From the NCBI GenBank assembly GCA_024349765.1, contig AP026073.1:1-64000 (forward strand): a DNA stretch of 64,000 nt. Direction: 5' to 3'. A model generated the notes under the pieces. The model made no database searches. It was not told the origin of the DNA and worked only from the letters and a program-made list of their open reading frames with translations. A program made the position numbers and the translations under genes. Of the stretch, positions 1 to 64,000 are shown piece after piece; position 1 is the first letter of the stretch, and the number at the start of each line of letters is the position of its first letter. The DNA is from Streptomyces nigrescens (GTDB taxonomy: Bacteria; Actinomycetota; Actinomycetes; Streptomycetales; Streptomycetaceae).

Positions 1-1707
1 GTGAGGACAGCGATACTGGGACCGGCACAGCGGGCCGAGGCGCTCGCCCGAATGGCGGAGCGGGAGCTGGACGTTCTCGTGGTCGGGGGCGGGGTCGTCG
101 GCGCGGGGACCGCGCTCGACGCGGCGACCCGCGGACTGGACACCGGACTGGTCGAGTCCCGGGACTGGGCCTCCGGTACGTCCAGCCGGTCGAGCAAGCT
201 GATCCACGGCGGTCTGCGGTATCTGGAGATGCTGGACTTCGCGCTGGTCCGGGAGGCGCTGAAGGAGCGCGGGCTGCTGCTGGAGCGGCTGGCGCCGCAT
301 CTGGTCAAGCCGGTGCCGTTCCTCTATCCGTTGCAGCACAAGTTCTGGGAGCGCTGGTACGCGGGCTCCGGTGTGGCGCTCTACGACGGGATGTCGGTGT
401 CGTCGGGGCACGGCCGCGGACTGCCGGTCCACCGTCACCTGTCGCACAAGAAGGCGCTACGGGTCGCGCCGTGCCTGAAGAAGGACGCGCTGGTCGGTGC
501 GCTTCAGTACTACGACGCGCAGATGGACGACGCCCGTTACGTGGCGACCCTGGTGCGGACCGCCGCGGCGTACCGCGCGCACGTCGCCAACCGGGCGCGG
601 GTGGTGGGCTTCCTGCGCGAGGGCGAGCGGGTGGTCGGCGCGCGGGTGCAGGACGTCGAGGGCGGCCGGGAGTACGAGGTCCGGGCGCGGCAGATCGTCA
701 ACGCCACGGGCGTGTGGACGGACGACACCCAGGCGCTGATCGGGGAGCGCGGACAGTTCCACGTGCGGGCCTCGAAGGGGATCCACCTGGTCGTTCCCAA
801 GGACCGCATCCACTCGACGACCGGGCTGATCCTGCGGACCGAGAAGAGCGTGCTGTTCGTCATCCCCTGGGGGCGGCACTGGATCGTGGGCACCACGGAC
901 ACCGACTGGGACCTGGACAAGGCGCATCCGGCGGCGTCCAGCGCGGACATCGACTATCTGCTGGAGCATGTGAACGAGGTCCTCGCCACCCCGCTGACCA
1001 GGGACGACGTCGAGGGTGTCTATGCCGGGCTGCGGCCGCTGCTGGCGGGGGAGTCGGACGCCACCAGCAAGCTGTCGCGGGAGCACACGGTCGCGCATCC
1101 GGTGCCCGGCCTGGTGGTGGTCGCCGGCGGCAAGTACACGACGTACCGGGTGATGGCCAAGGACGCCGTGGACGAGGCGGTGCACGGGCTGGACCAGAGG
1201 GTCGCGGAGTGCGTGACCGAGGAGGTGCCGCTGGTCGGGGCCGAGGGCTACAAGGCGCTGTGGAACGCCCGGGCCCGGATCGCGGCCCGCACCGGGCTGC
1301 ACGTGGCGCGGATCGAGCACCTGCTGAACCGCTACGGCGCGCTCACCGAGGAGCTGCTGGAGCTCGTGGTGGGCGATCCTTCCCTGGGCGAACCGCTGAC
1401 CGGCGCGGACGACTATCTGCGCGCCGAGGCGGTCTACGCCTGCACGCACGAGGGGGCGCGCCACCTCGACGACGTGCTGACCCGCCGGACCCGGATCTCG
1501 ATCGAGACCTTCGACCGCGGGACCCGCTGCGCCCGCGAGGTCGCCGAGCTGATGGCGCCGGCGCTCGGCTGGGACGGCGACCAGGTCGAGAAGGAGATCA
1601 CGCACTACCGGAAGCGGGTCGAGGCGGAACGCGAATCGCAGCGCCAGCCGGACGATCTGACGGCGGATGCGGCGCGGCTGGGGGCACCGGACATCGTGCC
1701 GCTGTAG
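1..1707 (+). CDS. glpD: Glycerol-3-phosphate dehydrogenase (FAD-dependent, GlpD/GlpA family)
   Basis: This enzyme oxidises sn-glycerol 3-phosphate to dihydroxyacetone phosphate at the membrane and passes electrons to the quinone pool. The N-terminus carries a classic FAD-binding Rossmann glycine motif at residues 29-36 (GGGVVGAG), followed by the SSKLIHGGLRYLE signature of the family around residues 64-76. A C-terminal domain of the DAO_C type covers roughly residues 400-530. The 568-aa length is normal for actinobacterial GlpD. The GTG start coincides with the first base of the window, so the ribosome binding site and any glpF/glpK neighbours cannot be seen. It converges on the serine hydrolase gene 39 bp downstream. 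Family assignment is secure; the exact start is not. Confidence 0.95.
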   Translation: MRTAILGPAQRAEALARMAERELDVLVVGGGVVGAGTALDAATRGLDTGLVESRDWASGTSSRSSKLIHGGLRYLEMLDFALVREALKERGLLLERLAPHLVKPVPFLYPLQHKFWERWYAGSGVALYDGMSVSSGHGRGLPVHRHLSHKKALRVAPCLKKDALVGALQYYDAQMDDARYVATLVRTAAAYRAHVANRARVVGFLREGERVVGARVQDVEGGREYEVRARQIVNATGVWTDDTQALIGERGQFHVRASKGIHLVVPKDRIHSTTGLILRTEKSVLFVIPWGRHWIVGTTDTDWDLDKAHPAASSADIDYLLEHVNEVLATPLTRDDVEGVYAGLRPLLAGESDATSKLSREHTVAHPVPGLVVVAGGKYTTYRVMAKDAVDEAVHGLDQRVAECVTEEVPLVGAEGYKALWNARARIAARTGLHVARIEHLLNRYGALTEELLELVVGDPSLGEPLTGADDYLRAEAVYACTHEGARHLDDVLTRRTRISIETFDRGTRCAREVAELMAPALGWDGDQVEKEITHYRKRVEAERESQRQPDDLTADAARLGAPDIVPL

Positions 1708-1746
1708 GCGCCGGGTGCCCGGCTCCGGTTTCGGGCCGTGGGTCCG

Positions 1747-2958
1747 TTACCTCCGGGCGCAGAACTCGGCGCTCAGCACCGCCGTGGTCTCGGCCGGGTC
1801 CGGCCGGTCGTCCGTGTTCACGCGGTAGCTGACGACGTGTCGCCCGCCGACGGTGCCCGCGGCCTGGGCGAAGGATCCGTTGATGTCGCCGTTGTGGCCC
1901 CAGACCGTGACCCCGCAGGGCAGCCGGGTCGCGTAGAGGCCGAGGCCGTAGGCGCCGCCGGTGTTCTTCTCGCTGCGTATGGCGGCCATCTGGCGCGGCG
2001 GCAGGAACTTCCCGCCGAGCAGGGCGGCGAAGAACCGGTTGAGGTCGCCCAGGGTGGTGACCATCTCGCCGGCCGCGCCGGCCCGGCTGGGGTCCAGCGA
2101 GGTGGCGTCCACCCGCCGGTCGCCGATCCGGGAGTACGCGCGGCCGTGCGGCGCCGGCAGCACCGGGTCGGTACCGGGGAACGAGGTCTGGCCGAGCCCG
2201 GCCGGGCGGAGGATGCGGCGGCGGATCTCGGTGGCGTACGGGTGGCCGGTGACCGCCCGGATGATCAGGCCGAGCACCAGGTAGTTGGTGTTGGAGTAGG
2301 CGAAGGGGGCGCCTCCCATGCCTTCAGGGCCACGGGGGCGCGCTCCTGGGGCGGCCACCGGCGGGTGGTCGAGGGCGATCCGCAGGAGGGCGGCCGGGGT
2401 GTGGCTGTCGTAGCGGTGGGGGCCGAAGCCGGGGCCGGAGAGCTGGCCGGCGAGCCGCGGGTCCTCGGTGTAGTTGAACAGGCCGCTCGTGTGGTCGAGC
2501 AGTTGGCGGACCGTCACCTTCCGCAGGTCGGCGCCGCCGTGCCGGCCCGTGACCGGTGTGCCCGGCGGGAGGTGGGCGGCCGCCGGATCGCTCAGGCGCA
2601 GCCGCCGCTCGGCGACGAGCTGCAGGATCACCGTCGCCACCAGGGGCTTGGTGAGGCTGCCGGCCCGGAAGTGGTCCGCCGCGGTCATCCTGCGCCGGCT
2701 GCGCAGATCGGCGTAGCCGGCCGTGGAGAAGCGCGGGGCGGGGAACCGGCCGGCGCGGGTGATGAGCGAGGCCGCGCCCGGCGCGCCGTCCGCGACCAGC
2801 CGGCGCAGGGCGGGCACCGTGGTGGCCGGCGGCCGCGCGAGGGTTCCCACAGGTGGCACACGGGTGGTGGCCGGCCGGCCCGCGCAGGCCGGTAGGGCCA
2901 GTGCGGCCGCTGCGGCCAGCGCCGCCGCCACGGCCGGCCCGGGCGGACGCATCGTCAT
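1747..2958 (-). CDS. Lipoprotein serine hydrolase, class C beta-lactamase / DD-peptidase fold
   Basis: This is a 403-aa penicillin-binding-protein-like hydrolase of the beta-lactamase superfamily (PF00144). A hydrophobic signal ends in a lipobox-like LPAC with the Cys near residue 25, so export and lipid anchoring are likely. The catalytic SxxK motif is SLTK (residues 101-104), the YxN motif is YSN near residue 218, and an HNG triad replaces KTG near residue 354, which is common in class C esterase/peptidase relatives. It may trim peptidoglycan peptides or hydrolyse esters or D-amino-acid peptides; the sequence does not decide. It converges with glpD and is divergent from the kinase gene at 3148. 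An antibiotic-hydrolysing role is possible but unsupported. Confidence 0.85.
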   Translation of the reverse strand: MTMRPPGPAVAAALAAAAALALPACAGRPATTRVPPVGTLARPPATTVPALRRLVADGAPGAASLITRAGRFPAPRFSTAGYADLRSRRRMTAADHFRAGSLTKPLVATVILQLVAERRLRLSDPAAAHLPPGTPVTGRHGGADLRKVTVRQLLDHTSGLFNYTEDPRLAGQLSGPGFGPHRYDSHTPAALLRIALDHPPVAAPGARPRGPEGMGGAPFAYSNTNYLVLGLIIRAVTGHPYATEIRRRILRPAGLGQTSFPGTDPVLPAPHGRAYSRIGDRRVDATSLDPSRAGAAGEMVTTLGDLNRFFAALLGGKFLPPRQMAAIRSEKNTGGAYGLGLYATRLPCGVTVWGHNGDINGSFAQAAGTVGGRHVVSYRVNTDDRPDPAETTAVLSAEFCARR

Positions 2959-3147
2959 CGGGACTCCCGTTCGTCGGGGCCATCATGACGGGTACGCGCT
3001 GCCGTCCGGCACCGACCCGGGCCTTCCGCACGGCCGCGGATGAGGGAGAATGAAGGCTCTGCCAGGGTGGGTTGTCCGAGTTGGGTCAGTTTGGCGATCG
3101 ATGCGATGTCAAGGCTGCCAACTCGGCTGGATTGCCGAGGGGATTCA

Positions 3148-5262
3148 GTGGGCGACGAGGTCGAGATGGACGGCAAGGAGGGCAGGCTGCTCGCCGGCCG
3201 GTACCGGCTCGCCGATGTTCTCGGCCGGGGTGGCATGGGCACCGTCTGGCGGGCACGCGACGAGGTCCTTGGCCGTACGGTCGCAGTCAAGGAACTGCGC
3301 TTCCCGGGCGGGGTCGAGGAGGACGAGAAGCGTCGGCTGATCACCCGCACGCTGCGCGAGGCCAAGGCGATCGCCCGGATCCGGAACAACGGCGCGGTGA
3401 CGGTCTACGACGTGGTCGACGAGGACGACCGGCCGTGGATCGTGATGGAGCTGGTCGAGGGCCGCTCGCTCGCCGAGGTCGTGCGGGACGACGGCCCGCT
3501 GACCCCGCGCCGCGCCGCCGAGGTCGGCCTCGCCGTGCTCGACGTGCTGCGCGCCGCGCACGACGCCGGCATCCTGCACCGCGACGTGAAGCCGTCCAAC
3601 GTCCTGATGTCCGACGACGGCCGGGTGGTGCTGACCGACTTCGGCATCGCCCAGGTCGAGGGCGACCCCTCGGTGACCTCGACCGGCATGCTCGTCGGCG
3701 CCCCCTCGTACATCTCCCCGGAGCGCGCCCGCGGCCAGAAGCCGGGCCCGCCGGCCGACCTGTGGTCGCTGGGCGGCCTGCTGTACGCCTGCGTCGAGGG
3801 CGTGCCGCCGTACGACAAGGGTTCGGCGATCGCCACGCTCACCGCGGTGATGACCGAGCCGGTCGAGCCGCCCAAGAGCGCCGGCGCGCTGGAAGAGGTC
3901 ATCTTCGGGCTGCTGGTGAAGGACCCGGAGGCCCGACTGGACGACGCCGGTGCGCGGTCGATGCTGCTGGACGTCATCCACGCGCCGGAGAAGACCGAGC
4001 CGCCGATGGACGCGACCCGGGCGATGGCGCTGCCGACCGTGCCCGGCGAGCGCACGTCCGCCAAGCCGAAGGACGCGCCGAAGCCGAAGGCGGCCCCGAA
4101 GCCGAAGGCGGCCAAGAGCAGTGGCCCGGCGCGGCCGGCGCGCAAGCCGAAGGAGAAGAAGCCGGACACCGCGGCCGCCGCGGCGTCCGGGGCCACTGGG
4201 TCCGCCGGTGCGTCCGCCGGTGCGTCCGCGAAGGCGCCGGTCCGGCCGGAGCGGAAGCCCGCCGAGGCCGCGACCGAGCGGCCGGCCGCGGGCGGCCCGG
4301 CGGCGGACCGTCCGTCCGGCGGCCGCCCCGGCTTCGACGGCGAGGCCGCCAAGGAGCGGGTGCGCGCCGCCCTCAAGTCCGTGCGCAACGCCGCCGCGGC
4401 GGCCGCGGCCCGGGCGGAGTCCAGACCCGGTGACGGGGACCGCCCGTCCACCGCGCGTGCGTCGCTGACCGATGTCGTCCCGCGCCGCACCCTGATCGCC
4501 GTTGCCGTGGTCGTCGTCCTCGCGGTGCTGGGCACGGTCCTGGCGCTCTCCCTCGGCGGCGACGACACCGGCGCGAAGAGCGGCGGTTCGTCGGGCAAGG
4601 GCGGCAAGGGGTCCTCCGCGGCCCGCACCAAGCCCTCGACCGACGCGGCCGACGCGAACGGTGACGACGCGAGCGGCGACGGCGCGAGCAGCGGCGGCTC
4701 CGGCCAGCCGGGCCCGGCACCGAGCGCCGACCAGGCCGGCGACAAGGGCGGCGCGGACGGCAACGGCGGTGACGGCGGCGACGGAAAGGGCGGCACGAAG
4801 CTGCCGGACGGCTACGCCCAGAAGACCAACGGCACGTTCCACTTCCGGATGGCCATGCCCAAGGGCTTCCGGCAGACCGGTACGGCCGGGCAGGGCTCCG
4901 GCGCCATATACAGCGCCTCCGACGACGGATTCCCGCGCGTCCAGGTCGACTACAACGCCAAGCCCGGCGAGGACGCCGCGGCCGCCTGGCGCAGCCTGGA
5001 GCCGAGCGTGCGCGGCTCCAGCGACGACTACCACCTCATCGGCATCAAGACGGTGAAGTGGCGCGGCTATCCGACCGTCGCCGACTGGTCGTTCACCCGC
5101 ACCCAGAACGGCGAGAAGGTGCGGGTCCTCAACCGCGGCTTCCGGGCCGACGACGACCACGGCTACGCCATCATGATCACCTGCAAGGCGGACAGCTGGT
5201 CGGGCAAGGAGTGCCAGCAGGTCATCGCCACCGCGTTCAAGACCTTCGCGGTGAAGGACTGA
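3148..5262 (+). CDS. Membrane-anchored Ser/Thr protein kinase (PknB/Hanks type)
   Basis: This is an active-looking Hanks kinase. It has the glycine loop LGRGGMGTVW, a VAVK lysine, HRDVKPSN with the catalytic Asp near residue 146, DFGIAQ, and an SPE activation-segment end. After a Pro/Ala/Lys-rich linker comes one membrane segment near residues 445-470, then an extracellular Gly/Ser-rich stretch and a folded C-terminal domain. The open frame extends upstream to 3040. I chose the GTG at 3148 because GAGGGG lies five bases in front of it and the kinase homology starts just after, giving 704 aa. It is followed by a hairpin and then a paralogous gene whose outer domain resembles this one. It probably signals envelope or ligand state to the cytoplasm; the targets are unknown. 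Confidence 0.9.
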   Translation: MGDEVEMDGKEGRLLAGRYRLADVLGRGGMGTVWRARDEVLGRTVAVKELRFPGGVEEDEKRRLITRTLREAKAIARIRNNGAVTVYDVVDEDDRPWIVMELVEGRSLAEVVRDDGPLTPRRAAEVGLAVLDVLRAAHDAGILHRDVKPSNVLMSDDGRVVLTDFGIAQVEGDPSVTSTGMLVGAPSYISPERARGQKPGPPADLWSLGGLLYACVEGVPPYDKGSAIATLTAVMTEPVEPPKSAGALEEVIFGLLVKDPEARLDDAGARSMLLDVIHAPEKTEPPMDATRAMALPTVPGERTSAKPKDAPKPKAAPKPKAAKSSGPARPARKPKEKKPDTAAAAASGATGSAGASAGASAKAPVRPERKPAEAATERPAAGGPAADRPSGGRPGFDGEAAKERVRAALKSVRNAAAAAAARAESRPGDGDRPSTARASLTDVVPRRTLIAVAVVVVLAVLGTVLALSLGGDDTGAKSGGSSGKGGKGSSAARTKPSTDAADANGDDASGDGASSGGSGQPGPAPSADQAGDKGGADGNGGDGGDGKGGTKLPDGYAQKTNGTFHFRMAMPKGFRQTGTAGQGSGAIYSASDDGFPRVQVDYNAKPGEDAAAAWRSLEPSVRGSSDDYHLIGIKTVKWRGYPTVADWSFTRTQNGEKVRVLNRGFRADDDHGYAIMITCKADSWSGKECQQVIATAFKTFAVKD

Positions 5263-5302
5263 GCGGACCCGGGCCGGTGAGGGGCGCGGACGGACGCATC
5301 AA

Positions 5303-5331
5303 CGGGCCGGGCGGGCGCACCGTCCGGCCCG
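5303..5331 (+). terminator. GC-rich hairpin after the kinase gene
   Basis: The sequence contains CGGGCCGG (5303-5310) and CCGGCCCG (5324-5331), forming an 8-bp perfect stem with a 13-nt loop about 40 bases after the kinase stop. There is no T-tract, as is usual for Streptomyces terminators. Its position suggests that the kinase and the following kinase-like gene are at least partly separate transcripts. Confidence 0.5.
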
Positions 5332-5466
5332 GGCACGTATCGTGAGACATCGAAGACCGTACGCATCCGCATTCGGTGGGAACGCGACCGGAAGTGACCG
5401 ACGGCGCCCGTGCCGGAGGGTGGCGGAGGCGGGGCGGTAACACAGCACGCGCTGCGGGGAGGCGTC

Positions 5467-7638
5467 GTGGACGAGTACGCAGGGCGAGTGCTCGCCGAGC
5501 GCTACCGCCTGCCCGTGCGCCCCTTCGGCGACGACGACTTCACCGAGTCCCGGGCGTTCGACACGTTCAGCGGGCAGGAGGTGCTGGTCCGTCAGGTGCC
5601 GCTGCCCGAGGTCGTGGAGGCCGAGGTCCTCGAAGCGGAGGCGGTGGGCGCGGGCCAGGCCGGTTCCGGCGAGTGGAGCGGCGGCGGCCGCTTCGGCGGC
5701 TTCCCGGCCACGGGGGTGGCCGACCGCAGCCCCCGCGATCCCGCCGTACGCCGCGCGCTGCAGGCCGCCACGACCGTGGCGCAATTGCCCGACCACCCCC
5801 GGCTGGAGCAGGTCTTCGACGTCTTCGCGCAGGACGGCAGCCTGTGGATCGTCGGCGAACTCCTCACCGCCCGCCCGCTGTCCGCGCTGCTCGCCGAGCG
5901 GCCGCTGACCCCGCACCGCGCCGCGGAGATCGGTGCCGACCTGCTCACCGCGCTGCGGATGCTGCACACGGACGGCCGGCCGCACCGCAACATCACCGCC
6001 CGCACGGTCCTGGTCTGCGACGACGGCCGGGCCATTCTCACCGGGCTGGCGGCGGGCGCGGCCCAGGAAGCGCTGTGCGGAGACGATGCGCCTGCCGGGG
6101 ACGACGCCGACGGGGCCGGGCCCCTCACCGGGCTCGCCGCCGAACGGGCGCGGCAGGCCCGGCTGACCGTCGTCGGCCCGGTCACCGAACGCTGGGCGCC
6201 CGAGCAGGCCGCGCCGGTGGGCGAGGACGCGCCGTTCCCCCGTCCGGGGCCGGCCACCGATCTGTGGGCGGTCGGCGCGCTGTTGTTCCGGAGCGTGCAG
6301 GGCCATGCGCCGTTCCCCGAGGACAGCACCGCCGAACTCGCCCGGCTGGTACGGTCCGGGCCGCCCGTGGAGGCGGCCGGCTGCGGGCCGCTGCGCCCGG
6401 TCGTCGAGGCCCTGCTGCACCGGGATCCCGCCGAGCGCCCGGACCTCGACGAGGTGCGCCACGCGCTCCGCGCGATGACCCGTACGGCCCCGGAGCCGGA
6501 GGCCGAGCGCCGGCTGGTGACGATGCCGGCGCTGGAGCAGGGCGGTGCCCCGCGGTGGCTGCCGATCGTGCGGCGGCGCGGCGAACTCGTCCGCAAGGGG
6601 CGGCACAAGAAGGGCCGGCCCGCCGGACGCGCCGGGCAGCCGGGCCCGGCGGCCGCCGCCCCGGCACCGCCCGCCGCGCGCCCTCCGCACCCGCGCCGGA
6701 TGCCGCCGGCCGAGGAGCAGAGCGTCCCTCCCCCGAGCTCGAAGGAGCAGGGGGGACCCCCATCGCTGCCGGCCCGGCTGCCCCGCCCGCCGAAGCAGCC
6801 CAAGCCGCTCCGGCAGCCGAAGCCGTCCCGCGCGGCCCGGCCCGCCAAGCCGCCGCGGCAGACCGCCGCCCCGCACCGGGACGCGTACGAGCCGGACCTG
6901 CTGGCCTCCGGTCCGCGGCCGGACCGGCCCCGCCGCGGTGCGCCGCGCAATCTCGGCCGGCTGCTGCTCGGCGCGATCCTGCTGCTCCTCGTCGGCGCGG
7001 TCGCCTACGCCATGGCGTTCCTGCCGAAGGCGGGCGAGGACGCCAAGGGCGGGCGGCGCGGCGCGGAGCGGACCGCCACCTCCGGTGCGCCACCCGCCGG
7101 CAGCCCCGCCCCCACCCCCTCCGGTGGCGAGGACGGCGGTTCGCCGGACCCCGGTGGATCACAGCCCACCGCGCCCACCGACGTCGCCCCCGGCTTCGCG
7201 CTGCGCACCGATCCCCGGGGCTTCCAGATCGCGGTCCGCGACGGCTGGCAGCGGCGCGGCGTCACCGCCCAGGGCCAGGTGCGCTATCTCGGCGGCGACT
7301 ACGAACTGCTCGTCGTGCCCGGCCGGGACACCACCGCCCGGTACGGCGCGGACCCGATGGCCTACCTGCAGAACAAGGAGCCCGAGCTGGCTCCGTACCG
7401 CGGTTCCAGCTGGGCGACCGCGGCCGGGCTGCGGCGGATCGACGTCGGCAGGACGGCGATGGCCGAGGGCACGTTCACCTGGCGCGACCGCAGCGGCCGG
7501 GAGGTCTACGTCCGCAACCTCGCCATGATCCACAACGGCCGCTACCACCTGGTCCTGGTCATCGGCCCGGACGGCTCCGGGCGCCGCGAGGTCGACCGGC
7601 TCTACGAACAGGCGACCAGCTCGTACCGGCCCCGGTGA
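5467..7638 (+). CDS. Kinase-like membrane protein lacking catalytic residues (probable pseudokinase)
   Basis: This 723-aa protein keeps the overall layout of the upstream kinase: kinase-like domain, Pro/Lys-rich linker, one membrane helix (about residues 499-519, LLLGAILLLLVGAVAYAM) and a C-terminal outer domain similar to its neighbour's. It has no glycine-rich loop, however. The HRD motif reads HRN (residues 173-175), the following KPxN is replaced by ITART, and DFG is replaced by TGL. It should therefore not transfer phosphate in the normal way. The start is the GTG at 5467, which has GGGGAGG four bases upstream; the frame also opens earlier at 5410. Its placement beside an active paralogue suggests a regulatory partner or decoy sensor. 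That role is inference; the missing motifs are directly visible. Confidence 0.82.
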   Translation: MDEYAGRVLAERYRLPVRPFGDDDFTESRAFDTFSGQEVLVRQVPLPEVVEAEVLEAEAVGAGQAGSGEWSGGGRFGGFPATGVADRSPRDPAVRRALQAATTVAQLPDHPRLEQVFDVFAQDGSLWIVGELLTARPLSALLAERPLTPHRAAEIGADLLTALRMLHTDGRPHRNITARTVLVCDDGRAILTGLAAGAAQEALCGDDAPAGDDADGAGPLTGLAAERARQARLTVVGPVTERWAPEQAAPVGEDAPFPRPGPATDLWAVGALLFRSVQGHAPFPEDSTAELARLVRSGPPVEAAGCGPLRPVVEALLHRDPAERPDLDEVRHALRAMTRTAPEPEAERRLVTMPALEQGGAPRWLPIVRRRGELVRKGRHKKGRPAGRAGQPGPAAAAPAPPAARPPHPRRMPPAEEQSVPPPSSKEQGGPPSLPARLPRPPKQPKPLRQPKPSRAARPAKPPRQTAAPHRDAYEPDLLASGPRPDRPRRGAPRNLGRLLLGAILLLLVGAVAYAMAFLPKAGEDAKGGRRGAERTATSGAPPAGSPAPTPSGGEDGGSPDPGGSQPTAPTDVAPGFALRTDPRGFQIAVRDGWQRRGVTAQGQVRYLGGDYELLVVPGRDTTARYGADPMAYLQNKEPELAPYRGSSWATAAGLRRIDVGRTAMAEGTFTWRDRSGREVYVRNLAMIHNGRYHLVLVIGPDGSGRREVDRLYEQATSSYRPR

Positions 7639-7650
7639 GGCCGGTCCGGT

Positions 7651-8841
7651 TCAGCGCCGCCCGGACAGCTCCCGTTCCAGCGGGGTCCGGAAGCGGGGCG
7701 TGATCCGGACCGGGCCGACCCAGGCCGCGAGCCGCTCCGCCTCGGCCGTCACGGCGGCGGCCGCCTCGCCGCCGCCGTCCCCGCTCAGCAGCCGCCAGAC
7801 GATCTCGCCGTCCGGGCGCTGGGCCCAGCCGCCGATGATCCTCCCGTTCCACCACACCGTCGGGCCGATGTTGCCGCTGCGGTCGAAGAGGTGCGGTACG
7901 TGGTCCGGGTCGAGGTACCAGTCCCGGGCCTTCCAGCCCATGGCGGTGGGGTCGAGGGCGGGCAGCAGGGCGGCCCAGGGCTCGGGTTCGGGGGCCGGGC
8001 CGAGGTCGTCGGGGAGGGCCAGTCCGGTCGTGCCGTCGTCGAGCGTCACCTCGACGGCGTCGGTGGCGGCCACCGCCCGGCGGGTGTCGGTGAGCGTCCA
8101 GCCCGTCCACCACTTGAGGTCCTCGACGGTCGCCGGCCCGTAGGCGGCGAGCCAGCGGCGGGCGAGCGCGGCGCGGGCCTCGGCGGCCGGTGGCGCGGCC
8201 AGCTCGGCGAACGCGGTGCCCGGCGTCCAGCGGAAGGAACTGCTGGTCCAGCCGCCGCGCGGGCGGCCGCGCCGGACCCGGCCCTCGGCGGCCAGTACCC
8301 GCAGCAGCCGGCTGGAGACGGCGACGGTGGCCTCGTACGGCTTGCCCGGTGAGACCACGACGCTCTCGCGCAGCGCGGGCACGTCCTCGGTGAGTTCGGC
8401 CGCGGTCGCGGTGCCCCGGGCGGCCAGCGCGGCCAGCGTCTTCTCCTCCACCGCGGCCAGCCGCCGCTCGTCCCAGCCGACGCCCTTGGCGAGCCACCCG
8501 ACCAGGCCGGCGCGCTCCTTGGCGGCGATCGCCCGCCCGGTGGAGGAGGAAGCGACCGGTGCGAGGTCGGCGCCGACCGCGAACAGGGTGCGCCGCATGG
8601 CCAGCAGCCGGACCAGGGTGTGGTCGTCGTAGAGCGCCCGCTCGACCTCGGCGGGGTCCGGCACGGCGAGCCGGGCGCAGGCCGCCAGGTGCACGGTCGC
8701 CGCGTCGGTGGCGTGCAGCGCGACGAGCGCGTCGGCGACCTCCTCGGGACGGGCGGCGCGGCACGCGGGGGCGAGCAGATGCCGCCGTCCGAGGCGGGCC
8801 CGGCGACCGGCGGTGTCGATACGGGGGCGGGAGTGACTCAT
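7651..8841 (-). CDS. Winged-helix DNA-binding domain protein (HTH_42 / AlkX-like family)
   Basis: The 396-aa protein matches the actinobacterial family annotated as winged helix DNA-binding domain-containing protein (PF06224, HTH_42). This family includes proteins related to the DNA glycosylase-like AlkX/YcaQ group. The region around LRARLGRRHLLAP and LALHATDAATVHLAA, and the later LDPTAMGWKARDWYL and WNGRIIGGWAQRPDG stretches, are typical. Function in the family ranges from DNA binding to interstrand crosslink repair, and nothing here picks between these. It converges on the kinase-like gene with only 12 bp between stops, so transcription of the two meets in this interval. The start codon is an ATG at 8841. 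Confidence 0.75.
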   Translation of the reverse strand: MSHSRPRIDTAGRRARLGRRHLLAPACRAARPEEVADALVALHATDAATVHLAACARLAVPDPAEVERALYDDHTLVRLLAMRRTLFAVGADLAPVASSSTGRAIAAKERAGLVGWLAKGVGWDERRLAAVEEKTLAALAARGTATAAELTEDVPALRESVVVSPGKPYEATVAVSSRLLRVLAAEGRVRRGRPRGGWTSSSFRWTPGTAFAELAAPPAAEARAALARRWLAAYGPATVEDLKWWTGWTLTDTRRAVAATDAVEVTLDDGTTGLALPDDLGPAPEPEPWAALLPALDPTAMGWKARDWYLDPDHVPHLFDRSGNIGPTVWWNGRIIGGWAQRPDGEIVWRLLSGDGGGEAAAAVTAEAERLAAWVGPVRITPRFRTPLERELSGRR

Positions 8842-8884
8842 GGGGCGACGGTACGGGAGGTCGCGGACAGCGGCCGTCCTCCTT

Positions 8885-8985
8885 CACGAACTCACGAACC
8901 TCACGGACTCGCGGACTCGCGAACCTCACGGACTCACGAACCTCGCGGACTCACGGGCTCACGGACTCGCGAACCTCACGGGCCC
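8885..8985. repeat. Short-period tandem array (CTCACGAAC / TCGCGGAC units)
   Basis: About 100 bp are built from variants of an 8-9 base unit such as CTCACGGAC, TCGCGGAC and CTCACGAAC, repeated roughly eleven times with alternations. It fills the whole gap between the start of the winged-helix gene and the stop of the CoA ligase gene. It may have arisen by slippage. No coding function is supported. Confidence 0.8.
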
Positions 8986-10497
8986 TCACCGGCCGGAACG
9001 TGCCGCCGCCGCGCCCCCGAACCGCTCCCGCAGCTCCTGCTTGCGCACCTTGCGCAGCGTCGCCCCGCGCGGCAGTGCGGCCACCACCTCCAGCTGCTCC
9101 GGGAGCTTGTACCGGGCCAGTCCCAGACCGAGGAGGTGCCCGCAGACCGCGTCGAGCGTCAACTCCCGTGCCCCCGTTGGCTGTTCGACGACCGCGCAGA
9201 CCCGTTCGCCGCGCCGGTCGTCCGGCAGTCCGATGACGGCGGCGTCCGCCACGTCCGGGTGCCGGTAGAGCAGCTCCTCGATCTCCTGGGCGGAGACGTT
9301 CTCGCCCTTGCGGATGATGATGTCCTTGAGGCGGCCGGTGACGACGAGGTGCCCGGTGGGTGTGAGGCGCCCGAGGTCACCGGTGGGCAGGAACCCGTCC
9401 GCGTCGAACGGATCGGGCTCGCCCAGATAGCCCCGGCACACCGCCGGGCCGCGCAGCCATATCTCCCCGGTGCCGGGCGCGATCCGGATCTCCATACCGG
9501 CGGGCGGCCGGCCGTCGGTGGTCGCGAGGTTCTCCGGGCTGTCGTACGGGTCGCCCATGGTGACCATGGGCGCCTCGGTCAGCGCGTAGCCGTGGGTGAG
9601 CTGACAGCCCAGTTCGGCGACGACCTCGTGGTACAGCGCCGGCGGTTTGGGCGCGCCGCCGCCGGCCAGCAGCCGCAGCGCCGGCAGCAGCTTCCGGCCC
9701 GGCGGCAGCCGGCGCTGCTCGGCGAGGAAGAGGGTGTAGAAGGCGGTGGAGCCGCCGGCGAGGGTGACGCCGTGCCGGCGGTAGGCGGCGAGCGACCCGG
9801 GCAGCGCGAAGCGCTCCAGCAGGAGCGCCGGGATACCGCACAGCAGGAGCATGACGGTGTAGTCGGGACCCGCGACATGGGCGTACGGGAAGGCCATCGA
9901 GCCGACGTCGGACGGGCGGGGCCGCAGCGCCCGGGCCAGGCAGCGGCCGGCCGTGCGCAGGGAGTGGTCGGTGTGCCGGACGCCCTTGGGGCCGGCGGTG
10001 GTGCCGGAGGTCCAGTAGATCCAGCGGACCTCGTGGGCGTCGGCGGGCGGCGGCGGCAGGAGTGCCGGGTCGCCGTCCGGCAGCCCGCCGCCGGCCCGGT
10101 CGTACGCCTCGATGACGGTGGCCGCGCGGTCCGCGCGGTCGAGCCGGGCCGGCCCGGGCACGAGGAAGAAGGCGGCGCCGGTGCGGCGCAGCACCTGCCC
10201 CACCTCGTGGTCGCCGTAGCCCGGGACGACCGGGCTCTGCACCGCGCCGAGCCGGGCCAGCGCCAGGCTGACCAGGACCGTTTCGATGCGGGTCGGCAGC
10301 TGCCAGACGACCGTGCAGCCGGGCTGTACGCCGCGCGCGTACAGCCCGGCCGCGACCCGCTCGGCCCGCCGCCGCAGCCCGCCGAAGCTGATCCGCCGCT
10401 CGTCCCGGGCCGACTCCGCCCCCTGGATGAGGGCGGCGGCATCCGGACTGCGGGCGGCCCGCCAGCCGACCAGGTCCCAGAGGGTGCCACCGGCCAT
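8986..10497 (-). CDS. AMP-dependent acyl-CoA synthetase (cyclohexanecarboxylate-CoA ligase-like)
   Basis: This 503-aa ANL-superfamily ligase activates a carboxylic acid to its CoA thioester using ATP. The phosphate-binding loop YWTSGTTAGPKGV, the core GYALTEAP, the TGDLGR motif and a C-terminal Lys region (LRKVRK) are all present. The phrases WQLPTRI and GGSTAFY belong to the subgroup often annotated as cyclohexanecarboxylate-CoA ligase. I chose the ATG at 10497 because GGGAGG lies just upstream; an in-frame GTG at 10509 would overlap that site. The gene is divergent from an acyl-CoA dehydrogenase pair, and two copies of the CTGACGnnnCGTCAG operator lie between them. It is paralogous to the ligase at 45482-47032. 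Substrate specificity is unknown. Confidence 0.88.
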   Translation of the reverse strand: MAGGTLWDLVGWRAARSPDAAALIQGAESARDERRISFGGLRRRAERVAAGLYARGVQPGCTVVWQLPTRIETVLVSLALARLGAVQSPVVPGYGDHEVGQVLRRTGAAFFLVPGPARLDRADRAATVIEAYDRAGGGLPDGDPALLPPPPADAHEVRWIYWTSGTTAGPKGVRHTDHSLRTAGRCLARALRPRPSDVGSMAFPYAHVAGPDYTVMLLLCGIPALLLERFALPGSLAAYRRHGVTLAGGSTAFYTLFLAEQRRLPPGRKLLPALRLLAGGGAPKPPALYHEVVAELGCQLTHGYALTEAPMVTMGDPYDSPENLATTDGRPPAGMEIRIAPGTGEIWLRGPAVCRGYLGEPDPFDADGFLPTGDLGRLTPTGHLVVTGRLKDIIIRKGENVSAQEIEELLYRHPDVADAAVIGLPDDRRGERVCAVVEQPTGARELTLDAVCGHLLGLGLARYKLPEQLEVVAALPRGATLRKVRKQELRERFGGAAAARSGR

Positions 10498-10518
10498 GTT
10501 CCCTCCCACTGCGCAGAT

Positions 10519-10533
10519 CTGACGCTCCGTCAG
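10519..10533. promoter_or_regulatory. CTGACG palindrome, site 1
   Basis: The sequence reads CTGACG CTC CGTCAG, a perfect 6+3+6 palindrome, 22 bp upstream of the CoA ligase start at 10497. It is one of the perfect members of the dispersed operator set in this window. Confidence 0.8.
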
Positions 10534-10603
10534 TCAATGCGCCGAGGTTAGGGGCGGACGCCTTGTCGGTCCAGGGGTCCGGGTCTAGCCTGGTTAATCG
10601 AAT

Positions 10604-10618
10604 CTGACGAACCGTCAG
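10604..10618. promoter_or_regulatory. CTGACG palindrome, site 2
   Basis: CTGACG AAC CGTCAG is a perfect match, extended by one base pair on each side (T and A). It lies 34 bp upstream of the acyl-CoA dehydrogenase start at 10652. Together with site 1, 85 bp away, it covers both divergent promoters. Confidence 0.82.
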
Positions 10619-10651
10619 ACATGTGCGGCGGGACCGAGGTGAGGGGACACG

Positions 10652-11785
10652 ATGGACCTCGCGTACACCGAGGAGGAAGAGGACTTCCGCGCCCGGCTGC
10701 GCGGCTGGCTCGCGGGCGTCCTCCCCACCCTGCCCGCGCGCCCCGACCCGCTCGACTGGCCGGGGCGCCGCGCCTACGACACCGCCTGGCAGCGGAGGCT
10801 CTACGACGCGGGATACGCCGACGTCCACTGGGAGGCCGCCCCCACCCTGCGGCTGATCTTCCTGGAGGAGAGCGAACGCGCCGGGGCGCCCTACGTGGGC
10901 GCGAACTTCGTCGGGCTGCTGCACGCCGGGCCGACCATCGCGGCCGAGGGCACCGAGGCGCAGAAGCGGCGCTGGCTGCCGCCGGTGCTGCGCGGCGAGG
11001 AGATCTGGTGCCAGGGCTTCAGCGAACCGGAGGCGGGCTCGGACCTGGCGTCGCTGCGGACCCGCGCGGTGCGCGACGGGGACGCGTACGTGGTGACCGG
11101 GACCAAGATCTGGACCTCGCACGCCGAGGTCGCCGACTGGTGCGAACTGCTCGTCCGCACCGACCCCGCCGCCCCCCGGCACCGGGGCATCACCTGGCTC
11201 GCGATGCCCATGGACGCCCCCGGCATCACCGTCCGGCCGCTGCGCACCCTCGCCGGCTCGGCGGAGTTCGCCGAGATGTTCCTCGACGAGGTGCGGGTGC
11301 CGGCGGACTGCCGGGTCGGCGCGGAGAACGACGGCTGGCGGGTGACGATGGTGACGCTGTCGTTCGAGCGCGGTACCGCCTTCGTCGGCGAGGTGGTGGC
11401 CTGCCGGCGGGTGCTGACGGAGGTGGCCCGCCGGGCCCGGGCGAACGGCCGCTGGGACGACGCCGTGCTGCGCCGCAGGCTGGGCCGGCTGAACGCGGAG
11501 TTCGCCGCGCTGTGGCGGCTGACCCAGTGGAACGTCAGCGAGGCGCAACTACGGGGCGGCGGGCCCGGGACCGGCGGCTCGGTCTTCAAGCTCCGCTACT
11601 CGCACGCCCGTCAGGAGCTGTACGACGCGGCGGCCGAGGTGCTGGGGGCCGGCGCCTGGGACGCGGACGAGGAGTGGACCGCCGACCGGCTCTCGTCCCT
11701 CTCGTACACCATCGCGGCCGGTACGTCGCAGGTGCAGCAGAACATCATCGCCGAGCGGATCCTCGGCCTGCCGAAGGGGCGGTGA
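10652..11785 (+). CDS. Acyl-CoA dehydrogenase (FadE family), subunit 1
   Basis: This 377-aa flavoprotein desaturates an acyl-CoA at the alpha-beta position. The N-terminal helical domain is followed by the FAD/substrate motif CQGFSEPEAGSDLASL and by KIWTSHAE. The C-terminal AGTSQVQQNIIAERILG matches the usual C-terminus of family members. The start ATG at 10652 is preceded by GAGGGGACACG. Its stop overlaps the GTG start of the next dehydrogenase (GTGA), so the two are translationally coupled. Paired FadE genes of unequal length are typical of the alpha2beta2 heterotetrameric dehydrogenases known from actinobacterial steroid side-chain breakdown. That parallel is inferred from layout, not proven here. 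Confidence 0.9.
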   Translation: MDLAYTEEEEDFRARLRGWLAGVLPTLPARPDPLDWPGRRAYDTAWQRRLYDAGYADVHWEAAPTLRLIFLEESERAGAPYVGANFVGLLHAGPTIAAEGTEAQKRRWLPPVLRGEEIWCQGFSEPEAGSDLASLRTRAVRDGDAYVVTGTKIWTSHAEVADWCELLVRTDPAAPRHRGITWLAMPMDAPGITVRPLRTLAGSAEFAEMFLDEVRVPADCRVGAENDGWRVTMVTLSFERGTAFVGEVVACRRVLTEVARRARANGRWDDAVLRRRLGRLNAEFAALWRLTQWNVSEAQLRGGGPGTGGSVFKLRYSHARQELYDAAAEVLGAGAWDADEEWTADRLSSLSYTIAAGTSQVQQNIIAERILGLPKGR

Positions 11786-12783
11786 CCGGCCCGGTGCGCT
11801 TCCAACTCACCGATGAGCAAAGGGCGTTGAAGAACGCGACGCGGGAGCTGCTGGCGGCCCGGTTCGACCGGGACCGGCTGCGGGCGGCGGTCGGCGATCC
11901 GGCCCCGGACCGGGCACTGTGGCGGGAGCTGGGCGCGGCCGGGTTCTTCGCGCTGCGGCTGCCGGAGGAGGCCGGCGGCGTCGGGCTGGGGCTGCCGGAG
12001 GCGGTCCTGGTCTTCGAGGAGGCCGGGCGGGCGCTGCTGCCGGGGCCGCTGGTGGCCTGCCAGCTGCTCGCCGGAGCGGTGGACGGCGTCGCGGACGGCG
12101 AGAGGATCGTCGGGCTGTGCGACGGGGACCGGGAGCCGGTGCTGTGGGAACACCCCTGCGCCTGCGACGAGTTGATCTTGCTGGAGGGCGGCGCGCCCGA
12201 TCTCGCCCACGGCCCCGGGGGCGCGCAGGGGCGCACAGTCGGCGCATACCGGAGCGTGGCCGGCAAGGTGTCCCGCGCCCCCTTCGCCTCCGTCGACCCC
12301 CTCACCCCGCTCGCCCGCGTCACCGACCACCCGCGGACGACTCCGCTCAACGGTCCGGACGTGACCCGGCTGCGCCGCGAGGCGGCCCTGCTGACCGCCG
12401 CCCAGCAACTGGGCAGTGCGCTCCGTACCGTCGAGATGGCGGTCGGTCACGCCCGCGTGCGCACCCAGTTCGGTGCGCCCATCGGCTCCTTCCAGGCGGT
12501 CAAGCATCTGTGCGCGCAGATGCTCGTACGGGCAGAAATCGCCAGAAGTGCCCTATATGCCGCATCGGTGACGGATGAGGCCACCGATGTGGCGGGCGCG
12601 AAACTGCTCGCCGACGAGGCCGCGGTACGCAACGCCCGGGACTGCCTGCAGATCCACGGCGGCACCGGCTTCACCTGGGAGGCCGACGTCCATCTGCACC
12701 TCAAACGGGCCTGGTTGCGGGCCGGCTCCTGGGGTACGGCGGGCGAGGCGGAGGAGCTGCTGGCGGCGCAGCTGGTCGGCTGA
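11782..12783 (+). CDS. Acyl-CoA dehydrogenase (FadE family), shorter partner subunit
   Basis: The real start is the GTG at 11782, which overlaps the stop of the preceding dehydrogenase by four bases; the open frame upstream of it is spurious. The 333-aa protein is shorter than a full acyl-CoA dehydrogenase. Its middle beta-domain is reduced to a short segment around residues 120-185. It keeps the helical domains, with VRTQFGAPIGSFQAVKHLCAQM and the HGGTGFTWEADVHLHLKRAW motif near the C-terminus. Size and coupling support a heteromeric complex with the 377-aa protein. In known pairs only one subunit carries the catalytic carboxylate; I did not establish which one does here. Confidence 0.88.
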   Translation: MTGPVRFQLTDEQRALKNATRELLAARFDRDRLRAAVGDPAPDRALWRELGAAGFFALRLPEEAGGVGLGLPEAVLVFEEAGRALLPGPLVACQLLAGAVDGVADGERIVGLCDGDREPVLWEHPCACDELILLEGGAPDLAHGPGGAQGRTVGAYRSVAGKVSRAPFASVDPLTPLARVTDHPRTTPLNGPDVTRLRREAALLTAAQQLGSALRTVEMAVGHARVRTQFGAPIGSFQAVKHLCAQMLVRAEIARSALYAASVTDEATDVAGAKLLADEAAVRNARDCLQIHGGTGFTWEADVHLHLKRAWLRAGSWGTAGEAEELLAAQLVG

Positions 12784-13255
12784 GGGCGGGCGGGTCCGGA
12801 ATGCGGGGTGGTGAGCGGTGCGGGGCGATGTCAGACTCTGGCAACTCGTGTGCGAAATGTCGGACTCACCACACAGAAGTGGTCACGGAGGGTCGATATC
12901 GGGTTGTGTCCGAGGTGTGACTCGTCACAGGGGGGAGTCGGCGCCCCGCTCGGGTACGCTCCGTTGGGTGCGAGTGGTTCTGTGGCGCAACGAACCCGGT
13001 GCCGTCGGAATGACGGCTCCGGCGTACGGACTGCGCGCCGCCCGCCTTGGCCGAGGGCCGGCCAATCCCCCTTGTTCGACTCCCCGCAAAGTGCGTCGCA
13101 CAGTATGCGGTACGCATACTCCCTTGCGCTGGAATATGCCCGAAGCGCTTGTTGGGGTGACTGAACGTCAACCATGCTGTGCCTCGCTGGGGTCACGCAC
13201 TGTGACTCCATGGAGGCGCGAGGCGATGTTTCCGCCGGTTCGGATGGTGTGAGCG
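12784..13255. other. Intergenic region with no convincing gene
   Basis: About 470 bp separate the dehydrogenase pair from the RsbW-like ATPase gene. Open frames here have no codon bias or recognisable domain. The clearest feature is the palindrome at 13102-13120, described separately. Confidence 0.6.
13102..13120. promoter_or_regulatory. Perfect 8+3+8 palindrome upstream of the RsbW-like ATPase
   Basis: AGTATGCG and CGCATACT flank the three bases GTA in a perfect inverted repeat. It is about 135 bp upstream of the ATPase start and is AT-richer than its surroundings. This looks like a dimeric repressor or activator site for the gene at 13256. It is unrelated to the CTGACG operator set. The regulator is unknown. 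Confidence 0.5.
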
Positions 13256-13729
13256 GTGCAGGTGCTTCAGGTGCAGTTGGACGTACGGCCCGACCCCGCG
13301 GAGGTGGGGCGGGCCCGGCGGTGGGCCCGGTCGCGGCTCCTGGGGTCCGGTATAGGGGCGGACGAGCCGCTCGCGGAGACGCTGATCCTGCTGATCTCCG
13401 AGCTCGTGACCAACGCCGTGGTGCACACCGGCGCCGCGGCCTCGCTGCGGATGTGCTTCTCCGGGTCCGGCGCCGTCGTGGGCACCGTCCGGGTCGAGGT
13501 GACGGACGCCAGCGCCCGTCCGCCGCGCCAGCGGCACGCCGACGGGGACGACACCAACGGGCGCGGCCTGGAACTGGTCGACGGCCTCGCCGACCGCTGG
13601 GGCTGGCAGCCGGAAGGCGCCGGTAAGCGGATCTGGTGCGAGGTCGACCGCGGCCGGCCGCTGCTGGTGGCGACCGGGTCCGACCTGGGGGCCTACGAAG
13701 CCCAGTGCGCCGTATCGCGCCGGATGTGA
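13256..13729 (+). CDS. ATP-binding protein of the RsbW/SpoIIAB anti-sigma-like HATPase family
   Basis: This small 157-aa cytoplasmic protein has a GHKL ATPase fold. The N-box is ELVTNAVVHTG, and the G-box region is DTNGRGLELVDGLADRWG. Streptomyces genomes encode dozens of such stand-alone HATPase_c_2 proteins; some act as anti-sigma kinases and most are uncharacterised. There is no adjacent sigma factor or anti-anti-sigma gene, so a partner cannot be named. The GTG at 13256 lacks a strong ribosome binding site, and other GTG codons six and fifteen bases downstream could serve. It seems transcriptionally independent of the catabolic genes on either side. Confidence 0.85.
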   Translation: MQVLQVQLDVRPDPAEVGRARRWARSRLLGSGIGADEPLAETLILLISELVTNAVVHTGAAASLRMCFSGSGAVVGTVRVEVTDASARPPRQRHADGDDTNGRGLELVDGLADRWGWQPEGAGKRIWCEVDRGRPLLVATGSDLGAYEAQCAVSRRM

Positions 13730-13985
13730 GCCGGACGGTGCGCAGCGCACCATCAAGTCCGGGCCAGGTGTTGACGTAACGTGCCCGTTTGATCACGCTG
13801 GGACGAGCGATGCGCCGTGAGGGGACGCCGAGGGCGGGACGCGGCCGGGTCTGTGCACCCGGTCCCGGCCTCGACGAGTGCGGATCGCGGCCCGGAGGGG
13901 GCCGGGGTGGCGGTCCGCGGTGCCGTGCTCGGGGCGCGCAGGAGCGCACCGCCACCCGGCCGGCCCGTCGCGGGCGCGGAGCGGG

Positions 13986-14912
13986 TCAGAGGACCGCCAC
14001 CGGCGCGACCGGGGTGCCCGCGCCGCCGACGAACGGTTCGGCCATCGCGGACAGGAAGAACGCATAGCGTCCCGCCTCCGCGCAGGCCTCCGACAGCTCC
14101 TCCAGATTCCAGTTCTGCCCCTGCAGCATGCCCATCTCCACCAGGTGCAGCGCGTGCACCGGCAGCCACAGCCCCTCGATCTCCGGTGGGAAGATCTCGA
14201 ACGTCAGGGTGTCGTTGGCGACCGCCGCGACATCGCGGGCCCGGAACCACTCCGGGGTGCGCACCGACAGCCCCGGTGACGGGAAGGCGTAGCCCTGCCG
14301 GTCGCCGGCGAGGTAGTGCTGCAGCTGCCCGGTCCGTACCAGGACGACGTCCCCGGCCCGGACCCTCGTCCCGGCCAGTTCCTCGGCGGCGTCCAGGTCC
14401 TCCGGTGTGACCGCGTGCCCGCCGGGCAGCCGGTCGGTGCCGTGCGCCCGGGCCACGTCCAGCAGCACGCCCCGGGAGGTGATCGGGGTGGCCTTCTCGA
14501 TGCCGAGGACGGTGGCGCCGCCGTGGGCGGTGACGGAGGCGGCGGGGCGGTCGTTGTAGAGCCGCCCCGAGTGCGAGACGTGGGTGAGGCCGTCCCAGTG
14601 GGTCGCCGCCTGGAGGCCCATGGTGACCGCGTCGTCCGAGGTGGCGACCGTGCCCGGCCCGAAGATCTCCTGGTTGATCGCGACCATCGTGTGCAGCGGA
14701 TTGACCCGGCCCGGGATCATCCCGGTCTGCACCCCGTCCTGCCGCAGCGGCAGCGCGAGCGGCACGCGGCGCCCGCTGCGGACGCAGCCGGCGGCCTCCC
14801 GCACCACCTGCTCGGTGATCAGGTTGAGCGTGCCGATCTCGTCGTCCGCGCCCCAGCGCCCCCAGTTGTTGACGCGTCGGGCGATCTCGTGGAACTCCTG
14901 CGGCAGCGGCAT
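13986..14912 (-). CDS. Cyclase family protein (kynurenine formamidase-like metal hydrolase)
   Basis: This 308-aa protein belongs to PF04199 (putative cyclase), whose members include metal-dependent kynurenine formamidases and related amide, lactone or diketone hydrolases. The region THWDGLTHVSH is the divergent form of the HxGTHxDxPxH metal site and lies near residue 110. The protein opens with LPQEFHEIARRVNNWGRWG, typical of the actinobacterial branch. It is divergent from an SDR gene and shares a promoter region containing a CTGACG-type operator, so it is probably part of the inferred catabolic regulon. Ring or lactone opening is a reasonable guess at its role; no substrate can be read. The 256 bp between 13729 and its stop hold nothing convincing. 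Confidence 0.82.
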   Translation of the reverse strand: MPLPQEFHEIARRVNNWGRWGADDEIGTLNLITEQVVREAAGCVRSGRRVPLALPLRQDGVQTGMIPGRVNPLHTMVAINQEIFGPGTVATSDDAVTMGLQAATHWDGLTHVSHSGRLYNDRPAASVTAHGGATVLGIEKATPITSRGVLLDVARAHGTDRLPGGHAVTPEDLDAAEELAGTRVRAGDVVLVRTGQLQHYLAGDRQGYAFPSPGLSVRTPEWFRARDVAAVANDTLTFEIFPPEIEGLWLPVHALHLVEMGMLQGQNWNLEELSEACAEAGRYAFFLSAMAEPFVGGAGTPVAPVAVL

Positions 14913-14957
14913 GGGGCCCTCCGGGGTCTTGTGTTCGGCTCGCGCCTGCCCAAAAAT

Positions 14958-14972
14958 CTAACGGTCCGTCAG
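14958..14972. promoter_or_regulatory. CTGACG palindrome, site 3
   Basis: CTAACG GTC CGTCAG has one mismatch to the consensus and flanking T/A symmetry. It lies between the divergent cyclase gene (start 14912) and the SDR gene (start 14995), 22 bp from the latter. Confidence 0.72.
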
Positions 14973-14994
14973 AAACTGCGGGAAGGGGCGCGGC

Positions 14995-15894
14995 ATGGGG
15001 AACTTCTTGGCCGGCAAGGTGGTCGCCGTCACCGGGGCCGGGCGCGGCATCGGGCGGGCGGTGGCACTGGCCTGCGCACAGGAGGGCGCCAAGGTCGTGG
15101 TCAACGACTACGGGGTCGCCATCGACGGCGCCGGGCCGAGCAGCGAGGTCGCCGAGGCGGTGGTGAAGGAGATCGAGGCGGCCGGCGGCACCGCGACCGC
15201 GGTCGCCGACGACGTGTCCACGATGGCCGGCGGCCAGCGGATCGTCGACACCGCGCTGGCGCAGTACGGGCGGATCGACGGCGTCGTCTGCGTGGCCGGC
15301 ATCCTGCGGGAGCGGATGCTCTTCAACATGTCCGAGGAGGAGTGGGACCCGGTGGTCGCCACCCACCTCAAGGGCACCTTCACGGTCTTCCGGGCCGCGG
15401 CCGCGGTGATGCGCCGCCAGGGGTCCGGCACGCTGGTGGGCTTCACCAGCGGCAACCACCAGGGCTCGGTCTCCCAGGCCAACTACTCCGCCGCGAAGGG
15501 CGGAATCATCTCGCTCGTCCGCAGCGCGGCCCTGGGCCTGCACAAATACGGCGTGACGGCCAACGCGGTCGCCCCGGTCGCCCGCACCCGGATGTCGGCG
15601 AACGTCCCCATGGAACTCACGGAGATCGGCGAACCGGAGGACGTGGCCGCCTTCGTCGTCTACCTCCTGAGCGAGCGCGCCCGCGAGGTGACCGGCCAGG
15701 TCTACACGGTGGCCGGCCCCAAGATCGCGGTCTGGGCCCAACCGGGGGAGCTGCGCTCCGTACACGCCGACGAGGGCGGCTGGACGCCGGAACGGGTGGC
15801 GGAGGTGGTGCCTGGCGCCGTGGGCGTCGACCCGATGCCGTTGCTGGCGCAGGTGTCGGCGATGGCGGCAGCCGCGCGTGGCGCGAAGCGCTGA
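14995..15894 (+). CDS. Short-chain dehydrogenase/reductase, hydroxyacyl-CoA dehydrogenase type
   Basis: This 299-aa NAD(P)-dependent oxidoreductase has the glycine motif TGAGRGIGRAVALA near its N-terminus and the catalytic NYSAAKGG (YxxxK) about residue 162. A roughly 40-residue extension follows the core fold. Extended SDRs of this kind are often 3-hydroxyacyl-CoA dehydrogenases in beta-oxidation clusters, fitting its neighbours and the shared operator just upstream. The ATG at 14995 is preceded by GGGAAGGGGCG. A ~430-bp repeat element begins immediately after the stop. The function class is firm; the substrate is inferred from context only. Confidence 0.88.
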   Translation: MGNFLAGKVVAVTGAGRGIGRAVALACAQEGAKVVVNDYGVAIDGAGPSSEVAEAVVKEIEAAGGTATAVADDVSTMAGGQRIVDTALAQYGRIDGVVCVAGILRERMLFNMSEEEWDPVVATHLKGTFTVFRAAAAVMRRQGSGTLVGFTSGNHQGSVSQANYSAAKGGIISLVRSAALGLHKYGVTANAVAPVARTRMSANVPMELTEIGEPEDVAAFVVYLLSERAREVTGQVYTVAGPKIAVWAQPGELRSVHADEGGWTPERVAEVVPGAVGVDPMPLLAQVSAMAAAARGAKR

Positions 15895-15895
15895 T

Positions 15896-16370
15896 CCCCC
15901 CACGTACTTGGCTGTCCCGCCGCGGTTGTTGTTCGCCGTTGCGCCTGCGGCGGGCTGGGTGGGTGTCGGGTGCGGCGACGGGCCTCCGGGGCCGATTGTG
16001 TGGACTGCTGACGCTTTACGTCCACACAACCGGCCCCTCCGGCCCGTCCCCTCCCGTGAGAGGGAAAATTAAGGACGGCGGGGGTGCACGTAATGCCCAC
16101 ACGCCCGCAGGCAACAGACAACGCACGCCCTCAACCAGCTTGGAAACTCCCCACTCACGGGAGGGGCTGGACCGGAGGACGAAGTCTGGAGGGCCGGCAC
16201 CGCACCCGACACACAAACGCCCGCCGCCAGGCGCAACGGCGAGACGACCCGCGGCGGGAGAGACGGGTACGTGCGGGGCGCCGCAAAGCGCAACGGCGAG
16301 CAACCACGACGGCGGGACAGACAGGTACGTACGGGGCGCCGCAAAGCGCAGCGGAACGTGGGAGGGAATG
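15896..16370 (+). repeat. Structured ~430-470-bp dispersed repeat, copy 1
   Basis: This non-coding block is closely related to 44279-44710 in the same orientation. Shared parts include an 18-bp stem arm pair (15988-16005 and 16020-16037, one mismatch in this copy) around a 14-nt loop. A second, long-range inverted pair CCCCTCCCGTGAG (16048-16060) and CTCACGGGAGGGG (16154-16166) is also shared. The 3' end contains ~57-bp subrepeats starting GCGCAACGGCGAG at 16231 and 16288, with a degenerate third near 16346. No protein is convincingly encoded. It sits directly upstream of the zinc alcohol dehydrogenase start. Confidence 0.85.
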
Positions 16371-16374
16371 GGAT

Positions 16375-17445
16375 ATGCGAGGGGTCATATACGACGGGGA
16401 GCAGCCCCGGGTCGTGGACGATTTGGTGGTGCGGGAGCCGGGGCCGGGTGAGGTGTTGGTCGGGGTCCGGGCGGCGGGGCTGTGTCACAGCGATCTGTCG
16501 GTGATCGACGGGACGATTCCGTTTCCGGTGCCGGTGGTGCTGGGGCACGAGGGCGCGGGCGTGGTGGAGGCGGTGGGTGCGGGCGTCGGCCATGTGGCGC
16601 CCGGTGACCACGTCGCGCTGTCGACGCTGGCCAACTGCGGGGTGTGCGCGGAGTGCGACCGGGGGCGGCCGACGATGTGCCGCAAGGCGATCGGGATGCC
16701 CGGGAGGCCGTTCCGGCGGGGCGGGGCGGAGTTGTTCCAGTTCGCGTCGAACTCGGCGTTCGCGGAGCGCACCGTCGTCAAGGCGGTGCAGGCGGTGAAG
16801 ATCGACGCGGATATTCCGCTGCCGTCGGCCGCGCTGATCGGGTGCGGGGTGCTGACCGGGGTGGGCGCGGTGCTCAACCGCGCGAAGGTCGACCGCGGGG
16901 ACTCGGTCGTGGTGATCGGGGCGGGCGGGATCGGGCTCAACGTGCTCCAGGGGGCGCGGCTCGCGGGCGCTTCGGTGATCGTGGCGGTGGACGCCAATCC
17001 GGCGAAGGAGACCGTGGCGCGGCAGTTCGGGGCCACCCACTTCGTCGACGCCTCGGCCGCGGCGGACGCCGTCAAGGCGGTGAAGGGGATCCTGCCGACC
17101 GGTGCCGACCACGCCTTCGAGTGCGTGGGCAGTACGCGGCTGATCCGGCAGGCGATCGACCTGCTGGACCGGCACGGTCAGGCGGTGCTGCTCGGGGTGC
17201 CGCCCGCCGGCGCGGAGGCGTCGTTCCCGGTGTCGTCGATGTACCTGGACAAGTCGATCCTCGGCTGCCGGTACGGATCGTCCCGCCCGCAGCGGGACAT
17301 CGCGCTGTACGCCCGGCTGTACCGCGAAGGGCGGCTGCTGCTGGACGAGTTGGTGACCCGGACGTACCCGGTGGAGGACTTCGCGAAGGCGGCGGACGAC
17401 GCGCACCACGGGCGGGTGGCGCGGGCGGTGCTGACCTTCGGGTAG
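16375..17445 (+). CDS. Zinc-dependent alcohol dehydrogenase (MDR family)
   Basis: This 356-aa medium-chain dehydrogenase oxidises an alcohol to an aldehyde with NAD(P) or mycothiol-type cofactor chemistry. The catalytic zinc ligands are visible in GLCHSDLS and GHEGAGVV. The structural zinc cluster has four Cys in CGVCAECDRGRPTMC, and the Rossmann motif is GAGGIGLN. The upstream open frame runs through the repeat element. I set the start at the ATG at 16375, which has GGAGGG eight bases upstream and where homology begins. No CTGACG operator precedes it; its promoter must lie within or beyond the repeat. It could supply the aldehyde dehydrogenase encoded at 60640, though they are far apart. Confidence 0.9.
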   Translation: MRGVIYDGEQPRVVDDLVVREPGPGEVLVGVRAAGLCHSDLSVIDGTIPFPVPVVLGHEGAGVVEAVGAGVGHVAPGDHVALSTLANCGVCAECDRGRPTMCRKAIGMPGRPFRRGGAELFQFASNSAFAERTVVKAVQAVKIDADIPLPSAALIGCGVLTGVGAVLNRAKVDRGDSVVVIGAGGIGLNVLQGARLAGASVIVAVDANPAKETVARQFGATHFVDASAAADAVKAVKGILPTGADHAFECVGSTRLIRQAIDLLDRHGQAVLLGVPPAGAEASFPVSSMYLDKSILGCRYGSSRPQRDIALYARLYREGRLLLDELVTRTYPVEDFAKAADDAHHGRVARAVLTFG

Positions 17446-17507
17446 CCGGGGCGGTGGCCCGATCCTGATGAACCCTGGCCCCCCGGCCACTCGTTCCGTG
17501 ACGGGGC

Positions 17508-18875
17508 GTGGACGAAGCTTCTGGGGTGCCCCAGACGCCCCAGACACCCGAGCTCCGCCCGCCCGCGGCGGAGGACCGTTCATCCGCTCCCGTCGCCGCC
17601 GAGGCCGTGCCGAGGCGGCGCCCGCACCGGGCCTGGTCGGTCGCCGCCGTCACCTTCCTCACGATCATCGGAGCGGCCGGTTTCGCGTCCCTTCCCGGCC
17701 TGCTCATCGATCCGCTGCACGCCGAGTTCCACTGGTCCCGCGGCACCATCGGCTTCGCGGTGTCGGTGAACCTCGCGCTCTACGGGCTCACCGCGCCGTT
17801 CGCCGCCGCCCTGATGGACCGGTTCGGCATCCGGCGGGTGGTCGCGGTCGCCCTGACGGTCATCGCGGTCGGCGCCGGACTGACCGTCTTCATGACGGCC
17901 GCCTGGCAACTGGTGCTCTTCTGGGGCGTGTTGGTGGGGCTGGGCAGCGGCTCGATGGCGCTGGCCTTCGCGGCCACGGTCACCGGCCGCTGGTTCACCG
18001 CCCGGCGCGGGCTGGTCACCGGCATCCTCACCGCGGCCGGCGCCTCCGGCCAGCTGGTCTTCCTTCCCGTGCTGTCCTGGATCGTCGACCGGCACGACTG
18101 GCGGCCGGCCGCGGTGACCGTCGCCCTGGCCGCGCTCGCCGTGGTCCCGCTGGTGTGGCTGCTGCTGCGCGACCACCCGGCGGACGTGGGCCTGGCGCCT
18201 TACGGGGCGGACGCGTTCGTGCCCAAGCCGCCGCCGCAGCGGGGCGCGGCCCGGCGCGCGGTGCGGGCGCTGGTCTCGGCGGCCTCCACGGGGCCGTTCT
18301 GGCTGCTGGCAGGTACCTTCGCGATCTGCGGCGCCACGACCAACGGCCTGGTCAAGACGCACTTCGTGCCCGCGGCGCACGATCACGGCATGCCGATGAC
18401 GGCGGCCGCCTCACTGCTCGCGGTGATCGGCGTCTTCGACATCGCCGGAACGATCGCCTCCGGCTGGTTCACCGACCGCTTCAACACCCGCCGGCTGCTG
18501 GCCGTCTACTACGGTCTGCGCGGTCTGTCGCTGATGTTCCTGCCGCTGCTGCTCTCCGACACCGTCCACCCGCCGATGGTCTTCTTCATCGTCTTCTACG
18601 GCCTGGACTGGGTGGCGACGGTCCCGCCGACCATCGCGCTGTGCCGTGAGCACTACGGCGAGGACGGCGCGATCGTCTTCGGCTGGGTGCTCGCCGCCCA
18701 CCAGGTGGGCGCCGCCCTGATCGCCTTCCTGGGCGGCCTGGCCCGCGACGCCTTCGGCACGTACAACCCGGTCTGGTACGCCTCGGGCGCGCTGTGCGCA
18801 CTGGCGGCCCTGATGGCCCTGGTCATCCGCGAGCGGCGCACGGGGGCGGTCCAGGGGCGGCCGGCGCCCGCGTGA
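17508..18875 (+). CDS. Major facilitator superfamily transporter
   Basis: This 455-aa integral membrane protein has a ~40-residue Pro/Ala-rich cytoplasmic N-terminus and about twelve membrane helices. The loop 2-3 signature is seen as DRFGIRRV, and a second-half copy as DRFNTRRL. It resembles MFS members that import organic acids (OFA-like or monocarboxylate-type), consistent with uptake of the substrate for the surrounding catabolic genes. The substrate itself is not readable. The GTG at 17508 is used; a start nearer the first helix is possible. It follows the alcohol dehydrogenase by 62 bp on the same strand and may be co-transcribed. Confidence 0.85.
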   Translation: MDEASGVPQTPQTPELRPPAAEDRSSAPVAAEAVPRRRPHRAWSVAAVTFLTIIGAAGFASLPGLLIDPLHAEFHWSRGTIGFAVSVNLALYGLTAPFAAALMDRFGIRRVVAVALTVIAVGAGLTVFMTAAWQLVLFWGVLVGLGSGSMALAFAATVTGRWFTARRGLVTGILTAAGASGQLVFLPVLSWIVDRHDWRPAAVTVALAALAVVPLVWLLLRDHPADVGLAPYGADAFVPKPPPQRGAARRAVRALVSAASTGPFWLLAGTFAICGATTNGLVKTHFVPAAHDHGMPMTAAASLLAVIGVFDIAGTIASGWFTDRFNTRRLLAVYYGLRGLSLMFLPLLLSDTVHPPMVFFIVFYGLDWVATVPPTIALCREHYGEDGAIVFGWVLAAHQVGAALIAFLGGLARDAFGTYNPVWYASGALCALAALMALVIRERRTGAVQGRPAPA

Positions 18876-18946
18876 GCCGCCCCCGGTGGCGGGGCGCCCG
18901 GCCGGCCGGTGCATGATCCCCGTGAGACGGGCGACGGGGGGCGGGG

Positions 18947-19867
18947 ATGACAGCGGGAGCCGGGACGGGGTCGGCCGCCGGGCAGATCCGCGACGTCTGG
19001 AGCGGGCGGGCCGTTCTGGTGTCGATGGCGGCGCTGCTGGCAGAGGCGATGTGCGTGACGGTCGGGGTGGTGCTGTACGGCTTCACCCAGGAGGGGCCGG
19101 TCGGCAATGTGTTCCTGGCCGCCTTCGTGCTCCCGGTCGCGCTGGTGCTCGGCGCGCTGCCCGGCCTGGTGCTGACGGTCACCCTGGTGCTGCCCACGCT
19201 GATGCTGGGGCGCCTGGCGGCCCGTTGGGGCGGGTGGCAGGGGCGCGCGGCATGGTGGTGCACGGCGGCTGCCGCCCCCTTCGCGGTAGCGGGCGCGATG
19301 CTCGTCCACGGGGTGTGCAGCGCGCTCCTCACCGGCTCCGTGGGGCCGCCCCTGGTCTACCTGGTGTGCTGGCCGGTGCTCACCGCGGCCGTCGTGCCGG
19401 CCGCCCTGCTGGCCGCGGTCGCCGCCCGGGGCACCGGGACCCGGCGCACCGTGCGGCTGACCGTCACGGTCGCGAGCGGCGGCTTCCTGGCCGCCCTCGC
19501 GATGGGTGTCCTGGGCGTGGGCGCGCTCGCCACCGGGCTGTTGCCGGCGTACGAGCCCCCGAAGCTGGACCGGGCCCGGCTCGTCGGGGTCTGGCGGGAC
19601 GGCAGCGGCGGAACGCTGGAGCTGCGCTCGGACGGCACGGCGGCGGCCCGGGGGCTGAGCAAGCCGGGCGACCGCTGCGGCGGCGTCGGCAGCTGGGCGC
19701 TGGACCGCTTCACCGCGGACGAGCGGCTGGAGGTGGAGGTGGACGGCGACTGCCGGGGGCAGTGGTTCATGGGCGGTACGGAGAAGCGCCCGACGCTCTA
19801 CTACTTCCTGGGCGACCCGGACGAGTGGCACCGGCACGTACTGACCCGGCAGGTCGGCCGGTCCTGA
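18947..19867 (+). CDS. Conserved membrane protein of unknown function
   Basis: I do not recognise this family. The 306-aa protein has about five hydrophobic segments in its first 200 residues. It then has a soluble C-terminal part of ~100 residues containing LVGVWRDGSGGTLELRSDGTAAARG, a pattern seen in small lipocalin-like or beta-sandwich domains that measure or bind something outside the membrane. A pair of Cys (in GDRCGG and GDCRGQ) could form a disulfide. The ATG at 18947 follows GGGGGGCGGGG. It lies 71 bp downstream of the MFS gene on the same strand, and converges on the flavin reductase gene. Confidence 0.7.
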   Translation: MTAGAGTGSAAGQIRDVWSGRAVLVSMAALLAEAMCVTVGVVLYGFTQEGPVGNVFLAAFVLPVALVLGALPGLVLTVTLVLPTLMLGRLAARWGGWQGRAAWWCTAAAAPFAVAGAMLVHGVCSALLTGSVGPPLVYLVCWPVLTAAVVPAALLAAVAARGTGTRRTVRLTVTVASGGFLAALAMGVLGVGALATGLLPAYEPPKLDRARLVGVWRDGSGGTLELRSDGTAAARGLSKPGDRCGGVGSWALDRFTADERLEVEVDGDCRGQWFMGGTEKRPTLYYFLGDPDEWHRHVLTRQVGRS

Positions 19868-19915
19868 TCGGCGGCGCCGTCGGGCGGCATGCCCGGCCGA
19901 GCGCACCGGCCGTGC

Positions 19916-20545
19916 TCAGGGGCTGAAGTGGCCGAAGGCGCCCCGGTGGAACAGGAGGGGGCCGGCCTCGGCGGCCGCCGGGTCCGTGCCGAGGGCCTCG
20001 ACGCGGCCGACGACGATGAGGTGGTCGCCTCCGGTGTGCACGGCCTGGATGGTGCAGTCGATCCAGGCCGGGACGTCGGCCAGCCGCGGTGAGCCGGTGG
20101 CCGGCGCCGGCCCGTAGGAGACGCCGGCGAACTTGTCGCCACCACTGACCGCGAATCCCCGGCACAACCCGCCCTGTTCCGCCCCGAGGACGTTGACGCA
20201 GAACACCCCGGCACGGGCGATCCGCGGCCAGGTCGTCGACGTACGCGCCACCATGAACGTCACCAGCGGCGGGTCGAGGGAGAGGGACGCGAAGGACTGG
20301 CAGGCGAAGCCGGCCGGGCCCGGTTCGCCCGGTGCCGTGATGACGGTGACGCCGCTGGCGAAGTGCCCCAGGACGGAACGGAAGGCGGCGGGGTCGAGGG
20401 GGGCGCGCTCGCCCTCGCGTACGGCGCGCAGGGCGGGCCGCGGGAGCGGTGCGGCAGGAGTGGCGGGTGCGGCGGCCGTGGTCGGTGCGCCGACCGAGCG
20501 GAGGTACCGCACGGCCGTGGCCGCCATCCCCGCGTGCCCCATCAT
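19916..20545 (-). CDS. Flavin reductase (FMN-binding, HpaC-like)
   Basis: This ~200-aa protein of the flavin reductase family (PF01613) reduces FMN or FAD with NAD(P)H for a partner monooxygenase. The core starts at FRSVLGHFASGVTVITA and continues with FACQSFASLSLDPPLVTFMVARTS, the family's flavin-binding signature. GGDHLIVVGRVEAL lies near the C-terminus. About 50 residues of low-complexity Ala/Pro precede the core, so the true start could be 20545, 20527 or further in. A CTGACG operator lies upstream at 20663. This makes it a good candidate to supply reduced flavin to the luciferase-like monooxygenases encoded at 55678 and 57666. Confidence 0.87.
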   Translation of the reverse strand: MMGHAGMAATAVRYLRSVGAPTTAAAPATPAAPLPRPALRAVREGERAPLDPAAFRSVLGHFASGVTVITAPGEPGPAGFACQSFASLSLDPPLVTFMVARTSTTWPRIARAGVFCVNVLGAEQGGLCRGFAVSGGDKFAGVSYGPAPATGSPRLADVPAWIDCTIQAVHTGGDHLIVVGRVEALGTDPAAAEAGPLLFHRGAFGHFSP

Positions 20546-20662
20546 CGCTTCGGCCCCGTCGGTCCCATGGGCCCCGTCCGTCCCGTCATGGCGTCCGTCC
20601 TGTCCTGTCCTCTGTCCGGCCTGTCTTCTGTCCGGTCTTCCGTCCGGCCGGTTTCATTGAAT

Positions 20663-20677
20663 CTGATGCCCCGTCAG
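20663..20677. promoter_or_regulatory. CTGACG palindrome, site 4
   Basis: CTGATG CCC CGTCAG has one mismatch. It lies 118 bp upstream of the flavin reductase start and on the far side of the sigma factor gene (start 20852). The rest of the 306-bp gap holds Pro/Ser-type low-complexity repeats (GTCC/CCGTCC words) and no gene. The flavin reductase is the likelier target. Confidence 0.7.
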
Positions 20678-20851
20678 ATGTGAAGCCATGCGGGACGGCG
20701 GCCACCCGCACGTGTGGTTTGGCGGCGTACGCGACGATCTCCCTCGGATTGGGGGGAGATTGGCGGAGGGATTCCTGATTGTGTGCCGCCCGCGCGGGTA
20801 GCGTCCACGTCGGCCGCGTCCGTAGCCGAACACGGGGGAGAGTTCCGGTAC

Positions 20852-21454
20852 ATGGCCGAGGCAACACCGTCACCACCGTCACCACCGTCATCGGCGTCGT
20901 CCGCCGCGTCGCCCACCTTCGACGAGGTCTTCTGCGGCCTGCTGCCCCGCCTCTACCGCAGGGCGGTGATGCTGGCCGGTTCGAGACAGTCCGCGGAGGA
21001 TGTGGTGCACGAGGCGTACCTCAAGCTCGCCGCCCGTCCGCAGCGCTTCCTCGCCCACCCGGAGCCGTACGCCTACGCCTTCACCACCGTCCTCAACGTC
21101 GCACGTGACGCCTACCGCAAGGACCGCCGCCAGGTCCTGGTGGACGGCCTGGAGGGCGTCGAGGAGGCCGGTACGGGCGGCGGCGCGGGGGCGGGCCCCG
21201 GCGCCGGGCCGGGCGGCTGGGACGGCGGGGTGGAGCGGCGGCACGCCGAGATCGAAGCGGTGCGCCTGCTGGGGAGGTTGTCGCACCGGCAGGCCGGCAT
21301 CGTCATCCTCGTGGACCTCGACGGCTACACCCTCGATCAGGCCGCCAGGATCATGAAGGTGCATCGCGGTACGGCCGCCCGCCATCGGGCCCGCGCGCTG
21401 GACAGGCTGCGCGCGTACCTCGTTGAATCGGAGCACGGGCAGGCCGGGAGGTGA
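20852..21454 (+). CDS. ECF-like RNA polymerase sigma factor
   Basis: The 200-aa protein has sigma region 2 from FDEVFCGLLPRLYRRAVMLAGSRQSAEDVVHEAYLK. Region 4 is EAVRLLGRLSHRQAGIVILVDLDGYTLDQAARIMKVHRGTAARHRARALDRL, split here only for description by a Gly-rich linker of about 20 residues (GTGGGAGAGPGAGPG type). The frame is open from 20714. I chose ATG 20852 because GGGGGAG stands eleven bases upstream. The stop overlaps the start of the next gene, a membrane protein, which is the usual layout for a sigma factor and its membrane-bound regulator. No target promoter can be assigned. Confidence 0.85.
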   Translation: MAEATPSPPSPPSSASSAASPTFDEVFCGLLPRLYRRAVMLAGSRQSAEDVVHEAYLKLAARPQRFLAHPEPYAYAFTTVLNVARDAYRKDRRQVLVDGLEGVEEAGTGGGAGAGPGAGPGGWDGGVERRHAEIEAVRLLGRLSHRQAGIVILVDLDGYTLDQAARIMKVHRGTAARHRARALDRLRAYLVESEHGQAGR

Positions 21455-22155
21455 GCGGCACGGTGGACGCGGGGCGACGCCACGACGGCGAGGTCGGCGG
21501 CGGCACCGGTGGTGCGGGCGGCGGCCGGCCGTTCGGCGGCGGGGGCCGGGGCGACGCCTCCGGCGACGACGTCGAGGCGCTGCTGCGCGCCCGGCTGCGG
21601 CTCGCGGACGAGCGGATCGAGACACCGCCCGGGCTGTGGGACCGGATCCGCCCGACGGGCAACGAGCAGGCACCCGAGGCGCGTTCACCACGCCGGTGGC
21701 CGTCCGCCGCCGTGCCGCCCCGGAGGCGGCCGTACGCGATCGCCTGCGCGGTGGCCGCGGCGGTGGCCGCCGTGGCGCTGGGGGTGTGGTGGCTGGTGCG
21801 GCCCGGGGCCGGCACGCCGCAGCCGGCCGGGCCACCGGTGACGGTGAAGATCACGGTCTACAACAGCGAGCGCGCCTGCCGTGCGGGCCGCTCCCTGGAG
21901 TGCGCGCTGCGGCTCGCCAAGGACCCCTACGCCGCGTACGCCGCGCGCGACAACTCCGCGGGCCGGGTCTGGCACGGCGACGAGCTGGCCGCGCGCTGCG
22001 TCGTCACCGACGGGCAGATGGTCCGCGACGAGGCGGGCATCACCTCCACCCGCTGGTACCTGGTGACGAACGGGCAGGGGGCGCGCGGATGGCTGCCCGG
22101 GGTGCGGACGCGCAACACCCATGAGGTGCCGGTGTGCCCGGAGGACGTGAAGTAG
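21451..22155 (+). CDS. Membrane protein coupled to the sigma factor (possible anti-sigma)
   Basis: The GTG start at 21451 overlaps the sigma factor stop (GTGA), so the two are coupled. The 234-aa protein has a Gly-rich N-terminus and a helical cytoplasmic stretch VEALLRARLRLADERIETPPGLWDRI. One membrane segment lies near residues 91-111. The extracytoplasmic domain has three Cys and an SH3-like look (NGQGARGWLPG). It has no HxxxCxxC zinc motif, so it is not a ZAS-type anti-sigma factor. A role as non-zinc anti-sigma factor is inferred from gene order and topology only. Confidence 0.65.
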   Translation: MSGTVDAGRRHDGEVGGGTGGAGGGRPFGGGGRGDASGDDVEALLRARLRLADERIETPPGLWDRIRPTGNEQAPEARSPRRWPSAAVPPRRRPYAIACAVAAAVAAVALGVWWLVRPGAGTPQPAGPPVTVKITVYNSERACRAGRSLECALRLAKDPYAAYAARDNSAGRVWHGDELAARCVVTDGQMVRDEAGITSTRWYLVTNGQGARGWLPGVRTRNTHEVPVCPEDVK

Positions 22156-22197
22156 CGGACGGACGCAAGGGGTGGCGGGCCGGGCGGCGGAGCCTCG

Positions 22198-23100
22198 TCA
22201 GCGGCCCCGGTAGGTCGGGCTGCGGCGCTCCACGAAGGCGGCGACGCCTTCCCGGGCGTCGGCGGTCGACATGGTGATCTCCTGGGCGCTGGCCTCGGCG
22301 GCGAAGGCCGCGGCCCGGTCGGTCTCGAACGACGCGTTCACCAGCTGCTTGGTCAGCGCCAGCGCGCGGGTCGGGCCGGCGGCCAGCCGTTCCGCCCACT
22401 CCCGGGCGGTCTTCGCGAGTTCGCCGTCGGGGACGACCCGGTTGACCAGCCCGAGCCGCTCGGCCTCCGCGGCCGGGACCGCGTCGCCGAAGAACATCAG
22501 CTCCTTCGCCCGCTGTGGGCCGATCAGCCGGGGCAGGAGGTAGGCGCCGCCGCCGTCCGGTACGAGGCCGCGGCGGGCGAACACCTCGATGAAGCGGGCC
22601 GATTCGGCGGCCAGCACGAGATCGCAGGCGAACGCGAGATGGGCACCGAGCCCGGCCGCGGTGCCGTTGACCGCGGCGATCACCGGCTTCTCGCAGTCCA
22701 GCACCGCGGCGATGAAGCGCTGGGCGCCGCGCCGGATCATCCGCGCCACGTCGCCACAAACCCGTTCGCCGCCGGTCCGTTCGCCGGAGCTCGGGCTGCC
22801 GCGCAGGTCGGCGCCGGCGCAGAAGCCCTTGCCGGTCGCGGTGATGACCACGGCCCGTACGTCGGGGTCGGCCGAGGCGTCCGCGAGCAGGCCGATGAGG
22901 CGTTCGCGCTGGTCCCAGGTGACGGCGTTCAGCGCGTCCGGGCGGTTGAGGGTGATCCACGAGACGCCGTTGTCAGTGGCGTGCAGTACCAATGAATCAA
23001 GCGCGTCGACGGGTTGTGCGCAGGCTGCGGAATCGGCGGTACCGGCGGAACGGCCGGGCGAGGACGGCGGGGAGAACGGGGAAGGCTCGGAGGTTGTCAT
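22198..23100 (-). CDS. Enoyl-CoA hydratase/isomerase (crotonase family)
   Basis: This 300-aa crotonase-fold enzyme adds water to, or isomerises, an enoyl-CoA. The oxyanion-hole segments are GKGFCAGADLRG and NGTAAGLGAHLAFACDLVLA. The active-site stretch FIEVFARRGLVPDGGGAYLLPRLIG follows. The second catalytic Glu position carries Asp, as in PaaG-like isomerases. The open frame begins at 23334, but the real start is ATG 23100. It lies 88 bp downstream of the ATP-grasp synthetase on the same strand and is probably in its operon, so the operators at 25520 and 25544 would control both. Confidence 0.88.
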   Translation of the reverse strand: MTTSEPSPFSPPSSPGRSAGTADSAACAQPVDALDSLVLHATDNGVSWITLNRPDALNAVTWDQRERLIGLLADASADPDVRAVVITATGKGFCAGADLRGSPSSGERTGGERVCGDVARMIRRGAQRFIAAVLDCEKPVIAAVNGTAAGLGAHLAFACDLVLAAESARFIEVFARRGLVPDGGGAYLLPRLIGPQRAKELMFFGDAVPAAEAERLGLVNRVVPDGELAKTAREWAERLAAGPTRALALTKQLVNASFETDRAAAFAAEASAQEITMSTADAREGVAAFVERRSPTYRGR

Positions 23101-23188
23101 GGGGGAACGGCTCCAGAGGGTGCGGTCGCGACTGCGGCAGCGGTTGCGGTTACGGCTGTGGGTCCGGCCGCGGAGGGGGCGGTCGGGG

Positions 23189-25507
23189 TCAGTGGCAGAC
23201 GGCGAGCGCGTCGAGGGCCACCGCGCCCTGCCCGCGCTCCAGGACCACCAGCGGGTTGATGTCCAGCTCGGCGAGTGCGCCGTCCAGTTCCAGGGCCATC
23301 CGCTGGACCCGGAGGACGACCTCGACCAGCGCATCGACGTCCGCGGGCGGCCCGCCGCGTACGCCCTCCAGGAGGGCGCGGCCGCGGAGTTCGGCGAGCA
23401 TCGCGCGCGCCTGGTCCTCGCCGAAGGGCGGTACGCCCACCGCGACGTCCCGCAGGACCTCGACGAGCACCCCGCCCAGCCCCACGGTCACGGTCGGCCC
23501 GAAGAGGCGGTCGGGGGTGACCCCGACGACCATCTCGACGCCCCGCTCGATCATCTGGCAGACGAGCACGCCGTCCAGCGGGACGTCCTCGTAGCGGGCG
23601 ATGTCGGTGAGCTCGCGGTAGGCGTCCCTGACCTGGCTGGCCGAGGTCAGCCCGACCTTGACCAGTCCGAGCTCGGTCTTGTGCGCCAGCTGGGCCCCGG
23701 ACGCCTTCATGACCACGGGATAGCCGACCAGGCTCGCCGCCCGTACGGCCGCCGCCGCGCTGGTCACCAGCTGTTCGCGCGGTACCCGGATGCCGTAGGC
23801 GCGCAGCAGTTGCTTCGCCGCGTGCTCGCTGAGCTGCTGGCCCGGGCGCAGCAGCGCCTGCGCCTTGCGGACGGACGGGGACGGCACGCGGGGGGCGTCG
23901 TCGAAGGGCGAGCGGTAGCCGGCCGTGAAGCGGTGGTGGTCGAGATAGGCGCGTACGGCCGTGATGCAGTTGCCGAAGGTGCGGAAGGTCGCCACGCGCG
24001 AGGAGCCGAGCAGCGTGCTGCGGTAGGCGTCCTCGGTACCGACCGGCGAGCCCCACACCACGCACACCAGCTTGTCGGTCTGCTCCGCCGCGTCCACCAG
24101 GTCCTGGGCGAGCTTGTCGCTCATCGGCGGGAAGGGGCCGGTGATCGGGCAGATCAGCACGCCGACGGCGGGGTCGGCGAGGATCGCGTCGATGATCTTG
24201 CGGCCGCGCCAGTCGCCGACCGGGTGCCCGCCGTTGTCGATCGGGTTGGCGACGGAGAGGTAGTCCGGTATCCACTGGTGCAGTTCGGCCTGCTTGGGGG
24301 TGTCCAGGGTGGGCAGCCGCAGCCCGGCCGCGGTCGCCAGATCGGCGAAGTGGGCGCCGGTGCCACCGGAGATCGAATAGACCGCGACGCCCTCGGCGGT
24401 GGGCTTCCTGGCGCGGGCCAGCAGCGCCGCGGTGTCCTGCAGCTCGTCGAGCCCGTCCACCCGGATCACCCCGAACTGGCGCATCGCGGCGTCCACGACC
24501 TCGTCCGCGCCGGTGAGCTTGCCGGTGTGCGAGGCGGCCGTCCGGGCGCCGGTCTCGGTGCGGCCCACCTTGACGGCGACGACGGGGACCTGGTGGCGGG
24601 CCGCGCGGTCGGCCGCGAGCAGAAAGCTGCGGCCGTCCTTGAGCCCTTCCACATACGCCGCGACGGCCCCGACCTCGGGGCGGGTGGCGAAGTAGGAGAG
24701 GAAGTCGGCGGTCTCCAGGTCGGCCTCGTTGCCGGTGGGGGCCCAGTGGGAAAGGCGGATGCCCAGTTCCTGGAGGGTGAAGACGGGCCGGCCCTGGTGG
24801 CCTGACTGGGTGATCAGGGCGATGGCCGGGCCGTCGAGGTCGTCACGGAACTTCTCGAAGGCGTTGAGGTTGGTGTTGGGGCCGAGCAGCCGCAGCCCGG
24901 AGCGCGCCACGGCCTCGGCCAGCCGGGCCTGGGCGGCCGCGCCCTCCTCCCCGGTCTCGGCGAAGCCGGAGGCGAACGCCACCGCGAACTTGACCTTTGC
25001 CGCGGCCAGTTGCTCGATGACCGGAAGGGGGTCGCTGACGAGCAGTACGGCGAGGTCGACGGTCTCGGGGAGGTCGGCGACGGTGGCGTGGCAGGGCAGC
25101 CCGAAGACCCGGGTGCGTCCGGGGTTCACGGGGTGCAGCCGGGCGCCGACGCGCTCGGCCCAGGCGATCAGCTGGCGGGTGATGCCGGTGTTGGGACGGC
25201 CCTCGCTGTCCGAGGCGCCGATCACGGCCACCGACTCCGGTCGGAAGAACCGGTCGAGGTCGGGCACCGGGGCGTACAGCGGGCGGCCGCTGACATCCCG
25301 CTCGACCGCCTCGTCGGCGCCCCGGCCGTCGTGGCTGCCCTGGCCGTTCGGTCCGTCGCCGCCGCGGTGCGGTGCGGTTGTGCCGTGGACGGTGTGTGGT
25401 GGTTGCTCCCCGCAGGCCACGACGCGGGCCGGCCGGGAGTGCGTGGTGAGGGTGCCGTGAGTCGATCCAAGCATCGCAGTCGCCCGCTCCTGTGTGACGG
25501 CTCTCAT
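23189..25507 (-). CDS. ATP-grasp acyl-CoA synthetase (NDP-forming acetyl-CoA synthetase family)
   Basis: This ~772-aa single-chain protein is related to ADP-forming acyl-CoA synthetases. An N-terminal CoA-binding Rossmann domain starts at FFRPESVAVIGASDSEGRPN. A succinyl-CoA-ligase-like domain with ITQSGHQG follows. A C-terminal ATP-grasp domain begins LLRAYGIRVPREQ and contains YPVVMKASGAQLAHKTE. It should make an acyl-CoA from acid, ATP and CoA, or run in reverse. The longest frame opens with a GTG at 25528 inside operator site 5. ATG 25507 is therefore preferred, with ATG 25474 as an alternative. The first ~65 residues are low-complexity. No acetyltransferase domain is fused. Confidence 0.85.
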   Translation of the reverse strand: MRAVTQERATAMLGSTHGTLTTHSRPARVVACGEQPPHTVHGTTAPHRGGDGPNGQGSHDGRGADEAVERDVSGRPLYAPVPDLDRFFRPESVAVIGASDSEGRPNTGITRQLIAWAERVGARLHPVNPGRTRVFGLPCHATVADLPETVDLAVLLVSDPLPVIEQLAAAKVKFAVAFASGFAETGEEGAAAQARLAEAVARSGLRLLGPNTNLNAFEKFRDDLDGPAIALITQSGHQGRPVFTLQELGIRLSHWAPTGNEADLETADFLSYFATRPEVGAVAAYVEGLKDGRSFLLAADRAARHQVPVVAVKVGRTETGARTAASHTGKLTGADEVVDAAMRQFGVIRVDGLDELQDTAALLARARKPTAEGVAVYSISGGTGAHFADLATAAGLRLPTLDTPKQAELHQWIPDYLSVANPIDNGGHPVGDWRGRKIIDAILADPAVGVLICPITGPFPPMSDKLAQDLVDAAEQTDKLVCVVWGSPVGTEDAYRSTLLGSSRVATFRTFGNCITAVRAYLDHHRFTAGYRSPFDDAPRVPSPSVRKAQALLRPGQQLSEHAAKQLLRAYGIRVPREQLVTSAAAAVRAASLVGYPVVMKASGAQLAHKTELGLVKVGLTSASQVRDAYRELTDIARYEDVPLDGVLVCQMIERGVEMVVGVTPDRLFGPTVTVGLGGVLVEVLRDVAVGVPPFGEDQARAMLAELRGRALLEGVRGGPPADVDALVEVVLRVQRMALELDGALAELDINPLVVLERGQGAVALDALAVCH

Positions 25508-25519
25508 TGGCTGCGTTAG

Positions 25520-25534
25520 CTGACGCACAGTCAG
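25520..25534. promoter_or_regulatory. CTGACG palindrome, site 5
   Basis: CTGACG CAC AGTCAG has one mismatch. It lies 13 bp upstream of the likely synthetase start at 25507, in tandem with site 6, 24 bp away centre to centre. Confidence 0.72.
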
Positions 25535-25543
25535 ATTACTGAA

Positions 25544-25558
25544 CTGACGCCATGTCAG
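25544..25558. promoter_or_regulatory. CTGACG palindrome, site 6
   Basis: CTGACG CCA TGTCAG has one mismatch. With site 5 it forms a tandem operator in front of the synthetase/hydratase operon. Confidence 0.72.
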
Positions 25559-25670
25559 GAATGGGGCGGGCGTGAGAAGTGGGTGAGGGGTGTTCCGTCC
25601 GGGGTGCGGCGGGGCGGGGGCCCTGGAGTGGAGTCGTGCCCTCTTGCGCCGGTCGCCGCGCTGAGTTGAA

Positions 25671-25685
25671 CTGACATACCGTCAG
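25671..25685. promoter_or_regulatory. CTGACG palindrome, site 7
   Basis: CTGACA TAC CGTCAG has one mismatch. It lies 85 bp upstream of the DUF35 gene start at 25770 and is the third site in this divergent promoter region. Confidence 0.7.
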
Positions 25686-25769
25686 AAGCGGGCGGGGTGA
25701 TGCGGCGGGTCGGGCGAAGGCCCGCCGGGTGGAGCTGATGGAGCCGGTGGAGCTGGTGGGGGTGGTCCG

Positions 25770-26429
25770 GTGACCGACGGAAGAGTGGCGGGGCAAGAGG
25801 CGGTAGGTGCGGGCAGGGGGACGGCAGGAGGAGGGAAGGGGGCGGTGCGGGGTGCCGCAAGGAGCACGGCGCGCTCGGACGTGCCGGAGGTGGATGCCTT
25901 CACCCGGCCGTACTGGGAGGCGGCGGCCGAGGGGCGGTTGCTGCTGCGCCGTTGCCGGGCCGAGGGGTGCGGGCGGGCGCACCACTACCCGCGCGATTTC
26001 TGCCCGTACTGCTGGAGCGAGGACGTCGACTGGGAGCCGGCCGCCGGCCGCGGCACGCTCTACACCTGGTCCGTCGTGCACCGCAACGACCTCCCGCCGT
26101 TCGGGGACCGGGTCCCGTACGTCGCGGCGGTGGTCGATCTCGCCGAGGGGCCCCGGATGATGACCGAGATCGTCGGCTGCCCGGAGGCGGACCTGCGGAT
26201 CGGCATGCCGCTGGTCGTCGACTTCCGCCGGGACGGCGATGCCGGGCCGGGCGGTGTGGGGTCGGGGGGTGCCGGAGCGGGCGGTGCGGGGTCGGGGGAT
26301 GCCGGACCGGAGGATGCCGGACCGGGCGGTCCGAGGTTGAGGAATACCGGGCCAGGTGATGCCGGGCCGGGTCGGGCCGGAGGCGTCGTTCCCGTGTTTC
26401 GGCCCGCCGGGAATTCAGTGGCGGGGTGA
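25770..26429 (+). CDS. Zn-ribbon / OB-fold (DUF35) acyl-CoA-associated protein with repetitive tail
   Basis: DUF35 proteins pair with thiolase-like or hydratase enzymes and bind acyl-CoA. The core here starts near residue 40 (VDAFTRPYWEAAAEGRLLLRRC). It has a four-Cys zinc ribbon (C and C in RCRAEGCG, then CPYC), then the OB-fold LYTWSVVHRNDLPPFGDRVPYVAAVVDL. The first 38 residues and the last ~65 are low-complexity; the tail repeats GxAGxGxAGPE-like units and looks like a slippage product. The GTG at 25770 is nominal, and a later start is possible. Its natural partner may be one of the two thiolases (30810 or 41413). It lies downstream of operator site 7. Confidence 0.82.
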   Translation: MTDGRVAGQEAVGAGRGTAGGGKGAVRGAARSTARSDVPEVDAFTRPYWEAAAEGRLLLRRCRAEGCGRAHHYPRDFCPYCWSEDVDWEPAAGRGTLYTWSVVHRNDLPPFGDRVPYVAAVVDLAEGPRMMTEIVGCPEADLRIGMPLVVDFRRDGDAGPGGVGSGGAGAGGAGSGDAGPEDAGPGGPRLRNTGPGDAGPGRAGGVVPVFRPAGNSVAG

Positions 26430-26454
26430 GACGGCCGGTTGCCATGCTGGCGCG

Positions 26455-26943
26455 ATGCTGATCCGTGAGGCGACCGCGGCCGACTGGCCCGCCATCTGGC
26501 CGTTCTTCCACACCATCGTCGCCGCCGGCGAGACGTACACCTACCCGCGCGACCTCGACGAGGAGACCGGGCGCGAGATGTGGCTGCTGGCGCCACCCGG
26601 CCGTACGGTCGTCGCCGTGGATGACGCCGGGACGGTGCTCGGCACCGCGAAGATGAACCCCAACCACATGGGCGCGGCCTCGCACATCGCCAGTGCCAGC
26701 TTCATGGTCGACCCGCAGTGCGCCGGCCGCGGCGTCGGGCGGGCCCTGGGCGAACACGTCCTGGCCTGGGCCCGTGCCGAGGGCTACCGCGCCATGCAGT
26801 TCAACGCCGTGGTGGAGACCAACACCCGTGCCGTCGCCCTCTGGCAGTCCCTGGGCTTCACGATCATGACGACGCTGCCGGAGGGCTTCCACCACCCCAC
26901 CAAGGGGTACGTGGGGCTGCACATCATGTACCAGCAGTTCTAG
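26455..26943 (+). CDS. GNAT-family N-acetyltransferase
   Basis: The 162-aa protein has the GNAT fold. It opens MLIREATAADWPAIWPFF, and the acetyl-CoA pyrophosphate loop is CAGRGVGRALGEHVL. The C-terminal strand region is NTRAVALWQSLGF. I used ATG 26455, where the family's N-terminus begins; the frame is open further upstream through the repetitive end of the previous gene. Substrate is unknown; close relatives include phosphinothricin-acetyltransferase-like and ribosomal or small-molecule acetylases. It is 25 bp after the DUF35 gene and may be read through from it. Confidence 0.87.
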   Translation: MLIREATAADWPAIWPFFHTIVAAGETYTYPRDLDEETGREMWLLAPPGRTVVAVDDAGTVLGTAKMNPNHMGAASHIASASFMVDPQCAGRGVGRALGEHVLAWARAEGYRAMQFNAVVETNTRAVALWQSLGFTIMTTLPEGFHHPTKGYVGLHIMYQQF

Positions 26944-26994
26944 CCGGCCGACGCCCCGCCACACCACGGCACGTCACGTCCCGCGACGCCAGGT

Positions 26995-27021
26995 CGTAGC
27001 CGTCGCCACGGCACGGCTACG
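26995..27021. terminator. Bidirectional terminator hairpin
   Basis: CGTAGCCGT (26995-27003) and ACGGCTACG (27013-27021) make a 9-bp perfect stem with a 9-nt loop. It lies between the convergent acetyltransferase and PNPOx genes and includes the stop codon of the latter. Confidence 0.65.
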
Positions 27022-27847
27022 GCCAGAGCAGCTCCCGCTCCCACCCGCCGTTGCCGCTTCCTTTGTTTCCCCCGCTTCCCCCGTTTCCCCCGCTTCCCCC
27101 GAGGCCCCCGAGTTCCCTGCGGCGCCGGTAGGTGAGGCGCACGTGGCGGCGTCGCGCGTCTCCCTGGAAGAACTCGACCTCGTCGGGCTCCAGGACGTAC
27201 AGCGTCCAGCTGGGCACCGGAGCCTCCGGTTCGCGCCGGGCGCGCTCCCACGCGGCCTCGGAGGCGCGTGCCAGTTCCTCGACCGACCCCAGTACCTCGC
27301 TCTGCCGGCCGACCAGCGCCGCGGCCAGCGCCCCCGTCGAACGGCGGTGCAGATCGGCCGCGCTCTCCTCCGGCCCGGCCTCGGTCACTGCCCCGCCGAC
27401 CCGTACCTGACGACCCACCGCCGGCCAGTAGAAATCGAGGGCCGCCCGCGGCCGCGCGGCCAGTTCGCGGCCCTTCCGGCTGCCGCGGTGCGAGCCGAAG
27501 TGCCAGCCCCGCTCGTCGGCGTCGTGCAGCATCACGGTCCGTACGGAGGGATTGCCGGCCGCGTCCGCCGTGGCCAGCGCCATGGTGTGCGGCTCCGGCT
27601 GGCCGGCCTCGGCGGCCTCCCGCAGCCACTGCCGGAACAGCGGCAGCGGTTCGGCCGGCGCCGCCTCCGGATCGAACGACGGCAGTTCGACGTCCCAGAC
27701 CCGCAGTCCGCGCAGCAGCTGCCGGAACGCGTGGGCCGCGGCGTCCGCGGTGTCGGCGGCGTCCGCGGTGCCGACCGCGTGCACACGCCCGTCGGCGCCG
27801 GAGGTGGCGTTGTCCTGCTGCGGGGAACCGGCCGGTTGATCGCTCAT
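27017..27847 (-). CDS. Pyridoxamine 5'-phosphate oxidase family flavoprotein
   Basis: This 276-aa protein resembles PdxH. FMN-binding parts are AGNPSVRTVMLHDADERGWHFGSHRGSRKG (split by FMN contacts), and the dimerisation/C-terminal segment ends in VEFFQGDARRRHVRLTYRR. PdxH makes pyridoxal 5'-phosphate. However, this protein carries a ~60-residue N-terminal extension and a Gly/Asn-rich insert (GGSGGNGGSGGNKGSG) near the C-terminus, encoded by a CCCCCGCTT-type repeat. It may be a specialised relative rather than the housekeeping enzyme. Start ATG 27847 was chosen because the longer frame upstream overlaps the monooxygenase gene. Confidence 0.82.
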   Translation of the reverse strand: MSDQPAGSPQQDNATSGADGRVHAVGTADAADTADAAAHAFRQLLRGLRVWDVELPSFDPEAAPAEPLPLFRQWLREAAEAGQPEPHTMALATADAAGNPSVRTVMLHDADERGWHFGSHRGSRKGRELAARPRAALDFYWPAVGRQVRVGGAVTEAGPEESAADLHRRSTGALAAALVGRQSEVLGSVEELARASEAAWERARREPEAPVPSWTLYVLEPDEVEFFQGDARRRHVRLTYRRRRELGGLGGSGGNGGSGGNKGSGNGGWERELLWP

Positions 27848-27861
27848 GTCGGGCAGCGTAC

Positions 27862-29109
27862 TCAGGCGGCGTGCGGGGTCCGCACTGCCGTTGCCGCCAC
27901 CGGACGGCCGTAGTCCTTGAGCGTGATCGCCCGGGCGCCCCGCTGGACGTCCTCCGCGATCTTCTTCGCGACGGCGTTCTTCCAGGGCATGTGCGGCAGC
28001 ATCCGCAGCATCAGGTGCCGGAGCCGGATCCCCCACCGGCTGTCCACGGTCATCTCCCGCGCGAACTTCCGCGCGAACTCGTGGTTGACCGCGACATAGC
28101 CGCGCATCTCCTCCTCGTACCGGGCGAACGCCGCCTCCGGCGCGCCGCCCGCCGCCGCGAGCTCGCCGCCCAGGACGTACGCGCCGACCAGCGCCATCCC
28201 CGTGCCCTGCCCCGACGCCGGTGAGGCGCAGTGTGCGGCGTCACCGAGGAGCACCACCCGTCCGCGGGACCAGCGGTCCATCTCGACCAGGTGCAGCCCG
28301 TCGAAGTAGAGGTCCGGTGCCGAGCGGGCCGCTTCCAGCATCCGCGCGGTCCGCCAGCCGGCTCCGGCGAAGGCGGTTTCCAGCAGGGCCAGTTGCTGTG
28401 CCCGGTCCCGGTGGTCGTAGCTCAGCCGGGGCGAGCGGAAGGCGAGCAGGCCCTTGGCCGCCGGGTCTCCGGCCGAGCTGTACGCGCAGACCAGCCGGCC
28501 CGGCTCCGCGTAGTACAACTCCTCGCGGTCCAGGCCGAGTTCGTTCGGCATCGAGAACGCCGAGAGATACGTGCCGAGGTGCCGCAGGAACTGCTCCTCC
28601 GGACCGAAGACCAGCCGCCGGACGGTCGAGTGCAGCCCGTCGGCGCCGACGACGAGGTCGAAGCGGCGGGGCGCGCCCCGCTCGAAGGTCACCTCGACCC
28701 CGCTCCCGTCGGCGGTCGGGGTGAGCGAGGCGATCGAGTCGCCGAAGACGTACTCGACGTCCGCGCGGGTGCGTTCGTACAGGATGCGGGCCAGGTCACC
28801 GCGCATGATCTCGTCGTCCCGGCCGGTCCGGGCGCCGAAGATCGCGGCGGGCAGGGTGGCGACGCGGGTGCCGTCGTCCTTCACGTAGGCGCCGTTCCGC
28901 ATGTCCGTACTGGCCCGCTGGATGTCCTCCAGGATCCCCATCCGGTCGGCGACCTCGACCGCCGCGCCGCGGATGTCGACCTTGTAGCCGCCGGTCCGCA
29001 GCGCGGGCGCGCGCTCGACGACGGTCACGGAGAAGCCGTAGCGGTGCAGCCAGTGGGCGAGCGCCGGACCGGCGACGCTCGCGCCGGAGATCAGGACGGT
29101 TCCGGGCAT
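27862..29109 (-). CDS. FAD-dependent aromatic monooxygenase (PHBH / TetX-like)
   Basis: The 415-aa class A flavoprotein monooxygenase hydroxylates an aromatic or polyketide-like substrate using NAD(P)H and oxygen. It has an N-terminal GxGxxG-type motif (ISGASVAGPALAHWL), the DG motif LVVGADGLHSTVR and the GD motif VLLGDAAHCASPASGQGTG. Start ATG 29109 follows GAAGGGA; the longer frame to 29364 covers the promoter. Members of this branch inactivate antibiotics (tetracycline, rifampicin) or tailor natural products. Its divergent neighbour is a macrolide-type glycosyltransferase, so a drug-resistance pair is plausible. A well-formed promoter with an internal inverted repeat precedes it. Confidence 0.87.
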   Translation of the reverse strand: MPGTVLISGASVAGPALAHWLHRYGFSVTVVERAPALRTGGYKVDIRGAAVEVADRMGILEDIQRASTDMRNGAYVKDDGTRVATLPAAIFGARTGRDDEIMRGDLARILYERTRADVEYVFGDSIASLTPTADGSGVEVTFERGAPRRFDLVVGADGLHSTVRRLVFGPEEQFLRHLGTYLSAFSMPNELGLDREELYYAEPGRLVCAYSSAGDPAAKGLLAFRSPRLSYDHRDRAQQLALLETAFAGAGWRTARMLEAARSAPDLYFDGLHLVEMDRWSRGRVVLLGDAAHCASPASGQGTGMALVGAYVLGGELAAAGGAPEAAFARYEEEMRGYVAVNHEFARKFAREMTVDSRWGIRLRHLMLRMLPHMPWKNAVAKKIAEDVQRGARAITLKDYGRPVAATAVRTPHAA

Positions 29110-29178
29110 GACGGGATTCCCTTCAGGAGCGGTGCGTTGGTGGGTGGACGGGTGGGTCGGTGACGACCCGATGCCTCG

Positions 29179-29207
29179 ACTATACGAGCGTCTTAAACGC
29201 TTGTCTA
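29179..29207 (-). promoter_or_regulatory. SigA-type promoter with operator in the spacer, for the monooxygenase
   Basis: On the minus strand a -35 box TAGACA (29202-29207) is separated by exactly 17 bases from a -10 box TATAGT (29179-29184). The spacer contains the inverted repeat AGCGT/ACGCT (29187-29191 and 29197-29201). This is the classic layout of a repressor-controlled strong promoter. No regulator gene is adjacent. Confidence 0.62.
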
Positions 29208-29255
29208 TGACGGATGTATAGATGCCCGTGTGCAGATGCGGATGCAGGTGATGTG

Positions 29256-29296
29256 GAGGTGTCGATGCGGAGGTGGCGAAGCGAGGTGTCGATGCG
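29256..29296 (+). repeat. Two 14-bp direct repeats upstream of the glycosyltransferase promoter
   Basis: GAGGTGTCGATGCG occurs at 29256-29269 and again at 29283-29296, 27 bp apart. The second ends 20 bp before the proposed -35 box of the glycosyltransferase leader. It could be a binding site or a simple duplication. Confidence 0.5.
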
Positions 29297-29315
29297 CCGG
29301 CGGCCCGGAAAATGC

Positions 29316-29346
29316 TTCGACCGGCGCGGCAGGGGGCCGTTACGCT
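29316..29346 (+). promoter_or_regulatory. Probable promoter for leader peptide and glycosyltransferase
   Basis: TTCGAC (29316-29321) and TACGCT (29341-29346) are separated by 19 bases. The -10-like box ends six bases before the leader ATG at 29353, which suggests a leaderless transcript. An A/T-rich GGAAAAT lies just upstream of the -35, as is seen at WblC/WhiB7-type promoters. The assignment is tentative. Confidence 0.4.
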
Positions 29347-29352
29347 CCTCGC

Positions 29353-29379
29353 ATGCACTTCCACCAGATCTACGGCTGA
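29353..29379 (+). CDS. Eight-codon leader peptide upstream of the glycosyltransferase
   Basis: ATG CAC TTC CAC CAG ATC TAC GGC TGA encodes MHFHQIYG. It begins right after the putative -10 box and ends 89 bp before the glycosyltransferase start. Its last codons, CTACGGC at 29370-29376, are complementary to GCCGTAG at 29439-29445. A ribosome on this ORF could therefore change folding of the downstream RNA. Translation has not been shown, and the ORF is short enough to be chance. The promoter position and complementarity raise its standing. Confidence 0.4.
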   Translation: MHFHQIYG

Positions 29380-29388
29380 CGCGACGTC

Positions 29389-29444
29389 GGACGGTCTCCC
29401 CGTCCCACGGCTTCTCCCTGCCCTCTTACGGCCCTGCTGCCGTA
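29389..29444 (+). promoter_or_regulatory. Two hairpins in the glycosyltransferase leader (possible attenuator)
   Basis: Hairpin 1 is GGACGG/CCGTCC (29389-29394 and 29400-29405). Hairpin 2 is TACGGC/GCCGTA (29427-29432 and 29439-29444), which ends just before the GAAGAAGGAAG ribosome binding site. The right arm of hairpin 2 can alternatively pair with the end of the leader ORF. Such mutually exclusive pairing is the hallmark of ribosome-mediated attenuation. Confidence 0.42.
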
Positions 29445-29468
29445 GCTCTGTGAAGAAGGAAGTCCGGT

Positions 29469-30647
29469 ATGTCGCGCACTGCCCATATCGCCATGGTCGG
29501 CACGCCCATGGTCAGTCATGTCCTGCCCAGCCTGGAGATCATCCGTGAGCTGGTGTCCCGCGGTCATCGCGTCACGTACGCCAACACCGACCACGCCGCC
29601 GAGCTGATCGCCCCCACGGGCGCCACGCTCGTCCGCTACACCTCCGTCCTGCCGGTCGCCGACAACGCCTGGCCCGAGGATCCGGTCGCCGCGGCCTCGC
29701 TCTTCCTCGACGACGCGATCGCGGTGCTGCCGCAGCTGCGCGCCGTCTACGACGACGATCCCGCCGACCTCTACCTCTACGACGTCGGGGCGTACGCCGC
29801 GCGTGCGCTGGCCGAGGCCCAGGGGCGTGACGTCGTCCAGCTGTCACCGACGTACGTGGGCTGGGAGGGTGCCCAGGAGGAGATCGGGGCGGCGTTCATG
29901 GGTCTCCCGGGGGCCGGGGCGTACCAGGACCGGTTCGCCGCCTGGCTGGCGCGGTGCGGGGCGGTCACCACGGACGTGGCGGAGTTCTCCGGCCGGCCGC
30001 GCCGGGCGCTGGCGACGATCCCGCGGGCGATGCAGCCGCATGCGGACCGGGTGGACGACGCCGCGGTGACCTTCGTCGGGCCGTGCCTCGGCTCCCGCGC
30101 CGAGCAGGGCGGCTGGGTCCGGCCGGCCGGCGCGGAGAAGGTGCTGCTGGTGTCGCTGGGCTCGGCGTTCACCCGGCAGCCGGAGTTCTACCGGCGCTGC
30201 GTGGCGGCCTTCGGGGATCTGCCCGGCTGGCACGTGGTGCTGCAGATCGGCAAGTACGTCGATCCGGCGGAGCTGGGCCCGGACGTGCCGGGGAACATCG
30301 AAGTGCGGTCCTGGGTACCGCAGTTGGCGATCCTGGAGCAGGCGGACGCGTTCGTCACGCATGCCGGGATGGGCGGCAGCGGCGAGGGGCTTTACACCGG
30401 TGTGCCGATGATCGCGGTACCGCAGGGCGCCGAGCAGTTCGGCAACGCCGACCGGCTGGTCGAGCTGGGCGTGGCCCGCCGGATCGACACCGCGGACGCC
30501 ACCCCGGAGGCGCTGCGTACGGCCCTGCTGGCCCTGACCACCGATCCGCGGGTGGCGGCCCGCTCGGCCGCGCTGCGGGCGGAGTCCCGTGCGGAGGGCG
30601 GCGCCCGCCGGGCCGCCGACCTGATCGAGGAGCGGCTGGCGCTCTGA
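29469..30647 (+). CDS. Macrolide-type UDP-glycosyltransferase (MGT/OleD family)
   Basis: The 392-aa GT1-family enzyme transfers glucose from UDP-glucose to a small acceptor. The N-terminal TPMVSHVLPSLEI carries the acceptor-activating His. The C-terminal donor-site motif HAGMGGSGEGLYTGVPMIAVPQGAEQFGNADRL is split here by function into the UDP-binding His and the sugar-binding Gln. In Streptomyces this family (mgt, oleD, oleI) inactivates macrolides by glucosylation. The preceding leader peptide and hairpins suggest inducible expression. ATG 29469 follows GAAGAAGGAAG. It is divergent from the monooxygenase. The natural acceptor is not readable. Confidence 0.9.
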   Translation: MSRTAHIAMVGTPMVSHVLPSLEIIRELVSRGHRVTYANTDHAAELIAPTGATLVRYTSVLPVADNAWPEDPVAAASLFLDDAIAVLPQLRAVYDDDPADLYLYDVGAYAARALAEAQGRDVVQLSPTYVGWEGAQEEIGAAFMGLPGAGAYQDRFAAWLARCGAVTTDVAEFSGRPRRALATIPRAMQPHADRVDDAAVTFVGPCLGSRAEQGGWVRPAGAEKVLLVSLGSAFTRQPEFYRRCVAAFGDLPGWHVVLQIGKYVDPAELGPDVPGNIEVRSWVPQLAILEQADAFVTHAGMGGSGEGLYTGVPMIAVPQGAEQFGNADRLVELGVARRIDTADATPEALRTALLALTTDPRVAARSAALRAESRAEGGARRAADLIEERLAL

Positions 30648-30678
30648 CGAGGCGGGGCGGGGGAGGCCCTGGCGGCCG

Positions 30679-30790
30679 CCCCCGCCCCGGCACCCCCGCC
30701 CCGGCACCCCCGCCCCGGCACCCCCGCCCCGGCACCCCCGCCCCGGCACCCCCGCCCCGGCACCCCCGCCCCGGCACCCCCGCCCCGGCA
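30679..30790. repeat. Eight exact copies of a 14-bp tandem repeat
   Basis: The unit CCCCCGCCCCGGCA is repeated eight times without change and is followed by a partial copy. The array fills the 160-bp gap between the convergent glycosyltransferase and thiolase genes. It is a cytosine-run minisatellite with G-quadruplex potential on the minus strand, and probably varies in length between strains. Confidence 0.9.
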
Positions 30791-30809
30791 CCCCCGCCCC
30801 CCACCCCCG

Positions 30810-32003
30810 CTACTCCCGCCCCAGCACCACCGTCCCCGACGAGCAGAACCAGCCGCCGGTGCCGGAGGCGACCGCGAGGTGCGGGAGGGTGCCGTCGGGG
30901 CGGTGGACCTGGCGGTTTGGGCCGGCCTCGCCGCGGAGCTGGCGCACCGCCTCGACCAGCAGGAACAGCCCGCGCATCCCGGGGTGGCAGGCGGCCAGGC
31001 CACCGCCGTCGGTGTTCACCGGCAGCGCGCCGTCCCGCAGCAGCCGCCCCTTCTCGACGAACGCGCCGCCCTCCCCCTTGGCACAGAAGCCCAGGTCCTC
31101 CAGCGTCACCAGGGTCATGTACGTGAAGGCGTCGTAGATCTGCGCGAGATCGATCTCGGACGGCCGCACGCCCGCCCGCTCGAAGGCCAGCCGCCCAGAG
31201 ACCGCCGCCGGCGAGACCGTGAAGTCGTCCCATTCGGACATGGTGGTGTGCGAGACCGCGGTGCCGGAACCGAGCACCCACACCGGCGGTTTGGCCAGGT
31301 CGGGGACGTGGTCATCGGCGACCAGCAGGACCGCGCAGCCGCCGTCGGAGCGGATGCAGCAGTGCAGTTTGGTGAACGGGTCGGCGATCATCGGGCCGGC
31401 CAGCACGTCGTCGACGGTGATCGGGTCGCGGTACAGCGCGTCGGGGTTGGCCGCCGCGTTGGCCCGCGCCTGCACGGCTATCTGGGCCAGCTGTTCCGGC
31501 GTCGTGCCGTACTGGTGCATGTGGCGGCGGGCGGCCATGGCGTACTTGGCGATCAGGGTGTGCCCGTAGGGGACCTCGAACTGCAGCGGGCCCCGGGCGC
31601 CGAACGAGAGGTTGGCGGTGCGGCGCCGGGCCTTGATGTCGGCGCGGGCGGTGGAGCCGTAGACGAGGAGGACGGCGTCGGCGTGGCCCGCGGCGATCGC
31701 GTCGGCGGCGTGCGCGGCCATCACCTCCCAGGTGGCGCCGCCCACCGAGGTCGAGTCCACCCAGGTGGGGCGCAGTCCCAGGTACTCGGCGACCTCGACG
31801 GGCGCGAGGGTGCCGAGGCCGGCCGAGGCGAAGCCGTCGATCACCGACCGGTCCAGGCCGCTGTCGGCGAGCGCCCGGCGGGCGGCCTGGGCGTGCAGCG
31901 CGTACGGGGTGGCCTCGTCCACCCGGCCGCAGTCGGACAGGGCGACCCCGGCGACGGCCACCTTGCGGTTCCCGGAGCGGGGGCCGGAAGCTGGTGAAGA
32001 CAT
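30810..32003 (-). CDS. Thiolase-like lipid-transfer protein (Ltp / SCP2-thiolase family)
   Basis: The 397-aa thiolase-fold protein has the SCPx/Ltp C-terminal signatures IYDAFTYMTLVTLEDLGFCAKGEGGAF and LPVNTDGGGLAACHPG (shown in part). At the usual nucleophile position it reads STSVGGATWEV, with no Cys, as in Ltp2-type retro-aldolases that split beta-hydroxy acyl-CoAs and work with a DUF35 partner. The start ATG at 32003 has no Shine-Dalgarno sequence, and the palindromic operator begins only four bases upstream, suggesting a leaderless mRNA. It is divergent from an acyl-CoA dehydrogenase. The Ltp2-like mechanism is inferred from the missing Cys and neighbours. Confidence 0.85.
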   Translation of the reverse strand: MSSPASGPRSGNRKVAVAGVALSDCGRVDEATPYALHAQAARRALADSGLDRSVIDGFASAGLGTLAPVEVAEYLGLRPTWVDSTSVGGATWEVMAAHAADAIAAGHADAVLLVYGSTARADIKARRRTANLSFGARGPLQFEVPYGHTLIAKYAMAARRHMHQYGTTPEQLAQIAVQARANAAANPDALYRDPITVDDVLAGPMIADPFTKLHCCIRSDGGCAVLLVADDHVPDLAKPPVWVLGSGTAVSHTTMSEWDDFTVSPAAVSGRLAFERAGVRPSEIDLAQIYDAFTYMTLVTLEDLGFCAKGEGGAFVEKGRLLRDGALPVNTDGGGLAACHPGMRGLFLLVEAVRQLRGEAGPNRQVHRPDGTLPHLAVASGTGGWFCSSGTVVLGRE

Positions 32004-32007
32004 GAAT

Positions 32008-32022
32008 CTGACGGTACATCAG
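32008..32022. promoter_or_regulatory. CTGACG palindrome, site 8
   Basis: CTGACG GTA CATCAG has one mismatch, but the outer symmetry extends four more base pairs on each side (GAAT/ATTC), giving 23 bp in all. It starts four bases from the thiolase start codon. Confidence 0.8.
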
Positions 32023-32159
32023 ATTCGGGGGGTGGGGCAGGGGGCGTCCCACCAGGCTTCCGGCAGGTCGGGATGGACCCGTCCGCCTCCGGGGATCGCG
32101 CCGCCCGCCCCGGGAATCGCGCCGCCCGACTCTGGGAAACTGCGTCGCCGCTCCCTACT

Positions 32160-32174
32160 ATGACGGTCCGTCAG
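32160..32174. promoter_or_regulatory. CTGACG palindrome, site 9
   Basis: ATGACG GTC CGTCAG has one mismatch. It lies 65 bp upstream of the acyl-CoA dehydrogenase start at 32239. Confidence 0.72.
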
Positions 32175-32238
32175 ATCGCGTTGGCGCACGCCTGCCGGAC
32201 CCGGCGGGCGTGGTCGCACGGCCGGGAGGAGCCCGCCG

Positions 32239-33546
32239 ATGGATGCCGCGTTCACCGAGGAGCAGCACGCAATCCGCCGCACGCTGCGCGCACTGCTGGA
32301 CAAACGCTGCGGCCCGGACGAGGTCGAGGCGGCGGTGCGTACCCCGCCCGGCTACGACGAGGAGCTGTGGGGGGAGCTCGCCGGCCGGCTCCAACTGCCC
32401 GGTCTGGCGCTGCCCACCGCGTACGGCGGGGCCGGGTGCGGGCCCACCGAACTCGCCCTGGCCTGCGCGGAGACCGGCCGCGGCGTCCTGCCCTCGCCGC
32501 TGATCGCGACCGCCGCGCTGGCCGCTCCGTTGATCCTCGCGCTGGGCAGCGAGCGGCAGCGCGCCGGACTGCTGCCGGCCCTCGCCTCCGGCGAGCTGAC
32601 CGGCACGCTGGCCGTACCGGGCGGCCGGCTCCCCATCGCGCTGGCCCTGACCGGACCGAACGACGGCGACTGGGCGGGCGGCGGCCGGGCCGGCGGGATC
32701 CAGGCGCACGAGGAGGAGGGCGGCGCGGGCTGGCGGCTGTACGGGGAGGCCGGGCAGGTGCTGCACGGGCACACCGCCGAGGTGCTGGTGGTGGCCGCGC
32801 ACACCGGCGGGTTCGCGCGCAGCGGCACCCGGCTCTTCCTGGTCCGGGCGGCCGGTGCGGCCGGGCTGCGGCGGACCCGGCAGGCCGTGGTGGACGAGAC
32901 CCGGCCGCAGGCCCGGCTCGAACTGCGGGACGTACCGGCCGAGTTGCTGGGCGAGGACGGCGGGCAGGCGGAGTCCGAGGTCGGCGCGGCGCTGGCCGCG
33001 ACCGGTGCGGCGGCGGCCGCGGTGCTGGCCGCCGAGGCGGTCGGGGCGGCCGATGCGGCGCTGACCCGCACCCTCGCGTACGTCAGGGAGCGCGAGCGGT
33101 TCGGCCGGCCCCTCGGGTCCTTCCGGGCGGTGCGGCACCGGCTCGCCGACCTCTACGTGATGCTGCAGGCGGCCCGCTCGGCGGCGTACTGCGCGGCCTG
33201 GACGGCGGGTCGCGGACACCCCGGGCCGGACGGGTCCTCCGTTGCGCACGGCGGTGAGCCCGGAGTCACCGGCGGGGCCGGTGAGCCCGGGGTGGCGGCG
33301 CTGGCGCTCGCGCAGGCGCTGGAGGCGCTGCGCGCGGTGGCGGCCGAGGCGGTCCAGCTGCACGGCGGAATCGGCGTCACCTGGGAGCGCGCGGCGCATC
33401 TGTACCTCGAGCGCGCGGCCGGCGACGAACTGCTGCTGGGCCCGGCGCACCGGTTGCGGGCCCGGGCGGCCGAGGAGGCGGGGCTGTTCGCGGCGGGGCC
33501 CGGTGCGGGCCGTGCGGCGGGCCTGCTGACGGCGGTCGACGCCTGA
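32239..33546 (+). CDS. Acyl-CoA dehydrogenase (FadE family)
   Basis: This 435-aa dehydrogenase begins MDAAFTEEQHAIRRTLRALL. It has the substrate-helix motif RERFGRPLGSFRAVRHRLADLYVM and HGGIGVTWERAAHLYLERA near the end. The middle FAD-contact region is Gly/Ala-rich and poorly conserved, which is typical for the shorter FadE partner class. An inserted stretch (residues ~325-350, with GVTGGAGEPG) looks repetitive. ATG 32239 follows GGGAGGAGCCCG. The stop overlaps the next gene's start (TGATG). It is probably controlled by operator site 9. It may need a second subunit from elsewhere in the cluster. Confidence 0.86.
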   Translation: MDAAFTEEQHAIRRTLRALLDKRCGPDEVEAAVRTPPGYDEELWGELAGRLQLPGLALPTAYGGAGCGPTELALACAETGRGVLPSPLIATAALAAPLILALGSERQRAGLLPALASGELTGTLAVPGGRLPIALALTGPNDGDWAGGGRAGGIQAHEEEGGAGWRLYGEAGQVLHGHTAEVLVVAAHTGGFARSGTRLFLVRAAGAAGLRRTRQAVVDETRPQARLELRDVPAELLGEDGGQAESEVGAALAATGAAAAAVLAAEAVGAADAALTRTLAYVRERERFGRPLGSFRAVRHRLADLYVMLQAARSAAYCAAWTAGRGHPGPDGSSVAHGGEPGVTGGAGEPGVAALALAQALEALRAVAAEAVQLHGGIGVTWERAAHLYLERAAGDELLLGPAHRLRARAAEEAGLFAAGPGAGRAAGLLTAVDA

Positions 33547-34055
33547 TGCCGGGGAGCGGCGCCGCACCCTCGCCGGCGGGGGACGGGCGGCCGATGCGAC
33601 GGCTGGTGCAGAGGGTCTCCGCGACCCGGACGTTCGCCCGGGTCGCCCCGCACGTCGTCCCGGCCCTGGACCGTGCGGTGCACCGGCTGACCGGGGGAAA
33701 GGTGCTGCTCAGCACCCGGATGCTGCCCGGGCTGGTCCTGACGGCGACCGGCGCCCGGAGCGGGCGGCCGCGGCAGACGCCGCTGGCCTGCCTGCCGGAG
33801 GAGGACGGCGGCTGGCTGCTGATCGGCAGCAACTTCGGACGTCCGGGCCACCCGGCCTGGACCGGAAACCTCCTCAAGTGCCCGGAGGCAACGGTCAGTT
33901 GGCGCGGTGAGGAGATCGCCGTACGAGCCCGGCTGCTGAGCGGTGCGGAGCGGGCGCGGGCGTGGCGGGCGGCGCTGGCCTTCTGGCCGCCGTACGCCGC
34001 CTATCAGGCGCGGGTGGAGCGGGAGATCCGGCTGTTCCGGCTGGAGCGGCGCTGA
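33546..34055 (+). CDS. Deazaflavin (F420)-dependent nitroreductase-family protein (DUF385)
   Basis: The 169-aa protein belongs to the Ddn-like split-barrel family that binds F420H2. The central motif LVLTATGARSGRPRQTPLACLPEEDGGWLLIGSNFG and the downstream HPAWTGNLLKCPEATVSW match this family (both given as landmarks). Such enzymes reduce quinones, enones or nitro groups. ATG 33546 overlaps the stop of the acyl-CoA dehydrogenase (TGATG), so it is coupled and probably part of the same catabolic step series. A strong hairpin follows 52 bp after the stop. The substrate is unknown. Confidence 0.87.
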   Translation: MPGSGAAPSPAGDGRPMRRLVQRVSATRTFARVAPHVVPALDRAVHRLTGGKVLLSTRMLPGLVLTATGARSGRPRQTPLACLPEEDGGWLLIGSNFGRPGHPAWTGNLLKCPEATVSWRGEEIAVRARLLSGAERARAWRAALAFWPPYAAYQARVEREIRLFRLERR

Positions 34056-34107
34056 CCGATGCGGGGGCGTGCGTCCGGCCGGAGGGTGTGCGTTCCGCGT
34101 CCACATG

Positions 34108-34162
34108 CACACAGCGGGTGCTTCGGCGCCCCTGGGAGGAGGCGGCCGGCACCCGCTGTGTG
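34108..34162 (+). terminator. Large hairpin terminator
   Basis: CACACAGCGGGTGC (34108-34121) and GCACCCGCTGTGTG (34149-34162) form a perfect 14-bp stem with a 27-nt loop, 52 bp after the deazaflavin-enzyme stop. The remaining 200 bp to the TetR stop hold nothing else that I can support. Confidence 0.65.
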
Positions 34163-34357
34163 TGCGGTACAGCTATGGCAGGACGGATAAAGGACCGACG
34201 GCGGAACGGGCCCGGATGCAACGGGGCTTGGAGGCGCGGCGCTTCTCGGGCCGCTTCCTCACGGGGCTGCCGATTGCCGGGTTCCCGGTCTTCCGGCTCA
34301 GTGGCCTACTCGTGCGGCTTACCGGCCGGGCTTACTGGTTCGAATGGCGTGCGTGGC

Positions 34358-35005
34358 TCACCTGGTCGGCTTCTTGCCGGTGATGCCGAAGTGCACCAGC
34401 AGCGCCAAATTGGGCTTGAGCTCGGCCTGCTTCACGCCCCAGCTCTGGAAGCCCTTCTGGTGACTGGCGACCGCCGCGAGCATCGCGACGATCGAACCGG
34501 CCATGGCTGCCGGGCTGACGTCCTTGTCGACCTTGTTCTTGCTCTGGAGCTCCTGGATGGAGTCGGTGAGCGAGTTGGTGACGGCGTTGAGGATCTTCAT
34601 GCGGATCTTGTAGAACCGCTTGTCGCCCTCGGCGGCACCCAGGTCGACGACGCGCAGAATCGCATCGTTCTTGCGCCAGAAGGAGAGGAAGCCGTCGACC
34701 AGCTCCTCCGCCGCCTGCCAGCCGGACTTGCCCACCCAGGAGCGTTCGGCGACAAGATCGGTCAGAGTGGCGCCTTCTTTGGCCATCTCCTCGGCGATTT
34801 CAAGGACGGCACCTTCGACGTCCGGGAAGTACTGATAGAACGTAGCGGGCGAAGTCCCCGCTTTTCGGGCCACATCGATGACCTTGACGTCCCGGTAGGG
34901 GGACGAACTGAGCATTTCACTGAGGCAGTCGAGAAGCTTTTGCCGCGTCGCCTGTCCGCGGCGGCCGGCCACTCTGCCGTCGACGGTTCGTACTTGTCCT
35001 GTCAT
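34358..35005 (-). CDS. TetR-family transcriptional regulator
   Basis: The 215-aa protein has an N-terminal TetR helix-turn-helix: QATRQKLLDCLSEM, then VKVIDVARKAGTSPATFYQYFPDVEGAV with the FYQYF recognition-helix end. A helical ligand/dimer domain follows. It is the only TetR gene in the window and lies near the centre of the dispersed CTGACGnnnCGTCAG sites. A degenerate copy overlaps its own start codon. I infer that it is the repressor of the catabolic genes, probably released by an acyl-CoA or the parent acid. It is also just upstream of, and divergent from, afsK, so a link to the Afs system is possible. Codon use is less GC-extreme than its neighbours. Confidence 0.88.
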   Translation of the reverse strand: MTGQVRTVDGRVAGRRGQATRQKLLDCLSEMLSSSPYRDVKVIDVARKAGTSPATFYQYFPDVEGAVLEIAEEMAKEGATLTDLVAERSWVGKSGWQAAEELVDGFLSFWRKNDAILRVVDLGAAEGDKRFYKIRMKILNAVTNSLTDSIQELQSKNKVDKDVSPAAMAGSIVAMLAAVASHQKGFQSWGVKQAELKPNLALLVHFGITGKKPTR

Positions 35006-35013
35006 GCCGTCAG
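34999..35013. promoter_or_regulatory. Degenerate CTGACG-type site over the TetR start codon
   Basis: CTGTCA TGC CGTCAG keeps one perfect half-site and has two mismatches in the other. It spans the TetR start codon (35003-35005 on the plus strand). Autoregulation is possible; the match alone is weak. Confidence 0.35.
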
Positions 35014-35163
35014 CTTACCGAGGGGTGATCGGAGCGCGATTTGGCTGCCTGCAAATGGGGATGCGGGAGTTCGGCCTCCGCGGCCCCGGTTACCGCGCCG
35101 GTGGCGAACCCGCTCGTGGTCCAGGCGCACGGAGCGCGGCTTGGTCCGAACCGGTGAATGCTC

Positions 35164-35197
35164 TTATCAACAGCCTGTGGACAACTTTGGTGGATAA
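35164..35197. promoter_or_regulatory. Cluster of three DnaA-box-like nonamers
   Basis: TTATCAACA (35164-35172), TGTGGACAA (35176-35184, complement of the Streptomyces DnaA box TTGTCCACA) and GGTGGATAA (35189-35197, complement TTATCCACC) lie within 34 bp. They are in the 750-bp gap between the divergent TetR and afsK genes. The gap is not oriC, since dnaA and dnaN are absent. The remainder of the gap (35198-35755) is AT-richer than average. It shows an open frame of poor codon bias but no convincing gene, and probably holds the afsK promoter and leader. Confidence 0.55.
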
Positions 35198-35755
35198 GCG
35201 GTCACGCTCCGTGCAGAAAATGCCGGGTACCGACCGGAATTTTGAATTCCCTTCGCTTGGCACGCACGAACCGGTACTAGCGTGGACATATAGCTGCTGC
35301 GGTGGCCCGCAACGACGGCACTGGGGGAAAGCCGTGCGAACAATGGACGGACGCTTTGCTTCCGGACCGCCGGTCGAAGGGGAGAAGAGGCGTGGCTCCG
35401 AAGTGGCCCGCGCCGGCGCAGAATTGGCCGGCCGTCCCGACTGCGGCGAACCGGGCCGCCAACCCATCGGTAACCAGCGGGCCCGTCGTTCGCCCGGGAA
35501 CCAATCGGCGCACGTCAGGCCGGGTGGGGTGACACCGGGTAACGGTCCCGGGGTGGGAGGCGGGGGGTGTGCCGGGACACGACGGACGGGCCCCGGGTTC
35601 GCAACCATCGGCGCGGCCAGGAAGAATCAGCTCGCGTACGGCCGTTTCGATAGTCCTCGCCGCAGGCGGGGAGACGCTGCACGGGGCAGTGGCTCTCGAC
35701 GGCTCGTGGCTTTTGAGAGTCTCTTTTTTACGCCCCACGGGGAGGTGGCAGACAA

Positions 35756-38386
35756 GTGGTGGAGCAGCTGAAGCAGCTGACGCAGCACGATCCCCGGCGG
35801 ATCGGGCCGTTCGAGGTGCTCGGCCGACTCGGGGCCGGCGGCATGGGACTGGTCTATCTGGCCCGTTCGGCGTCCGGCCGGCGCGTGGCGATCAAGACGG
35901 TGCGTACCGAGCTCGCCGAGGACCAGCTGTTCCGGGTCCGCTTCACACGCGAGGTCGAGGCGGCCCGCGCGGTCAGCGGCTTCTACACCGCGGCGGTGGT
36001 GGACGCCGATCCGCGCGCGGCGGTGCCGTGGCTGGCGACGGCCTACGTCCCCGCGCCCTCCCTGGAGGAAATAGTCAATGAGTGCGGACCGCTGCCGGCC
36101 CAGGCGGTGCGCTGGCTGGCGGCCGGGATCGCCGAGGCGCTGCAGTCCATCCACGGCGCCGGCCTGGTCCACCGCGACCTGAAGCCGTCCAATGTGCTGG
36201 TCGTCGAGGACGGCCCCCGGGTGATCGACTTCGGCATCGCCTCCGGGGTGTCCAACACCCGGCTGACGATGACCAACGTGGCCGTGGGCACCCCCGCCTA
36301 CATGTCGCCCGAGCAGGCCCGGGACTCGCGCAGCGTCACGGGTGCCAGCGACGTCTTCTCCCTCGGCTCGACACTGGTCTTCGCCGCCACCGGGCACGCC
36401 CCCTTCCACGGCGCCAACCCCGTGGAGACGGTCTTCATGCTGCTGCGCGAGGGCCCCGATCTGACCGGGCTGCCGGACGAACTGCGTCCGCTCATGGAGT
36501 CCTGCATGCAGATGGAGGCGGCCCACCGGCCGTCCCCCGCCGACCTGCAGTCCCAGCTCGCCCCGCACCTCTTCGGTTCCGGCAGCGACGACAGCGGCAC
36601 CGCGTCGGCCTGGCTGCCGCCCGGCGCGGTGGGGCTCATCGAGAGCCGCCGCGGCGGCCGCTCCGCCGTACCGCAGGAGAGCCGGCAGGCGGCCTCCGGG
36701 CGGGGCACCGGCCGTCCCGCGCCCGCCGCCCCGCCGGTCCCGCCGTCCCCGCCCCAGGCGCCCGCGCAGGCCCCCGTAGCGGCCCTGCCGCAGCCCGCCC
36801 AGGCCCCGCCGCGGCCGGAGAACGCGCCCGCGGACGCCTGGCCCGGCCGGATCGGTGCCGGCCCCGGCGCCCACCGCGGTGGTGATCCGCGCGGTGCCCA
36901 CCCCGGCCCGATGCCGCAGCCGGCCGCGCTCGGCCTGGACGTCTCCACCGCCCGGGTCACCCCGGTCTCCGCGGCACCGCCCGCCGCGCCGTCCCCGGCC
37001 GGCGCGCTCTCCGCGGCGCCCGCGGAGGGCGCCGCCGGTCCCGTCCACCTCGGCGGCTCGGCCGCCCCGATAGGACCGGGGCCGCGCGCCGACGCCCGGG
37101 AGCCGCAGCCCCGCGGCCAGGCCGGTGCCGCGACGAACTGGGTCCGGCCGCCCGGCGGCGGGCCGGTCACCGGAGTGCCCCCGCAGGGCGCGCCCGGCGG
37201 TGCGCCGTCGTCCGAGGGTGCCGCGGCGCCGGCCGAGGCGCCGCCCGCCGACGCGGGCCGCTGGCGCCCCTGGCGGTTCCGGATGTCCAACGACGTCTGG
37301 GGCACCCCCGCCGTGGACGGCGAGCTGCTCTACGTCACGTCCTTCGAGGTGCACGCGCTCGACGTGGCCAGCGGGCGGCGCCGGTTCAAGACCCGCGACG
37401 TCGCCTGGGCGATGGCGGTCGCGGACGGCCGGATCCACGCGTCGGACGGCCCGAGCCTGTACGCGCTGGACGCCACCGACGGCACCGACCGCTGGCGGCT
37501 GAACACCGACGGCTGGGTCTACGCCCTCAAGGTCGACCGCGGGACCGTCGTCACCAGCACCCGCGGCGGCGGCGTCCAGGCGTGGGAGGCCGCCACCGGC
37601 GAACTGCTGTGGGAGACCACCGGCGTCCAGACCGACTTCGAGACCGCCGAGGCCGGACCGGTGATCCACGACGGCACGGTGTTCGTCTGGGCCGACGCCC
37701 GGCTGAAGGCGCTGGAGGCGCGCACCGGCGCGGAGCGCTGGTCGTACCCGGTCGGGGACGCGGCGGCCTGCGGCGGGGTGCCGATGCGGCTGCTGCCGGC
37801 GCCGGACGGGGCGGTCTACGTCGTGGCCGGCACCCGGGTGCTGGCGCTCGACATCGCCCGCGGCGACGTCCGCTGGCACTTCGAGGCGCCCGCGGTGTTC
37901 CTCAGCCCGCCCGCCTTCGCACCCGGACCGGCGGTCACCGGCGGCGGGGTCTATCTGGCGGACTACCTCGGCACGGTCTACGCGCTGGACCCGGCGGACG
38001 GCCGCGACCGCTGGCGGATCGCCACCGAGGCCCGGCAGTCCACCGAACCGGTGCTGGTCGCGCACGGCGCGGTCCACCTGGGCAGCGGCAAGGCGCTCTA
38101 CACCCTGGACGCGGTGACCGGCACCCCGCGCTGGCGGTTCCAGGCGGGCGCGGAGGTCGTCGGCTCCCCGGTCGTCGCGGAGGGCCGGGTGCACTTCGGG
38201 TCGGCCGACCACTGCCTGTACACGCTCGACGCGATGGGCGGCCAGCTGCGCTGGAAGCTGGCGACCGGCGGGGAGATCACCGGCTCGCCGGTGGCGGTGG
38301 GCGGCGTGGTCTACGCCTGCAGCAAGGACCGCTGCGTGTACGCGCTGGACGCCGCGAAGGGGACGGGACAGGCCCGGCGGTCCTGA
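35756..38386 (+). CDS. afsK: Ser/Thr protein kinase AfsK
   Basis: AfsK phosphorylates AfsR and links growth signals to antibiotic production and hyphal branching in Streptomyces. The kinase domain (about residues 15-270) has [38 protein letters not shown] and SPEQA, all intact. A long Pro/Ala-rich linker follows, then an 8-bladed PQQ-type beta-propeller (from about residue 500), visible as repeats such as [13 protein letters not shown] and [13 protein letters not shown]. There is no membrane helix, as in the known AfsK. The text from [11 protein letters not shown] to [15 protein letters not shown] is very close to what I remember of S. coelicolor AfsK. GTG 35756 lies ten bases after GGGGAGG. 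It converges with a tetraspan gene. Confidence 0.92.
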
Positions 38387-38419
38387 GCCCCCGGGCTGCG
38401 GTCCTGAGCCCCCGGGCTC
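38378..38419 (+). repeat. 21-bp tandem duplication over the afsK stop codon
   Basis: CGGTCCTGAGCCCCCGGGCT plus one base is repeated back to back (38378-38398 and 38399-38419, one difference). The unit includes the TGA stop, so a second in-frame stop follows seven codons later. Each unit contains the self-complementary AGCCCCCGGGCT, which could fold as part of the terminator between the two convergent genes. Confidence 0.7.
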
Positions 38420-38445
38420 CGGCCGCTCCTGTCCGCACTCCCCGC

Positions 38446-39381
38446 CTACTCCTCGTCCTCCGGAGGGCGGGGCTGCCGCTGCTCCCTGCCCCACTCCACG
38501 GGAGGGGTGGGCGGCGGCCGGCGGGCCGGCATGGTCGGCGGCGGCTCGTGTCCGTACGGCTCCGGCTGCCCTGCCCGGGGCTGCTGGGGTGCCGGTGGCT
38601 GCTGTTGGGCCGGTGGCGGGGGGATCGGCGGCAGCGGCGTGGTGGGGGTGTCGTCCTCGGCGCGGGGCGGACCGCCGGAGCGGCCCGGCGGGGGCGGCGG
38701 CGCCCCGGTGCCGGCCGGTCCACTGGCGTACGGCTCGGGGTCCCACTCCTCGGCGCCGGGGCGGCCCGCGTCCCACGGCTCGGGCGGGCCGGGCGGATAG
38801 GCCGCGGGCGGGTAGGCGGCCGGCGGACGGGCGCCCGGGGGGTAGCCGGCGGGCGCGTCGTAGCGGTCGTCGGGCGGGTAGGGGCCGTACCCGTCGTCGT
38901 AGCGGCGGTCGTCGTAGCCGCGGTCGTCGTAACGCCGGTCGTCGTAACGCCGGTCGTAACCGCGGTCGTAGACCCGCCGGTCGCGGCCGCGCATGACGAG
39001 CGCGCCGAGCAGCAGCAGGGCGCCGCCGCCGAGCGCGTTGGCCACGCCCACGCCCAGCCCGCGGGCGCCGGCGGTGAGTTCGCTCGCGGCCTGGCCCTGG
39101 CGGACCATCCACAGGATCGTGAAGCCGAGCACCACCACGCCGGCGACCGCGACCAACGCCCGGGAACGCAGCGCGACGCCGATCAGCGCCAGCAGCGCCG
39201 CGAAGGCCATGGGCAGCACGACGGACCCGAACATCGCGGCGCTGTTGCGGGTGATGCCGTTGAAGAGGTCCTCGATCCGGATGTCGCTTCCGTGACGGCC
39301 GTCGTACCAGGGACGGAAGGGGCTCCATACGGCGGCCGTCGCTCCGATGAGGGCGATCAGTGACCCGAGAACGTTGCGCAC
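38446..39381 (-). CDS. Tetraspan membrane protein with charged YDR repeat and Pro-rich tail
   Basis: The ~311-aa protein has four membrane segments in its first 150 residues. These are followed by a tyrosine/arginine/aspartate repeat region (RRYDDRRYDDRGYDD) and a long Pro-rich cytoplasmic tail. I do not know a biochemical function. It is convergent with afsK in the place where S. coelicolor has a hypothetical gene between afsK and afsS. GTG 39381 was chosen because the first membrane helix (VLGSLIALIGATAAVW) starts right after it. The longer frame to 39528 has no hydrophobic start and no family look. The repeat region may mediate protein contacts or localisation. Confidence 0.72.
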   Translation of the reverse strand: MRNVLGSLIALIGATAAVWSPFRPWYDGRHGSDIRIEDLFNGITRNSAAMFGSVVLPMAFAALLALIGVALRSRALVAVAGVVVLGFTILWMVRQGQAASELTAGARGLGVGVANALGGGALLLLGALVMRGRDRRVYDRGYDRRYDDRRYDDRGYDDRRYDDGYGPYPPDDRYDAPAGYPPGARPPAAYPPAAYPPGPPEPWDAGRPGAEEWDPEPYASGPAGTGAPPPPPGRSGGPPRAEDDTPTTPLPPIPPPPAQQQPPAPQQPRAGQPEPYGHEPPPTMPARRPPPTPPVEWGREQRQPRPPEDEE

Positions 39382-39581
39382 CACGGGCGTCGCCTCGCTT
39401 CGGGTCGTTCGGTCATCCTCCGCGACCGACGCTACGCCTGCCCCTCGGCACCCGCGAGACAGGTTGGGCCGGACGCGCGGCCGGGGCCCGTACGGGGCGT
39501 CCCGGGCTCTTGCTAGGGTGCCGTGCACGCGTCAACCCGCAGTCCGGCGGGCTCGGAAGTTTCCACGGGGGATGGGCGATC

Positions 39582-40136
39582 ATGAAGCAGCGCATACGCA
39601 CGGGCACGTCCGGCGACGGTGCCCGCAGGGCGACGAGGGTGGCGGTGGCCGGCGCGCTGGCACTGGCCACGGTCGCCACGGTCGGGGGGTGTGCCTTCAG
39701 CCGCCCGCGGGTGGCGATGCCGACCGCCCTCGCGAGCCCCAGCGCTACCGGGTACGACTCGACCCCTACGGGCTACCCGACGGACAGCTACTCGCCGTCG
39801 TACTCGCCCTCGCCGACCGAGGAGACCTACGACCCGGACGGGCGCGCGGACGCCACCGGCAGCAACTGCGACTTCTCCAACTCGCTGCGCCAGTTCACCT
39901 ACACGGTGTCCATCACCAACCCGTCGACGACCTCCTCGTACTCCTACGACATGGCCGTGAACTGGATGAAGGCCAAGCCGGCCGACGGCAAGGCGTACGG
40001 GCTGCACGAGCGGTCCATCGTCGTGGGCCCCGGCGCCACCGAGACCTACACCGCCAAGTACACGGTCAACCAGTCCTCCATCGGGCAGTTCTGGTTCACC
40101 TGCCAGATCACCCGGGCGCACAAGACCAAGATGTAG
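39582..40136 (+). CDS. Secreted lipoprotein of unknown function
   Basis: This 184-aa protein has a twin-Arg-like, positively charged N-terminus (ARRATRVAVAGALALATVATVGGC) with a lipobox ending in GGC around residue 37, so it is probably a lipoprotein. A Ser/Thr/Tyr/Pro-rich linker (TGYPTDSYSPSYSPSPTEET) follows. The C-terminal ~100 residues form a small beta-type domain beginning NCDFSNSLRQFTYTVSITNPS, with two Cys that could form a disulfide. Domains of this style bind or present something at the surface. The start is ATG 39582, after GGGGGATG. It is not recognised further. No operator is seen. Confidence 0.75.
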   Translation: MKQRIRTGTSGDGARRATRVAVAGALALATVATVGGCAFSRPRVAMPTALASPSATGYDSTPTGYPTDSYSPSYSPSPTEETYDPDGRADATGSNCDFSNSLRQFTYTVSITNPSTTSSYSYDMAVNWMKAKPADGKAYGLHERSIVVGPGATETYTAKYTVNQSSIGQFWFTCQITRAHKTKM

Positions 40137-40170
40137 CCGGTGCCCCGGAGGCGGTCCCGGACGCAAGGGG

Positions 40171-40983
40171 TCATCTGACGAGCGGGTAGGGGTCCGCCCC
40201 TGCGGGCCCGCTGCCCGCTCCGCCCCGAGGCGTCCGCTCCTTCCGGGCGGCGAACAGCTCCGCCTGGCGGTCCGGCGGCAGACTGCCCAGCGCGATCAGT
40301 GCCGGGGCATGCGCCCACGCCTGCGCCCGGCCCGCCTCGTGGGCCGCCCACAGGGCCCGTACGGTGCCCTGGACCGCCTCGGTCGGCTGGGCGGCCAGGG
40401 TGGCGGCGCGGCGCAGCGCGACCTCGGCCGCCGCGCCGGGCGCGGTCAGCTCGGAGACCAGGCCGATCGCGTACGCGCGCGGGGCGCCCAGTCGCTCGGC
40501 GGTGCCCATCAGGGCCAGCCGCGCGGCCTCCCCGTAGGGCATCCGCTGCGCCATGGTGAGCGACTCGTAGGCGCTGACCATCCCGTAGGTGGTGTGCGGG
40601 TCGAAGAAGGTGGAGTTCTCGGAGGCGACGACGAACTCGGCCTCGCCCAGGAGGTAGAAGGCGCCGCCGCAGGCCATGCCGTCGACCGCGGCGATCACCG
40701 GTTTCCACAGGTCGTTGGCCTTCGGGCCGATGGTGAGCAGCGGATCGTCGAGGGAGAAGGGCGAGGACGGCTGGGGGACGTCGGCGGAGCGGTCGATGCC
40801 GGTGCAGAAGGCGCGGCCGCCGGCGCCGGTGACGACCGCGGCCCGTACGGTGTCGTCGCGTCGGAACTCCCGCCACAGCGCGGCGAGTTCGCGGGCGGTG
40901 GCCAGGTCGATCGCGTTGTGCCGCTCCGGCCGGTCGAGGGTGACCAGCGCGACGCCGTCCTTGATCTCGGTGCGCACGGTCAT
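40171..40983 (-). CDS. Enoyl-CoA hydratase/isomerase (crotonase family)
   Basis: This 270-aa crotonase has the oxyanion segments GRAFCTGIDRSADVP and DGMACGGAFYLLGEAEFVVASENSTF. Phe/Asp-rich FDPHTTYGMVSAYESL follows, without the usual second catalytic Glu. It may therefore be a dehydratase, isomerase or hydrolase variant. ATG 40983 overlaps the stop of the DUF35 gene (ATGA), so the two are coupled and read from the same operon as the thiolase. The longer open frame upstream is out of family. The order thiolase-DUF35-crotonase is typical of side-chain and ring breakdown clusters. Confidence 0.87.
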   Translation of the reverse strand: MTVRTEIKDGVALVTLDRPERHNAIDLATARELAALWREFRRDDTVRAAVVTGAGGRAFCTGIDRSADVPQPSSPFSLDDPLLTIGPKANDLWKPVIAAVDGMACGGAFYLLGEAEFVVASENSTFFDPHTTYGMVSAYESLTMAQRMPYGEAARLALMGTAERLGAPRAYAIGLVSELTAPGAAAEVALRRAATLAAQPTEAVQGTVRALWAAHEAGRAQAWAHAPALIALGSLPPDRQAELFAARKERTPRGGAGSGPAGADPYPLVR

Positions 40984-41411
40984 GGCCGCTCCAGGACCCA
41001 GCGCGGCACGGTCGTGCCGCCGGGCGGGGTGTGGAAGACGGCCCTCACGGGGGCGCCGATCCGCAGCCGCTCCGGGTCGACGGAATTGAGCGGGGCGTCC
41101 GCGGCGGTGACGAGATTGCCGACCAGGCGGATGCGGGGGGCGTCGGCCAGTTCCACGACGATCGCGTTGTAGCCGGGCAGGTCCGCGTACGCGGGCAGCA
41201 GCGGCGGGTGCGGGACGACGTAGGACCAGATGCGGCCGCGGCCGCTCATCTTCCGCCAGTGGGCGGCGAAGGACTGGCAGTGCGGGCAGCACGGCCGGGG
41301 CGGGAAGCGGAGTTCGTCGCAGTCGGCACAGCACTGGACGCGGAGTTCGCCCCGCGCGGCGTACTCCCAGAAGGGTGCGCCGTCGTCGTCGACGACCGGT
41401 GTCAGCAGCAT
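40980..41411 (-). CDS. Zn-ribbon / OB-fold DUF35 protein (thiolase partner)
   Basis: The 143-aa protein contains a rubredoxin-like zinc ribbon (CADC and CCPHC in RVQCCADCDELRFPPRPCCPHC, given in part). It is followed by an OB-fold (IWSYVVPHPPLLPAYADLPGYNAIVVELADAPRIRL in outline). Such proteins form complexes with Ltp/thiolase enzymes and gate acyl-CoA binding. It lies one base after the thiolase stop and overlaps the crotonase start, indicating a three-gene operon. The start is ATG 41411. Function is inferred from the well-known pairing. Confidence 0.87.
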   Translation of the reverse strand: MLLTPVVDDDGAPFWEYAARGELRVQCCADCDELRFPPRPCCPHCQSFAAHWRKMSGRGRIWSYVVPHPPLLPAYADLPGYNAIVVELADAPRIRLVGNLVTAADAPLNSVDPERLRIGAPVRAVFHTPPGGTTVPRWVLERP

Positions 41412-41412
41412 C

Positions 41413-42564
41413 TCAACTCCTCAGCAGAAGGGCGGAGGTGGGCACGCCCTCGCCCGCGGTGACCAGGCAGGTCGCGGCGTCCGGCACCTGCGCGGTGCTG
41501 GTGCCGCGCAGCTGTTTGACGCCCTCGGTGATCAGGTTGAAACCGTGCACGTACGCCTCGGAGAGGCCGCCGCCGCCGGTGTTGAGCGGCAGCCGGCCGC
41601 CGATCTCCAGGGCGCCCCCCTCGGTGAAGGCCGCGCCCTCGCCGCGCCCGCAGAAGCCGTAGCCCTCCAGGGAAAGCGGGATGAGCGGGGTGAAGGCGTC
41701 GTAGATCTGCGCGACGTGCACGTCCTGCGGCCCGAAGTCGGCCTGCTTCCACAGCTGCCGGGCGGCGGTCCAGGCCGGGCCGGTCAGTGGGTCGTCGTTC
41801 CAGTAGTTGACCATCCCGTGGTGCTGGGCGGGCAGGCCCTGGGCGGCGGAGTGGACGTACACGGGCCGGTGGCGGCAGTCGCGGGCCCGCTCGGCGGAGA
41901 CCAGGACGCACGCCAACGCGCCGTCCGTCTCCAGGCAGTTGTCGAAGAGGCAGAGCGGCTCGCTGATCCAGCGCGAGGTCATGTACATCTCGCGGGTCAG
42001 CGGCCGCTCGTACATCATCGCGGCCGGGTTCTGGTTGGCCCGGTTGCGGCAGGCGAGCGCGACGTTGAAGAGGTGGTCGCGGGTGGCGCCGTATTCGTGC
42101 AGATAGCGGCGGGCCAGCAGGCCGATCTCGTCGGCCGGGCGCAGCAGCCCGAAGGGCCGGGTCCACTGCCCGGGGGTCGGCAGCTGCACCTGGGTGTTCT
42201 TCCAGGGCCGCGGCCCCGAGCCGCGCTTGCGGGAGCGCCAGGCGACGCCGACGTGCGCCTGGCCGGTGGCGATGGCGGCGGCCAGATGGGCCACCGTCGC
42301 GCAGGAACCGCCGCCGCCGTAACCGACCTTGGAGAAGAAGGTGACGTCCCCGGCGCCGATCGCCTTGGCTATCTCGACCTCTTCGGTCTCCTCCATGGTG
42401 TACGAGGCGAAGGCGTCCACCTCCGAGGGGGCGATCCCGGCGTCGTCGAGCGCGGCGACGATCGCCCGGCAGGCCAGCGTCTTCTCGGGATCCGGGAGTC
42501 GTTTGGCGAACGGGGTCTGTCCGATGCCGGCTATCGCCGTCGCGTCCTTGAGGGTCGCGCCCAT
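41413..42564 (-). CDS. Thiolase family protein (acetyl-CoA acetyltransferase-like)
   Basis: The 383-aa thiolase-fold enzyme keeps a Cys at the usual nucleophile segment (GGGGSCATVAHLAAAI). It ends with the Ltp-type motif IYDAFTPLIPLSLEGYGFCGRGEGAAF, followed by LPLNTGGGGLSEAYVHG. Keeping the Cys separates it from the Cys-less homologue at 30810 and is compatible with true thiolysis. The ATG at 42564 has GGAGG six bases upstream; a GTG at 42570 is less likely. It heads the thiolase-DUF35-crotonase operon and is divergent from a FadD3-like ligase, with an operator between. It releases acetyl-CoA or another acyl-CoA by inference. Confidence 0.87.
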   Translation of the reverse strand: MGATLKDATAIAGIGQTPFAKRLPDPEKTLACRAIVAALDDAGIAPSEVDAFASYTMEETEEVEIAKAIGAGDVTFFSKVGYGGGGSCATVAHLAAAIATGQAHVGVAWRSRKRGSGPRPWKNTQVQLPTPGQWTRPFGLLRPADEIGLLARRYLHEYGATRDHLFNVALACRNRANQNPAAMMYERPLTREMYMTSRWISEPLCLFDNCLETDGALACVLVSAERARDCRHRPVYVHSAAQGLPAQHHGMVNYWNDDPLTGPAWTAARQLWKQADFGPQDVHVAQIYDAFTPLIPLSLEGYGFCGRGEGAAFTEGGALEIGGRLPLNTGGGGLSEAYVHGFNLITEGVKQLRGTSTAQVPDAATCLVTAGEGVPTSALLLRS

Positions 42565-42618
42565 CGCCACCTCCGGGGTCCGTCGTCCGTACTGACAGCC
42601 GAGGAGGCTACCGCTAAT

Positions 42619-42633
42619 CTGACGGGTAGTCAG
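42619..42633. promoter_or_regulatory. CTGACG palindrome, site 10
   Basis: CTGACG GGT AGTCAG has one mismatch. It lies 55 bp upstream of the thiolase operon start and 62 bp upstream of the FadD3-like ligase start, in the shared divergent promoter. Confidence 0.75.
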
Positions 42634-42694
42634 CTACTGGGATGCCACCGGTCCGCACTCGGCGGCCGGAACTTCTTCCGCGGGAGGCAGTGCG

Positions 42695-44278
42695 ATGGGC
42701 GACGACGCGGCGGTGCGGGCGGACCTGGAGCACGGCACCATCCCCCGCCTGGTGCGCGCCGCCGCCCGGCGGTACGGCCCCCGGGAGGCGGTGGTCGAGG
42801 GCCGCACCCGGGTCAGCTACGCGGAACTCGGCGAACGCGTCGAGCGGGCGGCCGCCGCCTGCATCGCCTCCGGCGTCACCCCCGGCGACCGGGTCGCCGT
42901 CTGGGCGCCCAACACCCTCGACTGGATCGTCTCGGCCCTCGGCGCGGTCACCGCCGGCGCGGTCCTCGTCCCCGTCAACACCCGCTTCAAGGGCACCGAG
43001 GCCGCCCACCTCCTGCACCGCACCCGCGCCCGGCTGCTCTTCGTCACCGGCACCTTCCTCGGCACCTCCTACGTGGCCGCCCTGCGCCGCGCGACCGCGG
43101 AGACCGCGGGCGGACTCCCGCACCTGGAACAGGTGGTGGTGCTCTCGGTCAGCGCGCCCGAGGGCTACCGGACCTGGAAGGAATTCCTCGCCGCCGGCGA
43201 CCGGATCACGACCGGGGAAGTCCGGCGCCGCGCCGACGCGGTGCGGCCCGGCACCCCCTCCGACATCATCTTCACCTCGGGCACCACCGGCAGCCCCAAA
43301 GGTGCCGTCATCACCCACGAGCAGACCCTGCGCTGCTACGGCGTCTGGAGCGAACTGGCCGGCCTGCGCGCGGGCGACCGCTACCTGATCGTCAACCCGT
43401 TCTTCCACACCTTCGGCTACAAGGCGGGCATCATCGCCTGCCTGCTCCGGGGCGCGGTGATGGTGCCGCAGCCGGTGTCCAGCGTGGACACCACGCTGGC
43501 CAACCTCGCCGCCGAACGGATCTCGGTCCTGCCCGGCCCGCCCACCCTGCACCAGTCCCTCCTCGACCACCCGGCCCGCGGCGCCCACGACCTGAGCGCG
43601 CTGCGCCTGGTGGTGACCGGCGCGGCCGTGGTGCCGCTCCAGCTCGTCGAGCGGCTGCGCGGCGAGCTGGGCGTCCGCACGGTCCTGACGGCGTACGGAC
43701 TCTCCGAGGCGAGCGGCCTGGTCACGATGTGCCGGCGCGGCGACGACCCGGGGGTCATCGCCGCGACCTCGGGCCGCGCGATCCCCGACACGGAGGTACG
43801 GGTCCTCGCCGGGCCGGGGGAGCCCGGCGAGGTGCTGGTGCGCGGCCACCACGTCATGCGCGGCTACTTCGAGGACCCGGAGGAGACCGCGAAGGCCGTG
43901 GACGCCGACGGCTGGCTGCACACCGGCGACGTCGGCGTCCTCGACCCGGCCGGCAACCTCCGGATCACCGACCGCATCAAGGACATGTTCATCGTCGGCG
44001 GCTTCAACGCCTATCCCGCCGAAATAGAGCAACTCCTCGGCCGCCACCCGGACATCGCCGACGTCGCCGTCATCGGCATCCCCGACCCACGCCTCGGCGA
44101 GGTCGGCAAGGCCTACGCGGTCCGCCGCCCCGGCGCGGCCCTCACCGCGGACGACCTGATCGCCTGGTCCCGCCGCGAGATGGCCAACTACAAGGTCCCG
44201 CGGGAGGTCGCCTTCGTGACGGAGCTGCCGCGGAATGCGGGTGGGAAGGTCTTGAAGGGCCGTTTGCGGCGGGGGTGA
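42695..44278 (+). CDS. AMP-dependent acyl-CoA synthetase (FadD3-like)
   Basis: The 527-aa ANL ligase has the P-loop FTSGTTGSPKGAVITHEQ, the core TAYGLSEASG, the HTGDVG motif and the C-terminal catalytic Lys in NAGGKVLKG. It resembles FadD3, the ligase for the steroid C/D-ring propionate HIP in mycobacteria, and other FadD family members for propionate-side-chain acids. ATG 42695 follows GGGAGG. It is divergent from the thiolase operon with a shared operator. The substrate is likely a branched or cyclic acid; the FadD3 resemblance is from memory of the family, not from an alignment. Confidence 0.88.
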   Translation: MGDDAAVRADLEHGTIPRLVRAAARRYGPREAVVEGRTRVSYAELGERVERAAAACIASGVTPGDRVAVWAPNTLDWIVSALGAVTAGAVLVPVNTRFKGTEAAHLLHRTRARLLFVTGTFLGTSYVAALRRATAETAGGLPHLEQVVVLSVSAPEGYRTWKEFLAAGDRITTGEVRRRADAVRPGTPSDIIFTSGTTGSPKGAVITHEQTLRCYGVWSELAGLRAGDRYLIVNPFFHTFGYKAGIIACLLRGAVMVPQPVSSVDTTLANLAAERISVLPGPPTLHQSLLDHPARGAHDLSALRLVVTGAAVVPLQLVERLRGELGVRTVLTAYGLSEASGLVTMCRRGDDPGVIAATSGRAIPDTEVRVLAGPGEPGEVLVRGHHVMRGYFEDPEETAKAVDADGWLHTGDVGVLDPAGNLRITDRIKDMFIVGGFNAYPAEIEQLLGRHPDIADVAVIGIPDPRLGEVGKAYAVRRPGAALTADDLIAWSRREMANYKVPREVAFVTELPRNAGGKVLKGRLRRG

Positions 44279-44710
44279 CTTCCCACGTTTTTGGCTGCGG
44301 CGCCGCGGTGGTTTCTCGCCGTTGCGCCTGCGGCGGGCGTGGTGTTGTCGGGTGCGGTGACGGGCCTCCGGGGCCGGTTGTGTGGACTGCTGACGCTTTA
44401 CGTCCACACAACCGGCCCCTCCGGCCCGTCCCCTCCCGTGAGAGGGAAAGTTTGGGCCGGTGGGGGTGCACGTAATGCCTACGTGCGCGCAGGCAACGGA
44501 TGACGCCCGCCCCCAACCAGCTCTTACCTCCCACTCACGGGAGGGGGTGGGCCGGAGGACGAAGTCTGGAGGGCCGGCACCGCACCCGACACACCACGCC
44601 CGCCGCCAGGCGCAACGGCGAGACGACCCGCGGCGCCGCAGACAGGTACGTGCGGGGCGCCGCAACGCGCAACGGCGAGCGAGCCCCGCGGCGGGAAAGC
44701 CGGGTACGTG
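44279..44710 (+). repeat. Structured ~430-bp dispersed repeat, copy 2
   Basis: This is the second copy of the element at 15896-16370, in the same orientation and 28.4 kb away. The main stem is perfect here: an 18-bp left arm (44370-44387) and an 18-bp right arm (44402-44419) with a 14-nt loop. The long-range pair CCCCTCCCGTGAG (44430-44442) and CTCACGGGAGGGG (44534-44546) is also intact. It fills the convergent gap after the FadD3-like gene. No coding potential is convincing. Confidence 0.87.
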
Positions 44711-44733
44711 GGGCTAACGAACCGCACGTACCC
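44702..44733. terminator. Hairpin at the end of repeat copy 2
   Basis: GGGTACGTG (44702-44710) and CACGTACCC (44725-44733) form a 9-bp perfect stem. It includes the stop codon of the DinB-like gene at 44714 and could terminate both converging transcripts. Confidence 0.5.
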
Positions 44734-45304
44734 AGTCAGGGCGGCGGCCCGCGAGGCCCACCACCCTGTCCAGGAGGGGCGCGTCCTCCGGTACCGGGAC
44801 CACGCTGCCGAACAGCGGGCCGTTCGCGCTGTCCTCCGCCCAGGAGGACAGCAGCTCGTACGACAGCTGGAGGGCGTCCGGGTCGGGCACGTACTCCTGG
44901 CCGGTGGCGCGGGCCAGGTCCCAGCCGTGGAGCACCAGCTCGTTGAGCGCGACCCGGCCCGCGACGGCGCCCGGGAGCGTGACGCCGCCCGCCTGCGTCT
45001 CGCCCTGCCACGCGTCCGGCGCGCGCCAGGCCGCCGTCATCCCCGCCAGGTTGCGGTCCAGCTCCGCGCGCCAGCCGGGGTCCACGTCCGGCCGCATCGC
45101 GTCGGGGGACAGCCGGGTCGCCGGTCCGAGGTCCTTGCGCGCCACGTCCTGGAAGGCGGCGGCCAGGCCGACGAGATGGCCCAGCAGATGGCGCACCGCG
45201 TACTTCTCGCACGGCGTGGGCGCATCGAGCTGCTGCTCGGCCGTTCCCGCGGCCAGTCGCGAGACCTCCCGGGCCTGCGCCGCGAAGTCGATCATCTCGG
45301 TCAT
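44714..45304 (-). CDS. TIGR03086 / mycothiol-dependent maleylpyruvate isomerase-like protein (DinB fold)
   Basis: The 196-aa actinobacterial DinB-fold protein has the landmarks CEKYAVRHLLGHLVGLAAAF near the N-terminus and NELVLHGWDLARATGQ in the middle. The His residues in these two motifs are the likely metal ligands. Family members include mycothiol-dependent isomerases and transferases, and many are uncharacterised. ATG 45304 was used. No CTGACG site precedes it, so it may lie outside the regulon, although mycothiol chemistry would fit detoxification of reactive intermediates. It sits between two CoA ligase genes. Confidence 0.82.
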   Translation of the reverse strand: MTEMIDFAAQAREVSRLAAGTAEQQLDAPTPCEKYAVRHLLGHLVGLAAAFQDVARKDLGPATRLSPDAMRPDVDPGWRAELDRNLAGMTAAWRAPDAWQGETQAGGVTLPGAVAGRVALNELVLHGWDLARATGQEYVPDPDALQLSYELLSSWAEDSANGPLFGSVVPVPEDAPLLDRVVGLAGRRPDWVRAVR

Positions 45305-45481
45305 CGTGCGGTTCCTTCCGTCCTGCGGAGCGCTTGTCGTCTGCCGGCCGGCCGCCGTATCCGCCGGCCACCCCCACAGTGCAGACTCCGCACGCCGGAA
45401 GAACTCATCGCCACACCGGACATCCGGCGAGGCGGCCGCGCGCCGGCCAGGGGCCGGGCCTCCGGCGGTGGGCCGAGCGGC

Positions 45482-47032
45482 TCACCGCCGCCCGTACCGC
45501 TCCCGCAGCGCCGCCTTCAGTACCTTGTTCAGCGGGCCGCCGCGCGGCAGCTCGGCGGTGGTTTCCAGCTGTTCCGGCAGCTTCTGCGCCATCACGCCGG
45601 CCGCCCGCAGGTGCGCGGTCAGCGCGTCGAGGGTGAGCGGCGGGGCGGCCGGGTCGGCGGGCGTGATCACCGCGCAGACCCGTTCGCCGCGTTCCCGGTC
45701 CGGCAGTCCGATGACGGCCGCCTCGGCGACCGCCGGATGGGTCTGCACCAGTTCCTCGACCTCCTGGGCCGAGATGTTCTCGCCCTTGCGGATGATGATG
45801 TCCTTGAGCCGTCCGGTGAGCACGAGGTGCCCGTCGGGGCGCAGCCGGCCCAGGTCGCCGGTGTGGAAGTACCCGTCGGCGTCGAACGCCTCCGCGGTCA
45901 GTGCCGGATCGGTGTACCGCCGGAAGAGCATCGGGCCCTTGAGGGTCACCTCCCCGGTCTCCCCGGGCGCCGCCTCGCTCCCGTCGGGCCGGACGAGGCG
46001 TATTTGGGCCCCCATCACCGGCCGGCCCACCGTCCGCGCCAGCTGGTCGTCGCTGTCGTACGGCGTGCCCATCGCGATCATCGGGCACTCGGTCATGCCG
46101 TAGCCGTGCACCACCGCACACCCCAGCTCCCGCCCGGCCGCCGAGTACAGCTCCGGAGACATCGGGGCACCGCCGCCCGACAGCACCCGGAGCGTCGGGA
46201 TCAGCCGCCCGGCGTCCGGGCGGTCCCGCCGGTACCGCCGGGACTCGTCCAGGAACGCCTGGTAGAACGCGGTGCTGCCGCCGGCCATGGTCACCCCGTA
46301 CCGCCGGTAGACCGCGGCCGCCCGGCCCGGCTCGAAGCTGTCCAGCACGACCGCGGGAAAGCCGCTGACCAGCATGGCGATGACGTAGTCCGGCCCGGCG
46401 ATGTGCGCGTACGGGAAGGCGATCGAGCCGATGTCCTGGGCGGACATCCCGAGCGCGGTCGCCAGCCCGACGCCGCCGGCGATCAGACTCGCGTCGGTGT
46501 GCTCCACGCCCTTGGGTGACGAGGTGGTCCCGGAGGTGTAGTAGATCCAGCGCGTCCCGTCGCGCTCCGGCACGTCGTCCGGCAGCCCGGACGGATCCCC
46601 TACGGGCAACCCGCCCCCCACCGGCACCACCCGCACGCCGTCCCCGGCCGCCTTACGGGCCATCGCCGCGTAGTCGAAGCCGCGCCACTCGCCCGGGACG
46701 AGTACGTACTCCGCCGCCGACTCCGCCAGGATGAAGCCGACTTCGCGCTCCCGGTGCAGCGGAATGACCGGCGTCTGCACGGCCCCGAGCCGGGCCAGCG
46801 CCAGCGAGACGAGCACCGTCCCGATCCGCGTCGGCAACTGCCACGCCACCCGCGTCCCGGCCCCGATCCCCAGCCCCCGCAACCCGGCGGCCACCCGCAA
46901 CGCCTCGTCCCGCACCCCGTCGAAGCTGACGCTCCGCCCCTCCGCGTCGAAGAACATCGGCGCCCCCCGCGACGCCTCCGCCCGATACTCCACCAACTCC
47001 CAGAGCGACCGCACACGACCGACCTCGAACAC
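45482..47032 (-). CDS. AMP-dependent acyl-CoA synthetase (cyclohexanecarboxylate-CoA ligase-like)
   Basis: The 516-aa ligase is a paralogue of the one at 8986. It shares WQLPTRIGTVLVSLALARLGAVQ, YYTSGTTSSPKGVEHT, GGSTAFYQAFLDE, HGYGMTECPM and the C-terminal segment RLKDIIIRKGENISAQE (all as short landmarks). The start is the GTG at 47032, preceded by AGGAGG; the longer frame to 47131 runs through the promoter and the operator at 47084. It activates a carboxylic acid with CoA. Two similar ligases in one regulon suggest two related acids or isomers. The substrate is unknown. Confidence 0.87.
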   Translation of the reverse strand: MFEVGRVRSLWELVEYRAEASRGAPMFFDAEGRSVSFDGVRDEALRVAAGLRGLGIGAGTRVAWQLPTRIGTVLVSLALARLGAVQTPVIPLHREREVGFILAESAAEYVLVPGEWRGFDYAAMARKAAGDGVRVVPVGGGLPVGDPSGLPDDVPERDGTRWIYYTSGTTSSPKGVEHTDASLIAGGVGLATALGMSAQDIGSIAFPYAHIAGPDYVIAMLVSGFPAVVLDSFEPGRAAAVYRRYGVTMAGGSTAFYQAFLDESRRYRRDRPDAGRLIPTLRVLSGGGAPMSPELYSAAGRELGCAVVHGYGMTECPMIAMGTPYDSDDQLARTVGRPVMGAQIRLVRPDGSEAAPGETGEVTLKGPMLFRRYTDPALTAEAFDADGYFHTGDLGRLRPDGHLVLTGRLKDIIIRKGENISAQEVEELVQTHPAVAEAAVIGLPDRERGERVCAVITPADPAAPPLTLDALTAHLRAAGVMAQKLPEQLETTAELPRGGPLNKVLKAALRERYGRR

Positions 47033-47083
47033 GACGCGCCTCCTGACTCCGGGGGACGGGTGGGGCGCACTGTAGCAGCGGAT

Positions 47084-47098
47084 CTGATGAAGCGTCAG
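47084..47098. promoter_or_regulatory. CTGACG palindrome, site 11
   Basis: CTGATG AAG CGTCAG has one mismatch and A/T symmetry outside the core. It lies 51 bp upstream of the ligase start at 47032. Confidence 0.75.
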
Positions 47099-47194
47099 AT
47101 TCCGCGCACACGCGAACGGCAGCGGGACCATGCGCTGTCACATGGTCCCGCTGCCGAGGTGCTCAGGTGGTGCCGTCGTAGGGACCGCGCCGGG

Positions 47195-47419
47195 TCAGGG
47201 CATGTGCTTGTCCGCCGGGGCGACAGGCGTGTGGTTGTCCCCCAGGGCGACGGCGGTGCCGGACGCGACCTGGCTCCCGGTGATCGGGGCGTGGTGGTCG
47301 AACGTCGAGACCTGGCCGGATATGGGACGGGTGCTGTCCGCCATCGCCGGTGTGGCGGCCGCACCCGCCGCGGCAACCGTGAGAGCGGTGAGAAGGACGG
47401 CCTTGTAAGCGCGGGTCAT
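47195..47419 (-). CDS. Small secreted protein with AfsS-like DxHxP motifs
   Basis: The 74-aa protein starts at ATG 47419 after a strong GGAGG. It has a typical signal peptide (AVLLTALTVAAAGAAATPAMA, cleavage after AMA, about residue 28). The short mature part contains FDHHAP, GDNHTPVAP and DKHMP. These resemble the D-N-H-x-P-x-x-P repeats I associate with AfsS, but in an exported protein. I do not know a function. It lies 246 bp downstream of the afsS-like gene on the same strand. Confidence 0.72.
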   Translation of the reverse strand: MTRAYKAVLLTALTVAAAGAAATPAMADSTRPISGQVSTFDHHAPITGSQVASGTAVALGDNHTPVAPADKHMP

Positions 47420-47665
47420 GCTGGTTCCTCCGTTAGCGATGGGGTGGCAGTGCATTGAGCGTAGGGAGGGTTTCGCGGACTTCAGCCACACGATCGAGCG
47501 CATGGCCGGAAACCGGTGCAGGTCGGCCGGATTGCCGAAGTCTGTGCAGATATGCGCGTGTGCAGACCTGCGCGTGTGCGGAAATGCCGCAGGGACCGTT
47601 ACCGATGGCTCCCCTCCGTGCCATCGGAACGGCCCCTGCGATCCCCCGAACCCCTCCGGTGCGTG

Positions 47666-47869
47666 CTACTTGGGCTCGCCCAAGGCGTCGCCGATCGGCT
47701 TGCCGATGGGCTGGTGGTGGTCCAGCGGCTTGATGATGTCCTCACCGGGCGTCGCCGGCTGGTCGTTCTTGCCCACGATGCGACGGCCGTTGGGGCCGAT
47801 GATGGGCTGGTGGTGGTCGAGCGGCTTGATGATGTCCCGCTCGTTGGGCTGGGTGTTCTCGGTGGCCAA
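47666..47869 (-). CDS. afsS: AfsS-like small protein downstream of afsR
   Basis: AfsS is a small sigma-factor-like regulator whose gene is activated by AfsR. This 67-aa frame starts with TTG 47869, nine bases after AGGAG. It contains two near-identical repeats, IIKPLDHHQPIIG and IIKPLDHHQPIGK, the D-H-H-x-P counterpart of the known AfsS repeat. It lies directly downstream of afsR on the same strand, as in S. coelicolor, with a candidate AfsR box at 48038. Identity rests on position, size and repeat style. The TTG start is the only one with a good ribosome binding site. Confidence 0.72.
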   Translation of the reverse strand: MATENTQPNERDIIKPLDHHQPIIGPNGRRIVGKNDQPATPGEDIIKPLDHHQPIGKPIGDALGEPK

Positions 47870-48037
47870 GCTGATCAACTCCTGTTTGGGCGCTTGTTTC
47901 CGGCCACCCGGCCGGCGACTCCCCCGTGGGTCGCCGGACAGGTGCGTCGGGGCCGAACACCATAACGGTGGGGCCAACTGACCGAACCGCTTGCCCCCCG
48001 AGGCGGCGGGTCGGTGAGTAGAAGACTGGCCCGACGC

Positions 48038-48056
48038 GATGAACGATCGATAAACG
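48038..48056 (-). promoter_or_regulatory. Candidate AfsR/PhoP box upstream of afsS
   Basis: On the minus strand two direct repeats, CGTTTATC and CGTTCATC, are spaced exactly 11 bp apart (48049-48056 and 48038-48045). Direct heptamer or octamer repeats at 11-bp period are the known binding pattern of AfsR and of PhoP at the afsS promoter. They lie 169 bp before the afsS-like start, so a long leader is implied. I could not fix the -10 box. Confidence 0.55.
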
Positions 48057-48105
48057 TCCGCGTCCAGCGCCGTCGCCGCGTGTTGCCGGCCGCGGTTCGC
48101 GCAGG

Positions 48106-51042
48106 TCAGGCGGCTGCCACCGGACGCAGCAGACGGCGCACCGCGGCTCCTTCCGGGGAATCCAGCCGCTCGTAGACGCTCAGCGCCTCCTGCCAGCACA
48201 CCCGGGCCCGGCCGGTCTGGCCCACGCCGTCCAGGGCGCGCCCGAGCAGGGTCAGGACGTTGGCGTGCCACCACTCGCCGCCGATGGCCCGGAGGGCGGT
48301 CAGGGCCTGTTCGGCGTGGTTGGCGGCCTGCGCGGGGTGACCGGCGGTCAGGTCGGTCTCGGCCAGGCGGAAGTACGTCATGCCCTCCCAGAAGCGCTGC
48401 CGGCTCGCCTGGAAGATCGCCAGGGCCTTGTTGAGTTGCTCGGTGGCGTCCTCCAGCCGCTGTGCGCGGGTGAAGGCCAGCCCGAGCGCGTACATCCCGT
48501 TGGCCAGCCGCCGGGTGGCGCCCAGCTCCCGGTAGATCGCGATGCCTTCCTGCGCCAGCCGGATCGCGGTGTCCACCCGGTCGGTGGCCAGGTGGACCCG
48601 CGACAGGTTGCACAGGGCGCTGGCCTCCGACGGCTTGTTGCGGTCCTCACGGAACGCGCTGAGCGCCTGCGTGAGGTACGCCTCGGCGTCGGCGTGGCGG
48701 CTCTGCGAGTTCGCGATGATGCCGCGGTCGTTCGGCGCGTACGAGGAGGCGAAGGCGTCCTTGGTGGCGAGGCCCAGCAGCATGGCCGACTGGGCGTGCT
48801 CGTCCGCCTTGTCGAACCGGCCGGCGAGGGTGTGCACGTTGGTGAGCGCGACGTGGATGCGGGCCTGGGCGCGCTGGTAGTCCAGCGCACGGGCGGCCTC
48901 CAGCAGGGCCATGTTCACGTGCTCGTACTGCCGGGAGTCCGCACCGGATTCGGCGAGGTCCTGCGCCAGCAGCAGCAGGTCCACCGCCCGCCGCAGGGTC
49001 TTCGGGCCGGCCGACTGCTGGGCGCACGCCAGCAGGCACCGGGCCTCGGCGAAGAGCCACTCCAGGGCTCCTATGCGGTCGGTGAAGGTGAGCCCCGCGT
49101 ACTGCGGGCACGCCATGTGGTCGGCCAGCCGGTCGCCCGGGCGCTCCAGGGTGTAGACCTCCTTGGCCGTCGCCAGGTAGAAGTCCAGCAGCCGGGAGAG
49201 CGCCGCGTCCCGTTCCGAGGGCGGGTGCTCGTCCCGTTCCGCGCACACCCGGGCGTACAGCCGGACCAGGTCGTGGAAGCGGTAGCGACCCGGCGCCGCG
49301 GACTCCAGGAGGCTGGCGTCGACGAGGGATTCGATCAGGTCTTCCGCCGAGTCGGCGTCCATGTCCAGCAGGGCGGCCGCGGCGGCGAGCGAGATGTCCG
49401 GGCCGTCGGCGAGGCCCAGCAGCCGGAACGCCCGTGCCTGGTGCGGCTCCAGCTGCCCGTAGCCCAGCTCGAAGGTGGCGGTGACCGCGAGGTCACCGGC
49501 CCGGAGCTCGTCCAGCCGCCGGCGTTCGTCGGCGAGCTTGCGGGCGAGGGTGGAGACCGTCCACGTACGCCGGGCGGCGAGCCGGGAGGCGGCGATGCGG
49601 ATCGCCAGGGGCAGGAAGCCGCAGGCGCCGACCACCGCCATCGCCGACTGCCGTTCGGCGGTGACCCGTTCCTCCCCGACGATGCGGGTGAAGAGCTTCA
49701 GCGCCTCCTCGGGGCTCATCACGTCGACGTCGATGAGGTACGCGCCCGCCAGGTCGATCAGCCGGGCGCGGCTGGTGATCAGCGCCGCGCACCCTTCCGA
49801 GCCGGGCAGCAGCGGCCGTACCTGCGCCGCGTCCCGGGCGTTGTCCAGCAGGGCCAGCACCCGGCGCCCGGCGAGGGTGGAGCGGTAGAGGGCCGCGCGC
49901 TCCTCCAATCCGTCCGGAATGGAGGAGTCCGGTGTGCCGAGGGCCCGCAGGAAGGCGCCCAGTACGGCTTCGGGTTCGGACGGGGTGTGGCCGGCGCCCT
50001 GGAGGTCGACGTAGAGCTGGCCGTCGGGGAAGTGCTCGCGGGCGGCGTGCGCGACATGCACGGCGAGGGTGGTCTTGCCGACGCCGCCGATGCCGGTGAG
50101 CGCGGAGACGGCCATGACACTGCCCTCGGCGGTGGCCAGTTGCTTGCCGAGCTCGTCGACGAAGGCGCTACGGCCGGTGAAATCGGCCACCGTGGCCGGA
50201 AGTTGCTGCGGCCGGACCACGACGGGGTCGGCGGCGTCCGGGCCGTCGATGACGACGGGCGGCGCGTCGAGATCGGTGTCCGCCCGCAGAATCCGCTGCT
50301 GCAGCTCCGACAGCGAGGCGCACGGCTCGACGCCCAGTTCGTCGTCGAGGAGGCGCCGGGTGTCGGTGTAGACCGCGAGTGCCTCCGCCTGGCGGCCGCT
50401 GCGGTACAGGGCCAGCATCAGCAGTTCGCGCAGGCGCTCGCGCAGGGGGTGGGCGGCGGTCAGGGCGGTGAGTTCGGAGACCGCGTCGGCGTGGTGGCCG
50501 AGTTCGAGGTCCAGTTCGAGGCGGGCCTCGATGAGGGACAGCCGCCACTCGTGGAGGCGGGTGCGCTGGGTGTCGGCGTACGGGCCGGCCAGGCCGGCCA
50601 GCGGCTCGCCGTCCCACAACGCCAGCGCCCGGTCGAGGAGTTCCCGGGCCCCGGCCCGGTCGCCGGCCGCCCGGGACTTCTCCGCCTCGGAGGCGTACTG
50701 CTCCGCGTGGTCGTGGTCGAGATCCAGCGGGCAGCCGTCCACCGGCCGCAGCGCATAGCCGCCCGACTCGCTGACCAGGGCCGCGGCGTCGTCGCCCAGT
50801 GCCTTGCGGAGCCGGGACGCGTACGTCCGCAGCGCGGCGAGCGCGGCGTGCGGCGGTTCGTCGCCCCACAGGGCGTCGACCAGCTCGGGCGCGGTGGCGG
50901 TCCGCCCGCCGCGCAGCAGTAGTGCGGCCAGCAGCGCTCGCTGCTGCGGGGAGCCCGCCGCCAACGGCGTTGCGCCGCGCCAGGCCCGTACGGGACCGAG
51001 CACGGTGAAGCGGAGCCGCTCCCGCCCCGGACCGTCGTCCAT
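48106..51042 (-). CDS. afsR: Pleiotropic SARP regulator AfsR
   Basis: AfsR is the ATPase-type SARP that AfsK phosphorylates and that activates afsS. The 978-aa protein has an N-terminal OmpR-like winged helix (from LRFTVLGPVRAW), then a BTAD domain (LWDGEPLAGLAGPYADTQ). A P-loop NB-ARC ATPase follows, with GIGGVGKTTLAVHVAHAA and later ALLDNARDAAQVRPLLPG and CGFLPLAIRIAASRLA. A C-terminal TPR array lies from about residue 690. The start is ATG 51042, which has AGGGGG upstream; the nine-codon longer frame from 51069 runs over that site. Downstream lies afsS. Direct repeats just upstream (51073-51115) may control it. Confidence 0.94.
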   Translation of the reverse strand: MDDGPGRERLRFTVLGPVRAWRGATPLAAGSPQQRALLAALLLRGGRTATAPELVDALWGDEPPHAALAALRTYASRLRKALGDDAAALVSESGGYALRPVDGCPLDLDHDHAEQYASEAEKSRAAGDRAGARELLDRALALWDGEPLAGLAGPYADTQRTRLHEWRLSLIEARLELDLELGHHADAVSELTALTAAHPLRERLRELLMLALYRSGRQAEALAVYTDTRRLLDDELGVEPCASLSELQQRILRADTDLDAPPVVIDGPDAADPVVVRPQQLPATVADFTGRSAFVDELGKQLATAEGSVMAVSALTGIGGVGKTTLAVHVAHAAREHFPDGQLYVDLQGAGHTPSEPEAVLGAFLRALGTPDSSIPDGLEERAALYRSTLAGRRVLALLDNARDAAQVRPLLPGSEGCAALITSRARLIDLAGAYLIDVDVMSPEEALKLFTRIVGEERVTAERQSAMAVVGACGFLPLAIRIAASRLAARRTWTVSTLARKLADERRRLDELRAGDLAVTATFELGYGQLEPHQARAFRLLGLADGPDISLAAAAALLDMDADSAEDLIESLVDASLLESAAPGRYRFHDLVRLYARVCAERDEHPPSERDAALSRLLDFYLATAKEVYTLERPGDRLADHMACPQYAGLTFTDRIGALEWLFAEARCLLACAQQSAGPKTLRRAVDLLLLAQDLAESGADSRQYEHVNMALLEAARALDYQRAQARIHVALTNVHTLAGRFDKADEHAQSAMLLGLATKDAFASSYAPNDRGIIANSQSRHADAEAYLTQALSAFREDRNKPSEASALCNLSRVHLATDRVDTAIRLAQEGIAIYRELGATRRLANGMYALGLAFTRAQRLEDATEQLNKALAIFQASRQRFWEGMTYFRLAETDLTAGHPAQAANHAEQALTALRAIGGEWWHANVLTLLGRALDGVGQTGRARVCWQEALSVYERLDSPEGAAVRRLLRPVAAA

Positions 51043-51072
51043 GGTGTCCCCCTGCCCTGTGGCATCCATCCG

Positions 51073-51115
51073 CGCTGTATGCGCCCTCTCGCTGTATGCA
51101 CCTACTCGCTGTGCG
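51073..51115. promoter_or_regulatory. Three direct repeats with 17-bp period upstream of afsR
   Basis: CGCTGTATG at 51073-51081 and 51090-51098, and the variant CGCTGTGCG at 51107-51115, recur at exactly 17-bp spacing within 75 bp of the afsR start. The rest of this 338-bp divergent gap (51043-51381) shows no gene. The array may be a regulator site on the afsR promoter. Confidence 0.45.
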
Positions 51116-51346
51116 CAACGGCCAGTCTGCCTTGTCGCGCCCCCTTACGTCAGTAGGGGTCCGGACCGTGCACAAAGCCTCCTCGCCTGATGGTGCCGGG
51201 GGCGCCGGGGCGCATGGCAGGGGCGCGGAGGGTCGGCTTCCGTGCGCCCCTGGGGCAGTTGGTACGTGTCAGGGGCACGGGAGACGCGTGCGCGGGCAGG
51301 CCCGGCGGGCCGCCCGGGCCGCACCGCAGGTCTGCCTTCCGACTAG

Positions 51347-51361
51347 CTGACGGACCGTCAG
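51347..51361. promoter_or_regulatory. CTGACG palindrome, site 12
   Basis: CTGACG GAC CGTCAG is a perfect match. It lies 20 bp upstream of the amidohydrolase start at 51382, probably over the -10 region or the transcription start. Confidence 0.82.
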
Positions 51362-51381
51362 TTACGCGCTACCGTGACCGC

Positions 51382-52599
51382 ATGGAGACCTTCCCCAGGA
51401 TCATCTCGGTGGACGACCACACGGTGGAGCCCCCCACCGTCTGGCGGGACCGGCTCCCGTCGAAGTACCAGGACACCGGCCCCCGCATCGTCCGGGCACC
51501 GCTCGCGGAAATGACCTTCGTGGGCGGCAAGTTCGCCCCGAAGATGGGCGCCCCGGGGGACGACGGGCCGATAGCCGACTGGTGGGTCTACGAAGACCTG
51601 CACCGGCCGCTGACCCGCCTCGACACCGCCGTCGGCTACGCCCGCGACGACATCAAGCTCGAAGGCATCACGTACGAGCAGATGCGCCCCGGCTCCTACA
51701 GCGTCCCCGAGCGGCTCGCCGACATGGACGTCAATCACGTGCAGTCCGCCTTGTGTTTCCCCACCTTCCCCCGTTTCTGTGGCCAGACCTTCACCGAGGC
51801 CAAGGACCGCGAGCTCGGCCTGCTGGGGGTGCGCGCGTACAACGACTGGATGGTGGAGGAATGGTGCGGCCCGCAGGCGCAGGGCCGGCTGATCCCGCTC
51901 ACCCTCGTCCCCCTCTGGGACGCGGACCTGGCGGCCGCGGAAGTACGGCGCAACGCGGCCCGCGGCGTACGGGCGGTCTGCTTCAGCGAGATCCCGCCCC
52001 ACCTGGGGCTGCCCAGCATCCACACCGACTACTGGGACCCGTTCCTGCGGGCCTGCGACGAGACCGGCACGGTCATCGCCATGCACATCGGCTCGTCGTC
52101 GAAGATGCCCTCCACCTCGGCCGACGCGCCGCCCGCCGTCGGCTCGACGATCACCTTCGCCAACTGCTGCTTCTCGATGACCGACTGGCTGATGAGCGGC
52201 AAGTTCGACCGCTTCCCCCGGCTGAGGATCATGTACGCCGAGGGCCAGATCGGCTGGATCCCCTACATCCTGGAGCGCGCCGACGTCGTCTGGGAGGAGA
52301 ACCGCGGCTGGGGCGGCGTCGCCGACAAGGTCCTCCGGCCGCCCTCCGAACTCTTCGCCGAGCACGTTCACGGCTGCTTCTTCGACGACGCCTTCGGCCT
52401 GCGCAACCTGGACGCGATCGGCGTCGGCAACGTCCTGTACGAGACGGACTACCCGCACTCCGACTCCACCTGGCCCAAGTCGAGGGAGGTCGGCGAGGCC
52501 CAGATGGGCCACCTGCCGCCGGACGTGGTGGAACGCATCGTCCGCGGCAACGCGATCGACCTGCTCGGCCTGACGGCGGAGGGCCTCTGGGCGGGCTGA
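51382..52599 (+). CDS. Amidohydrolase family 2 metal-dependent hydrolase/decarboxylase
   Basis: The 405-aa TIM-barrel protein belongs to PF04909. It opens with METFPRIISVDDHTVEPP, where the first metal site reads DDH rather than HxH. Later landmarks are CFPTFPRFCGQTF, MHIGSSSKMPSTS and YETDYPHSDSTWP, the last carrying the catalytic Asp. Relatives include ACMSD-like decarboxylases and ring-opening hydrolases found in aromatic, terpene and steroid catabolism. ATG 51382 starts the homology; the longer frame to 51190 covers the operator. There is no clear Shine-Dalgarno, so a short or leaderless mRNA is likely. It is divergent from afsR. The reaction is unknown. Confidence 0.87.
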   Translation: METFPRIISVDDHTVEPPTVWRDRLPSKYQDTGPRIVRAPLAEMTFVGGKFAPKMGAPGDDGPIADWWVYEDLHRPLTRLDTAVGYARDDIKLEGITYEQMRPGSYSVPERLADMDVNHVQSALCFPTFPRFCGQTFTEAKDRELGLLGVRAYNDWMVEEWCGPQAQGRLIPLTLVPLWDADLAAAEVRRNAARGVRAVCFSEIPPHLGLPSIHTDYWDPFLRACDETGTVIAMHIGSSSKMPSTSADAPPAVGSTITFANCCFSMTDWLMSGKFDRFPRLRIMYAEGQIGWIPYILERADVVWEENRGWGGVADKVLRPPSELFAEHVHGCFFDDAFGLRNLDAIGVGNVLYETDYPHSDSTWPKSREVGEAQMGHLPPDVVERIVRGNAIDLLGLTAEGLWAG

Positions 52600-52688
52600 G
52601 CCGGAAGCCGTGAGTCCGTCCTGGCAGCCGCGCGGTACGGCCGCCGGGTTCCGGGCCGGGCGGAACGACGCCGGGCGCGGGCCCGGGG

Positions 52689-53453
52689 TCAGTACCGGTA
52701 CCCGGGCCAGTGCGGATCCTCCCAGCGGGCCTCGCCCGTGAGGCCGAGCAGCCGTACGCGGTGCAGCAGTTCCTCCGGAGCGCCCTGGGACCGCAGCCGG
52801 GCCGGCGCGTGCCGGACCAGCCAGCCGGTGAGCTCGGCACACAGCTCGTCCTCGCCCTCCCAGGCGTCCCAGGGCAGCTCGTCCCCGAGCAGGTCGTACG
52901 CCCAGCGGTCCACCGCCTCGGCCAGCCGCCGGTCGGCCACGGGCCCGGTCTGCGCCGCCCATGCCGCGAGCCACGGGGTGAGCGTGCCGGACGCCTCGGC
53001 GCAGCAGGCGAGGACCTCGTACGCGGGGACGGCGGCGCGGGGGTCCGTGAGCGTGTGTGCCCACCAGGCGCACAGGAACTCCCGCACCGCCGCGGCCTGC
53101 CCGTCCGGCCACGCCTGCCACCGCCCCCGGGCGAGCGCCCGGCCGACCTCCTCCATGCCGAAGAGCGGCTCGACCCGCCCGGCGACCAACTCCCCGGCGA
53201 GCTGCGGCAGGATCCGCCGCAGCACCTCCCCGGGAAACTCCCAGTCGACCGCCTTCCAGGTACGCCGCAGGAGATCGGGCTCCAGCACCACGTCCGCCAC
53301 CTTCAGCTGCGCCAGCTCCTCCGCGCTGCCCCAGTGGCAGTCACAGTTGTACTCGTCGGGATGGGCGGCCATCCCACGGAAGGTGCCGGCCAGCCCCTCC
53401 AGCGCGGCATCCAGCCGGAGCGGCGGACGGGGATCGATCACGTCGGCGCACAT
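52689..53453 (-). CDS. Conserved hypothetical protein
   Basis: I do not recognise a domain in this ~254-aa, acidic, Trp- and Leu-rich cytoplasmic protein. It begins MCADVIDPRPPLRLDAALEGLAGTF if ATG 53453 is used; a GTG at 53492 is the alternative and neither has a strong ribosome binding site. It shows no membrane segment, signal or metal motif, though there are several Cys (CDCHW near residue 37). Codon use is typical of the genome, supporting a real gene. It converges on the amidohydrolase and is divergent from the XRE regulator. Confidence 0.6.
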   Translation of the reverse strand: MCADVIDPRPPLRLDAALEGLAGTFRGMAAHPDEYNCDCHWGSAEELAQLKVADVVLEPDLLRRTWKAVDWEFPGEVLRRILPQLAGELVAGRVEPLFGMEEVGRALARGRWQAWPDGQAAAVREFLCAWWAHTLTDPRAAVPAYEVLACCAEASGTLTPWLAAWAAQTGPVADRRLAEAVDRWAYDLLGDELPWDAWEGEDELCAELTGWLVRHAPARLRSQGAPEELLHRVRLLGLTGEARWEDPHWPGYRY

Positions 53454-53674
53454 CGTGAACCGGCTTTCATGACTCCGCACACCGGCTCCCACCGGGCGAA
53501 GAGAGCGACCTTACCGGAGGGGTCCACCCCGCCACCCACCCCCGCAGACCGTCGCGCTGAGGGCCTGGCCGGTGAGCGGTTCGGGCGGAGCGGCAGGTTT
53601 TCCACAGGGATCACCACGCACGGCGACCCGCCCGTACTCTGAGAGTCACGAGATGGACAGAGAGGGGCAAGGCC

Positions 53675-54925
53675 GTGACGTCAGATGCCACTCCGGACCC
53701 GTACGCCGAGCCGGTGGTCTTCGGGCAGCGTATGCAGATCCTGCGGACCCGGAGGGGGATGAGCCGCACTGTCCTGGCCGGCCTGCTGGGGAAGTCGCCG
53801 AGTTGGGTCAAGCAGGTCGAGGGCGGACGGCTGCACATGCCCAAGCTGCCCACGATCTTGCGCATCGCGGAGGCTCTCCGCGTAGGGGACCTGGCCGATC
53901 TCACGGGTGACCAGTCGATGTCGGTCGGCCTCTTCGCAGGCCCCGGGCATGCCCGGCTGCCGCAGGTACGTGCTGCCCTGGACGCCTTTCCGCTGACCGC
54001 TCAGCAGGAGGCGCCGGCTCCCAGCCACCTCCGGGAACGCCTCACCCGTGCCTGGCGCGCCCGGCATTCCTCCCCGAATCACCGGGAGGTCATCGGCGCA
54101 CTTCTGCCGTCTCTCCTCCGGGACGCCCAACTCGCCGTGTTGCAGGCGGACTCCGCGCGGGAGCGGCGGGTGGCGCAAGGGTTGCTCTCGGAGGCGTACA
54201 GCCTCAGCCAGTTCTTCCTCGCGTACCAGCCGGACGCCTCCTTGCTCTGGCGAGTGGTGGAGCGCGGAATGATCGCAGCCCAGGAATCGGAGGACCCGCA
54301 CGTCATCGGGATGGCCGCCTGGCTGGCGACACAGGCGCACCGCGACAGCGGGCATGCGCATTTCGAGGCCGCGGATGCGGTGAATCTGGAGGCCCTCCGC
54401 TATCTCGAAGCCTTCCTGCCCGAGGCGAGCGACGACGTCCTCGCCATCGCCGGAGCGCTGCAGTTCGAAGCGGGGTACACCGCGGCGCGCCGGGGCGAAA
54501 CCGGAACCGCCTGGCGGTACTGGGACACGGCCCGCGCCGTGGCGGAGCGGCTCCCCGCCGACTACTACCACCCCATGACCTCGTTCTCCCGCGCCGTCAT
54601 AGGGGCCCACGCGGTCACGGTCGCGGTCGAGCTGCACGCGGGAGCGGAGAGCGTACGGCAGGCATCCGCGGCGGACGCGACGACGATTCCGTCCCGGCCG
54701 CGCCGGGCGCGGCATCGCATCGAGGAGGCCCGCGGCTATCAGCTCGACAGACAGGCGGAGGCCGCCCTCGCCGCTCTCGGCAAGGCGCACGAGGCGGCAC
54801 CGGAGACCGTCCGCTACAACGGCTACGCGCGGCGCATCGTGCTGGAAGAGACGGAGTCGAAGAGCCCGGCGCAGCGCCGTCGTGCCAGCGAACTGGCCGT
54901 GAAGATAGGGGTATTGGCCGCGTGA
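53675..54925 (+). CDS. XRE-family helix-turn-helix regulator with TPR-like sensor domain
   Basis: The 416-aa protein has a Cro/C1-type HTH at about residues 17-75 (MQILRTRRGMSRTVLAGLLGKSPSWVKQVEGGR, listed by position). It is followed by an all-helical region of tetratricopeptide style that in Streptomyces relatives senses small peptides or metabolites. GTG 53675 follows GAGGGG. It is followed by two short, coupled ORFs (55061 and 55186), a three-gene module common in streptomycetes. The targets are unknown. It has no CTGACG site. Confidence 0.85.
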   Translation: MTSDATPDPYAEPVVFGQRMQILRTRRGMSRTVLAGLLGKSPSWVKQVEGGRLHMPKLPTILRIAEALRVGDLADLTGDQSMSVGLFAGPGHARLPQVRAALDAFPLTAQQEAPAPSHLRERLTRAWRARHSSPNHREVIGALLPSLLRDAQLAVLQADSARERRVAQGLLSEAYSLSQFFLAYQPDASLLWRVVERGMIAAQESEDPHVIGMAAWLATQAHRDSGHAHFEAADAVNLEALRYLEAFLPEASDDVLAIAGALQFEAGYTAARRGETGTAWRYWDTARAVAERLPADYYHPMTSFSRAVIGAHAVTVAVELHAGAESVRQASAADATTIPSRPRRARHRIEEARGYQLDRQAEAALAALGKAHEAAPETVRYNGYARRIVLEETESKSPAQRRRASELAVKIGVLAA

Positions 54926-55060
54926 ACAGAGGGGTACAAACTGTGCCCCTTCCCCCTTCTTCGGGGTCCTACGGTCGTTCCTCGTACGACCGATGAGGAC
55001 CCCCGCGGCCGCATGCAGGGCGGCCCGGGGGCATGGCCAACCTGAGGAAAGCAGGTCGAC

Positions 55061-55189
55061 ATGCCGGACTGTATCGCCCGCATCTTCGAGTCGCTCGGGG
55101 AGCTGTTACCGCCCGCTTCCGGGCGGCCTCGGCCGGAAGGCGCGTACGTACCCACTCCGTCGCCCACCGTGGAGGTGGTCACGCGATGA
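55061..55189 (+). CDS. 42-aa micro-ORF with a TTA codon, coupled to the next gene
   Basis: ATG 55061 opens a 42-codon frame beginning MPDCIARIFESLGELLPPAS and ending VEVVTR. Its stop overlaps the start of the following gene (ATGA at 55186-55189). GAGGAAAG lies upstream. Codon 16 (55106-55108) is TTA, which in Streptomyces needs the bldA tRNA. Similar short MPDCIAR-type peptides accompany XRE/DUF pairs in this genus, to my recollection. If translated it would make expression of the next gene depend on bldA. Confidence 0.6.
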   Translation: MPDCIARIFESLGELLPPASGRPRPEGAYVPTPSPTVEVVTR

Positions 55190-55500
55190 ACCAGCCACCA
55201 CCGACGATCACGAGGCTGTTGCCGTGGACGACGCCCGAGGGGAAGACCTGCATTCTCGTCAGTGACGGCGGACCCCAGGGCGGCTTCTCGTTCCTGGCGG
55301 ACCGCTTTGAAGCCGTACAGCTGGAGATGGCGCTGGGGCTGATCGAGCACGCCGCCGACCTGCTCGCGGACAGCGAGGCGACGGACAAGGAGCTGCGGTT
55401 CCTGTGCTGCCAGTTGCGGGCCACATTGGTCGATGTCCACCGTGTCGCCGTCAGCCGGGGAGAACGGTTGGCCGGTGACAACGAGACGGTAGGCGAGTGA
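55186..55500 (+). CDS. Small conserved actinobacterial protein next to the XRE regulator
   Basis: The 104-aa protein starts at ATG 55186, ten bases after GGAGG and overlapping the micro-ORF stop. It begins MNQPPPTITRLLPWTTPEGK and has the compact core GGFSFLADRFEAVQLEMALGLIEHAADLLAD. It is soluble and mostly helical, with a CC pair near the C-terminus. Proteins of this kind sit beside XRE-family regulators in Streptomyces and may be their cognate partners. Function is unknown. Confidence 0.72.
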   Translation: MNQPPPTITRLLPWTTPEGKTCILVSDGGPQGGFSFLADRFEAVQLEMALGLIEHAADLLADSEATDKELRFLCCQLRATLVDVHRVAVSRGERLAGDNETVGE

Positions 55501-55591
55501 TCAACCCCCTTCGGGGTCTTGCCGCGCTCGTTCGGCGCGTTCTGCGTGCCCGAGCGAGCGCGGCTGCCGGCCTGCTGTTCCCATCCCTTGC

Positions 55592-55606
55592 CTGATGAAG
55601 CGCCAG
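55592..55606. promoter_or_regulatory. Weak CTGACG-type site upstream of the luciferase-like gene
   Basis: CTGATG AAG CGCCAG has two mismatches. It equals site 11 except for one base. It lies 42 bp upstream of site 13, centre to centre. It may be a decayed or auxiliary operator. Confidence 0.4.
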
Positions 55607-55633
55607 GCACGACGATGTCCGCGCGAGTCCGAG

Positions 55634-55648
55634 CTGACGGTGTGTCAG
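55634..55648. promoter_or_regulatory. CTGACG palindrome, site 13
   Basis: CTGACG GTG TGTCAG has one mismatch, with outer symmetry AG/CT adding two base pairs. It lies 29 bp upstream of the luciferase-like monooxygenase start at 55678. Confidence 0.75.
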
Positions 55649-55677
55649 CTATGGGAGGCATCCGGGCGGAGGCGGCG

Positions 55678-56643
55678 ATGGGTGAGGGCGGCGTGTGGCG
55701 GCCTGGGGGTGGCGGGCGGCTGGCGTACGGGATGCAGTTGCCGGTGCAGGCGCAGAGCAGGGTGTTCGCGGAGGAGTGGGAGGCCGGGGCGGGGCCGCGG
55801 GACCTGGTGGAGATCGCGCGGGCCGCGGACCGGGGCGGGTTCGCGTACGTCGCCTGCTGTGAGCATCTGGCGATCCCGCGGCGGCTGGCGGAGGCGATGG
55901 GGACCGTGTGGTACGACCCGGTGGCCACGCTCGCGCATCTGGCCGCGGTGACGGAGCGGGTGCGGCTGCTGAGCCATGTGGCGGTGGTCGCCTTCCGGCA
56001 TCCGCTGCTCACCGCGAAGCAGTACGCGACGCTCGACCGGTTGTCGGGCGGGCGGCTGATCCTGGGTGTGGGCGCCGGGCACGTGGCGGAGGAGTTCGAG
56101 GCGCTGGGGGTGGACTTCGCGCGGCGGGGCGCGGTGCTCGACGAGACGATCGATGCGCTGAAGGCGGCGCTCGGGCCGGAGGAGTTCCCCGAGTTCGTCG
56201 GCGAGCGGTTCGCGTTCGATGGGCTGGGGCAGGCGCCGCGGCCCGTACAGACGCCCCGGCCGCCGATCTGGGTGGGCGGCTCCTCGCCCGCCGCCGTACG
56301 CCGGGCCGCGGAGCGCGGGGACGGCTGGCTGCCGCAGGGGGACCGGCGGGAGCAGCTGCCCCGGCAGATCGCGACGCTCCGGGCGGCGCGGGAGGCGGCG
56401 GGGGTCACCGAACCGGTGGTGATCGGGGCGATCGCCGAGCCGGTGTACGTGGGGGAGCCGGGCTGGGACGTCGGGCGGCACACCGTCCGGGGCAAGCCGG
56501 AGGCGGTCGCCGAGTCGTTGCGGGCGTACGCGGAGATGGGCGTGCGGCAGATCCAGGTGCGGTTCCGCAGCCGGAGTCGGGCCGAACTCGTCGATCAGAT
56601 GGCGGCGTTCGGGGCGGAGGTCGCCCCACACCTCTGCGTGTGA
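55678..56643 (+). CDS. Luciferase-like (LLM class) F420/FMN-dependent oxidoreductase
   Basis: The 321-aa TIM-barrel flavoenzyme shows the LLM features LIARAADRGGFAYVACCEHLA-type N-terminal pattern, ATLDRLSGGRLILGVGAGHVAEEFEALGV in the middle, and RPPIWVGGSSPAAVRRAAERGDGW later (landmarks only). Members use F420 or reduced FMN to reduce or oxygenate substrates. ATG 55678 was chosen because GGAGG is seven bases upstream; ATG 55651 is possible. It forms an operon with the SDR 58 bp downstream and is preceded by operator site 13. The flavin reductase at 19916 could serve it if it uses FMN. Confidence 0.87.
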   Translation: MGEGGVWRPGGGGRLAYGMQLPVQAQSRVFAEEWEAGAGPRDLVEIARAADRGGFAYVACCEHLAIPRRLAEAMGTVWYDPVATLAHLAAVTERVRLLSHVAVVAFRHPLLTAKQYATLDRLSGGRLILGVGAGHVAEEFEALGVDFARRGAVLDETIDALKAALGPEEFPEFVGERFAFDGLGQAPRPVQTPRPPIWVGGSSPAAVRRAAERGDGWLPQGDRREQLPRQIATLRAAREAAGVTEPVVIGAIAEPVYVGEPGWDVGRHTVRGKPEAVAESLRAYAEMGVRQIQVRFRSRSRAELVDQMAAFGAEVAPHLCV

Positions 56644-56701
56644 CACGCGGCTTCGGCAGGGACACATGGCTCCGCACCTTCATCCAGTAGGGAGTACCGG
56701 C

Positions 56702-57487
56702 ATGGGCAAGCTCGACGGGCGGGTCGTTCTCATCACCGGGGCGGCGCGTGGGCAGGGTGAGCAGGAGGCACGGCTGTTCGCGGCGGAGGGGGCGCGGGTC
56801 GTGCTGGCCGACGTCCTCGACGAGCAGGGCGAGGCCGTCGCGAAGGAGATCGGCGAGGCCGCGCGCTACGTCCATCTGGACGTGAGCCAGGAGGAGCAGT
56901 GGGTGGCGGCGGTGGCGGCCGCCCGGCAGGCGTACGGGAAGGTCGACGGGCTGGTCAACAACGCCGGGATCCTGCGGTTCAACGAGCTGACCGCCACCCC
57001 GCTGGCCGAGTTCCAGCAGATCGTGCAGGTCAACCAGGTCGGGGCGTTCCTCGGGATCAAGACGGCCGCGCCGGAGATCGCGGCGGCCGGCGGCGGCACG
57101 ATCGTGAACACGGCGTCGTACACGGGTGTGACGGGGATGGCGTACGTCGGGGCGTACACCGCGACCAAGCACGCGATCGTGGGGCTGACCCGGGTCGCGG
57201 CGCTGGAGCTCGCGGCGAAGAGGATCCGGGTGAACGCCGTCTGCCCGGGCGCGATCGACACCGCCATGAGCAACCCCGCCCAGCTCGACCCCACGGCCGA
57301 CGCCGACGAGGCCGCGGCGGCGCTGGACGAGCTGTACCGCAAGCTGGTGCCGCTGGGGCGGGTGGGGCGGCCGGAGGAGGTCGCACGGCTCGCGCTGTTC
57401 CTGACGTCCGAGGAGGACTCGGCGTACATCACGGGACAGCCGTTCGTGGTGGACGGGGGCTGGCTGGCCGGGGTGAGCGTCCTCTGA
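56702..57487 (+). CDS. Short-chain dehydrogenase/reductase (classical)
   Basis: The 261-aa enzyme has the TGAARGQGEQEARLFA cofactor motif and NNAGIL. The catalytic Tyr-Lys pair is in YTATKHAIVGLTRVAALELA, and PGAIDTAMSN is followed by the C-terminal DGGWLAGV. In streptomycete catabolic clusters such enzymes act as hydroxysteroid-, cyclohexanol- or 3-hydroxyacyl-CoA dehydrogenases. ATG 56702 follows GGGAGTACCGGC. It is in the same operon as the luciferase-like gene. The substrate is not readable. Confidence 0.9.
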   Translation: MGKLDGRVVLITGAARGQGEQEARLFAAEGARVVLADVLDEQGEAVAKEIGEAARYVHLDVSQEEQWVAAVAAARQAYGKVDGLVNNAGILRFNELTATPLAEFQQIVQVNQVGAFLGIKTAAPEIAAAGGGTIVNTASYTGVTGMAYVGAYTATKHAIVGLTRVAALELAAKRIRVNAVCPGAIDTAMSNPAQLDPTADADEAAAALDELYRKLVPLGRVGRPEEVARLALFLTSEEDSAYITGQPFVVDGGWLAGVSVL

Positions 57488-57497
57488 CGCAGTTCAT

Positions 57498-57512
57498 CTG
57501 ATGCTGCGTCAG
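57498..57512. promoter_or_regulatory. CTGACG palindrome, site 14
   Basis: CTGATG CTG CGTCAG has one mismatch. It lies 11 bp after the SDR stop, 153 bp upstream of the next luciferase-like gene. Confidence 0.72.
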
Positions 57513-57575
57513 GTAATGCCGTCCGGTGCTCTTGACGGTGCTGGGCGGTGGTGGAACAGTCGGCGCAATCGAGAG

Positions 57576-57590
57576 CTGACGGTTCGTCAG
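57576..57590. promoter_or_regulatory. CTGACG palindrome, site 15
   Basis: CTGACG GTT CGTCAG is a perfect match. It lies 75 bp upstream of the luciferase-like gene at 57666, and 78 bp from site 14. Confidence 0.82.
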
Positions 57591-57665
57591 ATAGTCGTCG
57601 GGCGGGCGCCCCGGACACGCGCGCCGGGGCCCGCCGGGCGGCGGATACAGGGACGGTGATCCACT

Positions 57666-58790
57666 GTGGAATTCGGCCTCTTCGTACAGGGATACGTGGG
57701 CAAGCGGGCCAGGACCGACCCGCTCGCGGAGCACAAGGCGCTGATGGAGGAGACCGAGTACGTCATCCAGGCGGACGCCTCCGGGTTCAAGTACGCCTGG
57801 GCGTCGGAGCACCACTTCCTGGAGGAGTACTCCCACCTCTCCGCCAACGACGTCTTCCTCGGCTACCTCGCCCACGCGACCGGGCGGATCCACCTCGGGT
57901 CCGGGATCTTCAACCCGTTGGCGCAGGTCAACCACCCGGTGAAGGTCGCCGAGAAGGTCGCGATGCTCGACCACCTCTCCGAGGGGCGCTTCGAGTTCGG
58001 CAGCGGGCGGGGCGCCGGTTCGCACGAGATCCTCGGCTTCCTGCCGGGCATCACGGACATGAACCACACCAAGGAGATCTGGGAAGAGACCATCGCCGAG
58101 TTCCCGAAGATGTGGCTCCAGGAGGAGTACCCCGGGTTCCAGGGCAAGCACTGGCAGCTGCCGCCCCGGAAGGTCTTCCCCAAGCCGTACGGGGCCTCGC
58201 ACCCGGCGATGTGGTACGCGGCCGGGTCGCCGTCCTCGTACGCGATGGCGGCCCGGAAGGGGCTGGGCGTGCTCGGCTTCAGCGTCCAGAAGGTCGGCGA
58301 CATGGAGTGGGTGCTGGAGCAGTACAAGACGGCGATCCGGGACGCCGAGCCGGTGGGCGACTTCGTCAACGACAACGTGATGGTGACGTCGACGGCGATC
58401 TGCGCCGAGACGCACGAGAAGGCGGTGCAGATCGCCGTCGACGGCGGGCTCAACTACCTGCAGTCGCTGGTGTTCCGGTACCACGACACCTTCCCGCGGC
58501 CGGACGGCATTCCGGAGTGGCCCGAGCTGCTGCCGGACTACACCGCCGAGATCATCGAGCTGCTGATCGCCGAGGAGCTGATGATCTGCGGCGACCCCGA
58601 CGAGGTGCTCGGGCAGTGCAAGCGCTGGGAGCAGGCCGGTGCCGACCAGCTGAGCTTCGGCCTGCCGATCGGCATCCCGTACGAGGACACCATGAACACG
58701 ATCAAGCTGATCGGGGAGCACGTCATCCCGAAGATCGATACGGACCCGGTGCACCGGACGACCCGGTTCCGCCAGGCGGACGGCACCTGA
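57666..58790 (+). CDS. Luciferase-like (LLM class) flavin-dependent monooxygenase
   Basis: The 374-aa bacterial-luciferase-type protein begins MEFGLFVQGYVGKRARTDPLAEHKAL. It carries YAWASEHHFLEEYSHLSAND with the His pair typical of FMN-dependent alkanal and Baeyer-Villiger type LLM enzymes. RFEFGSGRGAGSHEI follows. It would insert oxygen using reduced FMN from a reductase, possibly the one at 19916. GTG 57666 is preceded by GGGACGGTGATCC rather than a strong Shine-Dalgarno. It heads a probable operon with the amidohydrolase and aldehyde dehydrogenase, under operator sites 14 and 15. Confidence 0.88.
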   Translation: MEFGLFVQGYVGKRARTDPLAEHKALMEETEYVIQADASGFKYAWASEHHFLEEYSHLSANDVFLGYLAHATGRIHLGSGIFNPLAQVNHPVKVAEKVAMLDHLSEGRFEFGSGRGAGSHEILGFLPGITDMNHTKEIWEETIAEFPKMWLQEEYPGFQGKHWQLPPRKVFPKPYGASHPAMWYAAGSPSSYAMAARKGLGVLGFSVQKVGDMEWVLEQYKTAIRDAEPVGDFVNDNVMVTSTAICAETHEKAVQIAVDGGLNYLQSLVFRYHDTFPRPDGIPEWPELLPDYTAEIIELLIAEELMICGDPDEVLGQCKRWEQAGADQLSFGLPIGIPYEDTMNTIKLIGEHVIPKIDTDPVHRTTRFRQADGT

Positions 58791-58859
58791 GCCCAGCCGC
58801 TGACGGGACCGGCACCGCGCCGGCCGCGAGCCGGCAACCGAGGGGAGGCAATCGCCGTC

Positions 58860-60599
58860 ATGCTCGACCACCTGATCAAGGGCGCGACCGTCGTGGACGG
58901 TACGGGCGCGCCCGCGTACCGCGCCGACGTCGGCATCCGGGGCGGCCGGATCGCCGCCGTCGCCGGGCCGGGCGGGGTGAGCGAGGAGTCGTCCTCGGCG
59001 GAGGACGCGACCGGGCTGGTCCTCGCCCCCGGCTTCGTCGATCCGCACACCCACTACGACGCCCAGCTGTTCTGGGACCCGTACGCGACTCCCTCGCTCA
59101 ACCACGGTGTGACGACCGTGGCGGGCGGGAACTGCGGATTCACCCTCGCGCCCCTGCACCCCGCCCGCCCCGAGGACGCCGACTACACCCGGCGGATGAT
59201 GTCCAAGGTGGAGGGCATGTCCCTGGTGGCGCTGGAGGAGGGCGCACCGTGGACCTGGCACTCGTTCGGGGAGTACCTCGACGCCCTGGAGGGGCGGATC
59301 GCCGTCAACGCCGGCTTCATGGTGGGGCATTGCGCGCTGCGCCGGTACGTGATGGGCCCGGACGCGGTGGGCGGGCAGCCGACCGGCCGGCAACTGGCCG
59401 AGATGCTCGCCCTCTTCCACGAGGCGATGGACGCGGGCGCCTGGGGGCTCTCCACCACCCAGTCGTCCACCCACTCCGACGGTGACGGCCGACCGGTCGC
59501 CTCCCGGCACGCCGGGCCGGACGAACTGCTCGCGCTGTCCCGGGCGGTCGCCGAGCACGAGGGCACCCAGATCGAGGCGATCGTGGCCGGCTGCCTGGAC
59601 CGGTTCAGCGATGCCGAGATCGACCTGTTCGTGGAGATGAGCGCGGCGGCCGGGCGCCCGCTGAACTGGAACGTGCTGACCATCGACGCGGCCGTGCCGG
59701 ACCGGGTGCCCCGGCAGCTGATACCGAGCGAGCGGGCCCGTAAGGCCGGCGGCCGGATCGTGGCGCTGACCATGCCGATCCTCACGCCCATGAACATGTC
59801 GCTGGGCACCTTCTGCGCGCTGAACCTGATCCCCGGCTGGGGCGAGGTCCTCGGGCTGCCGGTCGACGAGCGGATCGCCCGGCTCCGTGACCCCGCGGTC
59901 CGCGCGGAGATGCTGCGGCGCGCGGGCAGCGAGGAAGCCGGTGTCTTCCGGCGGCTCACCGACTTCGGCCGGTACGTCATCGGCGACACCTACTCCGCCG
60001 CGAACGAGGGCCTGACCGGCCGGGTCGTCCGGGACGTCGCCGCCGAGCGCGGCCAGGAGCCGTTCGCCTGCCTGGTGGAGATCTGCGCCAACGACCGGCT
60101 GCGGACGGTCCTGTGGCCCATGCCCACCGACAACGACCCGGACTCCTGGGCGCTGCGCGCCGAGACCTGGCAGCACGAGGACGTCCTGCTGGGCGGCTCG
60201 GACGCCGGGGCGCACCTGGACCGGATGTGCGGGGCGCCGTACACCACCCGGTTCCTCGGCGACTGTCTGCGCGGCCGGCAACTGGTCGGGCTGGAGCAGG
60301 CGGTGAAGATGCTGACCGACGACCCGGCGCGGCTCTTCGGACTGCGCGAGCGCGGCCAGATCCAGGAGGGCTGGCACGCGGACCTGGTCCTCTTCGACCC
60401 GGAGCGGATCGACGCGGGCAAGGCCACGCTGGTCCACGACCTGCCGGGGGACAGCCCGCGGCTGGACTCGAAGGCGATCGGCGTCACGGCGGTGTGGGTC
60501 AACGGCGTCGAGGCGATCCGCGCGGACCGGGTGACCGGCGCGACGCCCGGCACGGTGCTGCGGTCGGGCCGGGACACCAGGACGGTGAGCACCCGGTGA
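58860..60599 (+). CDS. Amidohydrolase, N-acyl-D-amino-acid deacylase family
   Basis: The 579-aa metal hydrolase starts MLDHLIKGATVVDGTGAPAYRADVGIRGGRIAAVAG. It has the HTHYDAQLFWDP metal site (HxH), NHGVTTVAGGNCGFTLAP, and a late GGSDAGAHLD with the catalytic Asp. It is of usual length for D-aminoacylase and D-hydantoinase-related enzymes. It hydrolyses an amide or cyclic amide; here it could also open a lactam or remove an acyl group from a pathway intermediate. ATG 58860 follows GAGGGGAGG. It is 69 bp after the luciferase-like gene on the same strand. Confidence 0.88.
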   Translation: MLDHLIKGATVVDGTGAPAYRADVGIRGGRIAAVAGPGGVSEESSSAEDATGLVLAPGFVDPHTHYDAQLFWDPYATPSLNHGVTTVAGGNCGFTLAPLHPARPEDADYTRRMMSKVEGMSLVALEEGAPWTWHSFGEYLDALEGRIAVNAGFMVGHCALRRYVMGPDAVGGQPTGRQLAEMLALFHEAMDAGAWGLSTTQSSTHSDGDGRPVASRHAGPDELLALSRAVAEHEGTQIEAIVAGCLDRFSDAEIDLFVEMSAAAGRPLNWNVLTIDAAVPDRVPRQLIPSERARKAGGRIVALTMPILTPMNMSLGTFCALNLIPGWGEVLGLPVDERIARLRDPAVRAEMLRRAGSEEAGVFRRLTDFGRYVIGDTYSAANEGLTGRVVRDVAAERGQEPFACLVEICANDRLRTVLWPMPTDNDPDSWALRAETWQHEDVLLGGSDAGAHLDRMCGAPYTTRFLGDCLRGRQLVGLEQAVKMLTDDPARLFGLRERGQIQEGWHADLVLFDPERIDAGKATLVHDLPGDSPRLDSKAIGVTAVWVNGVEAIRADRVTGATPGTVLRSGRDTRTVSTR

Positions 60600-60639
60600 G
60601 CGGGAGCGTGGGCGGGAGGAAGCGGGCGGTGAGGTTCCG

Positions 60640-62118
60640 GTGACGGCGGCCGGTCAGCGGCTCTTCATCGGCGGTGAGTGGGCCGTGCCGGACGGCGGCC
60701 ACTACGAGGTGATCGACCCGGCGACCGAGGAGACCGTGGGGCTCGCGCCCGAGGCGAGCCGTGACCAGGTCCACGCGGCGGCCGCGGCGGCCCGGGACGC
60801 CTTCGGTCCGTGGTCCCGGACCAGCCCCGAGGAGCGCGCGGCCGTCCTCTCCCGGGCCGCGGACCTCATGCAGCGCGACGCCGGCCGGTACGCCGAGCTC
60901 GCCCAGGCGGAGAGCGGCGCCACGACCGCGACGGCGCGCGGGATGCAGGTCGCGGTCGCGGTGGCCCGGTTCCGGCGGTACGCCAAGGGGGCGCTGGAAC
61001 CGGTCGAGACGCCGCTGCCCCCGCAGATCAACGAGGCGGGCCCGATGGGCCGGGGCGGTGTGCTGGGCGCCCTGGCGGTCCGGCAGCCGGTCGGCGTGGT
61101 CACCTGCATCACCTCGTACAACAACCCGTGGGCCAACCCGGCCGGCAAGGTCGCCCCGGCCCTCGCCATGGGCAACACCGTCCTGGTGAAGCCCGCCCCG
61201 CAGGATCCGCTGTCGGTGTACCGGATGGCGGAGGCGCTGGAGGAGGCACTGACGGAGGCGGGGGCGCCGCCCGGTGTCGTGAACGTCGTCAGCGGGACCG
61301 CGGTCGCCGTGGGTGAGGCCGCCGTCGACTCGCCCGACGTCGACATGGTCAGCTTCACCGGCTCCACGGCCGTCGGGCAGCGCATCGCCGAGGTGTGCGG
61401 GCGCGGGATGAAGCGGCAGCTGATGGAACTGGGCGGCAAGGGGGCGGCGATCGTCTTCGGCGACGCCGATCTGGACTCCGCCGTCGCCGGGATCGGGACG
61501 ACGTACGCCTTCTACAGCGGGCAGATCTGCACGGCGCCGACCCGGGCGCTCGTGCACCGCTCCGTGTACGACGCGTTCGTCGCCAAGCTCACCGCATACC
61601 TCGGGTTCCTGAAGGTCGGTGATCCGCGGGCCCGGGGGACCGTCGTCGGGCCCGTCATCTCCGCCGCGCACCGGGACCGCGTCGAGTCGTACGTGGAGCT
61701 GGGGCGCAAGGAGGGCGCCACGGTCGTCGCGGGCGGGGAGCGGCCCGCGCGCCTCGGCAAGGGGTTCTACGTCGCGCCGACACTGCTCGCCGACTGCACC
61801 AACGACATGCGGGTGGTCCGCGAGGAGATCTTCGGGCCGGTGGTCGCGGTCGTCCCCTTCGACGGGGACGAGGACGAGGCCGTCGCGCTCGCCAACGACA
61901 GCGACTACGGCCTGATCGACTACGTCTGGTCGGCCGACGCGGCCCGCGCCTTCCGCGTGGCCCGTCGGCTGCGGGCGGGCGGCGTGGGGGTGAACACCGT
62001 CGGCCGCAACATGGAGGCGCCGTTCGGCGGCTTCAAGCGGAGCGGAGTGGGCCGCGACGTCGGGTCGTACGCGCTCCATACGTACAGCGAGCTGCAGGCG
62101 ATCGTGTGGCCGGGGTGA
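60640..62118 (+). CDS. NAD(P)-dependent aldehyde dehydrogenase
   Basis: The 492-aa enzyme oxidises an aldehyde to a carboxylic acid. The catalytic Cys lies in FYSGQICTAPTR, the Glu in MELGGKGAAI, the cofactor motif is FTGSTAVGQRI, and the C-terminal signature is NMEAPFGGFKRSGVGRD. The length is typical. GTG 60640 is preceded by GGGAGGAAGCG further upstream; the spacing is long, so the start is nominal. It lies 40 bp after the amidohydrolase and closes the operon. The acid it makes could be the substrate for one of the CoA ligases in the window. Confidence 0.92.
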   Translation: MTAAGQRLFIGGEWAVPDGGHYEVIDPATEETVGLAPEASRDQVHAAAAAARDAFGPWSRTSPEERAAVLSRAADLMQRDAGRYAELAQAESGATTATARGMQVAVAVARFRRYAKGALEPVETPLPPQINEAGPMGRGGVLGALAVRQPVGVVTCITSYNNPWANPAGKVAPALAMGNTVLVKPAPQDPLSVYRMAEALEEALTEAGAPPGVVNVVSGTAVAVGEAAVDSPDVDMVSFTGSTAVGQRIAEVCGRGMKRQLMELGGKGAAIVFGDADLDSAVAGIGTTYAFYSGQICTAPTRALVHRSVYDAFVAKLTAYLGFLKVGDPRARGTVVGPVISAAHRDRVESYVELGRKEGATVVAGGERPARLGKGFYVAPTLLADCTNDMRVVREEIFGPVVAVVPFDGDEDEAVALANDSDYGLIDYVWSADAARAFRVARRLRAGGVGVNTVGRNMEAPFGGFKRSGVGRDVGSYALHTYSELQAIVWPG

Positions 62119-62369
62119 GGGGTGCGCCGGTGGCCGGGGTGTGACGTTCGAAAGTCGGACGGGAAAATTTTGAACCGCCATAAAACGGACGGTGCTGCGG
62201 TTCTCGCAAAGTGAAAGGTGTAGCGGGAAGCTATGAAATGCAATGCGCGATGGGTGTCCTGGCCGGTATTTCCATGATCAATTGCGAGTTGGACTACCTC
62301 GCTTAGAGGTGTGTGTGAACGGAGGTTGATCTTCCGGATGCGGATACAGCAGCACTTAACGTCCTGTTC

Positions 62370-63935
62370 ATGGTTCAGGTTGACCCCCGTCCCCAGACCG
62401 GAGACACGGTAACGAGCGTCGGTACGTCCGGCAGCGACACCCGCGGCAAGGGCCTCAGCGGCAACTCCGTGGGCCTGCTCGGCAGCGCGGTCATCGGCAT
62501 CTCGACCGTCGCCCCCGTCTACTGCCTCACCTCGACGCTCGGTCCGACGGTCGGTGAGGTCGGGGTGCAGATGCCCGCCGTCTTCCTCGCGGGCTTCCTG
62601 CCGATGCTGCTGGTCGCCTTCGCCTACCGGGAGCTCAACAAGGCCGTGCCGGACTGCGGCACCTCCTTCACCTGGACCGTCAAGGCGTTCGGGCCGAAGG
62701 TCGGCTGGATGTGCGGCTGGGGGCTGGTGATCGCCACGATCATCGTGCTCTCCAACCTGGCCGGCGTCGCCACCTCCTTCTTCTATCTGCTCCTCGGCGA
62801 ACTCACCGGCAGCCGGGCCGTCGCCGACCTGGACGGCAACCGCGCCGCCCACGTCCTGACCTGCCTGGCCTTCATCGCCGTCGCCACCGCGATCAGCTAC
62901 CGCGGGATGACCGCCACCAAGGGCGTGCAGTACACCCTCGTCGGGCTCCAACTCGCCGTCCTCGCCGTCTTCGTCGCCCTGGCCGTGGTCAAGGCGCAGT
63001 CCGGTGACTTCGCCGGCTCGCTGCACTTCTCCTGGACCTGGCTCGATCCGTTCGCCGTCCGGTCCTTCTCCGCCTTCACGGCCGGACTGTCGCTCTCGAT
63101 CTTCATGTTCTGGGGCTGGGACACCTGCCTCACGGTCAACGAGGAGACCGCCGGCAGCGACCGCACGCCCGGCCGCGCCGCCCTGCTGGCCATGGTCGTA
63201 CTGATCGGCTCCTACCTCCTCACCGCCGTCGCCGCGCAGATGTTCTCCGGCGTCGGCCACCGGGGCCCGGGGCTCGGCAACCCGGACACCGCCGACAACG
63301 TCTTCGCCGCGCTGGCCGACCCCGTCATGGGCACCGTGCTCGGCGTCCTGCTGTTCGTCGCGGTGCTCGCCTCGGCGGCGGCCAGCCTGCAGACCACCTT
63401 CATCCCGGTGGCCCGCACGGTCCTGGCGATGAGCACCTACGAGGCGCTGCCGGCGTCCTTCGCGCGGATCCACCCGCGGTTCCGCTCGCCGGGCCGGGCC
63501 ACCGTCGCGGCCGGTACCGCGACCGGTGTCTTCTACGCCGTGATGAGCTTCCTCAGCGAGAACGTCCTGATCGACACGATCTACGCGCTGGGCCTCATGA
63601 TCTGCTTCGACTACTCGATCACCGCCTTCGCCTGTGCCTGGTTCTTCCGCCGTGAGCTGCGGAACTCGGCCCGTGACCTGCTGTTCAAGGGCGTCTTCCC
63701 GGTCCTGGGCGGGCTGCTGCTCGCCTCCGTCTTCCTCAAGACCCTGATCGACATGTGGAACCCCGCGTACGGATCGGGCAGTTCGGTCCTCGGCGTCGGG
63801 TCGGTCTTCGTGATCGGCGTCGGTCTGCTCCTGCTCGGTGCCGTCCTGATGCTCGTCATGCGGCGCCGCAGCCCGGCCTTCTTCCGCGGCGAGGTCCTGA
63901 CCCGGGCCACGCCGGCGCTGGTGGTGGAGGAGTAG
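62370..63935 (+). CDS. APC-family amino acid/polyamine permease
   Basis: The 521-aa integral membrane protein has about twelve hydrophobic segments and the APC fold. The first helix region reads GLLGSAVIGISTVAPVYCLTSTLG, the second FLPMLLVAFAYRELNKAVPDCGTSFTW (the PDCG segment is characteristic of this family). It imports an amino acid, amine or related compound; choice of substrate is open. The start is ATG 62370 with no ribosome binding site; TAACGT (62357-62362) could be a -10 box for a leaderless transcript. The 251-bp upstream gap is unusually AT-rich for this genome and holds the promoter. Confidence 0.88.
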   Translation: MVQVDPRPQTGDTVTSVGTSGSDTRGKGLSGNSVGLLGSAVIGISTVAPVYCLTSTLGPTVGEVGVQMPAVFLAGFLPMLLVAFAYRELNKAVPDCGTSFTWTVKAFGPKVGWMCGWGLVIATIIVLSNLAGVATSFFYLLLGELTGSRAVADLDGNRAAHVLTCLAFIAVATAISYRGMTATKGVQYTLVGLQLAVLAVFVALAVVKAQSGDFAGSLHFSWTWLDPFAVRSFSAFTAGLSLSIFMFWGWDTCLTVNEETAGSDRTPGRAALLAMVVLIGSYLLTAVAAQMFSGVGHRGPGLGNPDTADNVFAALADPVMGTVLGVLLFVAVLASAAASLQTTFIPVARTVLAMSTYEALPASFARIHPRFRSPGRATVAAGTATGVFYAVMSFLSENVLIDTIYALGLMICFDYSITAFACAWFFRRELRNSARDLLFKGVFPVLGGLLLASVFLKTLIDMWNPAYGSGSSVLGVGSVFVIGVGLLLLGAVLMLVMRRRSPAFFRGEVLTRATPALVVEE

Positions 63936-63979
63936 GGGCCGGCCCGGGCGGGGAGGCGCGTCGCCGCCCGGGCCGGCCC
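63936..63979 (+). terminator. Strong 16-bp hairpin terminator after the permease
   Basis: GGGCCGGCCCGGGCGG (63936-63951) and CCGCCCGGGCCGGCCC (63964-63979) form a perfect 16-bp stem with a 12-nt loop, starting at the base after the stop codon. The last 21 bases of the window show nothing else. Confidence 0.78.
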
Positions 63980-64000
63980 TCAGCCCCTGCGGTCCAGGAA

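Follow-up and report, generated by a model that had tools for sequence, protein, structure and literature searches.

A dispersed palindrome in Streptomyces nigrescens, candidate operator of a SCO4421-type TetR-family regulator and of a CoA-dependent catabolic regulon

Results

The window (the whole stretch of 64,000 nucleotides analysed here) contains a set of palindromes of the form CTGACGnnnCGTCAG that precede genes for CoA-dependent catabolism. Judged from sequence, these palindromes are probably the operators of the TetR-family regulator encoded at 34358..35005 (-), which would repress a CoA-catabolic regulon together with its own gene and would be relieved by a CoA thioester. The regulon with this operator box is new and conserved; the kind of system is already known.

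Palindromic sites in the window

With at most one mismatch the window holds 16 copies of the palindrome. Fifteen of these had been listed in the original prediction, and each was found in its place with 0 or 1 mismatch; the sixteenth lies at 29376. The two weaker sites listed there, at 34999 and 55592, have two mismatches. All 16 copies are intergenic by our gene calls, which come from our own unvalidated caller. Allowing up to two mismatches we find 23 sites against 7.9 expected, where the maximum in 100 shuffles is 15. We compared 180 permutations of the half-site, all spaced by 3 bp: CTGACG has the most perfect copies (4, runner-up 1) and the most with at most one mismatch (16, runner-up 5), and comes fourth at up to two mismatches (23, others reaching 39, 36 and 25). 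The excess is seen only with the 3-bp spacer: the other spacers within 0-12 give no perfect matches in the window and a single one in total with at most one mismatch. This fixed spacing is consistent with predicted binding by a dimer. The extended consensus of the palindromes is ATCTGACGnnnCGTCAGAT.

If sites were as dense here as in the remaining genome, 64 kb would be expected to hold 1.1 of them (Poisson probability of 16 or more approximately 1e-13). On the strength of the shuffles, the permutations and spacers, and this density, a chance origin was dropped. Since all 16 sites are intergenic and only 1.1 are expected, the palindrome is not equally dense in coding DNA or genome-wide, the pattern that the original prediction had named as speaking against it.

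Target genes and conservation of their sites

Orthologous promoters were taken from the 80 closest named Streptomyces loci, which are not independent of each other; the reversed control is 0 in every gene set. In the left part of the window, two perfect candidate operators (10519..10533 and 10604..10618) share the divergent promoter region between an AMP-ligase (8986-10497, -) and an acyl-CoA dehydrogenase pair (10652-12783, +). The next one (14958..14972, one mismatch) lies between a cyclase-family gene (13986-14912, -) and an SDR gene (14995-15894, +), an arrangement repeated with a one-mismatch site in genome G055 (locus L190). Another one-mismatch candidate at 20663..20677 precedes a flavin reductase (19916-20545, -) and is also 36 bp ahead of a sigma-70-family ORF (20714-21454, +); two of seven flavin reductase orthologues have a site, and in G055 the flavin reductase has a perfect site. 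Twin one-mismatch candidates (25520..25534 and 25544..25558) precede an ATP-grasp acyl-CoA synthetase (23189-25474, -), with a site in 24 of 25 orthologues and twin sites in G055 too. A DUF35 gene (25770-26429, +) follows the candidate at 25671..25685 (one mismatch; site in 9/15 orthologues).

In the central part, the one-mismatch candidates at 32008..32022, before a lipid-transfer-type thiolase (30810-32003, -), and at 32160..32174, before an acyl-CoA dehydrogenase (32239-33546, +), have counterparts in 70 of 72 and 69 of 69 orthologues, respectively. The candidate at 42619..42633 (one mismatch) is common to a thiolase-DUF35-ECH group (40171-42564, -) and a FadD3-family ligase (42695-44278, +); sites of this type precede 48/48 thiolase and 40/42 FadD-like ligase orthologues. 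Further to the right, one-mismatch candidates precede an AMP-ligase (47084..47098; gene 45482-47032, -) and an F420-type LLM oxidoreductase (55634..55648; gene 55678-56643, +), the latter with a 73% identical homologue and site in G055; a weak site with two mismatches (55592..55606) also lies before an LLM oxidoreductase. A perfect candidate at 51347..51361 precedes an amidohydrolase (51382-52599, +), 305 bp from afsR, and the 91% identical G055 orthologue has a perfect site as well. Finally, a one-mismatch and a perfect candidate (57498..57512 and 57576..57590) precede another LLM oxidoreductase (57666-58790, +), whose G055 homologue is 90% identical and has a site.

Two landmarks are not targets. 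AfsR (48106..51042, -; 1250 bits to AfsR chain 8k60) has a site in 0 of 3 orthologues, and the AfsK-like Ser/Thr kinase with PQQ-type repeats (35756..38386, +; Pfam Pkinase and PQQ_2) in 0 of 18. Both had been named as free of sites, as had the monooxygenase and glycosyltransferase genes; for the latter this does not hold, as a one-mismatch site absent from the earlier list lies between them (29376..29390). It is not conserved (0/6 monooxygenase and 1/2 glycosyltransferase orthologues), its AT flanks are missing, and it is probably a chance or strain-specific site. Next to the kinase, the ORF at 35004-35771, possibly KbpA, has no Pfam match and was dropped by the gene caller; no orthologue was found among the 80 loci within the limits set.

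Genome-wide distribution

Over the whole genome the palindrome is found 25 times without a mismatch and 179 times when one mismatch is allowed, against 0 and 26 for the reversed control; the regulon is therefore not local, contrary to the original proposal. Of the 25 perfect sites, 21 are found beyond the window. A second cluster of sites at 1.31-1.36 Mb contains a KstR homologue and steroid-type genes, including a steroid 3-ketoacyl-CoA thiol­ase. Around the TetR gene in 80 Streptomyces, the neighbourhoods hold 61 perfect sites against 0 for the reversed control, and 300 against 6 with at most one mismatch.

The TetR-family protein and its own promoter

The protein encoded at 34358-35005 matches Pfam TetR_N (27.3 bits, cut-off 24) and TetR_C_38 (249 bits), which places it in the TetR family; none of 14 well-known genomes used as controls contains TetR_C_38. 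Its AlphaFold model has a pLDDT of 82 and compares with EthR at TM 0.72/0.82. The recognition-helix region (S52, A54-F60) is invariant in 17 aligned homologues, out of 33 available loci, down to 34% identity. By synteny the gene is the orthologue of SCO4421: it adjoins a PQQ-repeat kinase, and AfsR is 13 kb off. AtrA was considered as its identity and dropped because its neighbours are the AfsK-like kinase and AfsR. In S. avermitilis the orthologue is possibly SAV3818. SAV3818 reportedly regulates avermectin production positively (PMC3742746).

The original prediction had recognised no named regulator with this box. For the box this stands, as our literature search found no paper naming it. 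The protein itself can be recognised, given that SCO4421 is reported as a TetR gene close to afsK in S. coelicolor, with developmental, whiA-dependent expression and a deletion in which no phenotype was detected (PMC3878966, as far as accessible). This is the only paper mentioning SCO4421 among the matches listed, and other mentions may exist; the accessible part of PMC5539140 does not contain 'SCO44'.

A half-degenerate site with two mismatches, CTGACGGCATGACAG, covers the TetR start codon (34999..35013, -) and is a candidate for autoregulation. A two-mismatch site is present at the TetR start in 23 of 24 family loci, the window counted in. In Streptomyces the sequence is identical in 76 of 80 loci, and both the CTGACG half and a TAnnnT at -12..-7 are present in all 80. 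The right half of the site is also coding. Sites with at most one mismatch occur in 0 of 79 TetR promoters.

Co-occurrence of the regulator and the sites

A TetR orthologue is present in 101 of 101 sampled genomes of the family (in G074 split into three fragments), and all of them have the motif. G068 and G098 have only one perfect site each, and in G068 the reversed control also gives one. In other families of the phylum, the mean number of perfect sites is 4.75 in the 8 genomes with TetR against 0.34 in the 229 without (Mann-Whitney p 1.6e-7, uncorrected for ancestry), and at least five perfect sites are seen in 4/8 against 2/229. In G226, G124 and G135 perfect sites precede homologues of the ACAD, FadD-like, thiolase or amidohydrolase genes. 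In this comparison of neighbourhoods locus L187 was left out, and L186 (58% GC) is unreliable, as the gene caller was trained on Streptomyces. The TetR gene lies amid sites in G226 and G300, with one just upstream of it (perfect in G226, one mismatch in G300). Both the co-occurrence and this position argue against another, unlinked regulator that would bind the sites while TetR is merely a conserved neighbour. We consider that reading unlikely, even though some genomes without a close TetR orthologue hold three to seven perfect sites (seven in G250, five in G196, four each in G158, G174 and G291) and TetR's own site is imperfect. In G148 a TetR orthologue is present and the number of sites is 0.

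It is also quite unlikely that several TetR-type regulators share the operator, so that the window cluster would belong to TetR and the distant sites to others. Such sharing could explain sites before unrelated genes, which elsewhere in the genome encode a GntR regulator, GH18, an epimerase, MreB and ArgJ, and in the second cluster a metallo-beta-lactamase fold protein, a glycosyltransferase, an ABC transporter, a methyltransferase and a solute-binding protein. It would also suit G250 and G196, which lack a close orthologue, and the weak TetR paralogues in each genome. However, the window TetR is the single PF19352 match in its genome, and the best paralogue among the matches listed scores 47 bits against at least 291 for whole orthologues. 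Two close TetR copies each are found in G022 and G078.

Position of the operator in the promoter

Several sites appear to overlap -10 or -35-like elements. At a fixed -4 from the operator, TAnnnT is found in 62/68 ACAD, 40/40 FadD, 20/23 AcsAG and 80/80 TetR promoters, a match that is partly built in because its last T belongs to the operator. For the thiolase 41413 the TAnnnT is at +23 (41/48). Promoter overlap is not general: before the thiolase 30810 the TAnnnT mostly sits at +6, within the operator (46/69), and of 18 oriented sites in the window seven show it at -4 or +23/24. Activation of the targets by TetR instead of repression would fit the five oriented sites without a recognisable -10 hexamer in range, and some TetR-family members do activate, for example AtrA (PMC3511530). 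This is nevertheless very unlikely, as the operator overlaps -10 or -35-like elements in several conserved promoters and the KstR operator does likewise (PMC1995591). That the palindromes are no operators at all is hardly conceivable: six of all 4096 half-sites scored, each of C and G only, reach at least 16 in the window and thus match or exceed its counts, and 15 of 68 sites (at most one mismatch, examined parts of the same genome) lie inside predicted genes, but conservation at orthologous promoters, with a reversed control of 0, rules out mobile repeats and terminators and speaks equally against chance.

Discussion

The results agree with the original view of a coherent catabolic regulon rather than a single operon, and conservation, co-occurrence and gene neighbourhoods make the TetR protein at 34358-35005 the best candidate for its regulator. 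Given the sites that overlap -10 or -35-like elements, a repressor relieved by a CoA-thioester-type ligand is the best reading. A TetR dimer would bind each palindrome and, because several palindromes overlap these elements, would block RNA polymerase at dispersed genes for CoA ligases, acyl-CoA dehydrogenases, thiolase/DUF35 pairs, enoyl-CoA hydratases, LLM/F420 enzymes, SDRs and amidohydrolases. Its own gene would be repressed as well. Repression would be lifted when an intermediate of the pathway, most likely a bulky alicyclic acid of steroid- or terpenoid-like type linked to CoA as a thioester, binds the C-terminal domain.

As to the substrate, this class is suggested by the second cluster, with its KstR homologue and steroid 3-ketoacyl-CoA thiolase, and by protein similarities: the ACAD 10652 resembles 4x28 and 6wy9, the thiolase and DUF35 proteins resemble 6ok1, and the amidohydrolase resembles DitZ and PtmU3. 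Two ligases speak against a steroid or terpenoid: 45482 comes closest to salicylate-AMP ligase and 42695 to feruloyl-CoA synthetase/fatty-acyl-CoA synthase. The same goes for ligase 8986 and ACAD 10652, which score well under every NCBIfam cut-off shown. The literature on diterpenoid catabolism has nothing on regulation among the matches listed.

More tentatively, SCO4421-type TetR proteins might be ancient actinobacterial master repressors of polycyclic isoprenoid (steroid-, diterpenoid-, hopanoid-like) CoA catabolism, acting here alongside KstR at shared promoters and tied to sporulation via WhiA-dependent expression of the repressor. For a TetR protein whose neighbours include the antibiotic regulators afsK and afsR, the proposed operator, targets and substrate class make its role directly testable. 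Under this model, a pathway for bulky CoA-linked compounds should be retained in repressed form by many Streptomyces, and two repressors should act on some of the promoters in the steroid-type cluster.

Compared with known systems, the window TetR shares its placement beside an AfsK-like kinase with SCO4421, for which the accessible part of PMC3878966 reports neither an operator nor targets nor a function. EthR, DesT, and bacterial and archaeal FadR have the same predicted fold at 14-18% identity, and DesT entry 3lsj contains palmitoyl-CoA. FadR responds to acyl-CoA. By its fold similarity to DesT and FadR, the window TetR may be acyl-CoA-responsive as well.

The KstR2 motif, AnCAAGnnCTTGnT, is absent from both the window and five second-cluster loci. 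The KstR motif is likewise absent from the 64-kb window and has four matches within the 100 kb surrounding the second cluster, where it occurs together with the window palindrome near four promoter regions. With no motifs of either in the window, KstR and KstR2 are ruled out as its regulator. The operator of the KstR regulon (Rv3574 / MSMEG_6042), TnnAACnnGTTnnA (PMC1995591), differs from the window palindrome in sequence and spacing, and the KstR homologue has TetR_C_20 whereas the window TetR has TetR_C_38. In kind, however, the two systems would be alike: KstR is described as an autoregulated TetR-family repressor of a large lipid/steroid catabolic regulon, with a dispersed, mostly intergenic palindrome overlapping the -10 element (PMC1995591), and the window TetR would likewise control its own gene.

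Candidate operator sites in the window and across the genome

All fifteen copies of the palindrome CTGACGnnnCGTCAG (two CTGACG half-sites with a 3-bp spacer) listed in the original prediction were found in our scan of the window, each with 0 or 1 mismatch, and its two weaker sites at 34999 and 55592 were confirmed with 2 mismatches each. It had also reported no palindrome before the monooxygenase/glycosyltransferase genes, and here a one-mismatch site at 29376-29390, between these genes, was overlooked. This site is unconserved outside the nearest relative.

At up to two mismatches the window holds 23 sites against 7.9 expected (maximum 15 in 100 shuffles). Out of 180 half-site permutations with the same spacer, CTGACG yields the most perfect copies (4, runner-up 1) and the most copies at up to one mismatch (16, runner-up 5); at up to two mismatches it comes fourth. 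Spacers of 0 to 12 bp other than 3 bp yield no perfect copies in the window and one near copy in total. When all 4096 half-sites are compared, six reach at least 16 window matches; each consists of C and G only, as expected of a sequence with 73% GC.

Placement was based throughout on gene calls from a self-made gene caller. The predicted location in promoter gaps is borne out by all 16 window sites with at most one mismatch being intergenic. Across 704 kb, made up of the window and 40 further stretches of this genome and called 83% coding, 53 of 68 such sites fall between genes: 20/25 perfect sites, which form the genome's complete perfect set, and 33/43 one-mismatch sites, which are only part of theirs.

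Perfect sites number 25 in the whole genome (9.33 Mb, 2 contigs), where the reversed pattern has none; at up to one mismatch the counts are 179 and 26. Although site density in the window is 14-fold above the rest of the genome (16 seen, 1.1 expected), only 4 of the 25 perfect sites lie inside it, and therefore the regulon is not local, contrary to the original prediction. Contig C1 (8.25 Mb) carries all 25 perfect sites and C2 (about 1.07 Mb) none.

Conservation and promoter architecture

Conservation was assessed in the TetR neighbourhoods of 80 named Streptomyces (best 80 of 562; 1.39 Mb, many ending at contig ends). They contain 61 perfect sites, and the reversed pattern has 0; at up to one mismatch the counts are 300 and 6. 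Counting sites with at most one mismatch from -300 to +15, the operator is kept before orthologues of thiolase 30810 (70/72), acyl-CoA dehydrogenase 32239 (69/69), thiolase 41413 (48/48), ligase 42695 (40/42), the ATP-grasp synthetase (24/25), DUF35 (9/15) and the flavin reductase (2/7), with 0 reversed-pattern matches in every gene set. Ligase 8986, dehydrogenase 10652, ligase 45482 and amidohydrolase 51382 have a single orthologue each, with a site before each. The cyclase and the SDR at 14995 have no orthologues in the 80 neighbourhoods because these loci extend only 10 kb. As predicted, kinase and afsR genes lack the palindrome (0/18 and 0/3 orthologues). It is found at this threshold in 0/79 promoters of TetR, whose own site has 2 mismatches. 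In G055, a genome of another genus in the family, 15/15 sites in 80 kb around TetR are intergenic, most preceding the same enzymes.

Base counts give the extended operator consensus ATCTGACGnnnCGTCAGAT. A TAnnnT hexamer starts 4 bp ahead of the operator in promoters of the acyl-CoA dehydrogenase (62/68), ligase (40/40), ATP-grasp synthetase (20/23) and TetR (80/80); at this offset its final T belongs to the operator itself. In 41/48 thiolase 41413 promoters it lies 23 bp past the operator start, which places CTGAC at -35 with a 17-bp spacer. Since TAnnnT occurs at -4 for the ligase and +23 for this thiolase, operator 42619 alone would thus cover two divergent promoters. Thiolase 30810 promoters deviate, with a usual offset of +6, within the operator (46/69). 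The 18 oriented window sites, small numbers, have the element at -4 (4), at +23 or +24 (3), elsewhere (6) or not in range (5). Such placement fits a repressor, without proving one.

The candidate regulator

The TetR gene at 34358-35005 (minus strand) encodes TetR_N and TetR_C_38 domains and is the sole TetR_C_38 match in the genome. It neighbours a kinase with PQQ repeats, and AfsR (1250 bits to solved AfsR) lies 13 kb away; by synteny we call the TetR gene the orthologue of SCO4421. PMC3878966 describes SCO4421 as a TetR gene near afsK with reduced expression in a whiA mutant, a reporter signal in spore chains and no phenotype detected upon deletion. Among the best 80 of 562 relatives, the closest named ones are all Streptomyces (S. 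endophytica 100%, S. noursei 97%). EthR is the closest structure to the predicted TetR model (pLDDT 82), and DesT with palmitoyl-CoA and FadR match it too; an acyl-CoA ligand is therefore plausible.

Upstream of TetR, at 35006-35060, 52 of 55 bp are at least 86% identical in the 80 loci (lowest 60%), and conservation ends sharply at -55. Because this stretch exceeds what an operator plus -10 needs, other regulators may bind there as well. An ORF at 35004-35771 between TetR and the kinase has an ATG overlapping that of TetR within a CATG; it has no Pfam match, was dropped by our gene caller and has no orthologue within set limits in the 80 loci.

TetR orthologues and the motif both occur in 101/101 sampled family genomes. 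The orthologue is in three fragments in G074 and in two copies in G022 and G078; perfect sites range from 1 (G068 and G098) to 127. In the phylum sample (246 genomes), eight genomes outside the family with an orthologue at E <= 1e-20 have 0, 1, 11, 5, 1, 2, 7 and 11 perfect sites (mean 4.75); the 229 genomes lacking one average 0.34 (Mann-Whitney p 1.6e-7, uncorrected for shared ancestry and genome size). At least 5 perfect sites are seen in 4/8 and 2/229, respectively. G148 has an orthologue and 0 perfect sites. G250 (7) and G196 (5) have perfect sites despite only weak TetR paralogues, and there another regulator may share the operator. Outside the family, 19/21 listed sites are intergenic (stretch L187 left out; L186 unreliable). 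A site lies immediately upstream of TetR in G226 and G300, and perfect sites in G226, G124 and G135 precede acyl-CoA dehydrogenase, FadD-like, thiolase or amidohydrolase homologues.

Predicted target genes and possible substrate class

According to Pfam, window targets are AMP-ligases, acyl-CoA dehydrogenases, thiolase/DUF35 pairs, enoyl-CoA hydratases, an ATP-grasp acyl-CoA synthetase, SDRs, a cyclase-family protein, a flavin reductase, LLM enzymes and amidohydrolases. A sigma-70-family ORF (20714-21454), its longest start 36 bp from operator 20663, diverges from the flavin reductase gene; a sigma factor may also belong to the regulon.

Ligase 42695 exceeds the 'FadD3 family acyl-CoA ligase' cut-off (792.8 vs 657), its nearest solved chains being feruloyl-CoA synthetase and fatty-acyl-CoA synthase. 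The closest matches are 4x28 and 6wy9 for dehydrogenase 10652, 4u4e followed by lipid-transfer enzymes including 6ok1 for the window thiolase, and, for the DUF35 protein, ChsH2 of 6ok1; we take 4x28 and 6ok1 to be steroid side-chain enzymes. Amidohydrolase 51382 is nearest to DitZ (199 bits) and PtmU3 (129 bits), presumably proteins of diterpenoid metabolism, and ligase 45482 to salicylate-AMP ligase. Ligase 8986 and dehydrogenase 10652 score well under all NCBIfam cut-offs among the matches listed. Because this evidence is mixed, we give a steroid/terpenoid-like substrate roughly an even chance.

Among the matches listed, eight sites (7/8 intergenic) fall at 1.309-1.362 Mb of C1, in a second cluster with steroid-type genes. 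Genes adjoining these sites code for a thiolase that, at 693.9 bits, clears the NCBI threshold (515) for steroid 3-ketoacyl-CoA thiolase, an F420-dependent LLM enzyme above its cut-off, and a TetR protein that matches solved KstR chains with 134 bits. Further site neighbours are a P450, an aldehyde dehydrogenase, a double acyl-CoA dehydrogenase and a MaoC hydratase, besides off-theme genes (a metallo-beta-lactamase-fold protein, glycosyltransferase, ABC transporter, methyltransferase and solute-binding protein). A 731-aa protein encoded at L045:17377-19569 carries two acyl-CoA dehydrogenase units in a single polypeptide; a one-mismatch site lies 28 bp ahead of its gene.

At other places in the genome, genes preceded by a site encode an SDR, a carboxyltransferase, an LLM enzyme and, 235 bp away, a ligase whose nearest match is steroid-22-oyl-CoA synthetase (609 bits, under the cut-off of 900). 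Genes for a GntR regulator, a GH18 protein, an epimerase, MreB and ArgJ follow sites as well, and several neighbours of these distant sites have no Pfam match.

Comparison with known systems

The published KstR motif TnnAACnnGTTnnA (PMC1995591) occurs four times in 100 kb at the second cluster, 2, 48, 111 and 243 bp from a CTGACG site, and has 0 matches across the 64-kb window. The four promoter regions concerned are C1:1326011, 1328796, 1337352 (the 2-bp gap) and 1346521.

Six spellings of the CTGACG motif returned no paper in a literature set containing few subscription journals; for SCO4421, PMC3878966 was alone among the matches listed, and other mentions may exist. Within the searched literature the operator, its target set and the assignment to a SCO4421-type protein appear new. 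TetR repressors that control scattered catabolic genes are in themselves a known kind, KstR (PMC1995591) being an example.
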